From: Cymbomonas tetramitiformis
Lineage: Eukaryota; Chlorophyta; Pyramimonadophyceae; Pyramimonadales; Pyramimonadaceae
Reading direction: 5' to 3'
Assembly (NCBI GenBank): GCA_001247695.2
Contig: LGRX02028976.1
Location: 1 to 64,000 of the forward strand
DNA: 64,000 nucleotides
Shown piece by piece: positions 1-64,000 of this stretch (positions are counted from its first letter, which is position 1; each line of letters begins with the position of its first letter). Position numbers and translations under genes: made by a program. Below the pieces are notes generated by a model that was not told the DNA's origin, did no database searches, and saw only the letters and a program-made list of their open reading frames with translations.

Positions 1-626
1 CACATCGCACAGATGCAGTCACAGACAACACAACTGAAATCACAGAAGAAGTTGTTGTTGTACAAAGGGAAAGTATATGGACAGAGTACTCACATTTTGG
101 TAGATCCAGGAGCTACATCGTCATTTATCGACAGACAGTTCGCTTCTCAACTTGGTATATCACCAACAGACTCATCATCATTCTCAGTGGGATTGGCTGG
201 AGGAAGCCAATTATCCTGTACATCCTATCTTCCCAATGCTACATTCACGCTGGGTAAGTATAAGGATACAGAAGATTTCTATATCATTGACATGAAACCC
301 TTCACAGTCATCCTGGGACAGGATTGGTTGGAAAGAAGAAATCCACACATTGACTTCCAGTCCAAAAATATGACGATCGCCAGGAAACACTCGTCAGGTT
401 CCAGTGTTCGTACAGTTCTGTCCAGAGTTGAACAGACTCCACGTTCAGATGACCTTCCTGAAATGGAATTGGTCAGTGCCACCACTATGAGAAAGCACCT
501 ACGACGTATACGATCCAGCGGGTCGGCTGAAGAAGCCGTAGCTTATCTTTTTTTTTTCTCTCAGAGGTCGATGGTGAACTGGTCATGGCAGCAGCAGACT
601 CAGACACCACTATGGAAGACCCAAAG
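1..626 (+). pseudogene. Element B1, 5' part: gypsy Pol protease segment, cut by element A
   Basis: Start of a Ty3/gypsy pol, entering the window already inside the gene. From base 13 it reads a retropepsin-like protease: DPGATSSF (catalytic Asp of the D-S/T-G type) near residue 30 and ILGQDWL near residue 96, the paired motifs of gypsy proteases. The same protein is seen in B2 (minus strand, 57414 downward) at roughly 90% identity by eye. The frame is altered near a T-run at 548-557. The gene then stops at 626, where element A begins, and resumes at 14457/14462. In B2 the protease/RT linker is continuous across this point, which shows that A interrupted a contiguous pol. Confidence 0.85.
622..626 (+). 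repeat. Target-site duplication (left) of element A, CAAAG
   Basis: CAAAG directly before the 5' LTR (TGTGCC...) is repeated at 14457-14461 directly after the 3' LTR (...GGCACA). Removing A and one CAAAG restores the order of the B-family pol seen in B2. A five-base duplication is typical of gypsy integrases. Confidence 0.9.
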
Positions 627-1347
627 TGTGCCCGGAGGCACAGCGTGAGCCGATATGTCTATGCGTCCGTATGTGTGTCATCGGGGGTAATCTGGGATTG
701 GCACGATGACAGTGAGATTGGGCTTGAAACCACGATGAGAATGAATACCAGATGTCCGGGGTATGACAGTATGACACTATGACACTATGACAGTATGACA
801 GTATGACACTATAGTAGTATGACAGTACTGTGGGGGGTGTCATCGTGGAACTCAGTCAGACCCTCGAAGAAACAATGGTCAGATTCGCATCGGGGTTGAA
901 AAGACAATGAAATCGAATATCAGATATTAAGGTTATGACAGTATGACAGTATGACGCTATGACAGTATGACAGTATGACGCTATGACAGTATGACAGTAT
1001 GACAGTACAGTAGTATGACAGTACTGTGGGGCAGTCATCGTGTCAGCCTGTCGGCATAACATCTGAATCGAGAATGACGAATCGGAATTAGAAATGAGAT
1101 CGGATCGAGAACTGAACGTTGAGCCGAAGTGTGACATCGGCTCTCGAGTGGTTGACCCTGCAACCTGAGTGACGAGTGAATAAGTAGAGCACTTGAGAAG
1201 TGTTTTGCCTTCAGAACTCGGAACCGAATTATCGTTTGTACCTCAATCTGGCCCTGATCCAGTATATTATAAAAATCCGAATTGTGTACCTTTGCACGTT
1301 CAATCAAAAACATATCTCCGAGCATCTGTCGTCGTGCCCCTGGCACA
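627..1347 (+). repeat. Element A 5' LTR
   Basis: 721 bases, TGTGCC...GGCACA, matching the 3' LTR at 13764-14456. Two stretches (about 758-830 and 935-1025) are built of short units of the TATGACAG / TATGACAC / TATGACGC type. The 5' copy carries one more 24-base block of these units than the 3' copy. No clear TATA box was picked out. The TGACAG units are the strongest candidate promoter elements. Confidence 0.93.
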
Positions 1348-1349
1348 TT

Positions 1350-1367
1350 TGGTATCCGGCGTGCTGC
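1350..1367 (+). other. Element A primer binding site (candidate)
   Basis: Two bases after the LTR end, TGGTATCCGGCGTGCTGC begins with TGG, the complement of a tRNA CCA end, at the expected place. The tRNA cannot be named from this window. Confidence 0.55.
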
Positions 1368-2514
1368 GATTTCGCCTCTGCGCAACTCGCCCACGGGCCT
1401 TTTGTAACTTCCGTTGTAATACAGGGGGAGAGCTGCACTTCCGGCTATCTGGGCGCAATTTTAGCCTCCGTAAGTACATTTTTTTTCGTATACAACGGCC
1501 GTATCCTTTGGAAAACATCTCCAAAACTTCATATTTTCGCCCCTTAACACTGGGGGCCCAACCAGGCTCAAAAAAGTCAGCATTCGTTTTCCGATCTTAA
1601 CTTCCAAGTCTGCCCCAGGCTACAAACAACCGTCAGGGAGCACCCTAAAGGGTTTCCCCGGTTTATAGTAGCCAGGAAAACCTCATAGCCCACTTTCTAG
1701 AGCCTTAAAAAGGCGAAAAACAGCCAAAAACAGCCCAAAATAGCCGTTTTAGCCCCTTTTCAGCCTACCCCCAAACCTTCCACAGTAGCCCCCACCACCA
1801 AAAACTCCTTCCCCAGACCCCATAGGACACCCTAGAACCCCCCAATACCGCCCTCACGGCCACCAGCAGCTGGGAAAACCCCTCAAAGTAGCGCTTTTAG
1901 TGGCTTCTGGACAGTTTCTGGACAGTTTCTGGACACCTCTGGCTTACCCTCTGGCTGGAATATTCTGGGAGTGTACGAAGTCCGGCTACCTTCTGGGACC
2001 TTGCTGAGCTTTCTGGGACCTTGCTGAGCTTTCTGGTTGCAGTTCCTTGACCCCTGCCTGCATACATAGGCACTTGAAATCTGTGTCGCGGAGCCCTGGC
2101 GAATTTTTGAGTCCGCCGGTGTATGGCAGTACCCCCTTCGCCAGAAGAATACAGAAGAGCGTGGTGGAAGCAAGGACCCATCAAGTGGGTATTCCCTCCA
2201 GACCCCACCTACCCACCAGCAGGCGCCTTCTGGCAGAGCGGTCCTTGGAGCGGTCCTCCTTCCCCCTCATCCTCTGACGACGAGGAGGAGAACTGAGCGC
2301 CTGGATATAGTCACGCTGGCTATCCCACCAGTACACTACGACCACGTGTGGCATCTCCAGGCAATACAAGTGATCGACGCCCCCCCTTGGGTCCTCCTTG
2401 GCGCTGACTGGGTACCCCCATCTCCACCTGGAAGTCCCGCCCCTTCGCCTCCAGCGAGCGACATCGAAGAGGACGAGACTAACTAAATAACAAAACGGGC
2501 GAGCACTCCACACT
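1368..2514 (+). other. Element A leader (5' UTR)
   Basis: 1.15-kb leader without a long ATG ORF. It holds short tandem repeats: TTCTGGACAGT-type units near 1911-1940 and two or more GGGACCTTGCTGAGCTTTCT units near 1990-2035. At about 2295-2487 an ATG-less open stretch reads VWHLQAIQVID then LLGADW, resembling the C-terminal part of a gypsy protease (compare ILGQDWL in family B). It could be a protease remnant, an upstream ORF or chance. Confidence 0.5.
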
Positions 2515-5500
2515 TTGCTCACCTGTGGCTATTGCCACACCCAGTCCTTGATCTCAACCAGCTCAGCAATCAGGATGTCACAGCAGACATCAGAGGCATT
2601 TCCCAGCATGAGTGTCAGCACAGAGCAGCTACACCACACTCTGTTCTCTCCCATAACCTTCCCATCGCCCACCACATATGCTTCCGCTCACCCCATTCCA
2701 CACCCAGGCACCACCATGCCCCACACAGCGGTGCCCCGCCCCTATACTATGCCGGATGGCACCCCCGCACAGGCTGTATGGAACGGCGTCAATTGGGTAT
2801 TACCCCAATCAGCGCCCCTCGCTGGGGGAGTATCACCAGTGCCGTTCACACTGGGAACCCATCACCCCGTGGGCGCATATCCCACACCGTTCCAACAACA
2901 GCTACAGCAGCAGCAGCAGTGGCTCGCGTACCGGCAGCAGCAACAGCAGTGGCTTCAACAGCAGCCACTGGAACCGATGCAGCAGCAGTTACAGCAGCAG
3001 CAGTTACAGCAGCAGCAGCTACAGCAGCAACAGCAGCAGCAGCAGCAGCAACAGCAACCGCGGCCGCCACAACTGCCGCAACATCGACCACAGCAGCCCT
3101 ATCAGCTGGCACCAGCCACCTCCGCGCTTCATGACTCAGGCGCGGATCCCTCATCGCTGCAGCACTTCATCAGCATCGGCGCCGCGGCCCTGCCAGACCC
3201 TCTGCAGGTACCCCTTGACAGCGGGGTTCAGCAGAACGTCTTGGGCGGTACCCAGCTCTTGGTGCGTCACCTTCCCGCGGTGGCGACAACCTCAGAGACT
3301 CGCCGGCGTCGGCGTTCCCGAAGGGCATCTTCGGGCCCTGCGACCCATGGCAAACATCTTCCAGGCCCAAGCCACGCACCTGATCACTCTGACCCCGACT
3401 CCGGTACGGACATCAACCGCACCAGCACGGGGACCAGAGGCAGCCGAAGCACGCAGGCACGGGCTGAGCGCAGGCGGAGGGCCGCCCACAGGTCCGGCTC
3501 CGACTCGGACGCGAGCAGCCGAAGTGAACACATTCGCAGAGAAGTCCTAGCGGCAGTACAGGCCCTGGACATCTCCGCGGTGCTCTCGAGAGGACTCGCG
3601 CTGCCTGGTGCGACGACATCGGCAGGAGTTTCCCCACCAGGCGACCCTCAGGGCAGCGCACAGGGCCTGACGGCGGACCATCTACACGAGGCAGACGCTG
3701 CCGCCAGCATAACCCCTCCTGTGCCTCAGACCGCCGCTGAGACCGCTCCCGCCGAACCTCCCACCCAGGGCCGACCAAATCCCCATAACATGATGGTGGC
3801 CCGCCGGCGACAGTCGATGGAGACGGTGGTGCACGGCGGTGGCAATCCCGACTCAGAGCCCAGAGACTCCAGTTCAAGCGACTCGCCACCAGGGCCCCCT
3901 AGTGATCCACCTCAGGATCCCCCTGACGATCCCGCACCAGAACCCTCCTACCCTCAGTACCCAGAGGTCAGAGCCCTCTTCGTCACCCACGATGGTGGGT
4001 CATTGTGGGTGCACCAGTCAGCTGGGGTGCGAGGCGCGGCAACCGTCTCCCTACCATGGGACGAACGCCGCCGGGCTGGGGTGCGGGGCGACGCCATCTT
4101 GTTCAGGATCATGCACCTGCTGGGAGCGCCGCTGACTGCATATGCGCGCATGGGGGGCCGGCTACACCATCCACCCCTACCCCTTACCAACCCTCGTGTG
4201 GAGACCTGGGTCCTTATGGTCGACCGCGAGGTCATGGATATGGCAATGGGGGACCCAGCCGCGGCCAATGTGCGGTCTACCAGCATGGGGCAGCCAGTAT
4301 GGGAGTGGATCCCTGCTACTGCGCGGGAGTCGGAGAGGCAGAACTTCGATCAGGACGGGCTCGCCGCGTGGTCGGAGGTCAGCAACTCCGATTGGTACCG
4401 GAGCATGAGCGTGGTGGCCGCACAACCATCCACACCCCTGCCCTTCCATACACCTCTTTCACTCCCCGCACCACCGTCAGCCCCTGCATTACCGCCCACT
4501 CCGACCGCAGTCCCCACAAATCCCGCGCCTGCGCCTCCGCCCGCGCATGCCCCGGGACCACCACCCCCTGCCCGTTTTCCCCATTCCGCCGCCGCAAACC
4601 CCGTTCACCCTGCCGCTACCGTGAACCCCGTTCACTCTGCCGCCGCTGCAAACCCCGTGCTCTCTCCCAGCGCCACCCCCTTTGTTCCAGGCATCGTCCG
4701 TCTGCCGCAGGGCACTACCCTGCGAGCATCTCCAGACGAGGTCCGCCTGGAGCACAAGACCAAAGAGATGGTGCTAAAGCTGGTCAAGAGCGTCACCAGG
4801 TTCCCCCGCTCCGCGTCCGACACAAAATCGGCCGACAAGGAGGGCCTCCTGACGCAGCTGGAGCACTACTCCCACATGGTGCGGAAGGTATTCCAGGAGG
4901 CCATCGTAATCGAAGCACTGACCACTCCCAGTTGTACGCCATCAGTATCAGAGTACCAGGCGAGTGTGTCAAGCCTTCTTTGGAGCTTCAAGGAGTACAC
5001 TCTTCAAGACCAGCAGAGGAAGTTCTTGGAGCGCGCGGCGGGAACCTTTGGGTCCGAGCAAGCTTGGCATCAACGCTACGGGGACCTGGATGTGTTCTTC
5101 AGCGATCTGGCGGTGTGCTCTCTGACGCAGGCCTACCTGGAGAACGCACACGGCGAGGCCATTGCCCTGAAGCAGGCGGTGAGCGAGACCGCGGCGGAGT
5201 ATTTCTCGCGACTGGAGACCCGCATGGCCTCCGTCAACTTCTTGGCCGGCAGAGTCCCAAATTGCGTGGAGATGACCAACTTGTCGATGCTCTCCACGTA
5301 CCGTCGAGGGCTGAAATATGCACCCAAGGTGATGCGGCGCCTGAGAGCCATCCACTTGGATGTCTCCAAACCAGAAGAGTGGGAGAGGAAGGCCGTCGCT
5401 GACGACATCCCAGGCACCCACAACGCCTTGTTGAAGATTCGGGAAGTTGCTGAGGAGGTGGAGAGCGACATTGACACGGAGGCGGCTCAGAGACGCTCTC

Positions 5501-6000
5501 AAGACCGTCCTCCCCGTGCCGTTTCCTTCGCTAACCCACCACCTCGCACCCCCTTCTACAGGCGTACCCCCTCTTCGAACCGCCCAGCTCTTGCCATGCT
5601 GGAGAACGGGCCTGCCACCACCGTCGCCGCGGCGGTGACTCCTTTGCCACCACCACCTGGCCTCTCCCGCCCTGATGCTCCGAAAGTCCGCCGGTGCTTC
5701 GCCTGTGGCTCTGCGGAGCACATCGTCCGTAACTGTGCGGACGAGGCTAAGCTCAAGGAGTGGAGGGCCAATGCACCCGCTCGACTGGCGAACTCCCCTG
5801 GGTATGTAGCCGCCGTCGTTTGGGCCATCGAGCAGCAGGAGGACATCTCCTCGGTGGATGGCGTCCCAGAAGAGTTCTCCGAGGAGGTCCTGGCTCTCGC
5901 TACCGGTGAGGACGAGCAGAGCTATCAGACCCTGGCGGCCCTTGCGGGCATCGAGCTTGTGGAGGGTGACGGCCTTCCCCTGGTGGAGAGCGATGAATGA
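2515..6000 (+). CDS. gag: Element A Gag (capsid/nucleocapsid) polyprotein
   Basis: 1161-residue Gag. The N-terminal third is low complexity: a long Gln tract (about residues 125-185, CAG/CAA codons at 2890-3058), Ser/Arg- and Pro-rich stretches and Pro/Ala repeats to about residue 740. The capsid-like, mostly helical part follows (about 740-980), with a retrotransposon-Gag look (EYFSRLETRMASVNFLAGR). A single CCHC zinc knuckle lies at residues 1061-1074 (CX2CX4HX4C), for RNA packaging, and an acidic tail ends at UGA 5998-6000. Another in-frame Met at residue 21 (2575) may be the true start. Pol follows in the same frame directly after the single stop. Confidence 0.9.
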   Translation: MLTCGYCHTQSLISTSSAIRMSQQTSEAFPSMSVSTEQLHHTLFSPITFPSPTTYASAHPIPHPGTTMPHTAVPRPYTMPDGTPAQAVWNGVNWVLPQSAPLAGGVSPVPFTLGTHHPVGAYPTPFQQQLQQQQQWLAYRQQQQQWLQQQPLEPMQQQLQQQQLQQQQLQQQQQQQQQQQQPRPPQLPQHRPQQPYQLAPATSALHDSGADPSSLQHFISIGAAALPDPLQVPLDSGVQQNVLGGTQLLVRHLPAVATTSETRRRRRSRRASSGPATHGKHLPGPSHAPDHSDPDSGTDINRTSTGTRGSRSTQARAERRRRAAHRSGSDSDASSRSEHIRREVLAAVQALDISAVLSRGLALPGATTSAGVSPPGDPQGSAQGLTADHLHEADAAASITPPVPQTAAETAPAEPPTQGRPNPHNMMVARRRQSMETVVHGGGNPDSEPRDSSSSDSPPGPPSDPPQDPPDDPAPEPSYPQYPEVRALFVTHDGGSLWVHQSAGVRGAATVSLPWDERRRAGVRGDAILFRIMHLLGAPLTAYARMGGRLHHPPLPLTNPRVETWVLMVDREVMDMAMGDPAAANVRSTSMGQPVWEWIPATARESERQNFDQDGLAAWSEVSNSDWYRSMSVVAAQPSTPLPFHTPLSLPAPPSAPALPPTPTAVPTNPAPAPPPAHAPGPPPPARFPHSAAANPVHPAATVNPVHSAAAANPVLSPSATPFVPGIVRLPQGTTLRASPDEVRLEHKTKEMVLKLVKSVTRFPRSASDTKSADKEGLLTQLEHYSHMVRKVFQEAIVIEALTTPSCTPSVSEYQASVSSLLWSFKEYTLQDQQRKFLERAAGTFGSEQAWHQRYGDLDVFFSDLAVCSLTQAYLENAHGEAIALKQAVSETAAEYFSRLETRMASVNFLAGRVPNCVEMTNLSMLSTYRRGLKYAPKVMRRLRAIHLDVSKPEEWERKAVADDIPGTHNALLKIREVAEEVESDIDTEAAQRRSQDRPPRAVSFANPPPRTPFYRRTPSSNRPALAMLENGPATTVAAAVTPLPPPPGLSRPDAPKVRRCFACGSAEHIVRNCADEAKLKEWRANAPARLANSPGYVAAVVWAIEQQEDISSVDGVPEEFSEEVLALATGEDEQSYQTLAALAGIELVEGDGLPLVESDE

Positions 6001-6015
6001 CTGGCCGGCGGCCAG
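5998..6015 (+). promoter_or_regulatory. Gag-Pol stop-codon read-through signal (candidate)
   Basis: UGA at 5998-6000 is followed at once by a perfect hairpin, CTGGCC-GGC-GGCCAG (6001-6015), six G/C-rich pairs. A second possible stem, CCCC...GGGG, lies at about 6014-6037. The pol frame is the gag frame and is open from base 6001, so reading UGA as sense gives Gag-Pol directly. UGA followed by C is the leakiest stop context known in general. Gammaretroviruses use the same logic with UAG and a pseudoknot. Read-through itself is inferred. Confidence 0.65.
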
Positions 6016-9000
6016 CCCCAGACCCTGCCCTTCGGGGAAGTGAGGTCTTGCCCTGATGTTCAGACCCTCTCCGCCCTGGAGAAGCGGTCAGAACCAGTGG
6101 AACCCCGTCGCGCCCGAGGACGCAGAGACCCTTGGGGCCAACGTCCCCATCCCAAGAGTGTGGCCTTCACCTCTGGGACCCGCTTGCGACGCACCTACCG
6201 CTCAGCTGGTGCCCCATCGCCGCCGAGGGATGACTTGTCCAGCCACCCTCTCGCAGGAAGCACCCCCTTCGATGAGCCGTCGCTACCTCTTGATGACGGT
6301 CCCGCTTATACACAAGCGAGGATCGAGGGGCGGAGGGGACGGCGACTTCCCCGGCACAGACCCCCCATTATGGGCAACAACCGCGGAGAGCCCCGCGACC
6401 TTCGCCCCCGACCGCGTGTTGTCCTACCGCTGCCCATCTATCAGTCCAACCTCGCAGACCCACGGAAAAGGCTAACTGCGTGGCACTGGAAGAGAGATCT
6501 GTACTCCCTTCCCCTCGAAGTCGCCATGCAGAAGGTCCGCAGAGCTCTGCGCAAGTCCCCAGAGGCTGCCAAGGACCTGGTGGATAAAATGTCGGAGCGC
6601 GTCCGCAGCCGCGTACACTCTGGGAGTCGATCGCCAAAGGAACGCGTGAACCGCGCCAACCAGCTGGCAGAGAGGATACGCATTGCCCGCGAACCTCAAG
6701 ATCGCAAGGAAGGCCATCAGCGCATAGCATTGTGGCACCTCCTTTCACACGACGGTCGCCAGCAAGTCCCCGAATCCTCTAACACCAGCTCCCACGACCT
6801 CTACGTGGCTTGGAGAGAGCTGTCGCCTGCCGAGCAGCAAAAGGCAATCACCACTTCGAGTCCAGACTCTTCCCCAGGTAGCAGGCTGTGGGAAAAGGAG
6901 GGCGCACGAAGAGCAGCAGCGAGGTCTTCGACATCCCTCTGCACCCTGGACACCGAAGTGGGCACGATACCTGGGACAGCGGGAGATGTGGGTTTACCTG
7001 GTGCCTGGTGCAGTCTGCACGCAGTACACCAGTACAAGATGAGGAAGCTGGGTCCCAGCCCCTTGGGAGCATCCCCTCCATCATCCTCACTGGCCGAGCC
7101 CACAGCAGAGACCACATCTTCGCACCATGATAACGCGCCAGCCACTCCGGGAGGAAACCCCGAAGGTTCATCTTACTGCTCAGAGGCGGAGGAGACCTCC
7201 GCACCCAGTTCGCTTTGCTTCACCCAGCAGATGACCACCGTCAAAACGCATGAAGCGGATGAAGCGCCACCCTATCTCGACAGCCACCCCATCGCTGAAG
7301 ACCCTGAGGTGATGGAAGAGGAGTCCTCGGTCAACTCGCTCTGCTTCACCCAGCAGATGGCAGCAGCTGGGACCCCTCAGACGAGAACTGACCACCAGGG
7401 CTCCCACCAGCTCGCCCATAACTCCCCTGCTGGCAGCCCTCAGCATGACGAGGATCCTCTCACCCATGGCAGTCTCACCGATAGTGTCGCTACCCACGTG
7501 AGCCCCTCAGTAAGCGGCACTACCCATGTTAGCCCTACCACCAGTGGCACTACACATGTGAGCCCTACTACCAGTGACACCACCCATGTGAGCCCTACCA
7601 CCAGCGACACCACTCATGTCAGCCCCACCTCGAGCGATTGCACCTCAGCGGGCACCCTGCTGACGGCGAGTGCAGACAACCTCGTCAGTCATCCGCCTGA
7701 AGATGTTGATTTGCTGGATGAGGAGTTCTACGCCGCGTGTAGGCAAACGCTGGAAGAATGCCGCGAGGCCTCGGACAACCTCCTCCCCAACCTCAAGTGC
7801 AAAAGCATACGCACAGATGGGGGAGTTCAGTGGAAGACCGACATCGAGGGTACCCTCGCAGCGGCACATGACGAAGAAGGACCGCTACTACTGGTATTCT
7901 ACGCAACCCTCGGAGGGCACACGGTCAAGGTGTTGATTGACTCGGGGGCCTCTGACAACTTCATCTCGGAGCAGAGCGCTAAGCGATGTGGCCTCACAAC
8001 ACGAGCCGGTTCCGAGATGCGAGTCACCCTGGCGGATGGATCTGTGAAGATCACTGGCGCCACCGCGTACGCCAAGTTTAACACGCACACCACCACGGGC
8101 ACCTATACGGAGAACGCCCTTGCCCTCCGGATCCTGCCACTGGGCATACAGGTGGATGTTATCCTCGGCGGAAGGTGGCTGCGCAGTCACTCTCCTGTCA
8201 CTCTGGGCTATGAAGGGAATGGCTCCGTCTCCTTCCTCAGGAAGTCCCGCGGTGGCAAGATTGGGGACCGCGTCACCATCACAGGCTGTTCTCCTGGGAA
8301 AGCATCTGGGGACAGGTCTCCGAAGGGCCCGGCCTGCGCGGGATTGGTGGATGAGGTGTTCCTGACCCCTGCCCAGCTGAAGAAGTACCTGGTGTATGCG
8401 GAGACGCAGAAGCTACGCGGCAATGACGACCCGGAGATACAGCCCGCCTGGCTCATGGTGGCCGAGAAGTCCCCCGACGATACTGCTTCTGCCTTTGCGG
8501 CCACGGCTATCGACTCTGAGAACGCCGAACCCGCTGCGGATACTGAAGATGCAGAAGTGAGCCCTGAGTGGACCCTCAAGTTTCAGGACTTCTGGGGTGA
8601 GGAGTACAAGAAGGAGATGACGCCTGCTCTACCGAACATCGATGGACTCAGACATGACCCCCAAGATGAAGCCAACATTAACCTGGACCCTGAGCTGAGC
8701 AAGAAGGGACCTCCCTGCCAGCGCATCTACAAGAAGTCCGCGGAGGAACTCCGCCAACTTCGAGAACGCGTGGAGACTCTGATGTCCAAGGGCTACATCC
8801 GACCCTCTTCCAGCCCTTATGCAGCTCCCTGTTTGATGGTCCCTAAACCCAGGAACCCCAAGGAGCTGCGACTGGTGATCGATTACCGGCTCCTCAACCG
8901 CCAGACAGTTAAGGACAAGTATCCTCTCCCAGACATCCAGATGATGTTCGACGAGATGCAGGGTGCGAAGTTCTTCTCTTCGTTCGACGCGGTGGATGGC

Positions 9001-12000
9001 TTCTGGCAAGTACCGATGGCACCAGGAGATGTCGAGAAGACCGCCTTCACCACCCAGATGGGGTCATATGAGTGGTTGGTCATGCCGCGGGGGCTGCAGA
9101 ATTCACCATCTCAGTACCAGCGACGGATGCAGCGGGCCTTGGGCCATCTCCCATTTGTCCGGATCTTCATCGATGATGTGGTCGTCTTCAGCAACCCCGC
9201 TGCAGAGCACTACGAGCACGTCAAACAACTGCTCCTGACATGCAGGGAGAAGGGCGTCTTCCTCAAGAGGTCCAAGTGCCAACTGTTGAAGAAATCCTTA
9301 CGGTTCCTTGGCCACTGTATCTCCGCAGATGGCTGCAGACCCCAACACGACAAGGTGGCTGCAGTGAGGGACTGGCCCGAGCTGGAGACGGTTACCCACG
9401 TCAGGCAGTTCTTGGGCCTAGCGGGGTATTACCGCAGGTTCATCCACTGCTTCTCCGAGATCGCTCAGCCCCTCACCCGGTTGACCAAGTCGGATGTACC
9501 CTGGGAGTGGGGTCCCATGCAGCAGTGGGCCTTCGAGGAGCTGAAGAAGGCCCTCACATCAGCGCCAGTGCTCGCCTTGCCCAACATTAAGGGTGCCGCA
9601 GACGGCACAGCGCCTTTCGTGGTGCAGACGGATGCTAGCGGCATCGCTCTTGGGGGAGTACTCATGCAAGACAATGGAGATGGTCTTGGGCTGCGCGTGA
9701 TAGCATACGAGAGCCGCCAGTTCTCAGCCGCCGAGCAGAATTACCACACCGGCGAGCGTGAGCTAGGTGCTCTACACCACTGTACCACCGTCACCTGGCG
9801 GCATTACCTCATCTTCACCAACTTCCGCATCCAGGGTGATCACCGCCCCCTTGAATGGCTGATGGAACCTGGCAGAGAGCTTAGCCGCAGACAGGCGCGC
9901 TGGTACATGGATCTGGTAGAGGTGGGAGTCCCGAGAATGGAGTATATCAAGGGAGCGCTGCTGCTGGTACCAGACGCCCTGTCCAGAAGACCCGACTTCA
10001 AAGACAAGGACGTTCGCGAGGGGTTGAAGGAGGCAGGAGTGATCGACCCCACCTCAGACCTGCCGAAAGACCCTCAGGCAACGCTGGAGTCTGAATGCTT
10101 CTCCAGCTCACCACCCGCAGCTCATCCCCACTGGGCTCAGACGGTTGACTGTTGGCTCTCAGCAGTGGAGACCCTCTCCGTGGCAGAACAGGCCATGGAC
10201 ATGGGGGAGACCATCGCTCTCGTTAATCCGAAGCTCTATAAGGGATTGAAGGAGGATCACCTCGACTTCGACATGCCTGACTGGCCTGAAGCTGATAGCG
10301 CGAAGCCGACAGAAGCTCCACACCAAACCCCTGACAGAGCTCCACCTCAGACAAGGATAACGAGGAGCATGTCACGTGCTGGAAGAGCCTCTACGACCCC
10401 AGCGCCTCCACGGTTGGCGTCACCGAAGACGCGAACGCCATCACGAGCTGACGCATCGGAGGCGCCCACTGAGAAGGTGCAGAGTTCACCACCCCCGCAG
10501 CAGGCGCCCCAGAAGTCAGCTCCATCCCCGGCCCTTCACCCGCAGAAACGGCAGACTCCCCCCGAAGACTCACAGAATTGGCGTGTCCGAGCAGAGTACT
10601 CCTCGAAGTACGCCGAGAAGTTTGGACCCTTCGATGTGGACGCCTGTTGTGACTTTGGCGGCCGCAACAGACAGGCGGATAGATTCTGGACAGACTGCCT
10701 TTCGGAGAAATGGAGGGGCCTTCGGGTTTGGTGTAACCCTCCATATAACTCCAAGCACATTACAGTGGAGGCGATTTTGAACAAGTATATCGCAGAATGG
10801 AAGGCAGACCCAGAAAACACCTCAGCAGTCTTCGTTCTACCAGATCATCAGTCCAAGCTCCCCGCGTGGCGCAAACTTTTCAGAAAGGCCAATATGCAGA
10901 TCGTGGAGGTCATCCCTACTCACGATGATAAGGGCGAGCCCAATCAGTTCTTCGAGAACCCAGATGGGAAGGCCTTCGACCTTCGTTGGCCTGTTCTGAT
11001 AGTACACGCCCCTTCCGCCAAACCACAGCCGGCACGCGTGAGGCACCCGCGAACAGCCCCCGCTGTGATAAGGACAGGTGAGGCAGCAGCCTTCAGAGAC
11101 GCAACCTCCCAGCAGTCGGACTCAAAGTTCCTGCGTGCGTTGAAAGCGGAGTACACCCGAGAGGGGACACTTCGTTCGCTGCGAGAGAAAGTGAAGGCGG
11201 CGCCACACCAATGCCTACAGGACTTCAGGCTGGTGGGTGAAGTGGTTTGGAGGACCGCAGCAGGGAGATATCAGCTGGTGCTGGGGGAGGACTCTCCACT
11301 TCGAGAAGTAGTGATTCGCCATGCTCATGAGTCATTGTCCTCGGGCCATACTGGGCGAGACAAGACTCTGGAGAGGGTGCTGCGACGCTTCTATTGGCGT
11401 GGTGCCGCGGAAGATGTGGGCACCTGGGTTGCAGCCTGCGCAGTGTGCCAATCAGTGAGGCCGCGGGGAACTTACCCGGATGGGTTGCTAAACCCTCACA
11501 GCATCCCGAACAGGCCATGGCAGGATGTCGCGGTGGACTTCGTCACCGGCTTGCCGGTATCAGAGAGGGGCAATGATGCTTTCGTGGCCTTCACCTGCAA
11601 GCTGACGAAGATGGTCCACGTTGTGCCGATGAACTTCGGCGACAGCTCCGCAGCTGTGGTGGCCAGAATCTACTTTGACTCAGTGTGGCGCTTACATGGC
11701 GCGCCTATGAAGATTGTCTCTGATCGTGACCCGCGGTTTCAAGATGCTTTCTGGCAGGAACTCATGAGACTGATGGGTGTAAAAGTGGCTCGTACCACGC
11801 CGTACAACCCTCGGTCTGACGGCCAGGCAGAACACAGCAACAGAGTTATTGAGGACATGCTCAGGTCCTTTGTTGACGCCAATGTGGAGGACTGGGATCT
11901 GTTCACCACTAACGTGGAGTTCGCGATCAATGACTCCAGGAGTGAATCTACTGGCTTCACGCCGTTTGAACTGGTGTTCGGGTTCTCGCCGCTGTCGCAG

Positions 12001-13575
12001 TTGGATCTTTTCCTGGAGGCCGCGCAGTCCACCGCCGGACGACGAACTGGGGGAGTAGGCACCGCACACGAAGTGGCTGTGAAATTTTCGTCGCAGCTGC
12101 GGGACGCCAGGCAGCGGTTGGAGCTGGCTCAACAGCGACAGCGCGAACAGTTTGATCGCAGACACGGGCAGCGGGAGTATGCTGTTGGAGATCTGGTCTG
12201 GATAGAGGCGAAACACCTTACGGAGAAGGTGATGGATCGCTCCATCTGTAGGAAACTGACCAAGCGCTGGCATGGACCAGTTCCTGTGACCGAACGCTTC
12301 TTCAGCGATGTACAGATGACCATGCCAGAGGCCGACAGAGGAGCTCCAGTAGCCTACCGCCTACGCCTCCCTCCTCACTGGCGGATTCACGACGTGTTCG
12401 CTCAACATCGCCTCAAACCGTACACCAGCGGTCAAGATGCTTTTGCCGCACGCGATCACCTAGCAGTACCTGAAGAGGTGGTAGTAGACGGTCAGAAGGA
12501 AGCACACGTTGAGCGTATCCTTGCACGTCGAGTGCGGTCTGTTCGAGGAAAGGAGGTGGAAGAGTGGAAGGTTCGCTGGACTGGCTACTCCAAAGCTCAC
12601 GACCAATGGAGGACGCGTGACAAACTTGAACGCGGAAGTCCACTTCAACAACTTCGTGAATTCGAGCAAGCGAGACTGCACATGGAAGCGCAAGTCCGCG
12701 ACGAAGCCACTCGGCGACGCGAGCAGCGTGGCCGCCACTCCGCTCAAGCCGGAATGACACTGGCCCACCTCATCACCAATCCCTGCGATGAACTGGACCA
12801 GCTCGAACAGATGGAAGATGATATCCCCCTGCCGTGGGAACGCCAGGAGCGCGTGGAAGATGGGTCGTTGGCACTGGTGACAGAGCTGCTGGCAATACAG
12901 GCCAAGACAACCCGCACGCCCAGGATTCTCGTACTTTTCAGCGGTACTGGCTCAGTAGAGAGGGAATTCCTAAATTGCTTCCCCTCCGCCTCAGTGGTGA
13001 CCCTCGACTCCGGGCATATCTGGCAACCCACTCATGTGTGTGACATCCTGCAATGGGACTACAAGCAATACCCGCCTGGATTCTTCGATGTTATTTGGGC
13101 AAGTCCCCCCTGCAGGCAGTACAGTCAAGCGCGCACCACTGGTGGACCCCCTGACCTTCCCCAGGCTGACAAAATCGTACGACGAGCATTGCAGATCATT
13201 GACTACCTAGAGCCAAAACATTGGTTCATGGAAAACCCCAGAGGTCGCTTCCCTAACGCGCTACGGCTTCGCCCTATGATGCGCCAGCTTCCCCCACCGC
13301 TGGTGTGTACCTACTGCATGTATGGTACGCAGTACATGAAACCCACCTGCATATGGACGAACTCAGCACCACCCTCGCCCCTGCTACGCTGTACTACTTC
13401 GACACCGTGTGCGTGCAGATGGGCAACCGGTGCTCACCCAGAGACTGCTCAGCTTGGACCTCACCCGCAGCAGACTGGAGCAGGTCAATCTGCGAGTGTA
13501 TACCCCGTACCAGCACTACTGCTACGACAACTTTTCCGACATTTACGCCTCCGCGACACTGAAGACCCGCTTTAG
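6001..13575 (+). CDS. pol: Element A Pol: protease - RT - RNase H - Dam-like MTase - integrase - chromodomain - C5 MTase
   Basis: About 2,525 codons; residue numbers here count from GTG 6040. An N-terminal region (1-600) has no recognised fold and carries five ten-residue THVSP repeats (7491-7632). Protease: IDSGA, Asp634. RT: FIDD at 1043-1046. RNase H: first Asp 1198 (QTDAS). Phage-Dam-like adenine methyltransferase: about 1513-1657, with FDVDACCD and catalytic NPPY at 1566-1569. Integrase: H2C2 zinc domain near 1765-1805, catalytic Asp1833, Asp1895, Glu1931 (35 residues between the last two). Chromodomain: about 2155-2215. C5 methyltransferase: about 2295-2420, motif I LFSGTGS, catalytic Cys2358 in SPPCRQYS, ENP at 2398-2400. 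After IWTN (about 2430) the tail turns low complexity, while another frame (13409-13618) reads a more protein-like end, so a late frameshift is possible. Confidence 0.92.
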   Translation: MAGGQPQTLPFGEVRSCPDVQTLSALEKRSEPVEPRRARGRRDPWGQRPHPKSVAFTSGTRLRRTYRSAGAPSPPRDDLSSHPLAGSTPFDEPSLPLDDGPAYTQARIEGRRGRRLPRHRPPIMGNNRGEPRDLRPRPRVVLPLPIYQSNLADPRKRLTAWHWKRDLYSLPLEVAMQKVRRALRKSPEAAKDLVDKMSERVRSRVHSGSRSPKERVNRANQLAERIRIAREPQDRKEGHQRIALWHLLSHDGRQQVPESSNTSSHDLYVAWRELSPAEQQKAITTSSPDSSPGSRLWEKEGARRAAARSSTSLCTLDTEVGTIPGTAGDVGLPGAWCSLHAVHQYKMRKLGPSPLGASPPSSSLAEPTAETTSSHHDNAPATPGGNPEGSSYCSEAEETSAPSSLCFTQQMTTVKTHEADEAPPYLDSHPIAEDPEVMEEESSVNSLCFTQQMAAAGTPQTRTDHQGSHQLAHNSPAGSPQHDEDPLTHGSLTDSVATHVSPSVSGTTHVSPTTSGTTHVSPTTSDTTHVSPTTSDTTHVSPTSSDCTSAGTLLTASADNLVSHPPEDVDLLDEEFYAACRQTLEECREASDNLLPNLKCKSIRTDGGVQWKTDIEGTLAAAHDEEGPLLLVFYATLGGHTVKVLIDSGASDNFISEQSAKRCGLTTRAGSEMRVTLADGSVKITGATAYAKFNTHTTTGTYTENALALRILPLGIQVDVILGGRWLRSHSPVTLGYEGNGSVSFLRKSRGGKIGDRVTITGCSPGKASGDRSPKGPACAGLVDEVFLTPAQLKKYLVYAETQKLRGNDDPEIQPAWLMVAEKSPDDTASAFAATAIDSENAEPAADTEDAEVSPEWTLKFQDFWGEEYKKEMTPALPNIDGLRHDPQDEANINLDPELSKKGPPCQRIYKKSAEELRQLRERVETLMSKGYIRPSSSPYAAPCLMVPKPRNPKELRLVIDYRLLNRQTVKDKYPLPDIQMMFDEMQGAKFFSSFDAVDGFWQVPMAPGDVEKTAFTTQMGSYEWLVMPRGLQNSPSQYQRRMQRALGHLPFVRIFIDDVVVFSNPAAEHYEHVKQLLLTCREKGVFLKRSKCQLLKKSLRFLGHCISADGCRPQHDKVAAVRDWPELETVTHVRQFLGLAGYYRRFIHCFSEIAQPLTRLTKSDVPWEWGPMQQWAFEELKKALTSAPVLALPNIKGAADGTAPFVVQTDASGIALGGVLMQDNGDGLGLRVIAYESRQFSAAEQNYHTGERELGALHHCTTVTWRHYLIFTNFRIQGDHRPLEWLMEPGRELSRRQARWYMDLVEVGVPRMEYIKGALLLVPDALSRRPDFKDKDVREGLKEAGVIDPTSDLPKDPQATLESECFSSSPPAAHPHWAQTVDCWLSAVETLSVAEQAMDMGETIALVNPKLYKGLKEDHLDFDMPDWPEADSAKPTEAPHQTPDRAPPQTRITRSMSRAGRASTTPAPPRLASPKTRTPSRADASEAPTEKVQSSPPPQQAPQKSAPSPALHPQKRQTPPEDSQNWRVRAEYSSKYAEKFGPFDVDACCDFGGRNRQADRFWTDCLSEKWRGLRVWCNPPYNSKHITVEAILNKYIAEWKADPENTSAVFVLPDHQSKLPAWRKLFRKANMQIVEVIPTHDDKGEPNQFFENPDGKAFDLRWPVLIVHAPSAKPQPARVRHPRTAPAVIRTGEAAAFRDATSQQSDSKFLRALKAEYTREGTLRSLREKVKAAPHQCLQDFRLVGEVVWRTAAGRYQLVLGEDSPLREVVIRHAHESLSSGHTGRDKTLERVLRRFYWRGAAEDVGTWVAACAVCQSVRPRGTYPDGLLNPHSIPNRPWQDVAVDFVTGLPVSERGNDAFVAFTCKLTKMVHVVPMNFGDSSAAVVARIYFDSVWRLHGAPMKIVSDRDPRFQDAFWQELMRLMGVKVARTTPYNPRSDGQAEHSNRVIEDMLRSFVDANVEDWDLFTTNVEFAINDSRSESTGFTPFELVFGFSPLSQLDLFLEAAQSTAGRRTGGVGTAHEVAVKFSSQLRDARQRLELAQQRQREQFDRRHGQREYAVGDLVWIEAKHLTEKVMDRSICRKLTKRWHGPVPVTERFFSDVQMTMPEADRGAPVAYRLRLPPHWRIHDVFAQHRLKPYTSGQDAFAARDHLAVPEEVVVDGQKEAHVERILARRVRSVRGKEVEEWKVRWTGYSKAHDQWRTRDKLERGSPLQQLREFEQARLHMEAQVRDEATRRREQRGRHSAQAGMTLAHLITNPCDELDQLEQMEDDIPLPWERQERVEDGSLALVTELLAIQAKTTRTPRILVLFSGTGSVEREFLNCFPSASVVTLDSGHIWQPTHVCDILQWDYKQYPPGFFDVIWASPPCRQYSQARTTGGPPDLPQADKIVRRALQIIDYLEPKHWFMENPRGRFPNALRLRPMMRQLPPPLVCTYCMYGTQYMKPTCIWTNSAPPSPLLRCTTSTPCACRWATGAHPETAQLGPHPQQTGAGQSASVYPVPALLLRQLFRHLRLRDTEDPL

Positions 13576-13763
13576 ATTCCAAGTGGCACCCTTCTTCTTG
13601 AAAGTGGTGCCCTGGTAGCGGCAGGCAAACTATGCTCGAAGAGGAACCAGAGAACCTAAGAACTGAAAACAGCAAGGAACCAGAGAACCTAAGAACTGGA
13701 ACTTAGATGGGTACCTTAGCGGAGTGATCCCAGGAGGTAGACCACTCCTAAGGGGGGGAGAGT
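13576..13763 (+). other. Element A 3' UTR with polypurine tract
   Basis: Short 3' region with a duplicated phrase (GGAACCAGAGAACCTAAGAA, about 13640 and 13676). It ends in AAGGGGGGGAGAGT (13750-13763) directly before the 3' LTR, the plus-strand primer of reverse transcription. Confidence 0.85.
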
Positions 13764-14456
13764 TGTGCCCGGAGGCACAGCGTGAACCGATATGTCTATG
13801 CGTCCGTATGTGTGTCATCGGGGGTAATCTGGGATTGGCACGATGACAGTGAGATTGGGCTTGAAACCACGATGAGAATGAATACCAGATGTCCGGGGTA
13901 TGACAGTATGACACTATGACACTATGACAGTATGACAGTATGACACTATAGTAGTATGACAGTACTGTGGGGGGTGTCATCGTGGAACTCAGTCAGACCC
14001 TAGAAGAATGGTCAGATTCGCATCGGGGTTGAAAAGACAATGAAATCGAATATCAGATATTAAGGTTATGACAGTATGACAGTATGACGCTATGACAGTA
14101 TGACAGTATGACAGTACAGTAGTATGACAGTACTGTGGGGCAGTCATCGTGTCAGTCTGTCGGCATAACATCTGAATCGAGAATGACGAATCGGAATTAG
14201 AAATGAGATCGGATCGGGAACTGAACGTTGAGCCGAAGTGTGACATCGGCTCTCGAGTGGTTGACCCTGCAACCTGAGTGACGAGTGAATAAGTAGAGCA
14301 CTTGAGAAGTGTTTAGCCTTCAGAACTCGGAACCGAATTATCGTTTGTACCTCAATCTGGCCCTGATCCAGTATATTATAAAAATCCGAATTGTGTACCT
14401 TTGCACGTTCAATCAAAAACATATCTCCGAGCATCTGTCGTCGTGCCCCTGGCACA
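13764..14456 (+). repeat. Element A 3' LTR
   Basis: 693 bases, TGTGCC...GGCACA, nearly identical to 627-1347 but 28 bases shorter: 4 bases near 14005 and one 24-base block of the TATGACAG array. Followed by the right target duplication CAAAG (14457-14461). Confidence 0.93.
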
Positions 14457-14461
14457 CAAAG

Positions 14462-15043
14462 GTCACAGCAGCACGTGATCTAATCAGAGAAGACTTTTCA
14501 AATATTTTCCAGGAGGATCTTCCAGCTGGCCACAGGCCAGAACGGTTTGAAGGTGGATATCATCGCATCAACATTGAACCTGGGCATAGGCCACCATCAC
14601 AGCCAGTTCGTACTATTCCAGTGCCTATGATGGAGGAGCTCAAACGACAGATCATCAAATATGTCGAGCTGGGTATCCTTCGTGCGTCATCATCACCATA
14701 TGGATGTCCAATCATTTTCGCTCCTAAGCCAGGGGGGGAGTGGAGGATGTGCTGTGATTATCGAGCCCTTAATAACATCACTATAAAGGACACGTATCCA
14801 TTGCCACCTCACGATACCCTTCTTGAACAGCTTAAAGGTGCACGATGGTTTAGCAGATTTGACTTCAATCAGGTCTTCCATCAGATTCCTATACATCCAG
14901 ATGACATTCACAAAACAACAATACGTACCAGATACGGTTCATATGAGTGGACAGTAATGCCTTTCGGGTTAACTAACGCTCCCGCGACCGTTCTACGTGT
15001 TGGAAATCGAGCATTCTTTGACTTCATCGATCAGTTCTTGGTC
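14462..15043 (+). pseudogene. Element B1, middle part: RT N-terminal half
   Basis: Continuation of B1 pol after element A. It reads REDFSNIFQEDLPAGHRPE, then the gypsy RT fingers and palm (PIIFAPKPGGEWRMCCDYRALNN, KGARWFSRFDFNQVFHQI, MPFGLTNAPAT). It stops at 15043 inside ...DQFLV, just before the FMDD catalytic motif, where a 508-base insert sits. B2 and B4 have the uninterrupted version. Confidence 0.88.
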
Positions 15044-15551
15044 TAGTATAGGATAGTTGACATCCTGGGCAATTAGACCATGACAGAAACAGAAGCTGTG
15101 CAAAAAACAAACGACTTTCTTCAAACCCTCCTGCAATAATTTTTCAAAAGTCTTGCAATAAAAGATGGCTCTCTGTCCTCTAGGGAGGGGCCCCCCTCCC
15201 CCCCTCCCCTCCCCCACCACCCCCCTCTCCCCCGCCTACCCTGACCCCTTCCTCATCGTCTCCAACAATTTCTTAATTCTTCGTCTTCCCTCCCTACCGT
15301 TCAGATTCAGCCACCTCCTCCACTCACCCGGCCATGGTCGCTTCTCCATCTTCTAGGAGTTTTTTGCTTAGCACCCAGCTTTTTCTCTAGATGTCACCCG
15401 GCTGAAAAGTGGGTTGAGCCCCTAGGGCGCTATAGTAGACGGGAGTAGCCCCTAGTGTTTTCACTAGCCCGCTGGGTGTGGTTACCGCACTCTCAGATTC
15501 CTTGTCCCTTTTGCTAGCGTAAATGTTTTATTATTATTATTATTATTATTA
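15044..15551 (+). mobile_element. SINE-like / non-LTR retroposon insertion with (TTA)n tail
   Basis: 508 bases inserted in B1 RT, flanked by a 6-base target duplication TTGGTC (15038-15043 and 15552-15557). It has no ORF of its own. The middle is C/T-rich (15160-15360). The 3' part has a GGGAGTAGCCCCTAGTG phrase and the end is a TTA/ATT trinucleotide tail (15529-15551). A simple-repeat 3' tail with a short target duplication is the signature of target-primed retroposition. No tRNA-like A/B boxes were convincingly found, so the class stays open. Confidence 0.65.
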
Positions 15552-15557
15552 TTGGTC

Positions 15558-17299
15558 ATTTTCATGGATGACACCATAGTGTACAGTCCAGATTTTGACA
15601 GCCACGTGAAGCATGTTCGACATTTCTTACAGCGCTGCAGAGATCATCCGTTCTACATCAGGCCTTCTAAGGTTGAGTTGTTCGTCAGATCCATCGATTT
15701 TATCGGACACCATATCTCTGAGGCAGGCCTATCCATCATCGAAGACAGAATCCGTGCAGTCATGGCTATCCAGCCTCCAGTGTCGTATGGTCCAACCGTT
15801 GGTAAACAGCCTCTACGCCGTATGGCTAAAGATGGCAAGTCATCTCTTCGGTCATTCTTGGGCATGGTCGGACAGTTTAGGAGATTTATACCAAAGTTCT
15901 CCAAGATTGCCGAGCCGCTCAATCGTCTCCTTAAAGATAATGCAGAGTTTGTCTGGGAATCTGAGCAGCAGCAGGCATTTGATAATCTCAAAAGTGCCAT
16001 CTGCCATGCTCCAGTACTACAGCTTCCATATCAGAAACTGCCATCTATTATGGAGGTCGATGGATCAGGCACACACGTTGGTCAAGTAGTATTGCAGGAT
16101 CAAGGAAAAGGTATGAAACCATGTGGCTATCACAGCGTCACTCTTTCTGATACACAGAGACGCTGGCCTATTCCTGAGATTGAGTTATTTGCCATTGTGG
16201 AGGGCTTCCGATTCTTTCGCCACATCTTGCTGGGAGCTCCTGAGACTATTGTTCGCTCAGATCATCAGCCACTGGTTTATTTCCAGTCCAAATCCACACT
16301 AAGCCCCAAACAGGCGAGGTGGTTGGATGAGCTCTCCGAGTACAACTTCCGAATAGAGCACATTTCTGGCGAGAAGAATAAGGTTGCAGATGCACTCACC
16401 CGTATTTCTACACTCTTTGAACTCACTGATTGTCCGCAACATATAGACGTCAGCGAGGTTCCAGTCATTGACATACCGTCTACAGATTCTACATTCATTG
16501 CTCTTATATCTGCATCATCAGCTCATCAGCTTCACGACATTATTATATCTCAGTATGAGCGTGACACATTTGCACAGACTATATTATCTAAGCTGGCATC
16601 ATCGACATCATCACAGTCAGTCAGCAATTTCGAGCTCATTCAGGGATCGATCTATCGCAAGACCATTTTTGGCAGACAACTTTACATTCCACCTACTGCC
16701 AAAGTTCCTACAGATGACGGTGAGATCACACAGCTTCGCCACATTCTACTTCATGAGTGCCACTCAGCCACTATTTCTGGTAATGTAGGCAAAAATCGCA
16801 TGCTTCATTTATTGCGTAGCCGATATTATTGGCCAGGAATGACGAAGGCAGCCATTCAGTACATTCGGGAGTGCCCCGTGTGTCAACGCCATAAAACGAG
16901 GAGACACAAACCTTATGGTCAGTCACATATACGATATTGTGTGCCTAAGACAAAATGGCTTGATGTATCTCTTGATTGGATTACTGACCTGCCTATCACC
17001 ACTAATGGGCACGACAGTATATTTGTGGTAATGTGCCAATTCTCTCATCGCTGTCATCTCATTCCCTTCAACATGACCTGGACTGCTCAGCGTACTGCTT
17101 CAATATATATGCAGCATATCTTCAAGCTCCATGGTCTTCCGAGGAACATCATCTCAGATCGAGACCCCAGATTTACTTCTACATTCTGGCAAACACTGTG
17201 GAAATCTACTGGTACGAGATTGTCTATGACGTCTTCACACCATCCACAGTCGAATGCAAGCAATGAGAGGAGCCATGCCTTCATTGAGGACATCCTCAG
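15558..17299 (+). pseudogene. Element B1: RT C-terminal half, RNase H, integrase (exon 1 end)
   Basis: Starts with FMDDTIVYSPDFDSHVKHV, the RT catalytic block, then the RT thumb, RNase H (MEVDGSG, SDHQPLVYF), the integrase H2C2 zinc domain (HECHSA...CPVCQRH) and the catalytic core: VSLDWITDLP, ISDRDPRF and a Glu in SNERSHAF. It ends at a GT splice donor at 17300. The frame is open here, but B1 as a whole is dead because of two insertions and a 1-base deletion at about 17810. Confidence 0.88.
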
Positions 17300-17376
17300 G
17301 TATTTTTCATTCTGTTTGATGCATGATTCACCATCCTCTGGTTTATAAACTGATTAGATAGTATTTTTCTCCTCAG
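17300..17376 (+). other. Intron in family B integrase (B1 copy, 77 bases)
   Basis: GTATTTTTC...CTCCTCAG. Splicing joins ...EDILR to CCCNDTSANSWEDKLPLVEF, the normal integrase sequence, with phase 2 kept. The same intron is in B2 (54372-54454) and B4 (63376-63459). TCCTCAGGT occurs at both ends. Confidence 0.85.
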
Positions 17377-18105
17377 GTGTTGTTGCAACGATACTTCAGC
17401 CAATTCGTGGGAGGACAAGTTGCCTCTGGTGGAGTTTGCAATTAACAACACGGTTTCTGCAACAACTGGTTATTCGCCATTTTATCTCGACTCGATGGCG
17501 CAGCCACTTTCGCCTCATGATCTGGCAATCACTATTCCGCCAGAAGCTCCTGTTCCAATACAGAATGCTATTCGAGATCATTTTGACCAGTACTCGGCTG
17601 TACATGCCAACGCGGTAGACAACATTTCCCGAGCAGCAGAGATCAGCCAAGCCAGATTCATAAAGACTCACATGCCCCGGCAGTATGCAGTAGGGCAGAA
17701 AGTTCTTTTACGGACTGAGTTTATTCAATGGACTGGTTTGACAGAGGCAGGCAGACACTTTAAGCAGCCATATATTGGGCCGTTTATCATATCTAAAGTG
17801 CTCAGCCATGACGTGCTTATGAGTTAGATTTCGGGGATCTCGATATTCGTATCCATCCGGTTCAGCCTGTATCCAGAATAGAGCTGTATAATGACTCAAT
17901 TCAAGCACCTTTGCCTCTGCCACAGATGATCACCGAAGAAGGGCAACCACTGTTTGAGATATCACACATACTCTCGGATAAGATCACTAGAGGTGTCAAG
18001 TACTATTTAGTGCGATATGCAGGCTACGGCCCTGAGCATGACACCTGGGTCAAAGCCACAGAGCTGACCAATGCAGCAGACATGATAGCTGCCTATGAAG
18101 GCTAA
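17377..18105 (+). pseudogene. Element B1: integrase C-terminus and chromodomain, frameshifted
   Basis: Integrase C-terminal region (LPLVEFAINNTVSATTGYSPF, then GQKVLLRTEFIQWTG) and a chromodomain at the very end (about 17947-18100: ISHILSD...YYLVRYAGYGPEHDTWV, stop 18103-18105). Compared with B2 and B4, one G is missing at about 17810 (CCATGACG instead of CCATGGACG). This breaks the frame between integrase and chromodomain. The chromodomain presumably guided integration to marked chromatin. Confidence 0.88.
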
Positions 18106-19097
18106 CATTATATTAAGCCTATTGCCCTTACTTCTTGTAATATATACTAATACATGTCGACCATCTATATACCTTGCTCTTAATGTTTTGTCATTATGTT
18201 GCATTGAAGCAGGAAATTGATCCTTCCTTGCTAAGGTGTAGCGAGCCTTGTACAAAATCATACCCTTGCACAGATACGCATACATGCGGGTACCATATCT
18301 GTGGATAAATAAAAACTGCTATGCTACCTTTGCCAGACCGTGGTTTGTCATTCGGATCTTATGGCCAGTAATCCGCAGCTACCGGATACTGAGGTGGACG
18401 GAGTTGTGATCCTGAGTTATGCTTGACACACATAACTAAACCAAATTTCACATTAGTACGTTGTCGAATCCACTCTATGAAATGTTCGTCAAAGCGCGCG
18501 TACCGGACCGAAAAATAAGGAGCACTGGGGCAGATCGGGTGAGGATTTAAAGTGGACTCATAGAGACCCTCCGATATCTCGTTAAGCAGGGCCCACTCCG
18601 TTTGCATTAAACCAAGCCCCCAAAACGGGCTCTCCATAGTATTCCTGTGAACTTCGGGGGAGTAAGCTCTCTGAAGGGAGGAAGAGGTGGATGCATTATA
18701 TAAAGCCGTAAAACCGTATTCGTTTTTAATTCGTCACTCTGAAATACGATACGAACGGCAGCGCAATATCTATCCGTAACGTAAACCTCGGAAGATACCT
18801 TGAAACGTCACTCTGAAATACGATACGCAATTCACGGATACCTTGAAACGTCACTCTGAAATATGATACGCAATTCATGGGGGCAACATCCTAAGAACTG
18901 TAACGCTAAATGCCTAGGGTGAGGGTTTAAAGTGGACTCAGTTCCCCCCAATATCCTAAAAACACCTTTGGGGACGCCTCATCGGTGTAAGAAGACTGCT
19001 AGACTGGTACCAGCTCAACAACAAAGACATCAAAGACATATACAAAGGTGTGCACCCTATGTTGTGAGGTCACAACTCTTCTAAGAGGGGAGCGATC
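18106..19097 (+). other. Element B1 3' UTR with tandem repeats
   Basis: Non-coding 3' part of B1, similar to the B2 sequence at 52600-53641 read on the other strand. Near 18735-18880 a unit of about 40 bases containing CGTCACTCTGAAATACGATA repeats two to three times. A purine-rich run (AGAGGGGAGCGATC, 19084-19097) precedes the LTR and is the likely polypurine tract. Confidence 0.65.
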
Positions 19098-19452
19098 TGT
19101 CAGGGATATGACCGATGTAATATGTATCATACATGTCATACGTGTCATACCTGTCATACATGTCATACCATGTCATGTCATGCCATGTCATATGTTATAA
19201 TGACATTCAGTCGTCGAGTATTGTCAGTACGGTCGACTATGACATGTGCAGTCATAATATTTGTCATCCACTCACCATGAGTGACATCTGTCATCGAGAG
19301 GCCGAGTACGGCATCTTACCGGAATATCCAAGTACACTAGATATCAGAAAGTCCCGTACTCGTGTGGATAAACTGTGTGAGATAAATAAACCCTAAGCTA
19401 GATATACCCGGAACGGTCTCGGACGGTCTCGGAGTCTAGCCTACCTGTGACA
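19098..19452 (+). repeat. Element B1 3' LTR (approximate end)
   Basis: Starts TGTCAGGGATATGACCGATG, matching the B2 LTR start on the minus strand at 52599. Early U3 is an array of TGTCATAC / TGTCATGC units. The end is set at ...CTGTGACA (19452), mirroring the TGTCA start, but no second LTR of this copy is in the window, so it is uncertain. Confidence 0.65.
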
Positions 19453-19517
19453 CCGCGTGTGTCACAGTACGAACCTACATATCAGTCAGCAGTCCAGTGT
19501 TGGTCCTCGGGATCTGT

Positions 19518-20043
19518 TGTAACAAACGCCGGCTTCTCATGGTACCGCGCCGGGTTTGTTCAGCTGGTGACACGCATGACAGTGGTGACAGTATGACAAG
19601 CTTCGCGAAGATGACCATCTGTGAGATGCAGACTTGCCAGAGAAGATATTGTCAATATCAGGTTACTGAGGAATGATACGATGACGACGGCAGTGACTCC
19701 TTTGCCACTGACGTGTCAGTCAGAATGTGTTAAGCGGTAACAGTATTAAAGCTGGCACGGAATAATGACTTTCCATTGGCCAGATGAAGATTCGAGGGCT
19801 AGAACCCGTTACAGTTTTGGGAAATGTGACAGAGCATTGAGAGATAAGTGACCTCTGACCGAAGGTCAGATCAGTGGACTCATTATTGTTTTGCCTTCGC
19901 AAGTACTAGGTGGCTGTTCGCGTGCCAGTGCTAGAGTGCTAAGACAGTTCTGCTCACAGCTTTTGTACACACAATAATTCGTATTTTGTGATATAATATC
20001 AATTTTGACGGATATATTTTACTGCTGTTTTCATACTTTTTCA
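19518..20043 (+). repeat. Element C 5' LTR (lacks the first ~214 bases)
   Basis: TGTAACAAACGCCGG...CATACTTTTTCA, 526 bases. Against 35016-35541 I count about 40 differences, all in the first ~370 bases; the last ~155 are identical. The U3 part of the 3' LTR (TGTTGGAATC...) is absent. Only about 20 preceding bases (TGTTGGTCCTCGGGATCTGT, from 19498) faintly recall it. Confidence 0.85.
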
Positions 20044-21771
20044 AAACAATAATGTCCTGCGCGGAGCGGCTTTTTATTTCAGTGTTAATCCGGAAGTGAA
20101 GGCCCTTTGGCGAGAAGTTAGCAGCAGTTGAAAGAGCGGATTCGGAAGTCAGGCGACTCCAGGGGCACCCACGGTGCACTGGCGGAACCTTTTTCTTCCC
20201 TGAGCTTGGTGGTACTTGCACTGGAAGAGCCTCCAGCAACAGCGGCGACGGATCAGCTTTGAATTCACCAGACATGAGCGGTCTCCTTCTGTACAGTGAT
20301 ATGCTCAACACCTTTGTCTTCAGCGAATCCAGGGGCACCCCTGGTGCACTGGCCTAGCTGCTGACAGGTGTCCTTCAGTTTTAAGCTAATCAGCACTGCA
20401 TGAGCTTGGGCGGCGGCAGCGACAAAGTCAATCAGCAGTTAATGTACACCTGGATGAGCAGCTCTCAGTGGTTCTTTCAGCTGACCACCTTGCTTGAAGT
20501 GAATCCAGGGGCACCCCTGGTGCACTGGCTTAACTGAAAGGCAGGTGTGTGTCACCTGGGAGCTAATCAGCAGCGGCATCTGCCCTGTCTTACCGGCTAA
20601 GAGTGGATCAACAGCTGATGTGCACCTTGATGAACTATCTTCCAGTGGGCTCTCCAGCTGGCCACCTTGTCTGAAGTGAATCCAGGGACACCCCTGGTGT
20701 ACTGGCTTAGCTGAAAGGCAGGTGTGCTTGGCCTGTGAGCTAATTAGCGGCGACATCTGCTTTTATTTACCAGCGAAGAAGTGGATCAGCAGTGAATCAC
20801 TGCTCTATGTCTGGAACTCCAACTTACGGTTTCTTTGGCAGCTCCACTTTGTCTGACGGTTAATCCAGGGACACCCCTGGTGTACTGGCCTAAGCCTGAA
20901 GCAGAGGAAGAGCTTGCTAGAGGACTGGCAGCTGCATCAACTCTGAAGGCGACAACTGAGTGGTTTATTCCCTGGTTTGACACAGTGACCTGGTGGATTT
21001 AGAGCTAATTACGTTTCCAGCCTGGAGTGCTGCTCACTACTGGAGTGACCTTCTGCTGCCTTATCACAATGTGTTGGAGAATTCTTCTATCCTTTCTACA
21101 GTGTTGGTCAACCGGTGAGGCCCTCATATCACGGGCCACCTTCTGAATCAGCAGTAGTGCTGCGAATCCAGAGTGCTCAGCATACTGGCTTAGCTTCCAA
21201 CTCTGTCAGCGACCTGGTACTTGTTTGTTGGACTGGACTGGGGAGTGAGCTTATATGCCAGCCATGGCTTTCTTGATTAGCAGTGGTGTTGTGAATCCAG
21301 GGGTGCTCAGCACACTGGCCTAGCTCACACCGCTGCATATCAGTGCTATTTCTTGGTGTTGAGGAGTTGCCCTCACTGTCATTGTCCTCTTTATGAACTC
21401 TGGCCCAGCTTTAATTTTCCTCGCACAAATACTCTGCATCTGCTGCTGATTCAGAGCGCTGAAGCGCAGTGCTGGACCTTTAGGCATTCGCTGCCCACAC
21501 GCGTTTCGTTCTTTCACTTGTTCAGCAAGGCGAATCCAGGGGCACTCAGTGCACTGGCCTGAGCCAGTCTGAGTCAAGCCTCCAGTCTACTGGGGAACGA
21601 GCTTTGCGCTGAGAGGGGGGACTCGCCCTTGGTCCCGTTGACTGAGCATCAACACAGCACTTCACCACGGAGGGAGAGTCAGAGCCAAGCGCTGCCTCTG
21701 TCCATTCCAGAGAACGTGAGGCACGACGGCTGGCACGAGGACGGACCAGTCAGGACCTTGACACGGAGTAT
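20044..21771 (+). ncRNA. Element C leader: array of conserved hairpins in ~180-base repeats
   Basis: 1.7-kb leader made of degenerate units of roughly 130-300 bases. Each holds a 21-24-base hairpin with outer stem CCAG/CTGG, preceded by (G)AATC in most copies. Hairpins at 20159-20182, 20329-20352, 20505-20528, 20682-20705, 20865-20888, 21168-21188, 21297-21318 and 21536-21557. Inner stems vary in a paired way: GCACC/GGTGC (first three), ACACC/GGTGT (fourth and fifth), TGC/GCA (sixth), GTGC/GCAC (seventh), GCAC/GTGC (eighth; last three with loop TCA). Compensatory changes argue for selection on RNA structure, for packaging, dimerisation or translation. It is not known whether it acts as a separate RNA. 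Confidence 0.7.
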
Positions 21772-24114
21772 ATGAGCGCAGAGGGGTCGGGCTCAGAAAA
21801 TACTCCCTCCGCACCGTCATCTCCAGCAGCAACAGCGCTAGGAGCAGCAGCACTCGCAGCAGCAGTAGTAGCCTCAGCGCCTGCAAACCAGTTTCTCTTT
21901 GCGTTTGACGACGTAGACGAGATGGATCACTATGAGAAGGAGAGCCACTCACTTGACAAGGAAGACGTCAGACTCCAGTACACCGGTAGTAAGAGTGAGG
22001 ACAGAGCGCTCTTCATCAGGCGTTTCGTGGACATGGTGGCGAAAGTCCAGCGGGCTTTTGAGGCCAGGAAGCGTAGGTACATGAAGTCAGCATCTTACCA
22101 TGCGCTCAGTCAGCAGCAGAAGGAGGCCTTCGCTGGGTCCAGACCAGACTACAGATCATTGTGGGACAGCATACCATCGTTTCTAGCAGGGGATGACCAT
22201 GCCACCTCAGTCGCTTATGACTGGTGGTGTGCTGCCTACCTGAAGAATGGCGTCATGGCTTCACACGCTTGCCATGTCCTGAAGGACGTTACCATGAGAG
22301 ATGCCTACCAGGGATCTGTGCGTTGTGCTCAGCCTCCTTTTCATGAGCTGGCGCCAGGGTCAACCTGGGCAGTTTGTAAGGTGTTCGAGGATGGTGATGA
22401 GGATGGCGAGGCGTCTGATGAGTGGGCAGGCGAGGGAACCTCCACGAGGGGTCTCACGGGGCCAGATGGCACTGAAGATTCTCACTACTCTTGGGCCTTG
22501 AGGGCGTTCGTTGCAGAGCTCGAAGCTAAATTCTTGATGAAGGGCACCAAAGAGAAAGAAGATCTCTTGATCGCCAAGCCGCAGACCAACGAGCAGGACG
22601 GTCTCACCTACGTGAAGAGCTGTCGTCGCAGGGAGGCAGCTCTCAACACCGGCAGGAGGGTGGAGGACTCCGTCGTCAGGCAGAACATCGAGGAATGCAT
22701 TAAGGGCCTGCGCATCAAAGAATACCGAGATCGCGTGTCCGAGCAGCTGCGCGTCAGTCATCCTGCCCCCAACAGGGTTACTTGGGAGGACCTCGAGGTG
22801 ATTGTGGAGGTGCAGGACAAGCTCAAGAACGATGCAGAGGCTTGGGCCCTCACGCTGCAGCAGGAGCTGGTTCGCAGGCTCAACTGCGTGTACTCCTGCT
22901 TTGAGGCCAGGCAGATGGGGCTTGACCTGTCTGCGCTGGTATCAGCCATGAGGCGCTCGGGTTCTGCCTCCAAGACTGGGGACAGACGCAGGGACCCCAA
23001 GAAGAAGGAGCAGGCACAGCATGGTGGCGACGACGCCAAGAAGCCTGTGAGGGAAGCGAATAATGCCGAGCGTCAGAAACCTTCTTACAGCAAGGTGCCA
23101 CCACCCGATGCTTCGAAGAAGTTTCAGTGTGACTGGTGCTTCACGCGCCTGCCTCACTCCCCAGATCGCTGCTACACGGGGTGTCGTGATTCCCGGGTGC
23201 CGCCCAACTTCCATAAGGACAGGCAGAACTCCAAGTGGCCAGATGAGGTTAAGAATGCCCAGATGCGTGCCTACAACATCGCACACCGCTTTGACAAGCA
23301 CAAGATGGGGATCACCACCAAGGAGTGGCTTAAGCTCCCGGAGGCCAAGCAGAAGCAACCACAGCAGCAGCAGCAGCAGCAGCAAGTGGCTGCCAGTGCC
23401 GAGGTTAAGGAGAAGCTCGCCGCAGAATTGTCAGGCCTCCAGGCAGGGTCACCTCCAAAGGATGACGAGATCGCCGATGCACAGGCTCTATCAGAGGCCA
23501 GCGATGCGGATACCGAGTACAACTCCAACTTCACCCAACAGGCAGAATACGAGGAGGATGAGCAGGACTGCCCTGCTGGGGGTGGTTTGGGAGGTGGTCA
23601 TGGTGTTGGCATCGATCACGCACCGAGTCTCCAGGCCAGCGCCGCTGTCGCCTTGGGCAACACTCAGCAGATGCGGGGCTTCCAGGTCAAGACGCCGGAG
23701 GAGTTCGACAGGGCCGCTCAGGTGCCTAGAGCCGTCCCTCCCGACTTACTCAGCAGGAAGGTCCACCTGTTGGCATCCAATCTTCGCAGCTCCGTGCGTG
23801 CCTGCTCGCAGATTGCTGCCATCCTGATATCCCAGAACGCCATTGATCTCCCGAAGGACATCGAGAATCTTGTGGCACTGGAGGAGCTCCTGGGCAAGGA
23901 TCCGAATGACGCAACCGAACAGCCCGCTGAGGTCAATGAGCATGAGTTGGAAGACACGCACGCCGCAGCGACGCAAGGAGCAGAAGGGAAGCAGACGGTC
24001 AGGACATCGTGCAACCGAGGAGGTGCCGTTGGACGAGATGCCCAGCGGGGTGGTCGACAGCGTCGCCGCTCAATGTGCAGCTGCTGCCTACGTGGACGAT
24101 CTGGGGGTGGTTGA
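21772..24114 (+). CDS. gag: Element C ORF1, Gag-like
   Basis: 780 residues. The N-terminus is Ala/Ser-rich. The middle (about 60-400) is charged and helical, as expected of a capsid. A Cys/His cluster at about 447-464 (CDWCFTRLPHSPDRCYTGC) takes the place of a nucleocapsid zinc knuckle but is not a canonical CCHC. A Gln run lies near residue 535. The last ~40 residues, after about 24000, are Arg/Gly/Cys-rich and look like read-out of the wrong frame, while the +1 frame there becomes the start of ORF2. Gag identity rests on position and the Cys/His cluster; sequence similarity to A or B Gag is not visible. Confidence 0.75.
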   Translation: MSAEGSGSENTPSAPSSPAATALGAAALAAAVVASAPANQFLFAFDDVDEMDHYEKESHSLDKEDVRLQYTGSKSEDRALFIRRFVDMVAKVQRAFEARKRRYMKSASYHALSQQQKEAFAGSRPDYRSLWDSIPSFLAGDDHATSVAYDWWCAAYLKNGVMASHACHVLKDVTMRDAYQGSVRCAQPPFHELAPGSTWAVCKVFEDGDEDGEASDEWAGEGTSTRGLTGPDGTEDSHYSWALRAFVAELEAKFLMKGTKEKEDLLIAKPQTNEQDGLTYVKSCRRREAALNTGRRVEDSVVRQNIEECIKGLRIKEYRDRVSEQLRVSHPAPNRVTWEDLEVIVEVQDKLKNDAEAWALTLQQELVRRLNCVYSCFEARQMGLDLSALVSAMRRSGSASKTGDRRRDPKKKEQAQHGGDDAKKPVREANNAERQKPSYSKVPPPDASKKFQCDWCFTRLPHSPDRCYTGCRDSRVPPNFHKDRQNSKWPDEVKNAQMRAYNIAHRFDKHKMGITTKEWLKLPEAKQKQPQQQQQQQQVAASAEVKEKLAAELSGLQAGSPPKDDEIADAQALSEASDADTEYNSNFTQQAEYEEDEQDCPAGGGLGGGHGVGIDHAPSLQASAAVALGNTQQMRGFQVKTPEEFDRAAQVPRAVPPDLLSRKVHLLASNLRSSVRACSQIAAILISQNAIDLPKDIENLVALEELLGKDPNDATEQPAEVNEHELEDTHAAATQGAEGKQTVRTSCNRGGAVGRDAQRGGRQRRRSMCSCCLRGRSGGG

Positions 24115-27100
24115 CTTCAGTGACCATGGACATGTGCGAGCTGGTACCATCAAGACCTCCGCTTACGACGCACTGAGGGCAAAGATGGCGCAGCATCTGA
24201 CCGACGAGCAGGTGCTATTGATGGCTCAAGTTCAGCCCATCTGCAAGTTGCAGAATGCCACTCTATATGAGGGGCTTGCGCTGGTGTCATCCGGTGGCGA
24301 GCTTATGCTGTACCGGGCAATCCTCATGGACACCGGCGCCAACTGTAACATCATCTCGATCTCTGTTGTGAGGCGGCTGGGTCTCACGATTTACGAAGCC
24401 ACCACCGGCGCCAAGGTCACCAGATGTGACAACAGTCCCACAAAGTTCACCCATTATTGCTACGTGGACGTCATTTTGGCAGCGGGCACGCCGCACATGA
24501 CGCTTCACCGCTTGTATGCCTTCGTGACCTTCGAGGCTGAGAACTCGTGGGACCTGCTGATAGGTACTGGGCCATTGAAGAACTCCCTGATGATTGATAT
24601 CAAGCTTGGGAGTGGAGTGGCCGTATCACATGCGCCAACGATCCTGGGCATGAACGCCCAGGTGGTGCTTCCGCTGGTGGACATGACGCCACCCAAACGT
24701 CCTGACCTGCCCAGGCGCGTGGACCCGGTGGTGTGTCTGCAGTCAGAGATTTTCGGACAGGGATTGGAGTGTGATTGGCTGAGGCACACGCCTCTGAGCA
24801 CGAGCGAGGAGAGATTCGCGGCTTCGGGGATCCAGTGTGAGCACATTGATGACCATGACGAGTCACCAGTGACGTCACAACCTCCTTCGCCGAGACCGCT
24901 TGCTGATCTCCCACGACATCGAGTCGCCACACAAGCAGAGATTCAGGAGCAATGTCGCCGTCAGACGTGCTCTCTTGAAGGCGGCCGACGTAGTAGCCTG
25001 CCGTCGCTGACGCCCGCCGTACAGGCAGCGTCGGAGCACATGCTCGAGCAGTTCTACAAGGAGCCGGACCCTTGGAAAGGTGGGCACGCTAAGTGGGTCA
25101 CCGACTGGACACGGAGTCCTTCTCGGGTAAATGCTGGGGACCATCCGTCTTTGGATACCCCGCTCGATTATCATTGGGCGGACCAGAGGCTGTATCTAGA
25201 CCGGCATCACGTCGCGCGCCTCTGCCGCATCCTCCAGAATCCCGCCCAGGACATGCCGAGCAGACCCTCTCGTGAGCATGTCTGCGTGGAGTTCGCCCGC
25301 TGCCTCGAACAGAAGTGGGTGACGATGCACCAGCTGATGACCCCGAACTGGCTGCATGTGGACCAAAAGCTGAAGCACGACGATCAGAAGAACTGCTGGG
25401 TGCTCGATGGCGACTACATGACGTATGTACCGTCCTCGGCCAGCAAGCAGGACGTCGCCAGGCCCCGGGAGAGCAGGTCGCAGCTAGACTACAACCCAAT
25501 CCAGAGGCTGCAGAGCACGCTCCAGTCGTTGCTCAAGTACCCCAGTGGTGAAGTCACTGGCACCCTTATGTGGGATTTGAGGAAGCGCGTCTTCTGTGTT
25601 CAGCCGAGCGCAGCCACACAGCAGCTCGATCTGCTGCATTGCACGTTGTCTCATGTGCGCGTGTCCAACCGTGAAGAGGTGCTGGACGAGCTCCAGCTCC
25701 CTCACTGGTACGAGAGTACGGGCGTCTGGACGTACCAGTTGCTCAGATACCTCTGCCCAGTGGACATTGAGGCTCTCTCTGATGGCATACTCCGTCAATA
25801 TGCTCGACATGGCGGCGAGAGACCGCCTCTGGAGCTCGTCTTCTCGGATTCCAGCACCAAGTACTACCCAGTGGGGGATGGTCTTGGGGGGCCTGGCAGG
25901 GTGTTCTCCGAGAATGCTGCCGCCCAGGAGTACGTGCGCCTGGGGGAGATGCGGAAAATGCTCAAGTCGGTCGACACCAGGCAGCAGGGCCACGAGGCGC
26001 TCTATGCAGACGCAAAGCGCAGGCCGCCACCGCCCAACGACATGGCTCATTTACGGCTCACTAAGCGTGCCCCTGCGCGGCCACCTGTCCCTGCCGCTGT
26101 GGCGGGACCATCTCAGGCTGCCGCAGTACCGTCCCAGGCTGTAGCAGGCCCATCTCAGGCTGCCGCTGGCCCGTCTCGTGCCAGGTCCGCCAGTGACTCG
26201 CCGCCACGCTCGTCACGCGTCCGCGCCTTCCAAGCCCTCAAGCATGGGCCTACGCCATCGCCGGCATCCAGCGACGGTGAGCCCGTGGACGATTCTCGTG
26301 CGTTGTCATCTCAATTCGTTTGCGCCGCTGCCGCTCGTCCTTCTCAAGGGGAATCACCCCCTGCATCGCCTGCTGTGAGCAACGATGGCTCATGGGCCGA
26401 CTCGATCCGGGTCCCGCGTGATGCCCGACCACGTTCCTCGGGAGGCGCGCCGTCTACGCCTCCGAGCCCGCCACGGGCGCGTCAGCTGTCTCAGTCCCCT
26501 ACAAGGGCGCCTCCATCTCCGGCAGGGTCGGATTGGGATGCCGTGCAGATGGCCACCTCATCCGTCAGTTCGGTGGGCAGGTTTCTGACCGTGGCGGAGG
26601 TGAGCAACTTGAGGGAACGCCGCAACCTCACCGTCTTCATGGTGAAGTTTGCCGTGGCACATGCGAACCGCTGCCGGGACCAGCGGATCGTGTATGAGCT
26701 TGGCGTGTGCAACCAGGAGCGAGGTCTCAGGCTGCGGGACTATCCGGGCATCACCAGCGCAGTCGCCAAGAAGCACAACAAGACCATCACTTGCGGGCAG
26801 CGGGGCTGGCGCCTCCCTCTTGGGGGACAGACGACGTCTGCCAACCTGCTGGAGGCCATCATGTCAGCCTATGCTGATCTGTCGCATCGTGGCTCAGGAC
26901 ACACGCGTGGCGTAGGTTATGCGAGGAACGTCGAGTTCTCGCTGTGCAAGTGGGTGGAGCTTGGGTCGGCGCACGTGCTGCGCTGCATGGCGCATCCAAA
27001 CGCCACGCCGGTGCATTACATCTTCATGGATGATCAGCGGTGTCTGTCTTGGCGTACGGAGTTCACGAACGATTACCTTGTGCAGGACGACCGGAAGTTC

Positions 27101-27583
27101 ATATGCATGCAGTGGGGTTACGCAGAATCGGCCGCGCCATGGTTGCAGACGGCCCTGCGCGTCTTGGAGGCGCGCCTTCTCCCGCCACAGCCGCCCAACC
27201 GTGAGGCTCGTGTGGCCGTGAGGCCGGAGCACGTGGATACGAGCTGGGCAAGGAATGTGGACGAGGTTCGCGACCCCCCTGCGCGTCGTCAATGGCCGCC
27301 TTCCCCCGGGACGTTCGAGCATCAGCCGATCGTAGGTGGTGCTGCGCGTTCGCCTGCTCCTTCCGTTGACCGCCATGGGGCTGCTACCCATGTCGTCCCC
27401 GCGCCGAGAACGTCCAGGATGCCGGCCAGCCACGCCTCACAGCGTCCTCCTTCTCCAGCTGGCTCGAATTGGAGTGAGGCTACGCAAGCGTTTCAGCACT
27501 ACACAGACGAGCAGCGTGAGGCGCAGCGACGGCAAGCGCATTTTCAACAGGGCTCCCCGGGCACAGCGGGCGGGCAGCCCTGA
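23843..27583 (+). CDS. pro: Element C ORF2: aspartic protease plus long unassigned region
   Basis: Open frame in +1 relative to ORF1, overlapping it by about 270 bases. The first ~60 codons mirror ORF1 in another frame; protein-like sequence starts near 24010, so entry is probably by a frame change about 23990-24110. Residue numbers count from 23843. Protease: LMDTGANCN (Asp163) with a flap-like region and LLIGTGPL near 240. The remaining ~950 residues have no fold I recognise. They include a Pro/Ser/Ala-rich stretch (about 745-900, PSQAA repeats at 26108-26170) and a globular-looking part (about 910-1115). It ends TGA at 27581-27583, overlapping the ATG of ORF3 by one base (TGATG). Confidence 0.78.
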   Translation: MISRRTSRILWHWRSSWARIRMTQPNSPLRSMSMSWKTRTPQRRKEQKGSRRSGHRATEEVPLDEMPSGVVDSVAAQCAAAAYVDDLGVVDFSDHGHVRAGTIKTSAYDALRAKMAQHLTDEQVLLMAQVQPICKLQNATLYEGLALVSSGGELMLYRAILMDTGANCNIISISVVRRLGLTIYEATTGAKVTRCDNSPTKFTHYCYVDVILAAGTPHMTLHRLYAFVTFEAENSWDLLIGTGPLKNSLMIDIKLGSGVAVSHAPTILGMNAQVVLPLVDMTPPKRPDLPRRVDPVVCLQSEIFGQGLECDWLRHTPLSTSEERFAASGIQCEHIDDHDESPVTSQPPSPRPLADLPRHRVATQAEIQEQCRRQTCSLEGGRRSSLPSLTPAVQAASEHMLEQFYKEPDPWKGGHAKWVTDWTRSPSRVNAGDHPSLDTPLDYHWADQRLYLDRHHVARLCRILQNPAQDMPSRPSREHVCVEFARCLEQKWVTMHQLMTPNWLHVDQKLKHDDQKNCWVLDGDYMTYVPSSASKQDVARPRESRSQLDYNPIQRLQSTLQSLLKYPSGEVTGTLMWDLRKRVFCVQPSAATQQLDLLHCTLSHVRVSNREEVLDELQLPHWYESTGVWTYQLLRYLCPVDIEALSDGILRQYARHGGERPPLELVFSDSSTKYYPVGDGLGGPGRVFSENAAAQEYVRLGEMRKMLKSVDTRQQGHEALYADAKRRPPPPNDMAHLRLTKRAPARPPVPAAVAGPSQAAAVPSQAVAGPSQAAAGPSRARSASDSPPRSSRVRAFQALKHGPTPSPASSDGEPVDDSRALSSQFVCAAAARPSQGESPPASPAVSNDGSWADSIRVPRDARPRSSGGAPSTPPSPPRARQLSQSPTRAPPSPAGSDWDAVQMATSSVSSVGRFLTVAEVSNLRERRNLTVFMVKFAVAHANRCRDQRIVYELGVCNQERGLRLRDYPGITSAVAKKHNKTITCGQRGWRLPLGGQTTSANLLEAIMSAYADLSHRGSGHTRGVGYARNVEFSLCKWVELGSAHVLRCMAHPNATPVHYIFMDDQRCLSWRTEFTNDYLVQDDRKFICMQWGYAESAAPWLQTALRVLEARLLPPQPPNREARVAVRPEHVDTSWARNVDEVRDPPARRQWPPSPGTFEHQPIVGGAARSPAPSVDRHGAATHVVPAPRTSRMPASHASQRPPSPAGSNWSEATQAFQHYTDEQREAQRRQAHFQQGSPGTAGGQP

Positions 27584-27585
27584 TG
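27581..27585 (+). promoter_or_regulatory. TGATG stop/start overlap between ORF2 and ORF3
   Basis: The TGA of ORF2 and ATG of ORF3 share the A at 27583. The ORF3 frame is open upstream only to 27520, and no good -1 slippery heptamer was seen in that 60-base overlap. Coupled termination-reinitiation, known for stop/start overlaps in some non-LTR elements and viruses, is the simplest reading. Confidence 0.5.
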
Positions 27586-30500
27586 CACAACCGGCGCTGT
27601 GGCCGTGGGCTGCCTGCACGGGCAGTCCACTTGCGGCCGGAGGTCCTGCGAGCGTGTATCTCGCTTGCGGGCAGTGCAGTGATTTGGTGGTGGTTGGTAC
27701 GAGGTACCGTGCCCATGGTCGCCGTCTGGGCGATGTGGGAAGCAATATCGTGGCACTTGGCATGGTGCCCTTTTCGCATTTGGTGGGGGCGCTGTGTGGC
27801 CTCACTTTTGAGCTGGCTGCCAATGTGGTGGTCGGCTGCTCGACGTTATCCCCGTCGTGCGTACTATAACGTTTGGGTCTTATGGGCCCTCGCCTGCATT
27901 TGGTACGTTGGGTTGCTTGTCGTGCGCACCACGGGCATCTATGCTGGCGTGCACCGTGTTCATGCCGAAGGATGGATGGTCGTGCCCCTACGGGCTGTGG
28001 TCATTTCCTTGACGTGTTGGTCGCAGTGTGCAGCCGCCCTCCTGATCGCAGTCCTTGCTTGGCTTTGGGTTTGTGCCAGCGTCTTCGCGGAGGATGTGGC
28101 GTGCCATGCCCCTCATGTCCCAAGCGACCCTTTGGACACGCATCACATTCGACGTGGCCGTGGGTGGGCTGTTCCGTCCCTACGTTGGTCTCAAGTTTTC
28201 TTGTTGGGCCGCGTGCGTCTGCCCGCTTTGCCGGCCAGGTTGGACAAACCTCGCTTTGCGGCGCGCTGGGCGCAGCTTCGGCGCAATCTTCGACTTCATT
28301 GCATCGCGCAGGCCACCTACGTGGCGCTGGTCCTTGCGGTCGTGGTCTTCACCGCCGCTGGTGGGAGTACTCGCTTGGCGCACGGGGGGTGGAGAGTATT
28401 GGCGTGCTTCTTCGCTTCGAACTCGCCAGCAGCCGCAGTGCGTTTCAACAGAATTTTACGATTTTTTCTGCTTTTGTGCGGAATTTTGTGGGTCGCTGGC
28501 AAGCTGGCTGAGAGCGTGCCCATGTGCGATGCCATGTCGCCCACGCGCAGTGCTTGGGGTAAATCCCCCTGCACTTCATGGGAGGCCCAGCAGTCCTCGA
28601 GGCAATGGGAGCCGGGCTGGGAAGCCAACATCGCGGAGCAGGATGAGGTCTTGCCGTACACCGTGCTGGACGAGCTTCAACCTTTGGGTGACACGACAGT
28701 GACCAAGGACGAGGCAGCGTGGCTCGACACTGAGCTCAATGCCACGTTTGGAGGACATCCTGACTTCAAGGAGGAACACTGGGAGGAAATGCGGAATGTT
28801 CTTCGCAGGTGCAAGACCACCTTTGCCAACAGCCCTCACGATCTGAAAGGCTACAAGGGCAAAGCGAAGCACAACACGTTCTCCATCCCTTTCGTAGACG
28901 AATCCAAGGCCGCCTACCAGAGACCTAGGAAGTACAGTCCGGGCGAGCAGGAGATCATCGATATCCATTGCAAGGAACTTTTGGAGTATGGTTTCATAGA
29001 GCCAGCAGCCAAGCATTGCAGGCATGCGAGCAACGTGGTCGTAGCTGGCAAGAAGGATCACGAGACTGGCCTGTGGACTCAGACGAGGTTCTGCGTGGAC
29101 CTCAGGGGTGTCAATCGGCACTCCCTCAAAGACAACACGCTGCCGCACCGACCAGAGGAGCTCTACCAGAAGGTGGCCAAAGCCAAGTTCAAGACCACTC
29201 TGGATGCCACCAAAGCTTTCCACCAGATTCCCATGGCTACAGAAGAGGACAGGAGCAAGACGGCGTTTTGGTGGAAGAATCAGCTGTACCAATACACCTC
29301 GATGCCTTTTGGTGCAGCTGGAGCTACTTCTGCGTTCGTAAGAATCATGGACTACGAGTTACGGCACTTGCAGCATTGCACGGTGGCGTACGTCGATGAC
29401 GTAGTGGTCTATACGGATTCCACGCCTGAGCAGCATTTGAAGGACGTTGAGGATGTACTTCGCACCTTGGGGGATGCTGGCATCCGTTTGCATGCAGGCA
29501 AGAGCACTTTTGGTGCAGCCACGGTGGACTTTCTGGGCTATCGTATTGGCCACAACTCCATTGGCGCGCAAGAAGCCAAATGCAAGGCCATACAAGAGCT
29601 TCCAAGCCCTCAGGACAAGACTGGGCTCCGCTCGATCTTGGGTATGATGAACTACTACAAGGGCCTGGTGGGTGAGCCAGGGGGGCCAAACTACTCTGAG
29701 ATGGCCCGCCCTCTCAACGACTTGCTCAAGAAGGAGGTCACTGACATCAAGGCAGCCTGGGGGAAGCAGCAAGATCAAGCACTCCAAGAACTTAAGGATG
29801 CCCTCTGTTCTGGGAGGTGCCTGAGGCCCATCGATTACGACAGACCTCTCATATTGTACACTGACTGGAGCACCTATGGCATTGGCGCAGTGCTGGGCCA
29901 GAAGGACGATGACGGGAAGGAGTACATTTGTATGGCAATCAGCCGATCTCTGAGTAAAACGGAGAGACAGTACGCCAGCTTCAAAGGTGAGATGCTCGCA
30001 GTGGTATGGGCAGTGCGCACGTTGAGGCAGTACTTGCATGGAGTCCACTTCACCTTGGTGACCGACCACTCACCGCTCACCACCCTGATGGAGAAGGCCG
30101 ATCTCCAAGGGCAACATCTACGCTGGGCAATCAGCTTGCAGGAGTTCGACTTCACGGTGCAGTACCGTCCAGGAGCTAAGAACAGCAACGCTGACGTGCC
30201 GTCTCGCTACCCACTGCCGTCCACGACAGATGAGACTGGAGCAAGGCATGAGAGGGAGAAGGTGACTGCGTTTCACGCAGGCGTGGGGGAAGTTCACACG
30301 AAGGACTTCTGTGACCACTTGTGCCTTATGTTGGCTGGGGATGCTTCCCCAGGGGAAGAGGCCACGCCAGAGGTGCAGGTTGCCAACTACTGCAGGATGG
30401 CTGCCATGGAGCAGCTGGGTACAGGACCAGTGCATCGTCTGTTCGATTTGCACTACCACGAGGAATTAGAATGCAATCATGGGGACATGTTCGACACCGA

Positions 30501-33500
30501 CTTGCCCGAGCTGGTGACCGACTCTGGGAGGCTAGCCAGAGCAGCTTGGAAGGCGCTGAGCCTGGTTAGGCCAACGCGAGGCACGCATGGCGAGGGAAGC
30601 CCTGCTGTGTACAGCAATGAGTACTTTGAAGGTGAGCGCATCCTGAAGCCCGAGAAGGTCGACACCAGGGTGCTGAGCAGCCGATTCTTCTCGCAAGCTC
30701 GGCAGGAAGGCGTGGTGTGCTACGAACCATGTGGAGGCCTATGTGCTGGGCTGGAAATGTTGCTCCGCAGTGGGATGAAGGTGGATCGCTACCTGTATCA
30801 GGACATATCCCCGAGCAGTCAGACGGTTGCCAGAGCCAGGTGTGCGGCATTGCTGAGACGATACCCTGACCTCATCTCGCCCCATGCAATAGAGCTTGGG
30901 GCTTTACCCCAAGACCTGCGCGAGACCACCAGCGCCGACTTCATACGAGCAGGAGCTCTTCAAGGACGCCAGTGGGTCATGGTATGTGGGTTCCCATGTC
31001 AGGATCTCTCCCCTGCTGGAACACTCACAGGCCTGGATGGCAGGCACAGCAAATTATTTTATGAAGTGGTCAGGCTTCTGTCCACACTCCAGCAGCTGCA
31101 GCGGCAGAGGCCTCCAGGTTATATCCTGGAAAATGTTTCTCCGTTGTCGCACAGACCTGGAACCAAGATCAGGGACGAGGTGTTCCCGTACATTGCCAGC
31201 GTCATTGGTAGACCAGTGTCCTTTGATGCAGCACAAGCAGGCGCCTACGCACATCGGTTGCGGGCGTATTGGAGCAACTTGTTCCAGAGCCACCAGTTTC
31301 GCTCCGTCATGAGCAAGGTGGTGAGACCAGAAGGACGAATTGTATCGTCAATCATATGCAAGGGCTGGCATCCCAGGCCAGTGATAAGGACAGACCGCGC
31401 GCCTCACTACGTGGTGAACGTGGTGGGAGAACCATTGAGGGCATTACCCACCATCATGGCGACGCAAGGGTCAAGAGCGTTCAGAAGAGCGAGGATGGGC
31501 ACCGTGGTGCGCAACCAGGACGGCGAAGACGCCGAGGAAGAATCTCGAGAAGTTAACCTCGAAGAGAAGACGCGAGCCATGGGCTACAGCGCAAGTGAGC
31601 TACGCATGGCCGACGGCCTAAGCGACGTAGAATTGGCGAGCATTCTGGGCCTGGCCATGGATCGCAGAGCAATGGAACTGCTGATGGCAGTCGCAGAAGC
31701 AAGCAGGAAGGGGCTTCCTCACAGCAAGGAATCCCCAGAGGCGGAGAATTCCCCAGGACAGCCCATCGCTGTAGACAACAACTGGGCAGACCACGAGAGG
31801 TCGGACCTTCAGCAGAGGGAAGCTTTGCTGGCGGAATGGGTTGAGAATTCGAACGCATACACCCAGCAGGTGGCGAAGACTATGACCCATCGCGACTGGG
31901 AGGAGAAGCTGCGGATAATGTGCTCGCAAGGGCAGAAAGGCGCAGAAGGAATTGGAGCCCAGCGACAGAAGGCTGGAACCAAGAAGAAGAAGAAGAACGA
32001 GTGGCAGCTCTACACCATGGCGCAGTATCGTCAGAGGCATGAGAACCACTTCGTGAAGGAGGGCGCGATCCCAGCAGCGCACGTGGATGTGCCTGCCTGG
32101 AGTCCGCCTACCAGAGAGTCAGAGATGAGGCTCCCCAGGTTGACGTGTACCACCAGGTTCGAGGACCTGATGGCCAGCGTGGCCGAGCAGCAGGTAGATC
32201 GTGACAAGCATCGAGATGTACACGATGATGCATGGTGCCTCAGATGGTTGAAGTCCAATGGTAGAGTGAGGTTGCCCGAAGAGGAAGTTCGTCGAGTAAG
32301 GAGGCGAGCAGCACGACATCGATGGGACGAGGCCACGGACGAGATCTACATGGTCACTATGTCGGGCAAGGAGGTGAGAATACCTAAGCCTGCTGACCGT
32401 CTCGCGTTGGTTAAGGAATACCACTCCAGAACGGGACATTGGGGCATAAGGCGGACGCAGCATCTTTTGTGGCAGCGCCATTGGTGGGCCGACTTGAAGA
32501 AAGACGTGGAGGCTGTGGTCACTCAGTGTGAGACCTGTCAGCGTGTGAAGACTCATTATGCGAGAGAGGAGGCATGTTTGTCCCCCCTTGAGATCGTGTC
32601 GTTCATGTATCGCTGGTCGCTGGATCTGGCATGGCCCTCGAGGAGAGAGACCAAGTCTGGCAACAACCGAGTGCTCATCATGACCGAGCACTACACCAGG
32701 TTCATAGTCTGCGTGCCCATTCCCGACAAGGAGGCGAGCACCATCGCAGCGGCATTTCGCAGTCATGTCCTGGCTGTGTTTGGTGCGCCAGCAGAATGCT
32801 TGGTGGATGGAGGTAAGGAGTTTGAAGGCGAGTTCAAGCAGTTGTGCAGAGATTGCCTGATTGACCGGCGAGTCACCTCGCCAGACTCACCAGAAGGCAA
32901 TGGGCTGACCGAGCGAGTGGTACGCACTATGAAGTTCTGCTTTAAGAAGCTTGCCTTGGAGAAGGGTCTCGATTATGAGTGGGATGAGCAGCTTTGGCCA
33001 CTGGTGCTGAGCTATAATGCAGCACGCCAGGAGTCCACGGGGGTGGCGCCGTTCACCATGTTGTTCGCCCAAGAGGCAGTAGTGCCGCCTGATTTGAAAC
33101 GGGCACCCAGCATAGATTTTGCTGTGGAGGTCGAAGATGAGAAGGATGCCAGAGTCAAGGACCTCCACCAGAGAGCACAGGTGGTGAGGCGACTGATGGT
33201 ACACGCTGGTTGCAGCCTGGAGGTCGCGCAGCATCGTGACACATTACATTACGAAAGGAGAAGGGGTGGGGGCTACGAGCCTAGTCCACACCAGTTCAAG
33301 GTGGGTGATTTCGTCTATATCAGGCAGAAGCCCCGCAGCGGCATGGAAGTCGCGACCAAATCCGCCATCCTGAAGCTGGTCAAGATACAGCGAGATGGTG
33401 TGGTGGTGCTTGAGGACGCCACCAAGTTAAGAGAGAAGAGCACCGTGCAGAGCATCGCGCCATGTCACCTACAGGTGAAGGATCAGTATGACTGCAGTGC

Positions 33501-34764
33501 AGCCGTTCCCAGTAAGCACCTAGCATGTGAAGTTTGCAGGAAGACCGATGGGGAGGCAGAGATGCTGTTGTGTGACACGTGCAACAGGGGGTATCACTTG
33601 TGGTGTTTGACCCCAGCACTGGATGGAGTACCAGAAGGTGAGTGGCTATGCCCCATGTGCTCAGGCACGGGGAGGCAAGCCGCCAATGCCGAGGTGCAGA
33701 CCCAGAAAGACGAGAGCTCTGGTGCCCTAGAGGACAAATTGGGCATGAAGGAGCAGCAATTGAATGAGAAGCTGTCGGCGGAGATGCGCCTGTTGCCAGC
33801 AGACGTGGGTCCTCGTCGGGTGGTGAAGGGAGACAAGTTCCAGCCTTGGCATGCCATTTCATCGAGAGAGATGCTGTTGAAAGAGGAGGACATGTTCTTG
33901 GGCATGCCTGATCAGATTGACTGGGGAAGGCAGGACAAGCTCTCTGAGGCTGTGCAGATCTTCATGCCAGGGCATTGGAATGAGGGGCATCGCACGGTGC
34001 TGAGCAAGAAATATCGGGAACAGAAGGCCATGGCAAGACATCTGAGGGATGCACCTCTTATGCCTGCGCTGGCTGAAGAAGAAGTTGAAAGACGAGGAGA
34101 GCTGAGGCACATGACCAAGGCTCAGGTGAGAGAAGCCAGCGCGCTGCAGTGGGGGCTCGAACTGGTTATCACAGTGCCCTCTGAGGTGAGGCGTTTGGCG
34201 ACAGAGGTGGACTGGAAGTCCGTCAATGGCGTGTGGGACCCGTGGGCAGGCACTGGGGTCATCAGTGAGGTGATGGTAGAGCAATGGCCGCAGTTGAGAT
34301 TCATGAACAATGACTGGAACTCTCAGTTGGGTTGGCCTGAGGCGCATGATGCACTTCAGCCGGGTAATTATCGCATATGGAAGGAGAAGTATGGTGTCTG
34401 TGACGCAGTGGTGACTTCGCCTTGGTTCGCAGCGCTGGATATCGCGTTCCCGTTGGCAGTAATGGCCAGTCGTGTGGTGGCATGTGTCCATGTTCCATCT
34501 TACTATTTGACAGACATGACCGAGAGCAGGGCTGCGTACTTCAGACGATTGAGTCAGACAGGACGCTTGCATGTGATTGGGCATCTGGAACATGGACCTA
34601 TTGGCCGCAGGTGTATGTGGGTCTTGGTGTTCAAGAACCCGTTGATCAGAGCCAGAATGTTACAAGGCGGAGAAGGTGAGGGCATTGGTATGTTCACTTT
34701 CAGTTTGGGCAAGTTCATGGCAGATGGTGATACGACCCAGTATGCTGAGCAAGCCCACATTTGA
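27583..34764 (+). CDS. pol: Element C ORF3: membrane region - RT - RNase H - C5 MTase - integrase - PHD - second MTase
   Basis: 2393 residues. Residues 20-310 hold about six hydrophobic, Trp-rich segments (about 24-52, 64-84, 96-115, 131-168, 239-260, 290-308). RT: about 430-700, YVDD at 603-606. RNase H: Asp761 (YTDWSTYG). C5 methyltransferase: about 1025-1340, with CYEPCGGLCAG (motif I), catalytic Cys1139 in GFPCQDLSP, ENV at 1183-1185 and a C-terminal target region with a MGYSASELRMADGLSD motif. It looks more like DNMT3/DRM-type enzymes than A's. Integrase: H2C2 zinc domain near 1610-1655, catalytic Asp1681, Asp1742, Glu1777. PHD finger: 1982-2026 (Cys4-His-Cys3). Second class I methyltransferase: about 2205-2355, DPWAGTG at 2219 and TSPWF at 2278-2282, in the place of the D/N-PP-Y/W motif of amino-methyltransferases. 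All catalytic residues are present. Confidence 0.9.
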   Translation: MHNRRCGRGLPARAVHLRPEVLRACISLAGSAVIWWWLVRGTVPMVAVWAMWEAISWHLAWCPFRIWWGRCVASLLSWLPMWWSAARRYPRRAYYNVWVLWALACIWYVGLLVVRTTGIYAGVHRVHAEGWMVVPLRAVVISLTCWSQCAAALLIAVLAWLWVCASVFAEDVACHAPHVPSDPLDTHHIRRGRGWAVPSLRWSQVFLLGRVRLPALPARLDKPRFAARWAQLRRNLRLHCIAQATYVALVLAVVVFTAAGGSTRLAHGGWRVLACFFASNSPAAAVRFNRILRFFLLLCGILWVAGKLAESVPMCDAMSPTRSAWGKSPCTSWEAQQSSRQWEPGWEANIAEQDEVLPYTVLDELQPLGDTTVTKDEAAWLDTELNATFGGHPDFKEEHWEEMRNVLRRCKTTFANSPHDLKGYKGKAKHNTFSIPFVDESKAAYQRPRKYSPGEQEIIDIHCKELLEYGFIEPAAKHCRHASNVVVAGKKDHETGLWTQTRFCVDLRGVNRHSLKDNTLPHRPEELYQKVAKAKFKTTLDATKAFHQIPMATEEDRSKTAFWWKNQLYQYTSMPFGAAGATSAFVRIMDYELRHLQHCTVAYVDDVVVYTDSTPEQHLKDVEDVLRTLGDAGIRLHAGKSTFGAATVDFLGYRIGHNSIGAQEAKCKAIQELPSPQDKTGLRSILGMMNYYKGLVGEPGGPNYSEMARPLNDLLKKEVTDIKAAWGKQQDQALQELKDALCSGRCLRPIDYDRPLILYTDWSTYGIGAVLGQKDDDGKEYICMAISRSLSKTERQYASFKGEMLAVVWAVRTLRQYLHGVHFTLVTDHSPLTTLMEKADLQGQHLRWAISLQEFDFTVQYRPGAKNSNADVPSRYPLPSTTDETGARHEREKVTAFHAGVGEVHTKDFCDHLCLMLAGDASPGEEATPEVQVANYCRMAAMEQLGTGPVHRLFDLHYHEELECNHGDMFDTDLPELVTDSGRLARAAWKALSLVRPTRGTHGEGSPAVYSNEYFEGERILKPEKVDTRVLSSRFFSQARQEGVVCYEPCGGLCAGLEMLLRSGMKVDRYLYQDISPSSQTVARARCAALLRRYPDLISPHAIELGALPQDLRETTSADFIRAGALQGRQWVMVCGFPCQDLSPAGTLTGLDGRHSKLFYEVVRLLSTLQQLQRQRPPGYILENVSPLSHRPGTKIRDEVFPYIASVIGRPVSFDAAQAGAYAHRLRAYWSNLFQSHQFRSVMSKVVRPEGRIVSSIICKGWHPRPVIRTDRAPHYVVNVVGEPLRALPTIMATQGSRAFRRARMGTVVRNQDGEDAEEESREVNLEEKTRAMGYSASELRMADGLSDVELASILGLAMDRRAMELLMAVAEASRKGLPHSKESPEAENSPGQPIAVDNNWADHERSDLQQREALLAEWVENSNAYTQQVAKTMTHRDWEEKLRIMCSQGQKGAEGIGAQRQKAGTKKKKKNEWQLYTMAQYRQRHENHFVKEGAIPAAHVDVPAWSPPTRESEMRLPRLTCTTRFEDLMASVAEQQVDRDKHRDVHDDAWCLRWLKSNGRVRLPEEEVRRVRRRAARHRWDEATDEIYMVTMSGKEVRIPKPADRLALVKEYHSRTGHWGIRRTQHLLWQRHWWADLKKDVEAVVTQCETCQRVKTHYAREEACLSPLEIVSFMYRWSLDLAWPSRRETKSGNNRVLIMTEHYTRFIVCVPIPDKEASTIAAAFRSHVLAVFGAPAECLVDGGKEFEGEFKQLCRDCLIDRRVTSPDSPEGNGLTERVVRTMKFCFKKLALEKGLDYEWDEQLWPLVLSYNAARQESTGVAPFTMLFAQEAVVPPDLKRAPSIDFAVEVEDEKDARVKDLHQRAQVVRRLMVHAGCSLEVAQHRDTLHYERRRGGGYEPSPHQFKVGDFVYIRQKPRSGMEVATKSAILKLVKIQRDGVVVLEDATKLREKSTVQSIAPCHLQVKDQYDCSAAVPSKHLACEVCRKTDGEAEMLLCDTCNRGYHLWCLTPALDGVPEGEWLCPMCSGTGRQAANAEVQTQKDESSGALEDKLGMKEQQLNEKLSAEMRLLPADVGPRRVVKGDKFQPWHAISSREMLLKEEDMFLGMPDQIDWGRQDKLSEAVQIFMPGHWNEGHRTVLSKKYREQKAMARHLRDAPLMPALAEEEVERRGELRHMTKAQVREASALQWGLELVITVPSEVRRLATEVDWKSVNGVWDPWAGTGVISEVMVEQWPQLRFMNNDWNSQLGWPEAHDALQPGNYRIWKEKYGVCDAVVTSPWFAALDIAFPLAVMASRVVACVHVPSYYLTDMTESRAAYFRRLSQTGRLHVIGHLEHGPIGRRCMWVLVFKNPLIRARMLQGGEGEGIGMFTFSLGKFMADGDTTQYAEQAHI

Positions 34765-34791
34765 GTCTGTGCTACTGCACGCAGCAGCTAC

Positions 34792-34801
34792 AGATGGGGG
34801 A
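34792..34801 (+). other. Element C polypurine tract
   Basis: AGATGGGGGA, directly before TGTTGGAATC. Its place argues that the real 3' LTR starts at 34802 rather than at 35016. Confidence 0.65.
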
Positions 34802-35541
34802 TGTTGGAATCTGGGCTTGCATGCAAGAGTTCAGCGTTCGATAACAGGGTATCAGAATTTTAAAAAATTTGTAGCTCTACGATCTTATGCTGTGTTGAGA
34901 ATTGCTCGATCAGTTACCGGCACCAGTGGGTATTAATGATGCTTATGATCAGTCGCGAGTGTTAAGTTCGTTCGATTCCGAGATTGTACCATCATATGCA
35001 CGCGTTTGCGACAGCTGTAACAAACGCCGGCTTCTCATGGTACCGCGCCGGGTTTGTTCAGCTGGTGACACGCATGACAGTGGTGACAGCATGACAGGCT
35101 TTACGAAGATGACCATCTGTGAGATACGGACTCGTCAGAGAAGATATAGTCACCATCAGGTGACCAGAGAATGATAAGACGAAGATGGCAGTGACTCCTT
35201 TGCCGCTGACGTGTCAGTCAGAATGCGGTAAACGGTAACATTGTTAGAGCTGGCATGGGATAATGACTTTCCATTGGCCAGATGAAGATTTAGGGGCTAG
35301 AACCCGTTACAGTTTTGGGAAATGTGACAGGACATTGAGATATTAGTAGACTCTGACCGAAGGTCAGGCTAGTGGACTCATTATTGTTTTGCCTTCGCAA
35401 GTACTAGGTGGCTGTTCGCGTGCCAGTGCTAGAGTGCTAAGACAGTTCTGCTCACAGCTTTTGTACACACAATAATTCGTATTTTGTGATATAATATCAA
35501 TTTTGACGGATATATTTTACTGCTGTTTTCATACTTTTTCA
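34802..35541 (+). repeat. Element C 3' LTR (740 bases)
   Basis: TGTTGGAATC...CATACTTTTTCA, preceded by a purine tract. The 3' 526 bases match the 5' LTR. It carries TGACACGCATGACAGTGG and related TGACA motifs at about 35066-35095. Confidence 0.8.
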
Positions 35542-35755
35542 TGTTGGAATCTGGGCTTGCATGCAAGAGTTCAGCGTTCGATAGCAGGGTATCAGAATTT
35601 TAAAAAATTTGTAGCTCTACGATCTTATGCTGTGTTGAGAATTGCTCGATCAGTTACCGGCACCAGTGGGTATTAATGATGCTTATGATCAGTCGCGAGT
35701 GTTAAGTTCGTTCGATTCCGAGATTGTACCATCATATGCACGCGTTTGCGACAGC
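35542..35755 (+). repeat. Second, truncated LTR copy abutting the 3' LTR
   Basis: 214 bases, repeating 34802-35015 with a single difference that I can see (GATAGCAGGG for GATAACAGGG). It begins at once after ...TTTTTCA, giving a perfect CA/TG LTR-LTR junction. It breaks off exactly where the 5' LTR copy begins (ACAGC, before TGTAAC). Confidence 0.88.
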
Positions 35756-36088
35756 CTGAGAGGCGTGGGGGCATTGGCGTAAATGAGAGAGCATTGAGCT
35801 CGAGCAGCACTTCTGGAGAAGAGACTGCACTCATACCCACAATACTCTGCGCGTGCTATTGTCGTTCAATAATAGCCGTGCCATACATATCGCTTGCATA
35901 GCGAGCCTTATCAGAGGCACTGTGAAGACACACGCATCTGGGGGGGCAATTATAGGTTGAATGCCCTTCCAGAGGGTTGCCTACTTGGGAGGAATGCCCG
36001 TCACTTGCCCGAGTACACTTAATAATGGATAAAATGAGTATAGGGCTGGGCTGGGGGGTGCATGCATAACTTGCAATGAAGTGCCTGG

Positions 36089-36620
36089 CCGTTTTCAGGG
36101 CGAAAACCATTTTCAGGCCCCGGTGTCGTTTTCAGGCCCTGAAAAGTCAGTTTCGTCAGCCCTGAAAAGTCGTTTTTAGGACCCGAAAAGGCATTTGTAG
36201 GCCTTATGTGAATTTTCAGGGCTTGGAACACTGTAAAAGTTCAGGCCCTGATTTTTTTTTTCAGGGTGTTAGATGGGGACATGCGAATATAATTCTAAAC
36301 TTTATATAACACGAAAAGTGAATAAAAAGTTCAGGCCCTGAAAAAAAATTTCAGGGGGGTTCTTAAGAGTGTGAATTCCAAAAGTTCAGGCCCTGAACTT
36401 TTGTGGAAAACTTATATTAACCATGAGGTTTTTTCTAAGGTGTATAACTAGCCTAGTATAAAACAAGATCAGACCCTGAAAGTCATTTTCAGGCCCTGAA
36501 AGTGAAGTTCAGGGCCTGAAAATGAAAATCAGGCCCTGATTTCTTTTTTCAGGCCCCGAAAAAAAGGTTCAGGGGGTAAATTTTCAGGGCTTGAAAATTT
36601 CAATCGTAAGTAGCCCCCCA
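36089..36620. repeat. Cluster of TTCAGGCCCTGAA palindromes
   Basis: About 20 copies or half-copies of the 13-base palindrome TTCAGGCCCTGAA and near variants (TTTTCAGGGC, TTCAGGCCCCGAA), spaced irregularly by about 20-70 bases. Clear full copies are near 36131, 36242, 36331, 36385, 36490 and 36530. Function unknown. It may be a decayed tandem repeat, an array of protein-binding sites or foldback DNA. Confidence 0.7.
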
Positions 36621-36929
36621 TCTGCCGGATTTACTCCCATAGCCCTAGTCCGCGCCATATCCTGCGAAAATCCCTCTATTTTTATTTATACATTAATGTG
36701 TTTTTTTGCTCCCCCCGCCCCCCTGATTTCTTTTCCTGTAACTGTTTTTTCAGTAACATACTTTATGTTTTAATGCCTGTGAAAGCCCGAGCTGTCGAAG
36801 TTTGCGCCGCCTTTGAATTTTCCCGCCGTAGTTTCGCATTTTATGTGGGATGAATGCCGATTTTAATACTCTCTGTAAAAATTAATGCCACGTAGATAAT
36901 ATTCGCACGTGGAACAGTCGAGTCATGGT

Positions 36930-37020
36930 TTGGAACGGATTGAGGCACATATTGGGACGGATTGGGCACATATATGGATTGAGGCACATATTTGGAACGG
37001 ATTGGGCACATATTGAGTCT
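36930..37020. repeat. Short tandem repeats of the GGCACATATTGGGACGGATT type
   Basis: Four irregular units built on TTGAGGCACATAT / GGACGGATTGGGCACATAT. They share CACATATTGGGA with the hairpin cluster at 38715-38845. Confidence 0.65.
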
Positions 37021-38714
37021 ACTATTGATGTACATATAGCAAACTATTCAAATAACTTGATTACTTGATAACATTTGATAAATACGGGACCTTTGGCTTG
37101 ATTTGGCATGACCTCTCCTGACTTTTTAGAATAATTCCGCGTTATTCGCGTGATAATATTCGCTGACATTTATTTCACTCTGTTCGAAAGAGTCACAATT
37201 CCGTTCTTCAGATTCGAACCGGTATATAAAACGCTCATACACGTGACGGCAGGGTTCCTCTTGCTCGGACGACAATATCAGCTATTCACACAACAGAAAT
37301 CATGCAGGGCAAAATCATAATAATAATACAAATTTGCAGCAGCACATTTATAGTTCCTATACCGCCTATCAAACTATTCTATTCTATAACCTGATACTAA
37401 ACGGGTTCTAAAAGAGCAAATCCCTATCGCATCTCAACAAGCAAACTGAACGTGCCCCGAAGGACATCACGAATTCTCGCACGAATTCACGCAAACTGCG
37501 AGTGCTAAATATCATTTTTCTTGGCGAGCAGAAGATTCCGTAGTACCTGCGAACATTTACTGAAACTGTCAGCCGGTGGAAAAGAAGCAGCATCGCTGAA
37601 TGTTTACATAAGTTGAGAAGAGAAGGCGCATGGCGAAAAGCCTAAGTTAAATCCTAAACTGAAAGTAGCATGGCCAACTAAGACCGAGGAAGATCCCGCC
37701 AGGGCAAGCTCCAGACGCGCTGCTACCCGGTTCAAGATAAACGGCGCTTCCCATTTCAAGATGGACCGCGCTGCTGCCCAGATCAAGATAAACGACGCAG
37801 GAGAATTACCACGACGTTCGTAGCACAAGATCCTGAGATCGGATACCATAAACATGTGGGATGTAATGAATCTTGTGGGAAACGAGAGCAAAAGGAATTA
37901 AAAACATAACCAAGAAGCTGACAACATAGTTCGCGAATCAGCGCGCCGTGCACCTCCACCAAAAGAACCCAGCAGCCGGCGCATAACCACCTGCACCAAA
38001 AGATCCCAGCAACCGGCGCATACCAAAGCACGCAAGATTCGCAACCAACTCGTTATGCGAAGCTAGCAGTGAAGAGGGACCTGTGCGCACACTGGTGAGG
38101 AAACTTCAGCGATCGGCAAACATGTTATTCCCTCAATTCGTCCAGGCATATCCTGCTGGCCGCCGTAATACAAAACTAATGAGCTTCAAATTCTGGTGTA
38201 CAATATGTTTGAAAATCGAACGCTAGCGGAATCGTTTCACCGCCCAACCAATCAAATTCTAGATCGCAAATCATCGTATCGATTGATCGATGGCCCACGG
38301 TTTCCATTGGCTAACAAAAACTAAACATCTTGCGAGGTGGCACATTCGTTATTGTCAGAAACGCTATCTTTCTGGTCCCACTTTCGTTTGACGACGAGTC
38401 ATGCATGACGTCATCCTATGTCACCTTTAAGATCATCACCATCATCCACACCCAAAAGTCGTCATTCTTCATCATCCACAAAGACCTCTGCCCTAGGTTT
38501 TCAGCCTGCGAAAAAGTCAGCATCAAAAAAGTTATCAAATCTGAAACCGAAAATAATCCATAACTTTTTCAATTTTTACTTTTTCGACATGATACTTTGC
38601 ATATCAAGTTTTATGCATAAAACTCACACCTCGCCCAATTTACACCACTTAACAATCATCAAAAGTCCCAAACCCACCGCGCGCGAATGTCCAAAAAAAT
38701 ACCGAAAACTTGTT

Positions 38715-38845
38715 GTGGGACATATTGGGACAGTGGAGACACATATTGGGACAGTGGGGGCACATATTGGGATAGTGGGGACACATATTGGGACATATCC
38801 CAATATGTGCCCGACACATATTGGGACATGTCCCAATATGGGCCC
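38715..38845. repeat. CACATATTGGGA tandem units and perfect hairpins
   Basis: Four direct units of about 19 bases (ACATATTGGGACAGTGG) at about 38720-38780, followed by two inverted repeats. In 38782-38809 the arm CACATATTGGGA has a 4-base loop and a perfect mate. At 38817-38840 a perfect 24-base palindrome has half-site CATATTGGGACA. Confidence 0.8.
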
Positions 38846-39521
38846 TTTTGCTACACTGTGTCATGTACGGCCTACGATTTTGGCTTCACGTTAACACCAT
38901 ATTCTTCGGCTGAATTTCCTCCCAGAATTTCAGAAGAGGGGTAACTTTCGATTTCATCTCCAAATTTCCCCCACTAGATAGATATATATATATATATACC
39001 CCAATAGTCAACTTCATCAACTAACGCATGCAACCGACGCAGTCCTAAAATATTGTTGTTACACACTGAAAGGTTGCCCGGGTAGAAACGGGCGTTTAGA
39101 CCCTGCCTCAAATTTTGCTGGGGCTGTCAATGCAGTGGCAGGAGGAGAGAGTAGATTGCAAGGAAAACTTAAAAGTGTAAAGAGAAAGGAAAACTTGGGA
39201 AGCTCACTATTATATTACATAGTACACAATAAAAGAGTTTGAAGTGATGCACAGGCTTACTTCCTAGTATGGAATACAATGCTGTCTTCAGGTTACTTGT
39301 TGGTGTTGGGAAAAGAAAAACATGTGCTTCCTAGGTTCTTTGAGGTGACTTGTTCACCACAGTATTCGGGGCAGCTTAGACATCTGGAGGCCTTGGATAA
39401 TAGTATACTTCATTTCACAGCGTTTTCCACCCTAATTCGCACCAACGACCTCCTAAACTTATATACATTAGAGACACCTTGCCCCACCTCAAATGCATCT
39501 TATTTTTTCGCAAGGTGCGAT

Positions 39522-42500
39522 TCAATTGTCATCATCACTGCGAATGGCAGCAGCTTCTGGTGCGGCGCTAGGCAGCTCGATTGCCTGAAGAATACAGAGA
39601 AAAATAATTAGCACCAAACATGTCAAGGCAACAGCACCAGGCAGCGTGGGAATAAGCAGTGTCATACGCCGTGGGTGCTTCCTTACCTTTAACAGCCTTT
39701 CTTCAAGGTCCTCAAGTTTCTTTTGGCCAGACATGAGTGCCTCCTGACCGCGGATGAGCTCTGCCATCTTCTCCATCATTTCCTTGGTGTCCACGTCTTC
39801 CTCCTCCTCTTCCTCATCTTTTTCCTCCTCCTTCTTCTTGGGCTCGCCGTGCTGCTCCATTAACATGTCAACAGCACCGTGTACATCTGCAGTGGTAAAC
39901 AGCGGAGGAAGATTGTCGCTCTTCTTGAACTTAGCTGGCAGACAGCTAGTGAGCTTGTCCATAAAGGTCTGCTCGGAGAGAGGAGTTTCCTTTTGTGCAA
40001 CGTCATAGACACCAGCCTTCTCCTCAGCGTAGGCAATGCAGTGAGTGAGCACACGAGTAAGTGTCTCACGATCGATATCCTCATCACCCACCTGCGGCAA
40101 AAGTTATTGATTATTGTAACCTGTTTCTTGTGACAAAGGGCAAGAGTGAAGTAGAAGGAAGTTTTGTTTCTTTTTCAGTGCGTCAGGAATCCATCGCTTT
40201 TCAGAAGACAGCTGTCATACCTTGAGGAACCTCTCAGCATCGAAGTCAAAGTCATGGGAGGAATCATCAGAAGACTCCTCGTCACCACGACCCGCAAGAA
40301 CCTTAAGTGACTTCCTGATGCGATCCTCTGGGATGTGTTTTCGGTAGAAGTACTTGCTCTTCAACAGAGTTCGCCACTTTTCCTTTAACATGGGATACAC
40401 TTCCGCTGGCACAGAAACAGTCTCGTGCGCAGCATCCTTGATCTCAGCATAAGCGTCCACAATAATAGCGAGCAAAAAGTTCAGCAGAATCATGAAGACC
40501 AAAATCTGGTAGGACCAGAAGTATGCGAAGCCCGCCCAGTACTCCAACCCTTTCAGATCTTGCAGGGCATTGTTCCAGCCGATCTCACCTGCAAACCAAC
40601 ACGGTCAGTGTGATGTTTTCCGCTGAAAATGCAGCAGAACGTACGAGTTGAGGGGAGGAGCACATACCTAGCAGCGTTTCGAAACAGGTTTGAAGAGAGT
40701 TCAACAAGCTTGAAAATTCTTGGATCTTGTATCCAAACACAAGAGTACCCATCATCACGTAACCCATGAACACGACGCCGAACACAACCATGAAGTGCAG
40801 AATGTCAGAAGCTGCAAGCGCCAAGGTTTTGGTGACAATACCCAAACGGGGCTGGAAGTCCATCAGCTTCAAAGAGCGGGCAATCATAAGAATAATGTTG
40901 ATTCCAGAGAGAGTCATGTAGAAGGACAGCTGAGCACCAAGCTTGTCCATCTTGTTCAACATAAGGGCCAACTCCTCAAGCCCATATCCGCGTTCTTCTT
41001 CAGCTGGAGCGTTAGCACAGTCGTATGATTCCATGTATGCATCACTATAGTAATCATCGCCGCAGTTTCCCTTAAGGCGCAAGAAGCGAGCCTTGGCCTC
41101 CAGGTCGGCGTACACATCATACCTGAAAGAAGGCGGTTCTCAGGCGATGTCTTCGGAGCACAAAGGAACACCTAGGAGAGAACTCAAGAAAGTTCCACTG
41201 CAGAGCGTCTACAGAGTTCCGAAAGGTGAGCACTTACCGGCCTCCAGGTTGTCCCGACACGTCAAAAGTCTCCGCCATGAGGAACACATATAGCCACCAG
41301 TAAATAACACATACAATCTGGATACCAATAGACGTCAAATCGATGTAGTTCCATCCTGAGCGGAAATACAATTTCACGGTACCATACTTCATTCTGCAGG
41401 TGTACAACTCGTTTAACTCGATGACCAACGCGCAGATTGCGAAGATAGCCAAGCAGCCCTCCATTCCACCCCTGAGGCACAAGTTCCCTCAGCTCGCATG
41501 AGCTTCGACTGACGTGAAACTCCCTGCTCCTACATGTTCTGTACACTAACTGTGGCTTACTGCTGCTGCACCCTAAAGCAAAAAGAATAACTCGAGATCC
41601 AACAATGAAAAAGTGCAGCAACCTTCAACGCTTCCACCACCAATACAGAAACAGAGCAAATAGCTAACACCTTTTGGAAACGGCCATCGGAACAGTTTTC
41701 TTTGCTTTGTGATTTAATTTGTGCAAACTAAGAAACTAAGAAAGAAAAAGAGAGAAAATCCTATTTTCTCTTTGGAGGTGTGGGAGAAGTTTGTGCAAAT
41801 TAAAATCCTTGTCTCTTGTGCAAACTAACACCCTTTCTTCCTCCCTCCGATGGAAAGTGAAGGAAGTTGCCTGTCTTCTCAAGTCGTTTTTGACTCACAA
41901 GCAAAGGAGAAAAGAGCGGTCAGTTTGACTGAGACAAGAGCTCAGGAGTCCCCGTCGTTTTCACAGCCAGATATTGCCATGAGCACTAACCTGAACTTGT
42001 CCTCGAAAGTCACGTACAACTCCACCTTCACTGCCTGGATGTTGTAAGAAATCTGGAGAGCAAACCCAGTCACACCATAAGAACTTTACCAGAAGCAGGG
42101 AAATAAATGAGGTTCAAACGCAAGTGCAAGCAAATAAAGCACGAACCGTGATCTTGCCAGCAACCAAGAACCTGAACCAGATCTGGATGTTTGCAAAAAT
42201 CTTAAGCTCAGCATTGTATGTCACGAGGTGCACTGTAATATCCTTTGTCTCAGACTCCTGCAGGAGACAGAAAAAAGCAGTAGAGAATCAGGCATGTGTG
42301 AACACTTCGGAACAGTGTACCAGTGACTTTGCAAATAGCTCAGCGAGACAAAGACCAAGCTCGCGTTAAACAAGGTACAACAGAAAACCTTAAGGTGTAC
42401 AAGTGCAGGACTGGAAACCTTTGGGAACCGTTTGAATTAACGGACCTCGATATAGTGACCCTCCTCAACATAGAGGTAGTACTCCTGGGCGCGATCTTGG

Positions 42501-45500
42501 GACAAGTTGATGTCGAAGAAAACGGGGAAACCACTGCTGTGACCCTGGAATAGAAAAGAGAATTCATTCAGTGAGCAGAACGGGTGGGGACAAAAGCATA
42601 TTTGTATTTCAGCAATAGAGGCGTCCCGGAGCACATACCTTCATGTTGTACGAGAAGTAACCCCAAGGCACCAACTTATCGTTGTAGTATTGGGTGCAAT
42701 AAGGCTCCATATTCTTCTCGGTGTAGGTAGCCTTCTTGAGCTCCGAGCAGTTGTAGTACTTGGTAATAGTCTCTTCATAGTCCAGGTCGGCATTGTAAAG
42801 TTCCTCACCGAGCTGTTAGCCAGAGGAAAACACAGGAACTAAGTCTCAATTGTACGGAACGGACACTTCAATTTTCTAAATCTCTCGTACCTTGAAGACG
42901 GGGTCCACACCATATGAGTGGCCCGGATCCATTCCAGCGATACAATAGTTTTCGATGTTGCTGAACCGAGTGTTGTTACACTCTGCCAACACATTACGTC
43001 GGACATACATAAGCATGCCAGCAACAACTTTATTGTTGATGCCCACGAGACGTTCACGTGCAGAGTCATTAGTCGTGTCGGGGTAGTTGTCAAGCTCGAA
43101 GGTGAACTCCTTGGGCTGCAACATTGCGCGCCAAGGTTTAGAGACCACAGGAAGGACCTCACTCAAGAAAAAATAATTCAGAAACACAGAAGGAAACAAA
43201 GAAACGTGCCGGTGTTCGCAAAGGATACCTTGACAGTACACGCCAAGTTGGAAAGCTCCGCCTTCTTGTTAGCTTCCAGCTCATCCAACTCGGCGTTGAA
43301 GTAGTACCTCTTCCTCGCTTCGTAGTCAATTTGGTTCTGCTCATATGCCTTGTTGATTTCATTGATCTGCTTGTCGACGGCCTTTTTTATGGAATCGAGC
43401 GCTGCGTTTTGTTGCTCAGTGAGCTCCTCCAGGCGCTTCAGCTGTTCCTCGGTCTTCGCGGATTCCTCCAAAGCCTGGTCTTGCTTCTCAAGTAATTCGT
43501 CCATTTGCTCTTGAAGAATATCATACGAAGCCTTGAGATCGGAAAATCCAGCGTTGATAGTAGTCTCCAACGTGGTATCCGCATGGTGCGCCTCTGCAGC
43601 CGCATTTTGCCTTTCCTGTTCAACTTGAACATCGGTCACTTGGCTGCTGAGATCATCCTGCTGGGCACTGAGGTCCTGGATTGCGGTCAGCAGTTCTTGA
43701 TACATCTCCTCCGTAGAAGCATTGAGCAATTTACGGCGCAACTCCTGCAGCTTACGCTTGTCCAGGGTGTGATCGATGTAATCCTCAGCCGAATCTTCCT
43801 CTAGACCGCATTGCACGCACGCACACACCTGGAAGTAGGTAGAAGTTGTTAGCAAGTAGGACGCTTAAAAGGATTGCCCTTTGCATTTGGGAAAGAACAA
43901 GTTCCGAAGATCCACTTGAGGAAACTGCACCTGCTCAGAGTTGCAAATCGGCCAAGGGCAATAGCAGAGCCTCTCGCACTTCTCTTTCTGATCAGGCACC
44001 AAAAAACAATCCCGTCAGCAACTGCAACAAAACTTTTTAAGCATTCCAGAGACGACTGCAGCTGGGACCCAAACTCTCGAAGACAAAGCCATATTATAAA
44101 CCAGCCAGGCTTGCTGGCGAGAGACAAGGTGAGTTCAAAGGCATTTGTCAAGCGAAATTGCAAAGACACCCCTACTGTTCCATTCCAGTGAATGAAACAC
44201 ATTCAGATCGTAAACCAAGAACAAAGATTACCAAGGCACGGCAAGCCGAAAGCAAAAACGGGTTCGGGGCAGACCATGTCGTCTCCAGTAAGATAACCGT
44301 AAGTTTCGTTGTATGCGAGAATTTCCATGTAGTCTTCATGGACGCATTCACCAAAGTAGTCCGGCTGGCGGTTATCCAAGTCACAAGTCATGTATTCAGT
44401 GGTGCTTCCAGCGAGTGGCTCCCACTCGACATACGTGTACATGGTGCGGTTGGGGAGCGCAGACACGATAATGTCTTTGATCTCCTCTGTCGTCATGGTG
44501 TATGAAATCTGTGCACGGCTTTGAGCATAGGTTTCGTAGGTGGTGGCTGCATCAGGGGGGACGCTGGCGTCTGCCTCAAACAACTCCTCACTATGGATAA
44601 TGTGGTCCTCAAGCTCCTTGTAACGGCCATACACATCCACAGTGATGTTCTCGTAGGGGTTGTTTGCAACACTGCGCTGGCTCAAGCCCTCCTTGTAGTC
44701 CGACTGTTCGTTCTCCCGAGCGATCTGAGGTAAAAGGCAAAACTTGCTCTCAAGTCCTTTTCAAACTACTTGTGCAGGTCGGGAAACCCTTCCGAGTTGC
44801 GAGCAACAGAAACATAAAAAGGAGCTGAGTCAACTTACGAAATCGTCAACGATGGTGGCAGTCGAAGCCTCGTCGGGCTCTGAAGGGTCTGTTCCTTTAG
44901 CGTTGTAAATCTGAAAGAACGCATCGTCACGAAGTGAGGTTCGCATTTTTTGTTAAAAAGAGGGTCTTGCCTCAAGCTCAAACTGTACATACAGTCCTGC
45001 TTTATGTCCTGGAGGTCAACAGCTAGAGAAAGTCTAGGCAACTCCAGAGTGCTTGGTAGTAGTGATCTGAATAATACACCTGTGTGTGTATGCTTATCCT
45101 TGCGACTCCTTTGGCACCCCGTAGCCACAGGAGACTGCACTATGTACCCTCGCCGGGGATCCAAGGATTCAGCACACACTCCTGTGTGTTGTCAAACGGG
45201 TCCTAACCTTCTATTTGCAGACAACGAGGTGTAGGGAGAGAGGGTTGGACCTCGTAGTGCAGTGCGCGATGCAGCACAAGGTATTCATCCATGATAACGT
45301 CATAACAGTCGTCTCCAGCGTCAGCCACCTGCGCATAAAGAAAACAAAAATGAGTTACCATTAGTGAGTTTTTTGGTCTGTGAAGGCGGGACACCGAAAA
45401 CCGGATCACTAGGATCGTACCTCGGAGTCGAGATTCAGCAAGCTATCACGGATGGATTCCTTGTAAGCAAGGACAGTGTCATCCGCCCACTCACAGAATT

Positions 45501-48500
45501 CGTCGATGGTATCATTACAGGAAGTGCACATGCTGATGTTGGGACCGACGGTCACGTTCTCGGTGTTCCAGAGGAAGGGAACCGTGTTCGTGAAGCAAGC
45601 CGAACCGCAGTAGACTGTTTCAGTCGTCTCATTGTAATCGCCCACGAGCACAGAGGAGTTGGCCTCTCGAAGAGTAACGCACTCATTATTAAACGTACTC
45701 TCACCCTCAGTGAGAGAGGCCTCGTATGATTCGGTCAAGGCGGCCATCTCGACCAAGTACTGCGAATCCACACATAACAAAGAAAACATGAAAAGAATGT
45801 AAGCAGCGTTGCTGATTGAAAGATGCGCAAAAAAACATATGAAGCTGACACGAGAAGAGGCACTCTAACCACTTCAACCACACAACAAAACGCGCGTAAA
45901 ATACCCAAGCAGTATATGTTACCAGACTAGGACAAAGGCTTGCAGACCGAAGTCAGAAGGGCTACTGCCCTAAGGTTACATATCGAGCGTCAGAACCAGG
46001 CAGGTACACCTGGAGTTACGGGAAGCTCACCAACCGCTATTGGAAAAACACGCCAAAAGATTGCGACACGACACACACATGATGCAGCGTCCCATAACTT
46101 GCGCACCAAATAAGTACGCCATAAACCCGTTCCAGTCAAGTCGGTCTTCCGAACGTGAATATCGCGCGAATAGTCGAGCAAACGGATCAGGGGCCTTCTT
46201 TCTTCACTCTCGAAAGGACGTGTGGTCGAATATGAGGAAAATAACGAGGCGAAGAATGCGTGTTTTGCTGGCCGGTAACGAGTGCTCAGAAGTTGTGAAC
46301 CGAAAGGAAATTTTAAATGCACAACAAAACAGCTCGCGTAGATGCGCTCCCGACCTCCAAATTAAAACACAAACGCAGCCAAATCCCGCCTCTCTTCTGT
46401 AGACCCTGACCAACATAACAACAAGTGCAGAACTCGTATAAAACAGCCGTTGACGACCCCATAATAGCTGTAGTTGTACACTTTGAACGGCGTGATGCAC
46501 GCCAACCCACTACAAACCATCCCAGTGGAAAAGATAAGCATGAAGGAACGAGATGGGGCCGTGGCAAGATACCACACACACTGAACGGCATATGTAAGCT
46601 AACAAAAGCCAGCCCACCTTCACCCCAGTGGCAAGATACCACACACACACTGAGCGGCATGAGGCCGGCTGACAAAAGCCAGCCCACCATCATCCCAGTT
46701 GATGTGAGAAGCACTCAAGAAGATACCTCACACACTGAGCGGCATGAGGCCCGCTGACAAAAGCCAGCCCATCGTCATCCCAGTGGTTGTAAGAGGCATT
46801 CAAGAGCAGGGCGGGACTGTGCCAAGATACCCCACACACTGAACGGCAAGAGATCAGCCAACAAAAGCCAGCCCACCATCATCCCAGTGGATGTGAGAAG
46901 CAAATCAAGAACAGGGCGGGGCCGTGACAAGATACCCCACACACGCACATATAGCAAGAAAGAACCATATAAGACACCACAGTGCGAGGGCATGAGACAT
47001 TGCCGGAGTTACACACGCCACTAACAACCACCACCACCACCACTTACACACGAGGCACGCCGTTTAAAGCCAGCCCACCTGCACCCCGTTAGATACAAGA
47101 AACTAGAAACTAAGAACACGGCAGGGCCGTTACGTGGTATCATATGATGAGGCAACGCAAGCAAGTCCACTGCCTGGAAACTATTTTTCTGATACGGTCA
47201 CAAGTCCTCCAGGACAGTCTCCAACAGCTTCCGAAGCTAGAAGATGACGGGGTGAATTTCGAGAAAAAAAAGGGAAAGACAGAGGCGTACGTCTGAATAG
47301 TTCAGCGCGCCACCGTCCAAAGATGCGTTAAGCGCTTGGTATTCCTCTTCGTAGACGGAATCGATGTGTTCCAACAAGATCTGCAGCATGATCGAACGTT
47401 ACATATCATCGAAGTCATATAGAATAATTGGACGAGAATCACACAAGAAGCATACCTGAGAATCGGTCTTGTTCATTTGTATGAACGTTTCGTTGAGAAT
47501 TTTGTACTCAGCTCCGAGCTGCAAGCAAACGTGCGTGAATCACTTCCAAGTGTCCAAGTGCGAAAGATGTAACACAACTTCCGGGACTCAAAAGTGTACT
47601 TGTGCTTGTTTAGTAGGGAAAACAAGTACCTCATAGTTGGCAACAGCGTATGCTGCCAAATATTTCAGGCGTTTGGAAAAATAAGTGACGTTGCCACGAT
47701 GACGGACGCCACCGCCAACCTGGAAACATAGTAAAGGGAGTAAGATACCACTTATCATTGACAGGAAACGCCCTATAGCCTCGAGGTGCAGATGCCCTTT
47801 CCCGAAAAGGAACGTTTTGTTTCACCTGGACCAAACATGCTTAAAAGCGAGAGAAGGGGGAAACTATTACGAGGGATGGGAATTCTCACCTTGTTAAAAA
47901 GGTCACCCTTTATCACAAGCTCCCATTCACCGTCAGGAACATCGGGAATGACCTCCAGTCGATGGCCTGAGGAAAATAAAGGCACTCACGAAAGAGTTTC
48001 GAACGCCAAACTAGCTACACGTACTTGGGTGTTCCGTGACCGAGCGAACGCTCCTGTTACCTTCGAGTTGGTCGAAAGTATTATCAGTCTCCCAGTAGCA
48101 TGCGCTGCCGTGCTTTATCTTGGTCGAGTTCTTGATATGATAAACATCGAAGAAAGAACCTGAACGTTGTGGAGGAAATCAGCGAGGAAAGAATCAACCT
48201 GAAATACTGTCAGTGCATCAGATAAAACTATCAAACTGGAAAAGGCTCAGTGCTTACTGTCCTCCGCAGGGCACAAGTTCCAGGAGGAATCTTGCATCAG
48301 AGTCGTTGGAGGCGTTGAACCTACATCACGCAAGGGCACCCACCCGTGAGCACCAACTGTTGGCTCGCAGGAGACACATAACACTAGTCATAACTACGTT
48401 CCGCGCGCACTAAATCAGTTTTCTGATCGTTATGCGGGCGACTCCAAGCAAAGATACCGCAACGCAAAGCAACGTAATAAAATACAGCAAGCAACTGAAG

Positions 48501-49993
48501 CGAAGAGCGCTTTTCCAATACGCTTTATATTTTTCAGAAAAGAGCGTTCCGCGCGACGCGATCTGGATGGGTTATAGCAAAGAGCCCTGAGTACGCGAGA
48601 ATTTACCAGAAGCGTGGTGGAAGTCGTAATACATGTCAACCTGGACTTCAGTGATTTCTTGTTGCTCCAGAAAAGTACCGCAATCAGCTTTACAGCCGAA
48701 CCGGCCGTAAAATGCGAACTCGAAAGGATCCTCACATTTATCGTCACCACAAACCGGGTCCTGCAAAGCGTAGGTGCAGTGAATATTTCACAGCATTCAG
48801 CTGCGTCTGTTGATGTTTTGGACCAGTGCCACCAACGCCAGTGCAGACACACTATGGGCCTCACACGCTGACTAGCTTTGATCAACAAAGATTCCAGGAT
48901 TCGGGAGCGGTTATTGAGTTGTTTTGAAGGTGAGCGAGCCGCCACATATAGAATGCTATGTAGTGCGCTGCCAACTATACATGAGCAGGTACGCATCCAG
49001 AAACCGGTGAGCGGGGCTGTCCTCAAAGGGACTTCTCACAAAGCTCCGGAGAAGCACGCTGGAGGGTCGGCAATTTTTACGGGTGGAACCGACAGCACTT
49101 TAGAGGGGAAGGAGGGCTCACCTCCCAAATATCTTGAAGGAGTGTTTGGAGCCAAGACAGAATGTCTGAGGTATCAGAGACCTCTGTATCCTGAAGCAGG
49201 AACACTTGAAAACTGAGAAAACCGGTAGCGGCAACTAACACAACTTTCCACGAATACTTGTAGCATAACTGGGAAACACCTACCGTTGGGATTAGAGAGC
49301 TGCGTGTAATTGTTGAGACCACGGAGTATGCGGACTCGGCGTCGCGCTGTAGATACAAAATACTACAAGAGTACACGCAGTGCGGCTCAATACACAAGTC
49401 TAGACGTGTAGCAATTGCAAAATAAAAATAAAATAACGAATATCACGTGGTGCGCCTACCTCAAGTTGAAGGTCACAAATATCAAGAAGAACATCAAGTT
49501 GCAGTAGTCCCGGCGACGCTCCCTCTGCCAAAACATTCAGAACAACTTCAGAATAGCACAAGAACAAAACAACAAATACCGCTCAAGTTCCAGCAAAGCG
49601 AAAGGGCTTTGACAGAGAGAAACAAACAAGGGTGCGTGGGCGCGCAGGATATCGGCCATACATAGTAGACCAGCCATATATAGGGAGACTTCTGACAAAA
49701 GGGCAGGATGCGAGACTGACGGACGTTGTAAGCGTGTATTAATTCGGGGAAATTGTGAAAAGAGTCTACAAAGTTCCACTTAATAACGTGACCCTGCCCG
49801 ACTCACCGCCCCGGAAAGATATTCGCAAAACTAGGTTAGAGTTACGGGGTATGGAACTGACCAAGGAGTTGTAACGTTCGTAAAGCTCATTGACCACCTT
49901 CTTCGCGAATTTGGCATCCATAGTTGCCGCCTCGAAATCCTCCTTGTATTCGTCCTTACCCATATCCTTGTCAAAATCATCTTTGTCCTCCAT
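39522..49993 (-). CDS. Polycystin-2/TRP-like cation channel, about 25 exons
   Basis: Six-pass polycystin-family channel of about 1,550 residues. Exons by splice sites and frame continuity: 49993-49862, 49524-49460, 49362-49284, 49190-49122, 48760-48607, 48159-48061, 47966-47890, 47719-47630, 47518-47456, 47380-47291, 45759-45421, 45328-45251, 44910-44839, 44724 to about 44260, 43828-43229, 43115-42891, 42812-42639, 42544-42446, 42257-42147, 42052-41991, 41471-41238, 41122-40668, 40588-40221, 40091-39687, 39584-39522. First membrane segment: NLMFFLIFVTFNL. A Cys-rich module follows (CGDDKCEDPFEFAFYGRFGC). Then comes a very long extracellular part with a 600-base coiled-coil exon (43229-43828), and a polycystin/TOP-like domain (exons from 43115). 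Later segments include SGWNYIDL and DILHFMVVFGVVFMG. Pore: CFETLLGEIGWNN. S6: FMILLNFLLAIIVDAY. An acidic, Lys-rich coiled-coil tail ends at TGA 39522. The junction 44260/43828 is unresolved (donor GTTTTT or GTAATC), some donors are GTCAGT/GTCCGT/GTCCAA, and the start at 49993 is tentative. Confidence 0.85.
45760..47290 (-). repeat. Large intron of the channel gene with a ~100-base tandem repeat
   Basis: The longest intron (1.5 kb). Between about 46550 and 46945 a unit with GCCAGCCCACCATCATCCCA, ACACACTGAACGGCA and CAAGATACC recurs about four times at roughly 95-110-base spacing. No coding exon was recognised in it. Confidence 0.65.
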
Positions 49994-51734
49994 CTTGCCT
50001 GGAAACAACCTCTCGCCAACAAACAAAAAAAGATCGGCGAACCAAAATACCAAGACCACACCGCGGTAGAAACCAGGGAAATAAAGTAAAAATATATAAT
50101 ATCAGGAAACTGCAGGTTTTTTTTCGACTGCAAGACCCTTCTAGCAGCGTCTCATTTTGTGAGCTCATGAAGAGCACAGCCTGGAAAGTGACCTCTGAAG
50201 CACTTGAAAGCATATCTGAGCACACAACATTCCACTGGCAACATAGCACCATCTTTCAGTGGATATTTGGCGAACACACCTCAGATAAGCACTGCGGCAA
50301 TGAGAGAGGAACGTAGTGTGCTTAAAGAAAGTTTCTTTCCTAAACAGTTGCTCTCAGTGTTAGAAACCGTACAAACAGGCTTAGCGCGAAGGTATCACAC
50401 CATATGGTGTGATACAAGCCTTGAAAGGGCGATCGGACGTGACGAAGCGTGCGAGGATGGAGGAGGTCAGGAGGATCGGGAGGAGGAGGAGGAGTGGAGG
50501 ACGGGGATCACACGATCATCATCAGGCTTAACATCGAGGATCCATGGTGCACCAGTAGATTTGTAATTTTGAGTCCGCACTCCGCAGTTCAGCAGTCCCC
50601 ATCTCAGCTTTCAGCCTCTCGGGGTGCCCAACTAAATTTGAGCCGTCCAATGTTTTCAGATTGGGAACATCGGAAGGTCCGAAGAGATTCGTGGGGAGCA
50701 ACAAAGGAATGCATCGTATTTTGATCTCTGGAATCGTGTCACATGGACTGTCGGATTGAAAATTGCCTCTCGTCTGTTTTAAAAAATAAACGGACCAGTT
50801 TAAGTTGTGCAGCTCGAGCTTGTAAGTAGTTTATTTATAGGGGGTACGTGAACGTACAAGTGGGGAAAAATCAATCTCAAATCACCATACAAAATGTGAT
50901 GCGGGCAATGAATAGGTTCTACAATTTTTGCAATGTTGCCAAAATTAAAAGTTTAGGAAAGCGAGTGTCATGCATTATTGGTGTGTCATCTTTGTGTCTC
51001 TTTTAAATCGCACTATCTGATTTAGACAATAACTATTTATTTTGAATTTCCCCGCGTTAATGACTTCTCGTATTTTTAAAATATGGGAATTGCTATGAAA
51101 TTTAAATAGCCCCGAACAACTGTGCACCCTTCCCTTAATACACCCCCGCAACACCACACCCCCCTGGTTAAGGTACTGTTTTATTTTCCTCACCCCATGG
51201 TATTTTGGGCTTATCTTATGGATTTTCACACGCTAGGATGGGGGGGGTAATATATCTTATTGGTAGTTTCTAGCACCTCAGGCCCCCCTGGAATCTCTAT
51301 CTTACACGTTGGTCGGAGCACCCCATACTCACCCTTGGATTTAAGGTATATTGGATCACTGCCCCCGAGCCCCACGCCAGATCTCACTTCACCCGATTCT
51401 CGATTCTCCCACGATTCTGCACTGCGTCTGCGTCTCTCGTCTGCTGATCTGCGATGACTCCGCGATGCGACACGTGAGGGCTCGGGCTTAGGGCAAGCGA
51501 AGAAAAGCGTTGGACATACCAAGAACAAGTCCAACGTACACGTCTGATGGGCAAACGTAAACGACGAAGAAGCTATGTTGCTGCACTTCTTCTGCTGTGT
51601 TTGTGATCAAACAGGAGATATATGAATATATATATGCTGTTTTGTAACTGTAAAAATGCAGGTGTGCTGGCTCTTGGAATACTAAAGTCAGATAAAATAA
51701 TATGATGTCTGGCTAAGTGTTTCGGGAGCCTGAC
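49994..51734. other. Region upstream of the channel gene; no gene recognised
   Basis: Probably holds the channel gene's promoter and possible 5' non-coding exons; an acceptor-like CCAG lies just before the ATG at 49993. A perfect 24-base palindrome is at 50392-50415 (half-site GTATCACACCAT). 50750-51200 is AT-rich. The ORFs here are short and low complexity. Confidence 0.45.
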
Positions 51735-52599
51735 ACTGTGACACAGGCAGCACTGCAGGTGACATCCAGGCGAGGGGTGAAACTAAGGGTGCACCACTGC
51801 TCCCCCCTAAGGGGGGGGGAAAGTCAGCATACCCGTGACACCACCTCACCCCGAAGGAGGGAGGTGCACTGCAGGGCCAGCCGGTACACCCGGACAGGCG
51901 GCTAGAAGAAATGTTAGAATGTTACTCTGAGAGGCCTTTTTCAACCTAGCTAGAAGCAATTCCATGCATGGCGCTAGTAAATTCTCACATCTCAAGCCCT
52001 GATAAGGGCTGAGCTATGCAAGCCCTGTTATAATATTCAATATTATCAATAATCACTGTGCAGTTGAACAGCATACACAAGTGAACAATATAGCGGGTTG
52101 TGAGTGCAGTCTATGAATCCAGAGCTGCTGAAGCACAACGCTTCCTCACTTAAGTACCTACGTCTCCCATCATCTTAGATGGTACCGCCATTGGGTTGTG
52201 AACCCGAGACGTAGGTTGCACGACCAGCATTGTATAAACGACTAGTTCGTTCGTGCTGCGCATGCATGTTCCGTGCATGCTAAAGCGAAAGATGGTTCTT
52301 GAAGAATCGACAAGATGTATCTTTGCTTTGTCATCTTCGAGTTCGGAGTACGAACTCTCGATGACAGGGATGCCTGATGATATGACATAATCATCTGGCG
52401 ACATGTACAGTCATCGTCGACCGTACTGACGACTGTCATAAATGTATGACGCGACTCGACCTGTACAGTCATGATCGACCATACTGTCGACTGTCATAAT
52501 AATATATGACATGACATATCATGACATGGTATGACATGTATGACAGGTATGACACGTATGACATGTATGACACATATGTCATCGGTCATAACCCTGACA
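51735..52599 (-). repeat. Element B2 3' LTR (approximate far end)
   Basis: Read on the minus strand it starts TGTCAGGGTTATGACCGATG at 52599, matching the B1 LTR start. Dense TGTCATAC / TATGACAGTC arrays follow (52400-52590). It looks longer than B1's LTR, and its end is uncertain. TGTGTCACAGT near 51735-51750 resembles the B1 end region, so 51735 is a guess. Confidence 0.5.
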
Positions 52600-53641
52600 G
52601 ATCTTCCCTCTTAAGAGAGTTGTGACCTCACAACGGGCATACCTTTGTATATGTCTTTGATGTCTTTGTTGTTGTCGCTTCTTGCTGGTACCAGTCTTCT
52701 TACACCGATTTGAGGCGTCCCTCATGGTGTTTTTAGGTTATTGGGGGAAACTGAGTCCACTTTAGTCCCTCACCTTAGGCATTTAGCCATACAGTCCTTA
52801 GGATGTAGCCCACCTTTTCGGAAATCGTATCGTTGAGTGACGTTCCAAGGTTCAATGAAGAGCGTTTTCGCGATACAATCCTACGTTGGATTACTGATTG
52901 ATCCACACGTTATCATGTATGTGCTAGACGATTCAAAGCATCCGAAGTCTACGTTACGGATTATTTGCGCTAGCCGTCGTCGCCTTTGCGCGATCGATGA
53001 TCCCACGATTATAACGAATTATATTCGAACGATTCTCGGCCTAATATAGTGCACCCAACTCTTCCTCCCCTCCTTAAGCTACTTTGGAGGATCCTAGGCG
53101 GTGATGGGGAGCCCGATTTCGATAATAAACGAACAAAGGGGCTTGTTTTAATGCAAACGGAGTGGCCCTGCTTAACGGAATTGGATTTATAATCCTTAAC
53201 CGGTCTGCTCAACTCCTCAATATTTTTGTCCAGTACGCACGCTTTGACGAACATCTATCGCGATGAGTGAGAATAGATTCGCCACGTACTAATGTGAAAT
53301 TTATTTAGTTATGTTTGTCAAGCACAACTTAGGATCACAACTCCGTCTACCTCAGTCGATGTCTCCGGTAGCTTCGGATGACTGGCCAAGAATCCGATGA
53401 CAAACCACGGTTTTGGCAAAGGTAGCATTTAGCAGTTTTTATTTATCCACAGATATGATATCTCGCTTGTATCTGTGCAAGGGTATGATTTTGAACAAGG
53501 CTCACTACACCTTTAGCAAGGAAGGATCAATTCCCGCTTCAATGCAACATAATGATAAACATTAAGAGCAAGGTTATATAGATGATCGATATGTATTAGT
53601 ATATATTACAAGAAGTAAGGGCATAAGGCTTAATATAATGG
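52600..53641 (-). other. Element B2 3' UTR
   Basis: Non-coding stretch between the chromodomain stop and the 3' LTR, clearly similar to 18106-19097 of B1 (for example GTGGATAAATAAAAACTGCT in both). An AGAGGGAAGATC-type purine run at its LTR end (52600-52616) is the likely polypurine tract. Confidence 0.7.
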
Positions 53642-56600
53642 TTAGCCTTCATAGGCAGCTATAATGTCTGCTGCATTGGTCAGCTCTGTGGCTTTGACCC
53701 AGGTGTCATGCTCAGGACCGTAGCCTGCATATCGTACTAAATAGTATTTGACACCTCTAGTGAACTTATCCGAGAGTATATGTGATATCTCAAATAGTGG
53801 TTGCCCTTCTTCGGTGATCATCTGTGGCAGAGGCAAAGGTGCTTGAATCGAGTCATTGTACAGCTCTAATCTGGAAACAGGCTGTACCGGATGAATACGG
53901 ATATCAAGATTTCCGAAATCTAACTCGTATGCACGTCCATGGCTAAGCACTTTGGAAATAGTGAACGGCCCAATATATGGCTGCTTAAAGTGTCTGCCTG
54001 CCTCTGTCAAACCAGTCCATTGAATAAACTCGGTCCGTAAAAGAACTTTCTGCCCAACTGCAAATTGCTTAGGCATGTGAGTCTTATTGAATCTGGCTTG
54101 GCTAATTTCTGCTGCTCGGGAAATGTTGTCTACCGCGTTGGCATGAACAGCCGAGTACTGGTCAAAATGATCTCGAATAGCTCTTTGTATTGGAACAGGA
54201 GCTTCTGGCGGAATAGTGATAACTAGGTCATGAGGCGAAAGTGGTTGCGCCATCGAGTCGAGATAAAATGGTGAATAACCAGTTGATGCAGAAACGGTAT
54301 TGTTAATTGCAAACTCCACCAGAGGCAACTTGTCCTCCCACGAATTGGCTGAAGTATCATTGCAACAACACCTGAAGATGAAAAATACTACTTAATCAGT
54401 TTATAAACCAGAGGATGGTGGAATTAAATCATGAATCAACAATTTAAAAATTACCTGAGGATATCCTCAATGAAGGCATGGCTCCTCTCATTGGCAGCAT
54501 TCGACTGTGGATGGTGTGAAGATGTCATGGACAATCTCGTACCAGTAGATTTCCACAGTGTCTGCCAGAATGTAGAGGTGAATCTGGGGTCTCGATCTGA
54601 GATGATGTTCCTCGGAAGACCATGGAGCTTGAAGATATGCTGCATATAGATGGAAGCAGTATGCTGAGCTGTCCAGGTCATGCTGAAGGGAATGAGATGA
54701 CAACGATGAGAGAATTGGCACATTACCACAAATATACTGTCGTGCCCATTAGTGGTGATAGGCAGATCAGTGATCCAATCAAGAGATACATCAAGCCATT
54801 TTGTCTTAGGCACAGAATATCGTATGTGTGCCTGACCATAAGGCTTGTGTCGCCTCGTTTTCTGGCGCTGACAAACGGGGCACTCCCGAATGTACTTGAT
54901 AGCTGCCGTTGTCATTCCTGGCCAATAATACCGGCTACGCAGAAGATGAAGCATGCGATTTTTGCCTACATGACCAGAAATAGTGGCTGAGTGGCACTCA
55001 TGAAGAAGAATGTGGCGAAGTTGTGTGATCTCACCGTCATCTGTGGGGACTTTAGCTGTTGGTGGAATGTACAGCTGTCTGCCATATATGGTCTTACGAT
55101 AGATCAACCCCTGAATGAGCTCGAAGTTGTAGCTGCTGACTGACTGTGATGAAGTCGATGATGTCAGCTTAGCCAAAATAGTCTGTGCAAATGTGTCACG
55201 ATCGTACTCGAATATAATGATATCGTGCAGCTGATGAGCTGATGAAGAAGACAAGAGAGCAATGAATGTAGAATCTGTAGATGGAATGACCTCGCTGATG
55301 TCCATATGATGAAGACAATCAGTAAGTTCAAAAAGTGCAGAGATACGCGTGAGTGCGTCTGCAACCTTATTCTTCTCGCCAGCAATGTGCTCTATACGGA
55401 AGTTGTATTCGGAGAGCTCATCCAACCACCGTGCCTGTTTGGGGCTCAGTGTGGATTTGGTCTGGAAATAAACCAGTGGCTGATGATCTGAGCGTACAAT
55501 AGTCTCAGGAGCTCCCAACAAGATGTGGCGAAAGAATCGGAAGCCTTCCACAATGGCAAATAGCTCGATCTCAGGAATAGGCCAACGTCTCTGTGTATCG
55601 GATAGAGTGACGCTGTGATAGCCACATGGCTTCATACCTTTTCCTTGATCCTGGAGTAATACTTGGCCAACGTGTGTGCCGGATCCATCGACCTCCAAAA
55701 TAGATGGCAGTTTCTGATCTGGGAGCTGCAATACTGGAGCGTTACAGATGGCACTTTTGAGGTTATCAAATGCCTGCTGCTGCTCAGATTCCCAGACAAA
55801 TTCTGCATTATCTTTAAGGAGACGATTGAGAGGTTCGGCAACTTTGGAGAACTTTGGTATGAATCTCCTAAATTGACCAACCATGCCCAAGAATGACCGA
55901 AGGGATGACTTGCCATCTTTAGCCATACGGCGTAGAGGCTGCTTTCCAACGGTAGGACCATAAGACACTGGAGGCTGAATTGCCATGACTGCTCTGATCC
56001 TGTCTTCGATGATGGATAGGCCTGCTTCAGATATGTGATGTCCGATAAAATCTATAGATCTAACGAACAACTCCACCTTGGAAGGCCTGATGAAAAACTG
56101 GTGATCTCTGCAACGCTGGAGGAACTGTCGAACATGCTTCACATGACTGTCAAAATCTGGACTGTATACGATAGTGTCGTCCATGAATATGACAAGGAAC
56201 TGGTCGATGAAGTCGAAAAATGCCCGATTTCCTACACGAAGTGCTGTTGCAGGAGCATTGGTCAATCCGAAAGGCATAACTGTCCATTCATAAGAACCGT
56301 ATCTGGTGCGAATAGCAGTTTTATGTATATCATCCGGATGAATAGGGATTTGGTGAAAGAACTGGTTGAAATCAAATCTACTGAACCATCTTGATCCCTT
56401 CAGCTGCTCTAGTAGGGTGTCATGTGGTGGTAGTGGATACGTGTCCTTGATGGTGATGTTATTCAGGGCACGATAATCACAACACATCCTCCACTTTCCC
56501 CCTGGCTTAGGAGCGAAAATGATTGGGTACCCAAATGGCGATGATGATGGACGAAGGATACCCAACTCGACATATTTGATGATTTGCCGTTTGAGTTCCT

Positions 56601-57556
56601 CCATCATGGGTGCTGGAATGGTGCGTACTGGCTGTGAAGGAGGCTTATGTCCAGGTTCGATGTCGATTCTATGATATCCACCTTCAAACCGCTCTGGCCT
56701 ATGACCAGCCGGAAGATCCTCTTGGAAAACGTCTGAAAAGTCTTCTCTCACTTGATCACGTGCTGCTGTGACCTCGGGGTCTTCCATTGTGGTGTCTGAG
56801 TCTGATGCTGCAAAGACCAATTCACCATCGACCTCGGAGAGGAAAAAGAGATATGCTACGGCTTCTTCAGCCGAACCACTGGATCGAATGCGACGGAGAT
56901 GTTTCCTCATAGTGGTGGCACTGACCAATTCCATTTCAGGAAGGCCATCTGAGTCTGGAGTCTGCTCAACTCTGGACAATACTGTGCGAATACTGGAGCC
57001 TGATGAATGCTTCCTAGTGATCGTCAGATTTTTGGTCTGAAAGTCAATATGTGGATTCCTCCTCTCTAACCAATCTTGACCCAGAATGACAGTGAATGGT
57101 TTCATGTCAATGATGTAGAGATCTACTGAATCCTTATACTTGCCCAGCGTGAATGTAGCATTGGGAAGATAGGATGTACATGGTAGTTGGCTTCCTCCAG
57201 CCAATCCCACTGAAAATGATGAAGAATCTGTGGGAGGTATACCAAGCTGAGCAGCGAACTGTCTGTCGATGAAAGATGATGTGGCTCCTGGATCAACCAA
57301 AATGTGAGTACTCTGTCCATAAACTTTCCCTTTATACAGCAACAGCTTTTTCTGCGATTTCAGCTGTGCTGTTTGAGATTGCATCGGTGCGATGTTTTCT
57401 GTGGGATTATCCATCTGCTGAAACTGTAGTGTCAGTCTGGATAGGAATTCCTCTGAAATACTCTCAATCCGGCCACTTGCTTCAGTGGCACTTTCTGGCT
57501 GATCTACCCTCGGGGTGCTCTCATCACCGGTACCTGCGCAGTACCCTGAGAGTTTC
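53642..57556 (-). CDS. pol: Element B2 Pol: protease - RT - RNase H - integrase - chromodomain (one intron)
   Basis: About 1,270 codons: exon 1 from the frameshift site to 54455, exon 2 at 54371-53642. The first Met is at 57414, but the frame is open upstream across the slippery site at 57552-57558. Residues from that Met: protease DPGATSSF (Asp41), ILGQDWL; RT MPFGLTNAPAT and FMDD near 409; RNase H LEVDGSG and SDHQPLVYF; integrase H2C2 (HECHSATISGH...CPVCQRQ), VSLDWITDLP, ISDRDPRF and Glu in ANERSHAF. Exon 2 adds the integrase C-terminus and a chromodomain (YYLVRYAGYGPEHDTWV) at the end. No stop breaks it, so Pol may be functional. Near-identical to B4, and B1 is an older relative. Confidence 0.9.
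54372..54454 (-). other. Intron in family B integrase (B2 copy, 83 bases)
   Basis: Minus strand GTAATTTTTAAATTG...TTTTTCATCTTCAG. Removal joins EDILR to CCCNDTSANSWEDK in frame. The first codon in the intron after AGG is TAA, so unspliced RNA would end integrase early. Confidence 0.85.
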
Positions 57557-58918
57557 CCTGAGGAGCTGGAGCTGATGGAACTGGATCTGGAGTTGCAACT
57601 GCTGCATTGATGCTGTGCTGACTCTTCAGTTCCTTGACCAAGGTGTTGATCGTGTTAATGAGTTTGTTAGACCCATCTTTTGCACCCTGATTCTTCTGTG
57701 GCTGTCTCTGATTCTGAAAGGGATTCTGTGCTGGTGGCTTGCCTTTGATCTGCTTTCCATCATTGGTAGTGGTGGCCCAACAATCCTTCTCGATGTGACC
57801 TGGTCGATCACAACGATGGCAAGTCTTATTCTGATTCTGTTTCTGTGATTGTCCTTTTCCTTTTCCTTTTCCTTGCCTTTGCCACTTTTTCCTTTGTTCC
57901 GATTCTGATTGGAGTTCTGGCTGCCATTCTGATTCCAATTCCGATTTCTGTTGGATCTGTCATATGGCTTCTGCCCACGTCCTCTGTCCTTATCCTTCTT
58001 GGCTGGACCTCCAGATGACTGCTCCTTCTGACCCCGATAGTGAAGGGTTTCTGATTGCTTTGAGTGAATGACATAGTTCAAATCAAGCAATATCTGTGTG
58101 GTTAGTGACCACGACATATTATTCCTTTCTGTTTCTGTCAGGAATCGTAAATGAAACTGTCTGCGAAGTTCCGGATCTACGCTGTTGACGAATCTGTCCT
58201 TTATCAACACATCTTCCAGTTCAACTGCTGCCAGTGCAGCCAGTGAAGTGAATGTGCGTAGATAATCTGAAAAAGTCTGGTTTTCCTGTTTCAGTGACAT
58301 TAGGTGTTTTTTAGCCACTGATCTTTTATGGGGGTTACCAAACTGTCTGAGGAAAATCCCTCTGATTCCTGCAAATGTGGCATCTGGTTGATTTGCCACG
58401 ACCTGGAAATAGTGTCTGTCGTTATTCTGTATGAGAGTAAGAAACACTGTGATCAAATCCTTATCATTGACACCTGGATAAGTGAACTGGAAATATCTGT
58501 CCACTGTATCCAACCAGACCTCTGCGTCCTGTCCTGATTTGAATTCCCTAGGTGGTGTCATTTTCACCTTGGGGACCAAACTGGGTGGAGCTGGTGGAGC
58601 TGGTGCTGGTACTGGTACTGAATCTGCATCTGGGTCTACAAAGACCATCGGAGGACTGTCTTCTGTATACTCTGCTTCTGGTGCCTGAGGCTCATTGGCA
58701 GGATCCTTGTACCGGCTCATATCTGGTTTCATGCGACTGACATTGTCATAATAGCCTATGTGGTCATATCTGGTTAGTGTATCGGCATAACCAGCGATCC
58801 ACTTCGGGATTTTAAACCGACTGTATGCATCGTATGAACCAAGTATGTCGAAAAACCAAGTCGAATGATCTGGGTTGATATCAGGAACCTCATGCTCTTC
58901 CTCTTCGATAGTAACCAT
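57504..58918 (-). CDS. gag: Element B2 Gag, with an internal frame change
   Basis: Starts MVTIEEEEHEVPD at 58918. Middle: retrotransposon Gag capsid (DRYFQFTYPGVNDKDLITVF, LMSLKQENQTFSDYLRTF). A Lys/Gly/Glu-rich stretch encoded by GGAAAA repeats (about 57870-57925) follows. A CCHC zinc knuckle is in the -1 frame (CHRCDRPGHIEKDC, about 57790-57830), ending at TAG 57504-57506. Reading straight on in the first frame runs to 57626 without the knuckle. The simplest explanation is a one-base length change in the GGAAAA repeat of this copy. A start-side acceptor-like string (TTTTTTAG, before ATG) hints at a leader intron. Confidence 0.8.
57530..57558 (-). promoter_or_regulatory. Gag-Pol -1 frameshift signal of family B (candidate)
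   Basis: On the minus strand the heptamer G-GGA-AAC (57552-57558) sits in the zinc-knuckle frame exactly as X-XXY-YYZ. Five bases later a hairpin GGTAC/GTACC with a 7-base G/C-rich loop follows. The pol frame is -1 to this frame and open through the overlap; the gag stop is at 57504-57506. GGGAAAC is an established retroviral frameshift heptamer (simian type D gag-pro). Confidence 0.65.
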
Positions 58919-61191
58919 CTAAAAACAAAACACAACACAAAAAATACCTTCAGCTAATTGTCTAACTGAGTGTGTGTGATTTATATGTTATATATGGTAT
59001 ATCGACATGTTTACATACATGTATTATATTCGTACATAATAATGAGGTAAGTATATATATATATATCCACCTTCTTCCCCCCTCAAGGAAGTGTGTGATA
59101 TAGTGGCAGTTGTCAATTGCCAATACCTCAAAATAGCATGCATTCCTTATAGGAATCATCTGTCACAGTTCTTGGGTTGTTGCCCGTAGTATTATCATGT
59201 CTATGATGATTTGGCATGATATAATAATGCCAAAAAAACGAAGTTTTTCCAAATAATGGCGGCATTTTAGGGCATGTGTGGTTACAGTGGCCCTATTACC
59301 CAATACAGTGTTTAGGGTGTTACTTGATATCAGTAACCCTAATACAGGTAAAAAATAAGCAGTATAACGTTTTTGCAAAGATTTTTAAGCAAAACTGCAT
59401 TTAATACCCATATAAACGTAAAGTGTTTTTTAGGAGGTAGGTTACACCCCTGTTACACACATTTAATTTTAGGGTTGTTACAGGGCGTTACACATGCTGC
59501 ATAAATCAGGGATTGACATTTGATATATAAACATTCATTTTATCGAAAAAAATCAATCCGAAATTTTCAAAATGTGTTTTACGTACAGCATTTTTAGAGA
59601 TTTATTGCCATAGCAATAGCGTTACCCATATATATTCAACACCTAATATCTAGGGTGTTACATGAGATATGACATGTGTCATTATGATTTCCTGATACCT
59701 TAATAGGTATAAAATCATAATCTCACATAAAATGGGCACACATTTTTCGTTTTGAAATCATGCGTGGAGCATTTTCACCTATTTTACAGCTTTTTCAGCC
59801 GTATATATATATATATATATATATCATATCTCAGTGTGTGTGTGAGTTGCAAGCTAAACAAATGCTGCAACATTCTTCACTTTTGCACATGATATTTTTC
59901 ATGGCACAATAGTGAATATCTCAAAAATTCAACATGTATGGTGAACATGAAATATGGGTTTTTCTGATTGAAACCCATGTAGGCAATTGCACTCTCTGGT
60001 GACATAAAGATAAATCAACTGCAAGTGGATTCACAGTTGTGTCAGATCCTAAGATATATTTGAATGTACACAACGAGTATATCAAGCGATATCTTTGTGT
60101 TCAAATACATCTGGACACTGCTAGATATAATCTAAGCAGTATTTACACAACACCATGTTTGTGTGTGTATGTCCATAACCTTTGTCAGTTCATTTATGGT
60201 TGCTGATCTGAGTTGGTACATGCATGTGAGTGATCAGTTCTGCATCAACTGTCATAATGCAATGTAGATTTTGATGTTGCTCCAGCGATAGTGAATATGG
60301 CATGGGCAGTGCTCAGCAGTTACCAGCTGCATATTGAGCACTGATACTGCCTTCGGGTCTGGAGATATTCTCCATCCAGCCCTACAGCATGTTGTTTAAT
60401 CCTGTTACCATTACTATCGCCATCGCTGACATCCAGTACGCACATGTGTTTACTGGATGTTATCTACATTATTGTATACATTGTTATTGGTATATTCACT
60501 CTGAGTCAGTGAATGTCAATGTATAATGAATGCTAGTGTTTGTGCAGTGTATAGTACTGCTGATTAGTACTAGTGTGTGTGTGTGTATTTGTTTGCACAC
60601 ACTTTGCAGTATCTTTATGGATATCACAATATCCTAATAATCATACAGACAGTCAGTATACCACGTACTGATTACATCTAACATGATATATATAGTTTAG
60701 GGATTGTTGTAATTCCATGATAATCTCATTATGAGTTGCTGATAGATTTTACATGAAGCTCAGGTGAGCATTCCTTCAAATAATCCACCATAGAATGTAC
60801 GTGTTACCTGGAGAGCATCTCGGCTCCACCAGGGTACGACAAACTTATTATGGTGTTGTGATTATTGTCAGGCACCCTTTGCAACATGAATTCAAATATA
60901 AACTAGCATTCACTGCAATATGCTTGTGCTCTATGTACTACAGCTGTTATCGTGTTCAAGCTGTACAGTATAATAAGTATGTACTATTCACAACATTGCA
61001 ATCATTCAGTCATAAGGTATGTGCATGATATAGAAGTATATGCACTGTGTATTGACATTCAGATTGATACGTAATTTATCTATCACTCATACCAACACGC
61101 GAAGGAGATAGCCTGCCTATGATAGTTCGCGTATTACTACGCAATTAAAACATAGGCAGTTGAGTAGTACTGATCACGCTTAGCGTAGACC
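58919..61191. other. AT-rich spacer between inverted B copies; no gene
   Basis: 2.3 kb with (TA)n runs (59057-59068, 59801-59824) and repeated GTTAC/TGTTACA words at 59270-59660. It should contain B2's 5' LTR, but the LTR start TGTCAGGG was not found on either strand, so B2's 5' end may be lost or diverged. The junction to B4 at 61192 falls inside a pol sequence. Confidence 0.5.
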
Positions 61192-64000
61192 TTCACAGCC
61201 AGTACGCACCATTCCAGCACCCATGATGGAGGAACTCAAACGGCAAATCATCAAATATGTCGAGTTGGGTATCCTTCGTCCATCATCATCGCCATATGGA
61301 TGCCCAATCATTTTCGCTCCTAAGCCAGGGGGAAAGTGGAGGATGTGTTGTGATTATCGTGCCCTGAATAACATCACCATCAAGGACACGTATCCACTAC
61401 CACCACATGACACCCTACTAGAGCAGCTGAAGGGATCAAGATGGTTCAGTAGATTTGATTTCAACCAGTTCTTTCACCAAATCCCCATTCATCCGGATGA
61501 TATACATAAAACTGCTATTCGCACCAGATACGGTTCTTATGAATGGACAGTTATGCCTTTCGGATTGACCAATGCTCCTGCAACAGCACTTCGTGTAGGA
61601 AATCGGGCATTTTTCGACTTCATCGACCAGTTCCTTGTCATATTCATGGACGACACTATCGTATACAGTCCAGATTTTGACAGTCATGTGAAGCATGTTC
61701 GACAGTTCCTCCAGCGTTGCAGAGATCACCAGTTTTTCATCAGGCCTTCCAAGGTGGAGTTGTTCGTTAGATCTATAGATTTTATCGGACATCACATATC
61801 TGAAGCAGGCCTATCCATCATCGAAGACAGGATCAGAGCAGTCATGGCAATTCAGCCTCCAGTGTCTTATGGTCCTACCGTTGGAAAGCAGCCTCTACGC
61901 CGTATGGCTAAAGATGGCAAGTCATCCCTTCGGTCATTCTTGGGCATGGTTGGTCAATTTAGGAGATTCATACCAAAGTTCTCCAAAGTTGCCGAACCTC
62001 TCAATCGTCTCCTTAAAGATAATGCAGAGTTTGTCTGGGAATCTGAGCAGCAGCAGGCATTTGATAACCTCAAAAGTGCCATCTGTAACGCTCCAGTATT
62101 GCAGCTCCCAGATCAGAAACTGCCATCTATTTTGGAGGTCGATGGATCCGGCACACACGTTGGCCAAGTATTACTCCAGGATCAAGGAAAAGGTATGAAG
62201 CCATGTGGCTATCACAGCGTCACTCTATCCGATACACAGAGACGTTGGCCTATTCCTGAGATCGAGCTATTTGCCATTGTGGAAGGCTTCCGATTCTTTC
62301 GCCACATCTTGTTGGGAGCTCCTGAGACTATTGTACGCTCAGATCATCAGCCACTGGTTTATTTCCAGACCAAATCCACACTGAGCCCCAAACAGGCACG
62401 GTGGTTGGATGAGCTCTCTGAATACAACTTCCGTATAGAGCACATTGCTGGCGAGAAGAATAAGGTTGCAGACGCACTCACGCGTATCTCTGCACTTTTT
62501 GAACTTACTGATTGTCTTCATCATATGGACATCAGCGAGGTCATTCCATCCGCAGATCCTACATTCATTGCTCTTATATCTTCTTCATCAGCTCATCAGC
62601 TACACGACATCATTATATCCGAATATGATCGTGACACATTTGCACAGACTATTTTGGCTAAGCTGACATCATCGACTTCATCACAGTCAGTCAGCAGCTA
62701 CAGCTTCGAGCTCATTCAGGGGTTGATCTATCGTAAGACCATATATGGCAGACAGCTGTACATTCCACCAACAGCTAAAGTCCCCACAGATGACGGTGAG
62801 ATCACACAACTTCGCCACATTCTTCTTCATGAGTGCCACTCAGCCACTATTTCTGGTCATGTAGGCAAAAATCGCATGCTTCATCTTCTGCGTAGCCGGT
62901 ATTATTGGCCAGGAATGACAACGGCAGCTATCAAGTACATTCGGGAGTGCCCCGTTTGTCAGCGCCAGAAAACGAGGCGACACAAGCCTTATGGTCAGGC
63001 ACACATACGATATTCTGTGCCTAAGACAAAGTGGCTTGATGTATCTCTTGATTGGATCACTGATCTGCCTATCACCACTAATGGGCACGACAGTATATTT
63101 GTGGTAATGTGCCAATTCTCTCATCGTTGTCATCTCATTCCCTTCAGCATGACCTGGACAGCTCAGCATACTGCTTCCATCTATATGCAGCATATCTTCA
63201 AGCTCCATGGTCTTCCGAGGAACATCATCTCAGATCGAGACCCCAGATTCACCTCTACATTCTGGCAGACACTGTGGAAATCTACTGGCACGAGATTGTC
63301 CATGACGTCATCACACCATCCACAGTCGAATGCTGCCAATGAGAGGAGCCATGCCTTCATTGAGGACATCCTCAGGTATTTTTCAAATTGTTGATTCATG
63401 ATATGATTTCACCATCCTCTGGTTTATAAACTGATTAAGTAGTATTTTTTCATCCTCAGGTGTTGTTGCAATGATACTTCAGCCAATTCGTGGGAGGACA
63501 AGTTGCCTCTGGTGGAGTTTGCAATTAACAATACCGTTTCTGCATCAACTGGTTATTCACCATTTTATCTCGACTCGATGGCGCAACCACTTTCGCCTCA
63601 TGACCTGGTTATCACTATTCCGCCAGAAGCTCCTGTTCCAATACAAAGAGCTATTCGAGATCATTTTGACCAGTACTCGGCTGTTCATGCTAACGCGGTA
63701 GACAACATTTCCCGAGCAGCAGAAATTAGCCAAGCCAGATTCAATAAGACTCACATGCCTAAGCAGTTCGCAGTCGGGCAGAAAGTTCTTTTACGGACCG
63801 AGTTTATTCAATGGACTGGTTTGACAGAAGCAGGCAGACACTTTAAGCAGCCATATATTGGACCGTTCACTATTTCCAAAGTGCTTAGCCATGGACGTGC
63901 ATACGAGTTAGATTTCGGAAATCTTGATATCCGTATTCATCCGGTACAGCCTGTATCCAGATTAGAGCCGTACAATGACTCGATCCAAGCACCTTTGCCT
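61192..64000 (+). CDS. pol: Element B4 Pol, 5'-truncated, running off the window
   Basis: Begins abruptly at TTCACAGCCAGTACGCACC, within the protease/RT linker, and continues through RT (FMDD), RNase H, integrase and intron 63376-63459 into the integrase C-terminus (exon 2 from 63460). The chromodomain lies beyond the edge. Protein differences from B2 are few (for example SADPTFIALISS for STDSTFIALLSS). Together with B2 it forms an inverted pair of about 2.8-kb arms. Protease and gag are missing, so it cannot be autonomous. Confidence 0.88.
63376..63459 (+). other. Intron in family B integrase (B4 copy, 84 bases)
   Basis: GTATTTTTCAAATTG...TTTTTTCATCCTCAG. CATCCTCAGGT occurs across both the donor (63369-63379) and acceptor (63451-63461) junctions. 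Splicing restores integrase. Confidence 0.87.

Follow-up and report, generated by a model that had tools for sequence, protein, structure and literature searches.

Two unrelated Gypsy retrotransposon lineages of Cymbomonas tetramitiformis carry a C5 methyltransferase, a second (Dam-type or probable amino-type) methyltransferase and a histone reader in one polyprotein

DNA methyltransferases carried by retrotransposons are already known: Gypsy, DIRS and LINE elements with DNMTs have been described, as have DIRS elements with Dam-like domains (PMC5890265; PMC3266345). In KnitGypsy-Dnmt3 of Klebsormidium nitens, a Dnmt3-related C5 cytosine methyltransferase under purifying selection lies inside the Gypsy pol, and according to the Figure 4 legend DIRS-arranged repeats surround the Gypsy domains (PMC5890265). 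SymbioDIRS-Dnmt3 and SymbioLINE-Dnmt of Symbiodinium also encode a C5 enzyme under purifying selection; the SymbioDIRS enzyme was active in yeast, and no activity was seen there for those of KnitGypsy and SymbioLINE, a result that the authors considered inconclusive (PMC5890265). DIRS1-like elements contain a Dam-like methyltransferase domain downstream of the RNase H in pol (PMC3266345; PMC5890265). Furthermore, a 2025 survey mentioned Copia and DIRS elements with DNMT3 (PMC12344493), and Ty3/Gypsy and DIRS elements that encode DAM and DCM, including some of green algae, have been reported in a text that gives no combined architecture (PMC6338049). Finally, Sola1-1_Ec32 of Ectocarpus encodes ParB and an N4/N6 methylase that was proposed to mark the transposon's own DNA (PMC12477816). 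It is not obvious why a transposon should encode the kind of enzyme by which it is normally silenced.

The window (the whole stretch of DNA that was analysed, 64,000 nucleotides of Cymbomonas tetramitiformis) contains two elements, A and C (Table 1), which have a C5 enzyme inside their own coding region, like the known DNMT-bearing retrotransposons, and are repeated in genomic copies. Each pol encodes a histone-reading domain and two writers, a C5 enzyme and a second methyltransferase, which is Dam in A and a probable amino-type domain, here called MT2, in C. The order is reverse transcriptase (RT)-RNase H-Dam-integrase-chromodomain-C5 in A and RT-RNase H-C5 (Dnmt3-like)-integrase-PHD-MT2 in C. 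One writer slot thus separates RNase H from integrase and a second one follows integrase and reader, Dam coming first and C5 last in A, and C5 first and MT2 last in C. From RNase H onwards these orders had been given in a first-pass annotation and stand, and ORF translation placed the NPPY, SPPC, GFPCQ and TSPWF motifs exactly where it had put them.

Table 1. Features of elements A and C in the window
Feature	Positions	Strand	Basis or remark
Element A, whole	627-14456	.	LTRs, target duplication
5-bp target site duplication CAAAG, left copy	622..626	.	right copy 14457-14461; empty site in second B copy
A 5' LTR	627..1347	+	TG...CA ends
A 3' LTR	13764..14456	+	TG...CA ends
A gag ORF	2491..6000	+	first in-frame ATG 2575; TGA 5998-6000
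A pol ORF, 2524 aa	6001..13575	+	ORF, Pfam
A protease (PF13650)	7903..8172	+	Pfam
A reverse transcriptase (PF00078), FIDD	8839..9315	+	Pfam above cut-off
A RNase H (PF17917)	9607..9918	+	Pfam above cut-off
A Dam-type N6-adenine methyltransferase (PF05869)	10552..10950	+	Pfam; NPPY 10735-10746
A integrase: H2C2 (PF17921) and rve core (PF00665)	11293..11811	+	H2C2 above cut-off, rve below
A chromodomain (PF00385)	12505..12666	+	Pfam E=8.9e-7, above cut-off
A C5 cytosine methyltransferase (PF00145; phrog_757)	12913..13545	+	catalytic SPPC 13102-13113, Cys codon 13111
Element C, whole	19518-35755	.	split direct repeats around Gypsy coding region
C split direct repeat A1	19518..20043	+	repeat comparison
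C gag-like ORF	21646..24114	+	no Pfam match
C second ORF, protease-like DTGA motif	23828..27583	+	PF13650 weak, E=0.024
C pol ORF, 2414 aa	27520..34764	+	ORF, Pfam
C reverse transcriptase (PF00078), YVDD	29119..29547	+	Pfam above cut-off
C RNase H (PF17917)	29833..30147	+	Pfam above cut-off
C Dnmt3-like C5 cytosine methyltransferase (PF00145)	30694..31704	+	GFPCQ from 30988, Cys codon 30997-30999
C integrase: H2C2 (PF17921) and rve core (PF00665)	32389..32892	+	H2C2 above cut-off, rve below
C PHD finger (PF00628)	33526..33660	+	Pfam E=2e-11, above cut-off
C second methyltransferase-like domain MT2 (probable)	34165..34689	+	motif I DPWAGTG 34237-34257; motif IV TSPWF 34414-34428
C split direct repeat B1	34801..35015	+	repeat comparison
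C split direct repeat A2	35016..35541	+	92.4% to A1
C split direct repeat B2	35541..35755	+	99.5% to B1

Element A is a Ty3/Gypsy chromovirus, i.e. a Ty3/Gypsy element with a C-terminal chromodomain, and has LTRs and a 5-bp target duplication. Its LTRs are identical in 688 of 721 columns, and 28 of the 33 differences are gaps. As a correction to the first-pass annotation, A spans the interval given in Table 1, and its gag occupies an ORF of its own that ends in an in-frame TGA; gag and pol share one frame that is split by this TGA followed by CTG, which suggests stop-codon readthrough. A zinc knuckle in gag scored below the Pfam cut-off and a Tf2-type SH3 domain was recovered in pol. The chromodomain lies next to the integrase. 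The surrounding element B, a methyltransferase-free Gypsy element with an integrase, is alike in being a chromovirus, its second copy ending on a chromodomain, whereas A adds Dam and C5. That second copy represents the empty site, without the A insert.

As a further correction, element C is not an ordinary LTR element but is organized as A1-coding-B1-A2-B2 with split direct repeats. No target duplication could be fixed at its flanks. The left flank matches another copy of element B, and the right flank shows weak similarity to that region (68% over 92 bp), which suggests that C was inserted in the terminal region of B. A protein search showed the pol segment to be 100% identical to CYMTET_14855 of C. 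tetramitiformis. The rve cores of A (E=7.2e-5) and C (E=5.7e-7) are significant though under the curated cut-off, and in the five ORFs scanned no tyrosine recombinase or phage integrase was matched, the rve/H2C2 integrase being present in both pol ORFs.

In comparison, KnitGypsy-Dnmt3 resembles C in its C5, its repeats and the selection on its enzyme, but 'PHD' has no occurrence in the main text of PMC5890265, and that text, figure aside, is not known to report a second methyltransferase. The Symbiodinium elements share with A and C an element-borne C5, but have a tyrosine-recombinase or LINE backbone, one methyltransferase and, according to the text, no reader (PMC5890265). The Dam-like domain after RNase H is found in A only, not in C; DIRS1 shares it, but has a tyrosine recombinase where A has an rve integrase, and A further differs by its LTRs, target duplication, chromodomain and C5 (PMC3266345; PMC5890265). 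Sola1-1_Ec32, also an algal transposon with an amino methylase, differs in being a DNA transposon with a single methylase (PMC12477816). The earlier claim that the architecture had not been described agrees with searches of open-licence papers, among whose titles, opening abstract lines and consulted passages none presents two such writers together with a reader in one polyprotein.

Pfam searches with the cut methyltransferase segments confirmed the annotated Dam and both C5 domains and left MT2 without a match of its own. The Dam segment matched PF05869 (E=3.3e-9, 37.1 bits versus a cut-off of 28.1) and contains the NPP[YF] motif. The C5 segments of A (E=6.8e-6) and C (E=4.4e-10) both scored above the PF00145 cut-off, although within the whole pol that of A reached 21.8 versus a cut-off of 22. 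The catalytic Cys motif and the ENV/ENP motif occur in A and C, and the C5 fold in A. The identity of these three domains is secure by Pfam, and that of the A C5 also by fold. As annotated, the two C5 domains differ: that of A is similar to phage enzymes and has relatives on phage contigs, and that of C is similar to DNMT3 (DNMT3A, E=1.4e-6). The viral comparison made use of PHROGs, which cover viruses of prokaryotes only. In a tree without cellular outgroup, 35 A-type C5 copies were separated from 63 viral-contig enzymes (support 0.855); the corresponding Dam tree, likewise without cellular outgroup, was a weak test (52 copies versus 46 viral sequences, support 0.409), and for the C5 of C there was one viral row only. 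The best PDB match of the Dam profile was an unrelated protein (E 0.37), and among cultured phages no Dam match was found at 1e-5.

The MT2 of the window had no Pfam, PHROG or NCBIfam match at E<=1, its two matches in a PDB profile search were unrelated (E 0.04 and 1.5), and 39 pattern matches on viral contigs included zero relatives. Nevertheless, PF02086 (D12 N6A methylase) matched four of the eight members of the MT2 family alignment, the best at E=2e-4 (21.6 bits versus a cut-off of 22, motif I part only) and the other three at E 0.019-0.17. Motif IV of amino-group DNA methyltransferases reads [DNS]PP[YFW]; that of MT2 departs from this pattern in having SPWF, with W instead of P as the third residue. 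A predicted structural model was dropped as too poor (pLDDT 43, six sequences); its best Foldseek rows were mostly class-I SAM methyltransferases at E 5e-3 or worse, the N6A rRNA enzyme RlmJ among them. From its motifs and the weak D12-class matches of its relatives, MT2 is probably a second methyltransferase, of the amino type and weakly D12/N6A-like, so that the 'amino-type' label of the first-pass annotation is likely rather than settled. Within the wider C clade, motif I was kept in 13 of 19 rows and SP[WF]F in 10 of 16. The loss of these motifs in several distant relatives, including P0022 of Haematococcus lacustris, where they are decayed, implies that MT2 is dispensable in some elements.

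Protein searches with the C part recovered 77 relatives, those with the A part 193 (120 listed and tallied) and those with the C5-first profile of C 93 (8000 candidates scored; no Klebsormidium name among these 93), giving a set of 283 proteins, five of which were translated from the window. Dam and C5 occurred together in at least 40 of the 283, with 120 of the 193 A relatives tallied; these 40 contained an integrase in all cases, a chromodomain in 34 and a PHD in four, and in one of them (P0124) the C5 came first, at the N-terminus. The combination of Dnmt3-like C5, PHD and MT2 was found in at least 18 of the 283, including P0022 and environmental sequences. Out of 202 proteins, 130 contained both RT-RNase H and integrase; the 54 methyltransferase carriers among them and one in three of the 76 controls were placed in a tree of RT, RNase H and integrase (FastTree, midpoint root, 80 taxa). 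The Dnmt3-type lineage of C was monophyletic (11 taxa, support 1.0), and the Dam/C5 lineage (40 taxa, support 1.0) stood apart from it, with both enzymes in 33 members, Dam only in five, C5 only in one and neither, by the search used, in one. Over 30 taxa, Dam distances tracked those of RT and integrase (r 0.87 and 0.86), and C5 distances did so less (r 0.52 and 0.52). Outside this lineage, Dam or C5 occurred alone in other Gypsy elements of the tree (P0134, P0135, P0181, P0191), so these domains were probably captured more than once. The Dam and MT2 profiles do not align (hhalign probability 5%), and the C5 families of A and C gave 0.5%, with a weak alignment that still matches up the C5 motifs common to both. 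Given the two separate RT/integrase clades, a like toolkit was built independently by two lineages, with the chemistries in exchanged positions, which supports the independent assembly proposed earlier.

The best explanation as a whole, which we favour on balance, is that two unrelated Gypsy lineages maintain a selected writer pair with a reader for marking new cDNA and possibly the landing chromatin. The two slots would correspond to two functional positions, one beside the cDNA-making enzymes and one beside the chromatin reader. The polyprotein would be packaged with the RNA and then cut by the element's protease, and both enzymes would mark the new double-stranded cDNA, possibly also the chromatin of the landing site, before and at integration. 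The copy could then reach the nucleus already marked like DNA that is accepted or protected. A tentative extension, for which we would claim considerably less, is a converged cassette with a 'cDNA slot' and a 'chromatin slot', either of which could take a 5mC or an amino methylase; the pair would write a joint 5mC/6mA (or 4mC) code telling element DNA from host and virus DNA. The observed/expected CpG ratios were 0.76 for A, 0.74 for C (0.65 for C pol alone), 0.71 and 0.63 for the methyltransferase-free B and 0.82 for the flank; as A and C are not clearly below B and only slightly below the flank, they give no clear trace of self-methylation, and neither do GATC counts. Base composition therefore does not support self-marking, and the loss of MT2 motifs in distant relatives and the inactivity of the KnitGypsy and SymbioLINE enzymes in yeast also speak against the favoured explanation.

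Alternatively, the reader-linked writer (C5 in A, MT2 in C) may mark the chromatin of the insertion site, as a retrotransposon-built chromomethylase that recreates the preferred chromatin, with cDNA marking being incidental. In both elements one methyltransferase lies C-terminal of an integrase-attached reader, and among host-gene matches the PHD of C is nearest to CHD- and BAZ-type PHDs. Several PHDs of these types recognize H3 that is unmodified at K4, as the DNMT3 ADD domain does. Considering P0124, however, and the PHD before the integrase in P0112, P0114, P0115 and P0118, adjacency of reader and writer is not obligatory, and we regard this reading as rather improbable. Clearly unlikely is a role against DNA viruses, in which the cDNA is methylated to evade viral nucleases or incoming viral DNA is disturbed, to the profit of the host. 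The integrated giant virus and many Polinton-like viruses of Cymbomonas (PMC10675990), the antiviral role proposed earlier for transposon methylases (PMC6338049) and the phage-contig relatives of the A C5 would fit it, but this analysis revealed no tie of A or C to restriction enzymes or infection.

The reading of a selected writer pair with a reader draws on the genomic copies, for which 851.7 Mb in 25,745 contigs of the own genome were searched. For the Dam-to-C5 part of A the best 45 of 20,685 first-look candidates were scored, and for the C5-to-MT2 part of C the best 34 of 13,933. All were 99-100% identical (window included), which points to recent multiplication of both families. Stops were absent from 43 of the 45 A copies and 33 of the 34 C copies, and 13 and 19, respectively, had the full frame of 2524 aa or 2413-2414 aa. 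Selection was estimated for the methyltransferases, RT and integrase from pairs with dS 0.05-1.5, which are not independent, and the copies were chosen for long open frames or from the best matches (12 of 27 scored places), so the sample favours intact copies. In C (20 fetched copies and the window) the median dN/dS was 0.062 for C5 (19 copies, 133 of 171 pairs), 0.027 for MT2 (13 copies, 61/78), 0.056 for integrase (16 copies, 93/120) and 0.030 for RT (17 copies, 107/136). In A (12 fetched and the window; 78 pairs) it was 0.047 for Dam (23 pairs used), 0.058 for C5 (12 pairs) and 0.028 for integrase (23 pairs); over the 12 common pairs the values were 0.048, 0.058 and 0.010, placing the methylases under less constraint than the integrase. 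All four methyltransferase domains are under purifying selection. DPWAGTG and TSPWF were present in all 17 C-type loci with MT2 (split between frames in L243, L249 and L252), and MT2 was absent from the stretch in three of the 20 fetched loci. SPPC was kept in 13 of 13 A-type copies and the Dam CxPP pattern in 12, L262 being the exception; loss of the catalytic residues from all copies, which the first-pass annotation had named as fatal to its proposal, is thus not observed. Protein identity between A and nine relatives was 0.51 and 0.62 for the methylase domains, 0.33-0.44 for the flanking linkers and 0.73 for RT and integrase; for the MT2 of C it was 0.77 within Cymbomonas (linkers 0.48) and 0.40 in four distant relatives (linkers 0.17).

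It is accordingly very unlikely that the domains merely hitch-hike and are conserved for folding or RNA/DNA binding without catalysis. The motif decay of MT2 in relatives would agree with this, but nearly every genomic copy read retains the catalytic motifs, dN/dS lies far below 1 (with values in C similar to those of RT and integrase), and the methylase domains stand out against divergent linkers. That host genes or assembly errors lie beside ordinary retrotransposons is already refuted by continuous ORFs that recur on different contigs, in dozens of copies at 99-100% identity, and by the relatives in Haematococcus and environmental sequences.

The fact that two unrelated young families in one alga, each with dozens of near-identical copies, keep two methyltransferases and a histone reader makes the question of why transposons carry such enzymes directly testable, and the paired-writer arrangement could help to account for the writing of epigenetic marks by some mobile elements. 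The methyltransferase domains are small enough to be assayed one at a time, and as nanopore sequencing has been applied to Cymbomonas (PMC10675990), existing or new signal could reveal the 5mC and 6mA of young copies. Elements A and C are not known to be described in PMC5741210 or PMC10675990, the main text of the latter having zero words that start with 'methyl'. In passing, Burns et al. (2015) noted three scaffolds with >10,000x coverage on which a chromodomain peptide, an RNase H domain and a cytosine methyltransferase have homologues (PMC5741210).

Among the Gypsy proteins recovered in the protein searches with elements A and C, several carried a single methyltransferase: C5 was the only such enzyme in P0134, and in P0135, P0181, P0187 and P0191 only Dam was found, near the N-terminus. 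These single-enzyme proteins point to several independent captures of methyltransferases by Gypsy elements. In four Dam/C5 proteins (P0112, P0114, P0115 and P0118) a PHD finger was placed between Dam and the integrase and a chromodomain match was absent, showing that the type of reader (PHD or chromodomain) is exchangeable within this one lineage.

Within element A, gag and pol share a common frame, and the sole break between them is a TGA-CTG, a candidate site of stop-codon readthrough (see table). In element C, the aligned repeats A1 and A2 are identical at both ends and their 42 differences all fall within alignment columns 75-355; B1 and B2 differ at one position. The A1/A2 mosaic may have arisen from replication through the repeats or from recombination between copies.

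Element B, a Gypsy element without methyltransferase, is present in at least three copies, with a Pfam chromodomain detected in one of them. Element A is inserted in the pol of one copy, and element C probably sits in the terminal region of that copy.

In the C. tetramitiformis genome, seven full-length PF00145 frames (383-401 aa) had similar scores (102.7-111.3 bits); they may be repeats of one stand-alone gene for a C5 methylase that came from a virus or a transposon. Finally, imperfect repeats at a spacing of ~85-105 bp (also 258 bp) were observed in a flank.

Positions of the features discussed
Feature	Location	Strand	Remark
Element A gag/pol junction, TGA-CTG	window 5998-6006	+	in-frame, one stop only
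Element C repeat A1	window 19518-20043	+	aligned to A2
Element C repeat A2	window 35016-35541	+	aligned to A1
Element B	window 1-626, 14457-19517, 52400-64000		
Flank repeats	window 46518-46944		imperfect
Full-length PF00145 frames	contigs C25294, C20845, C8, C6, C2041, C154, C16883		profile match
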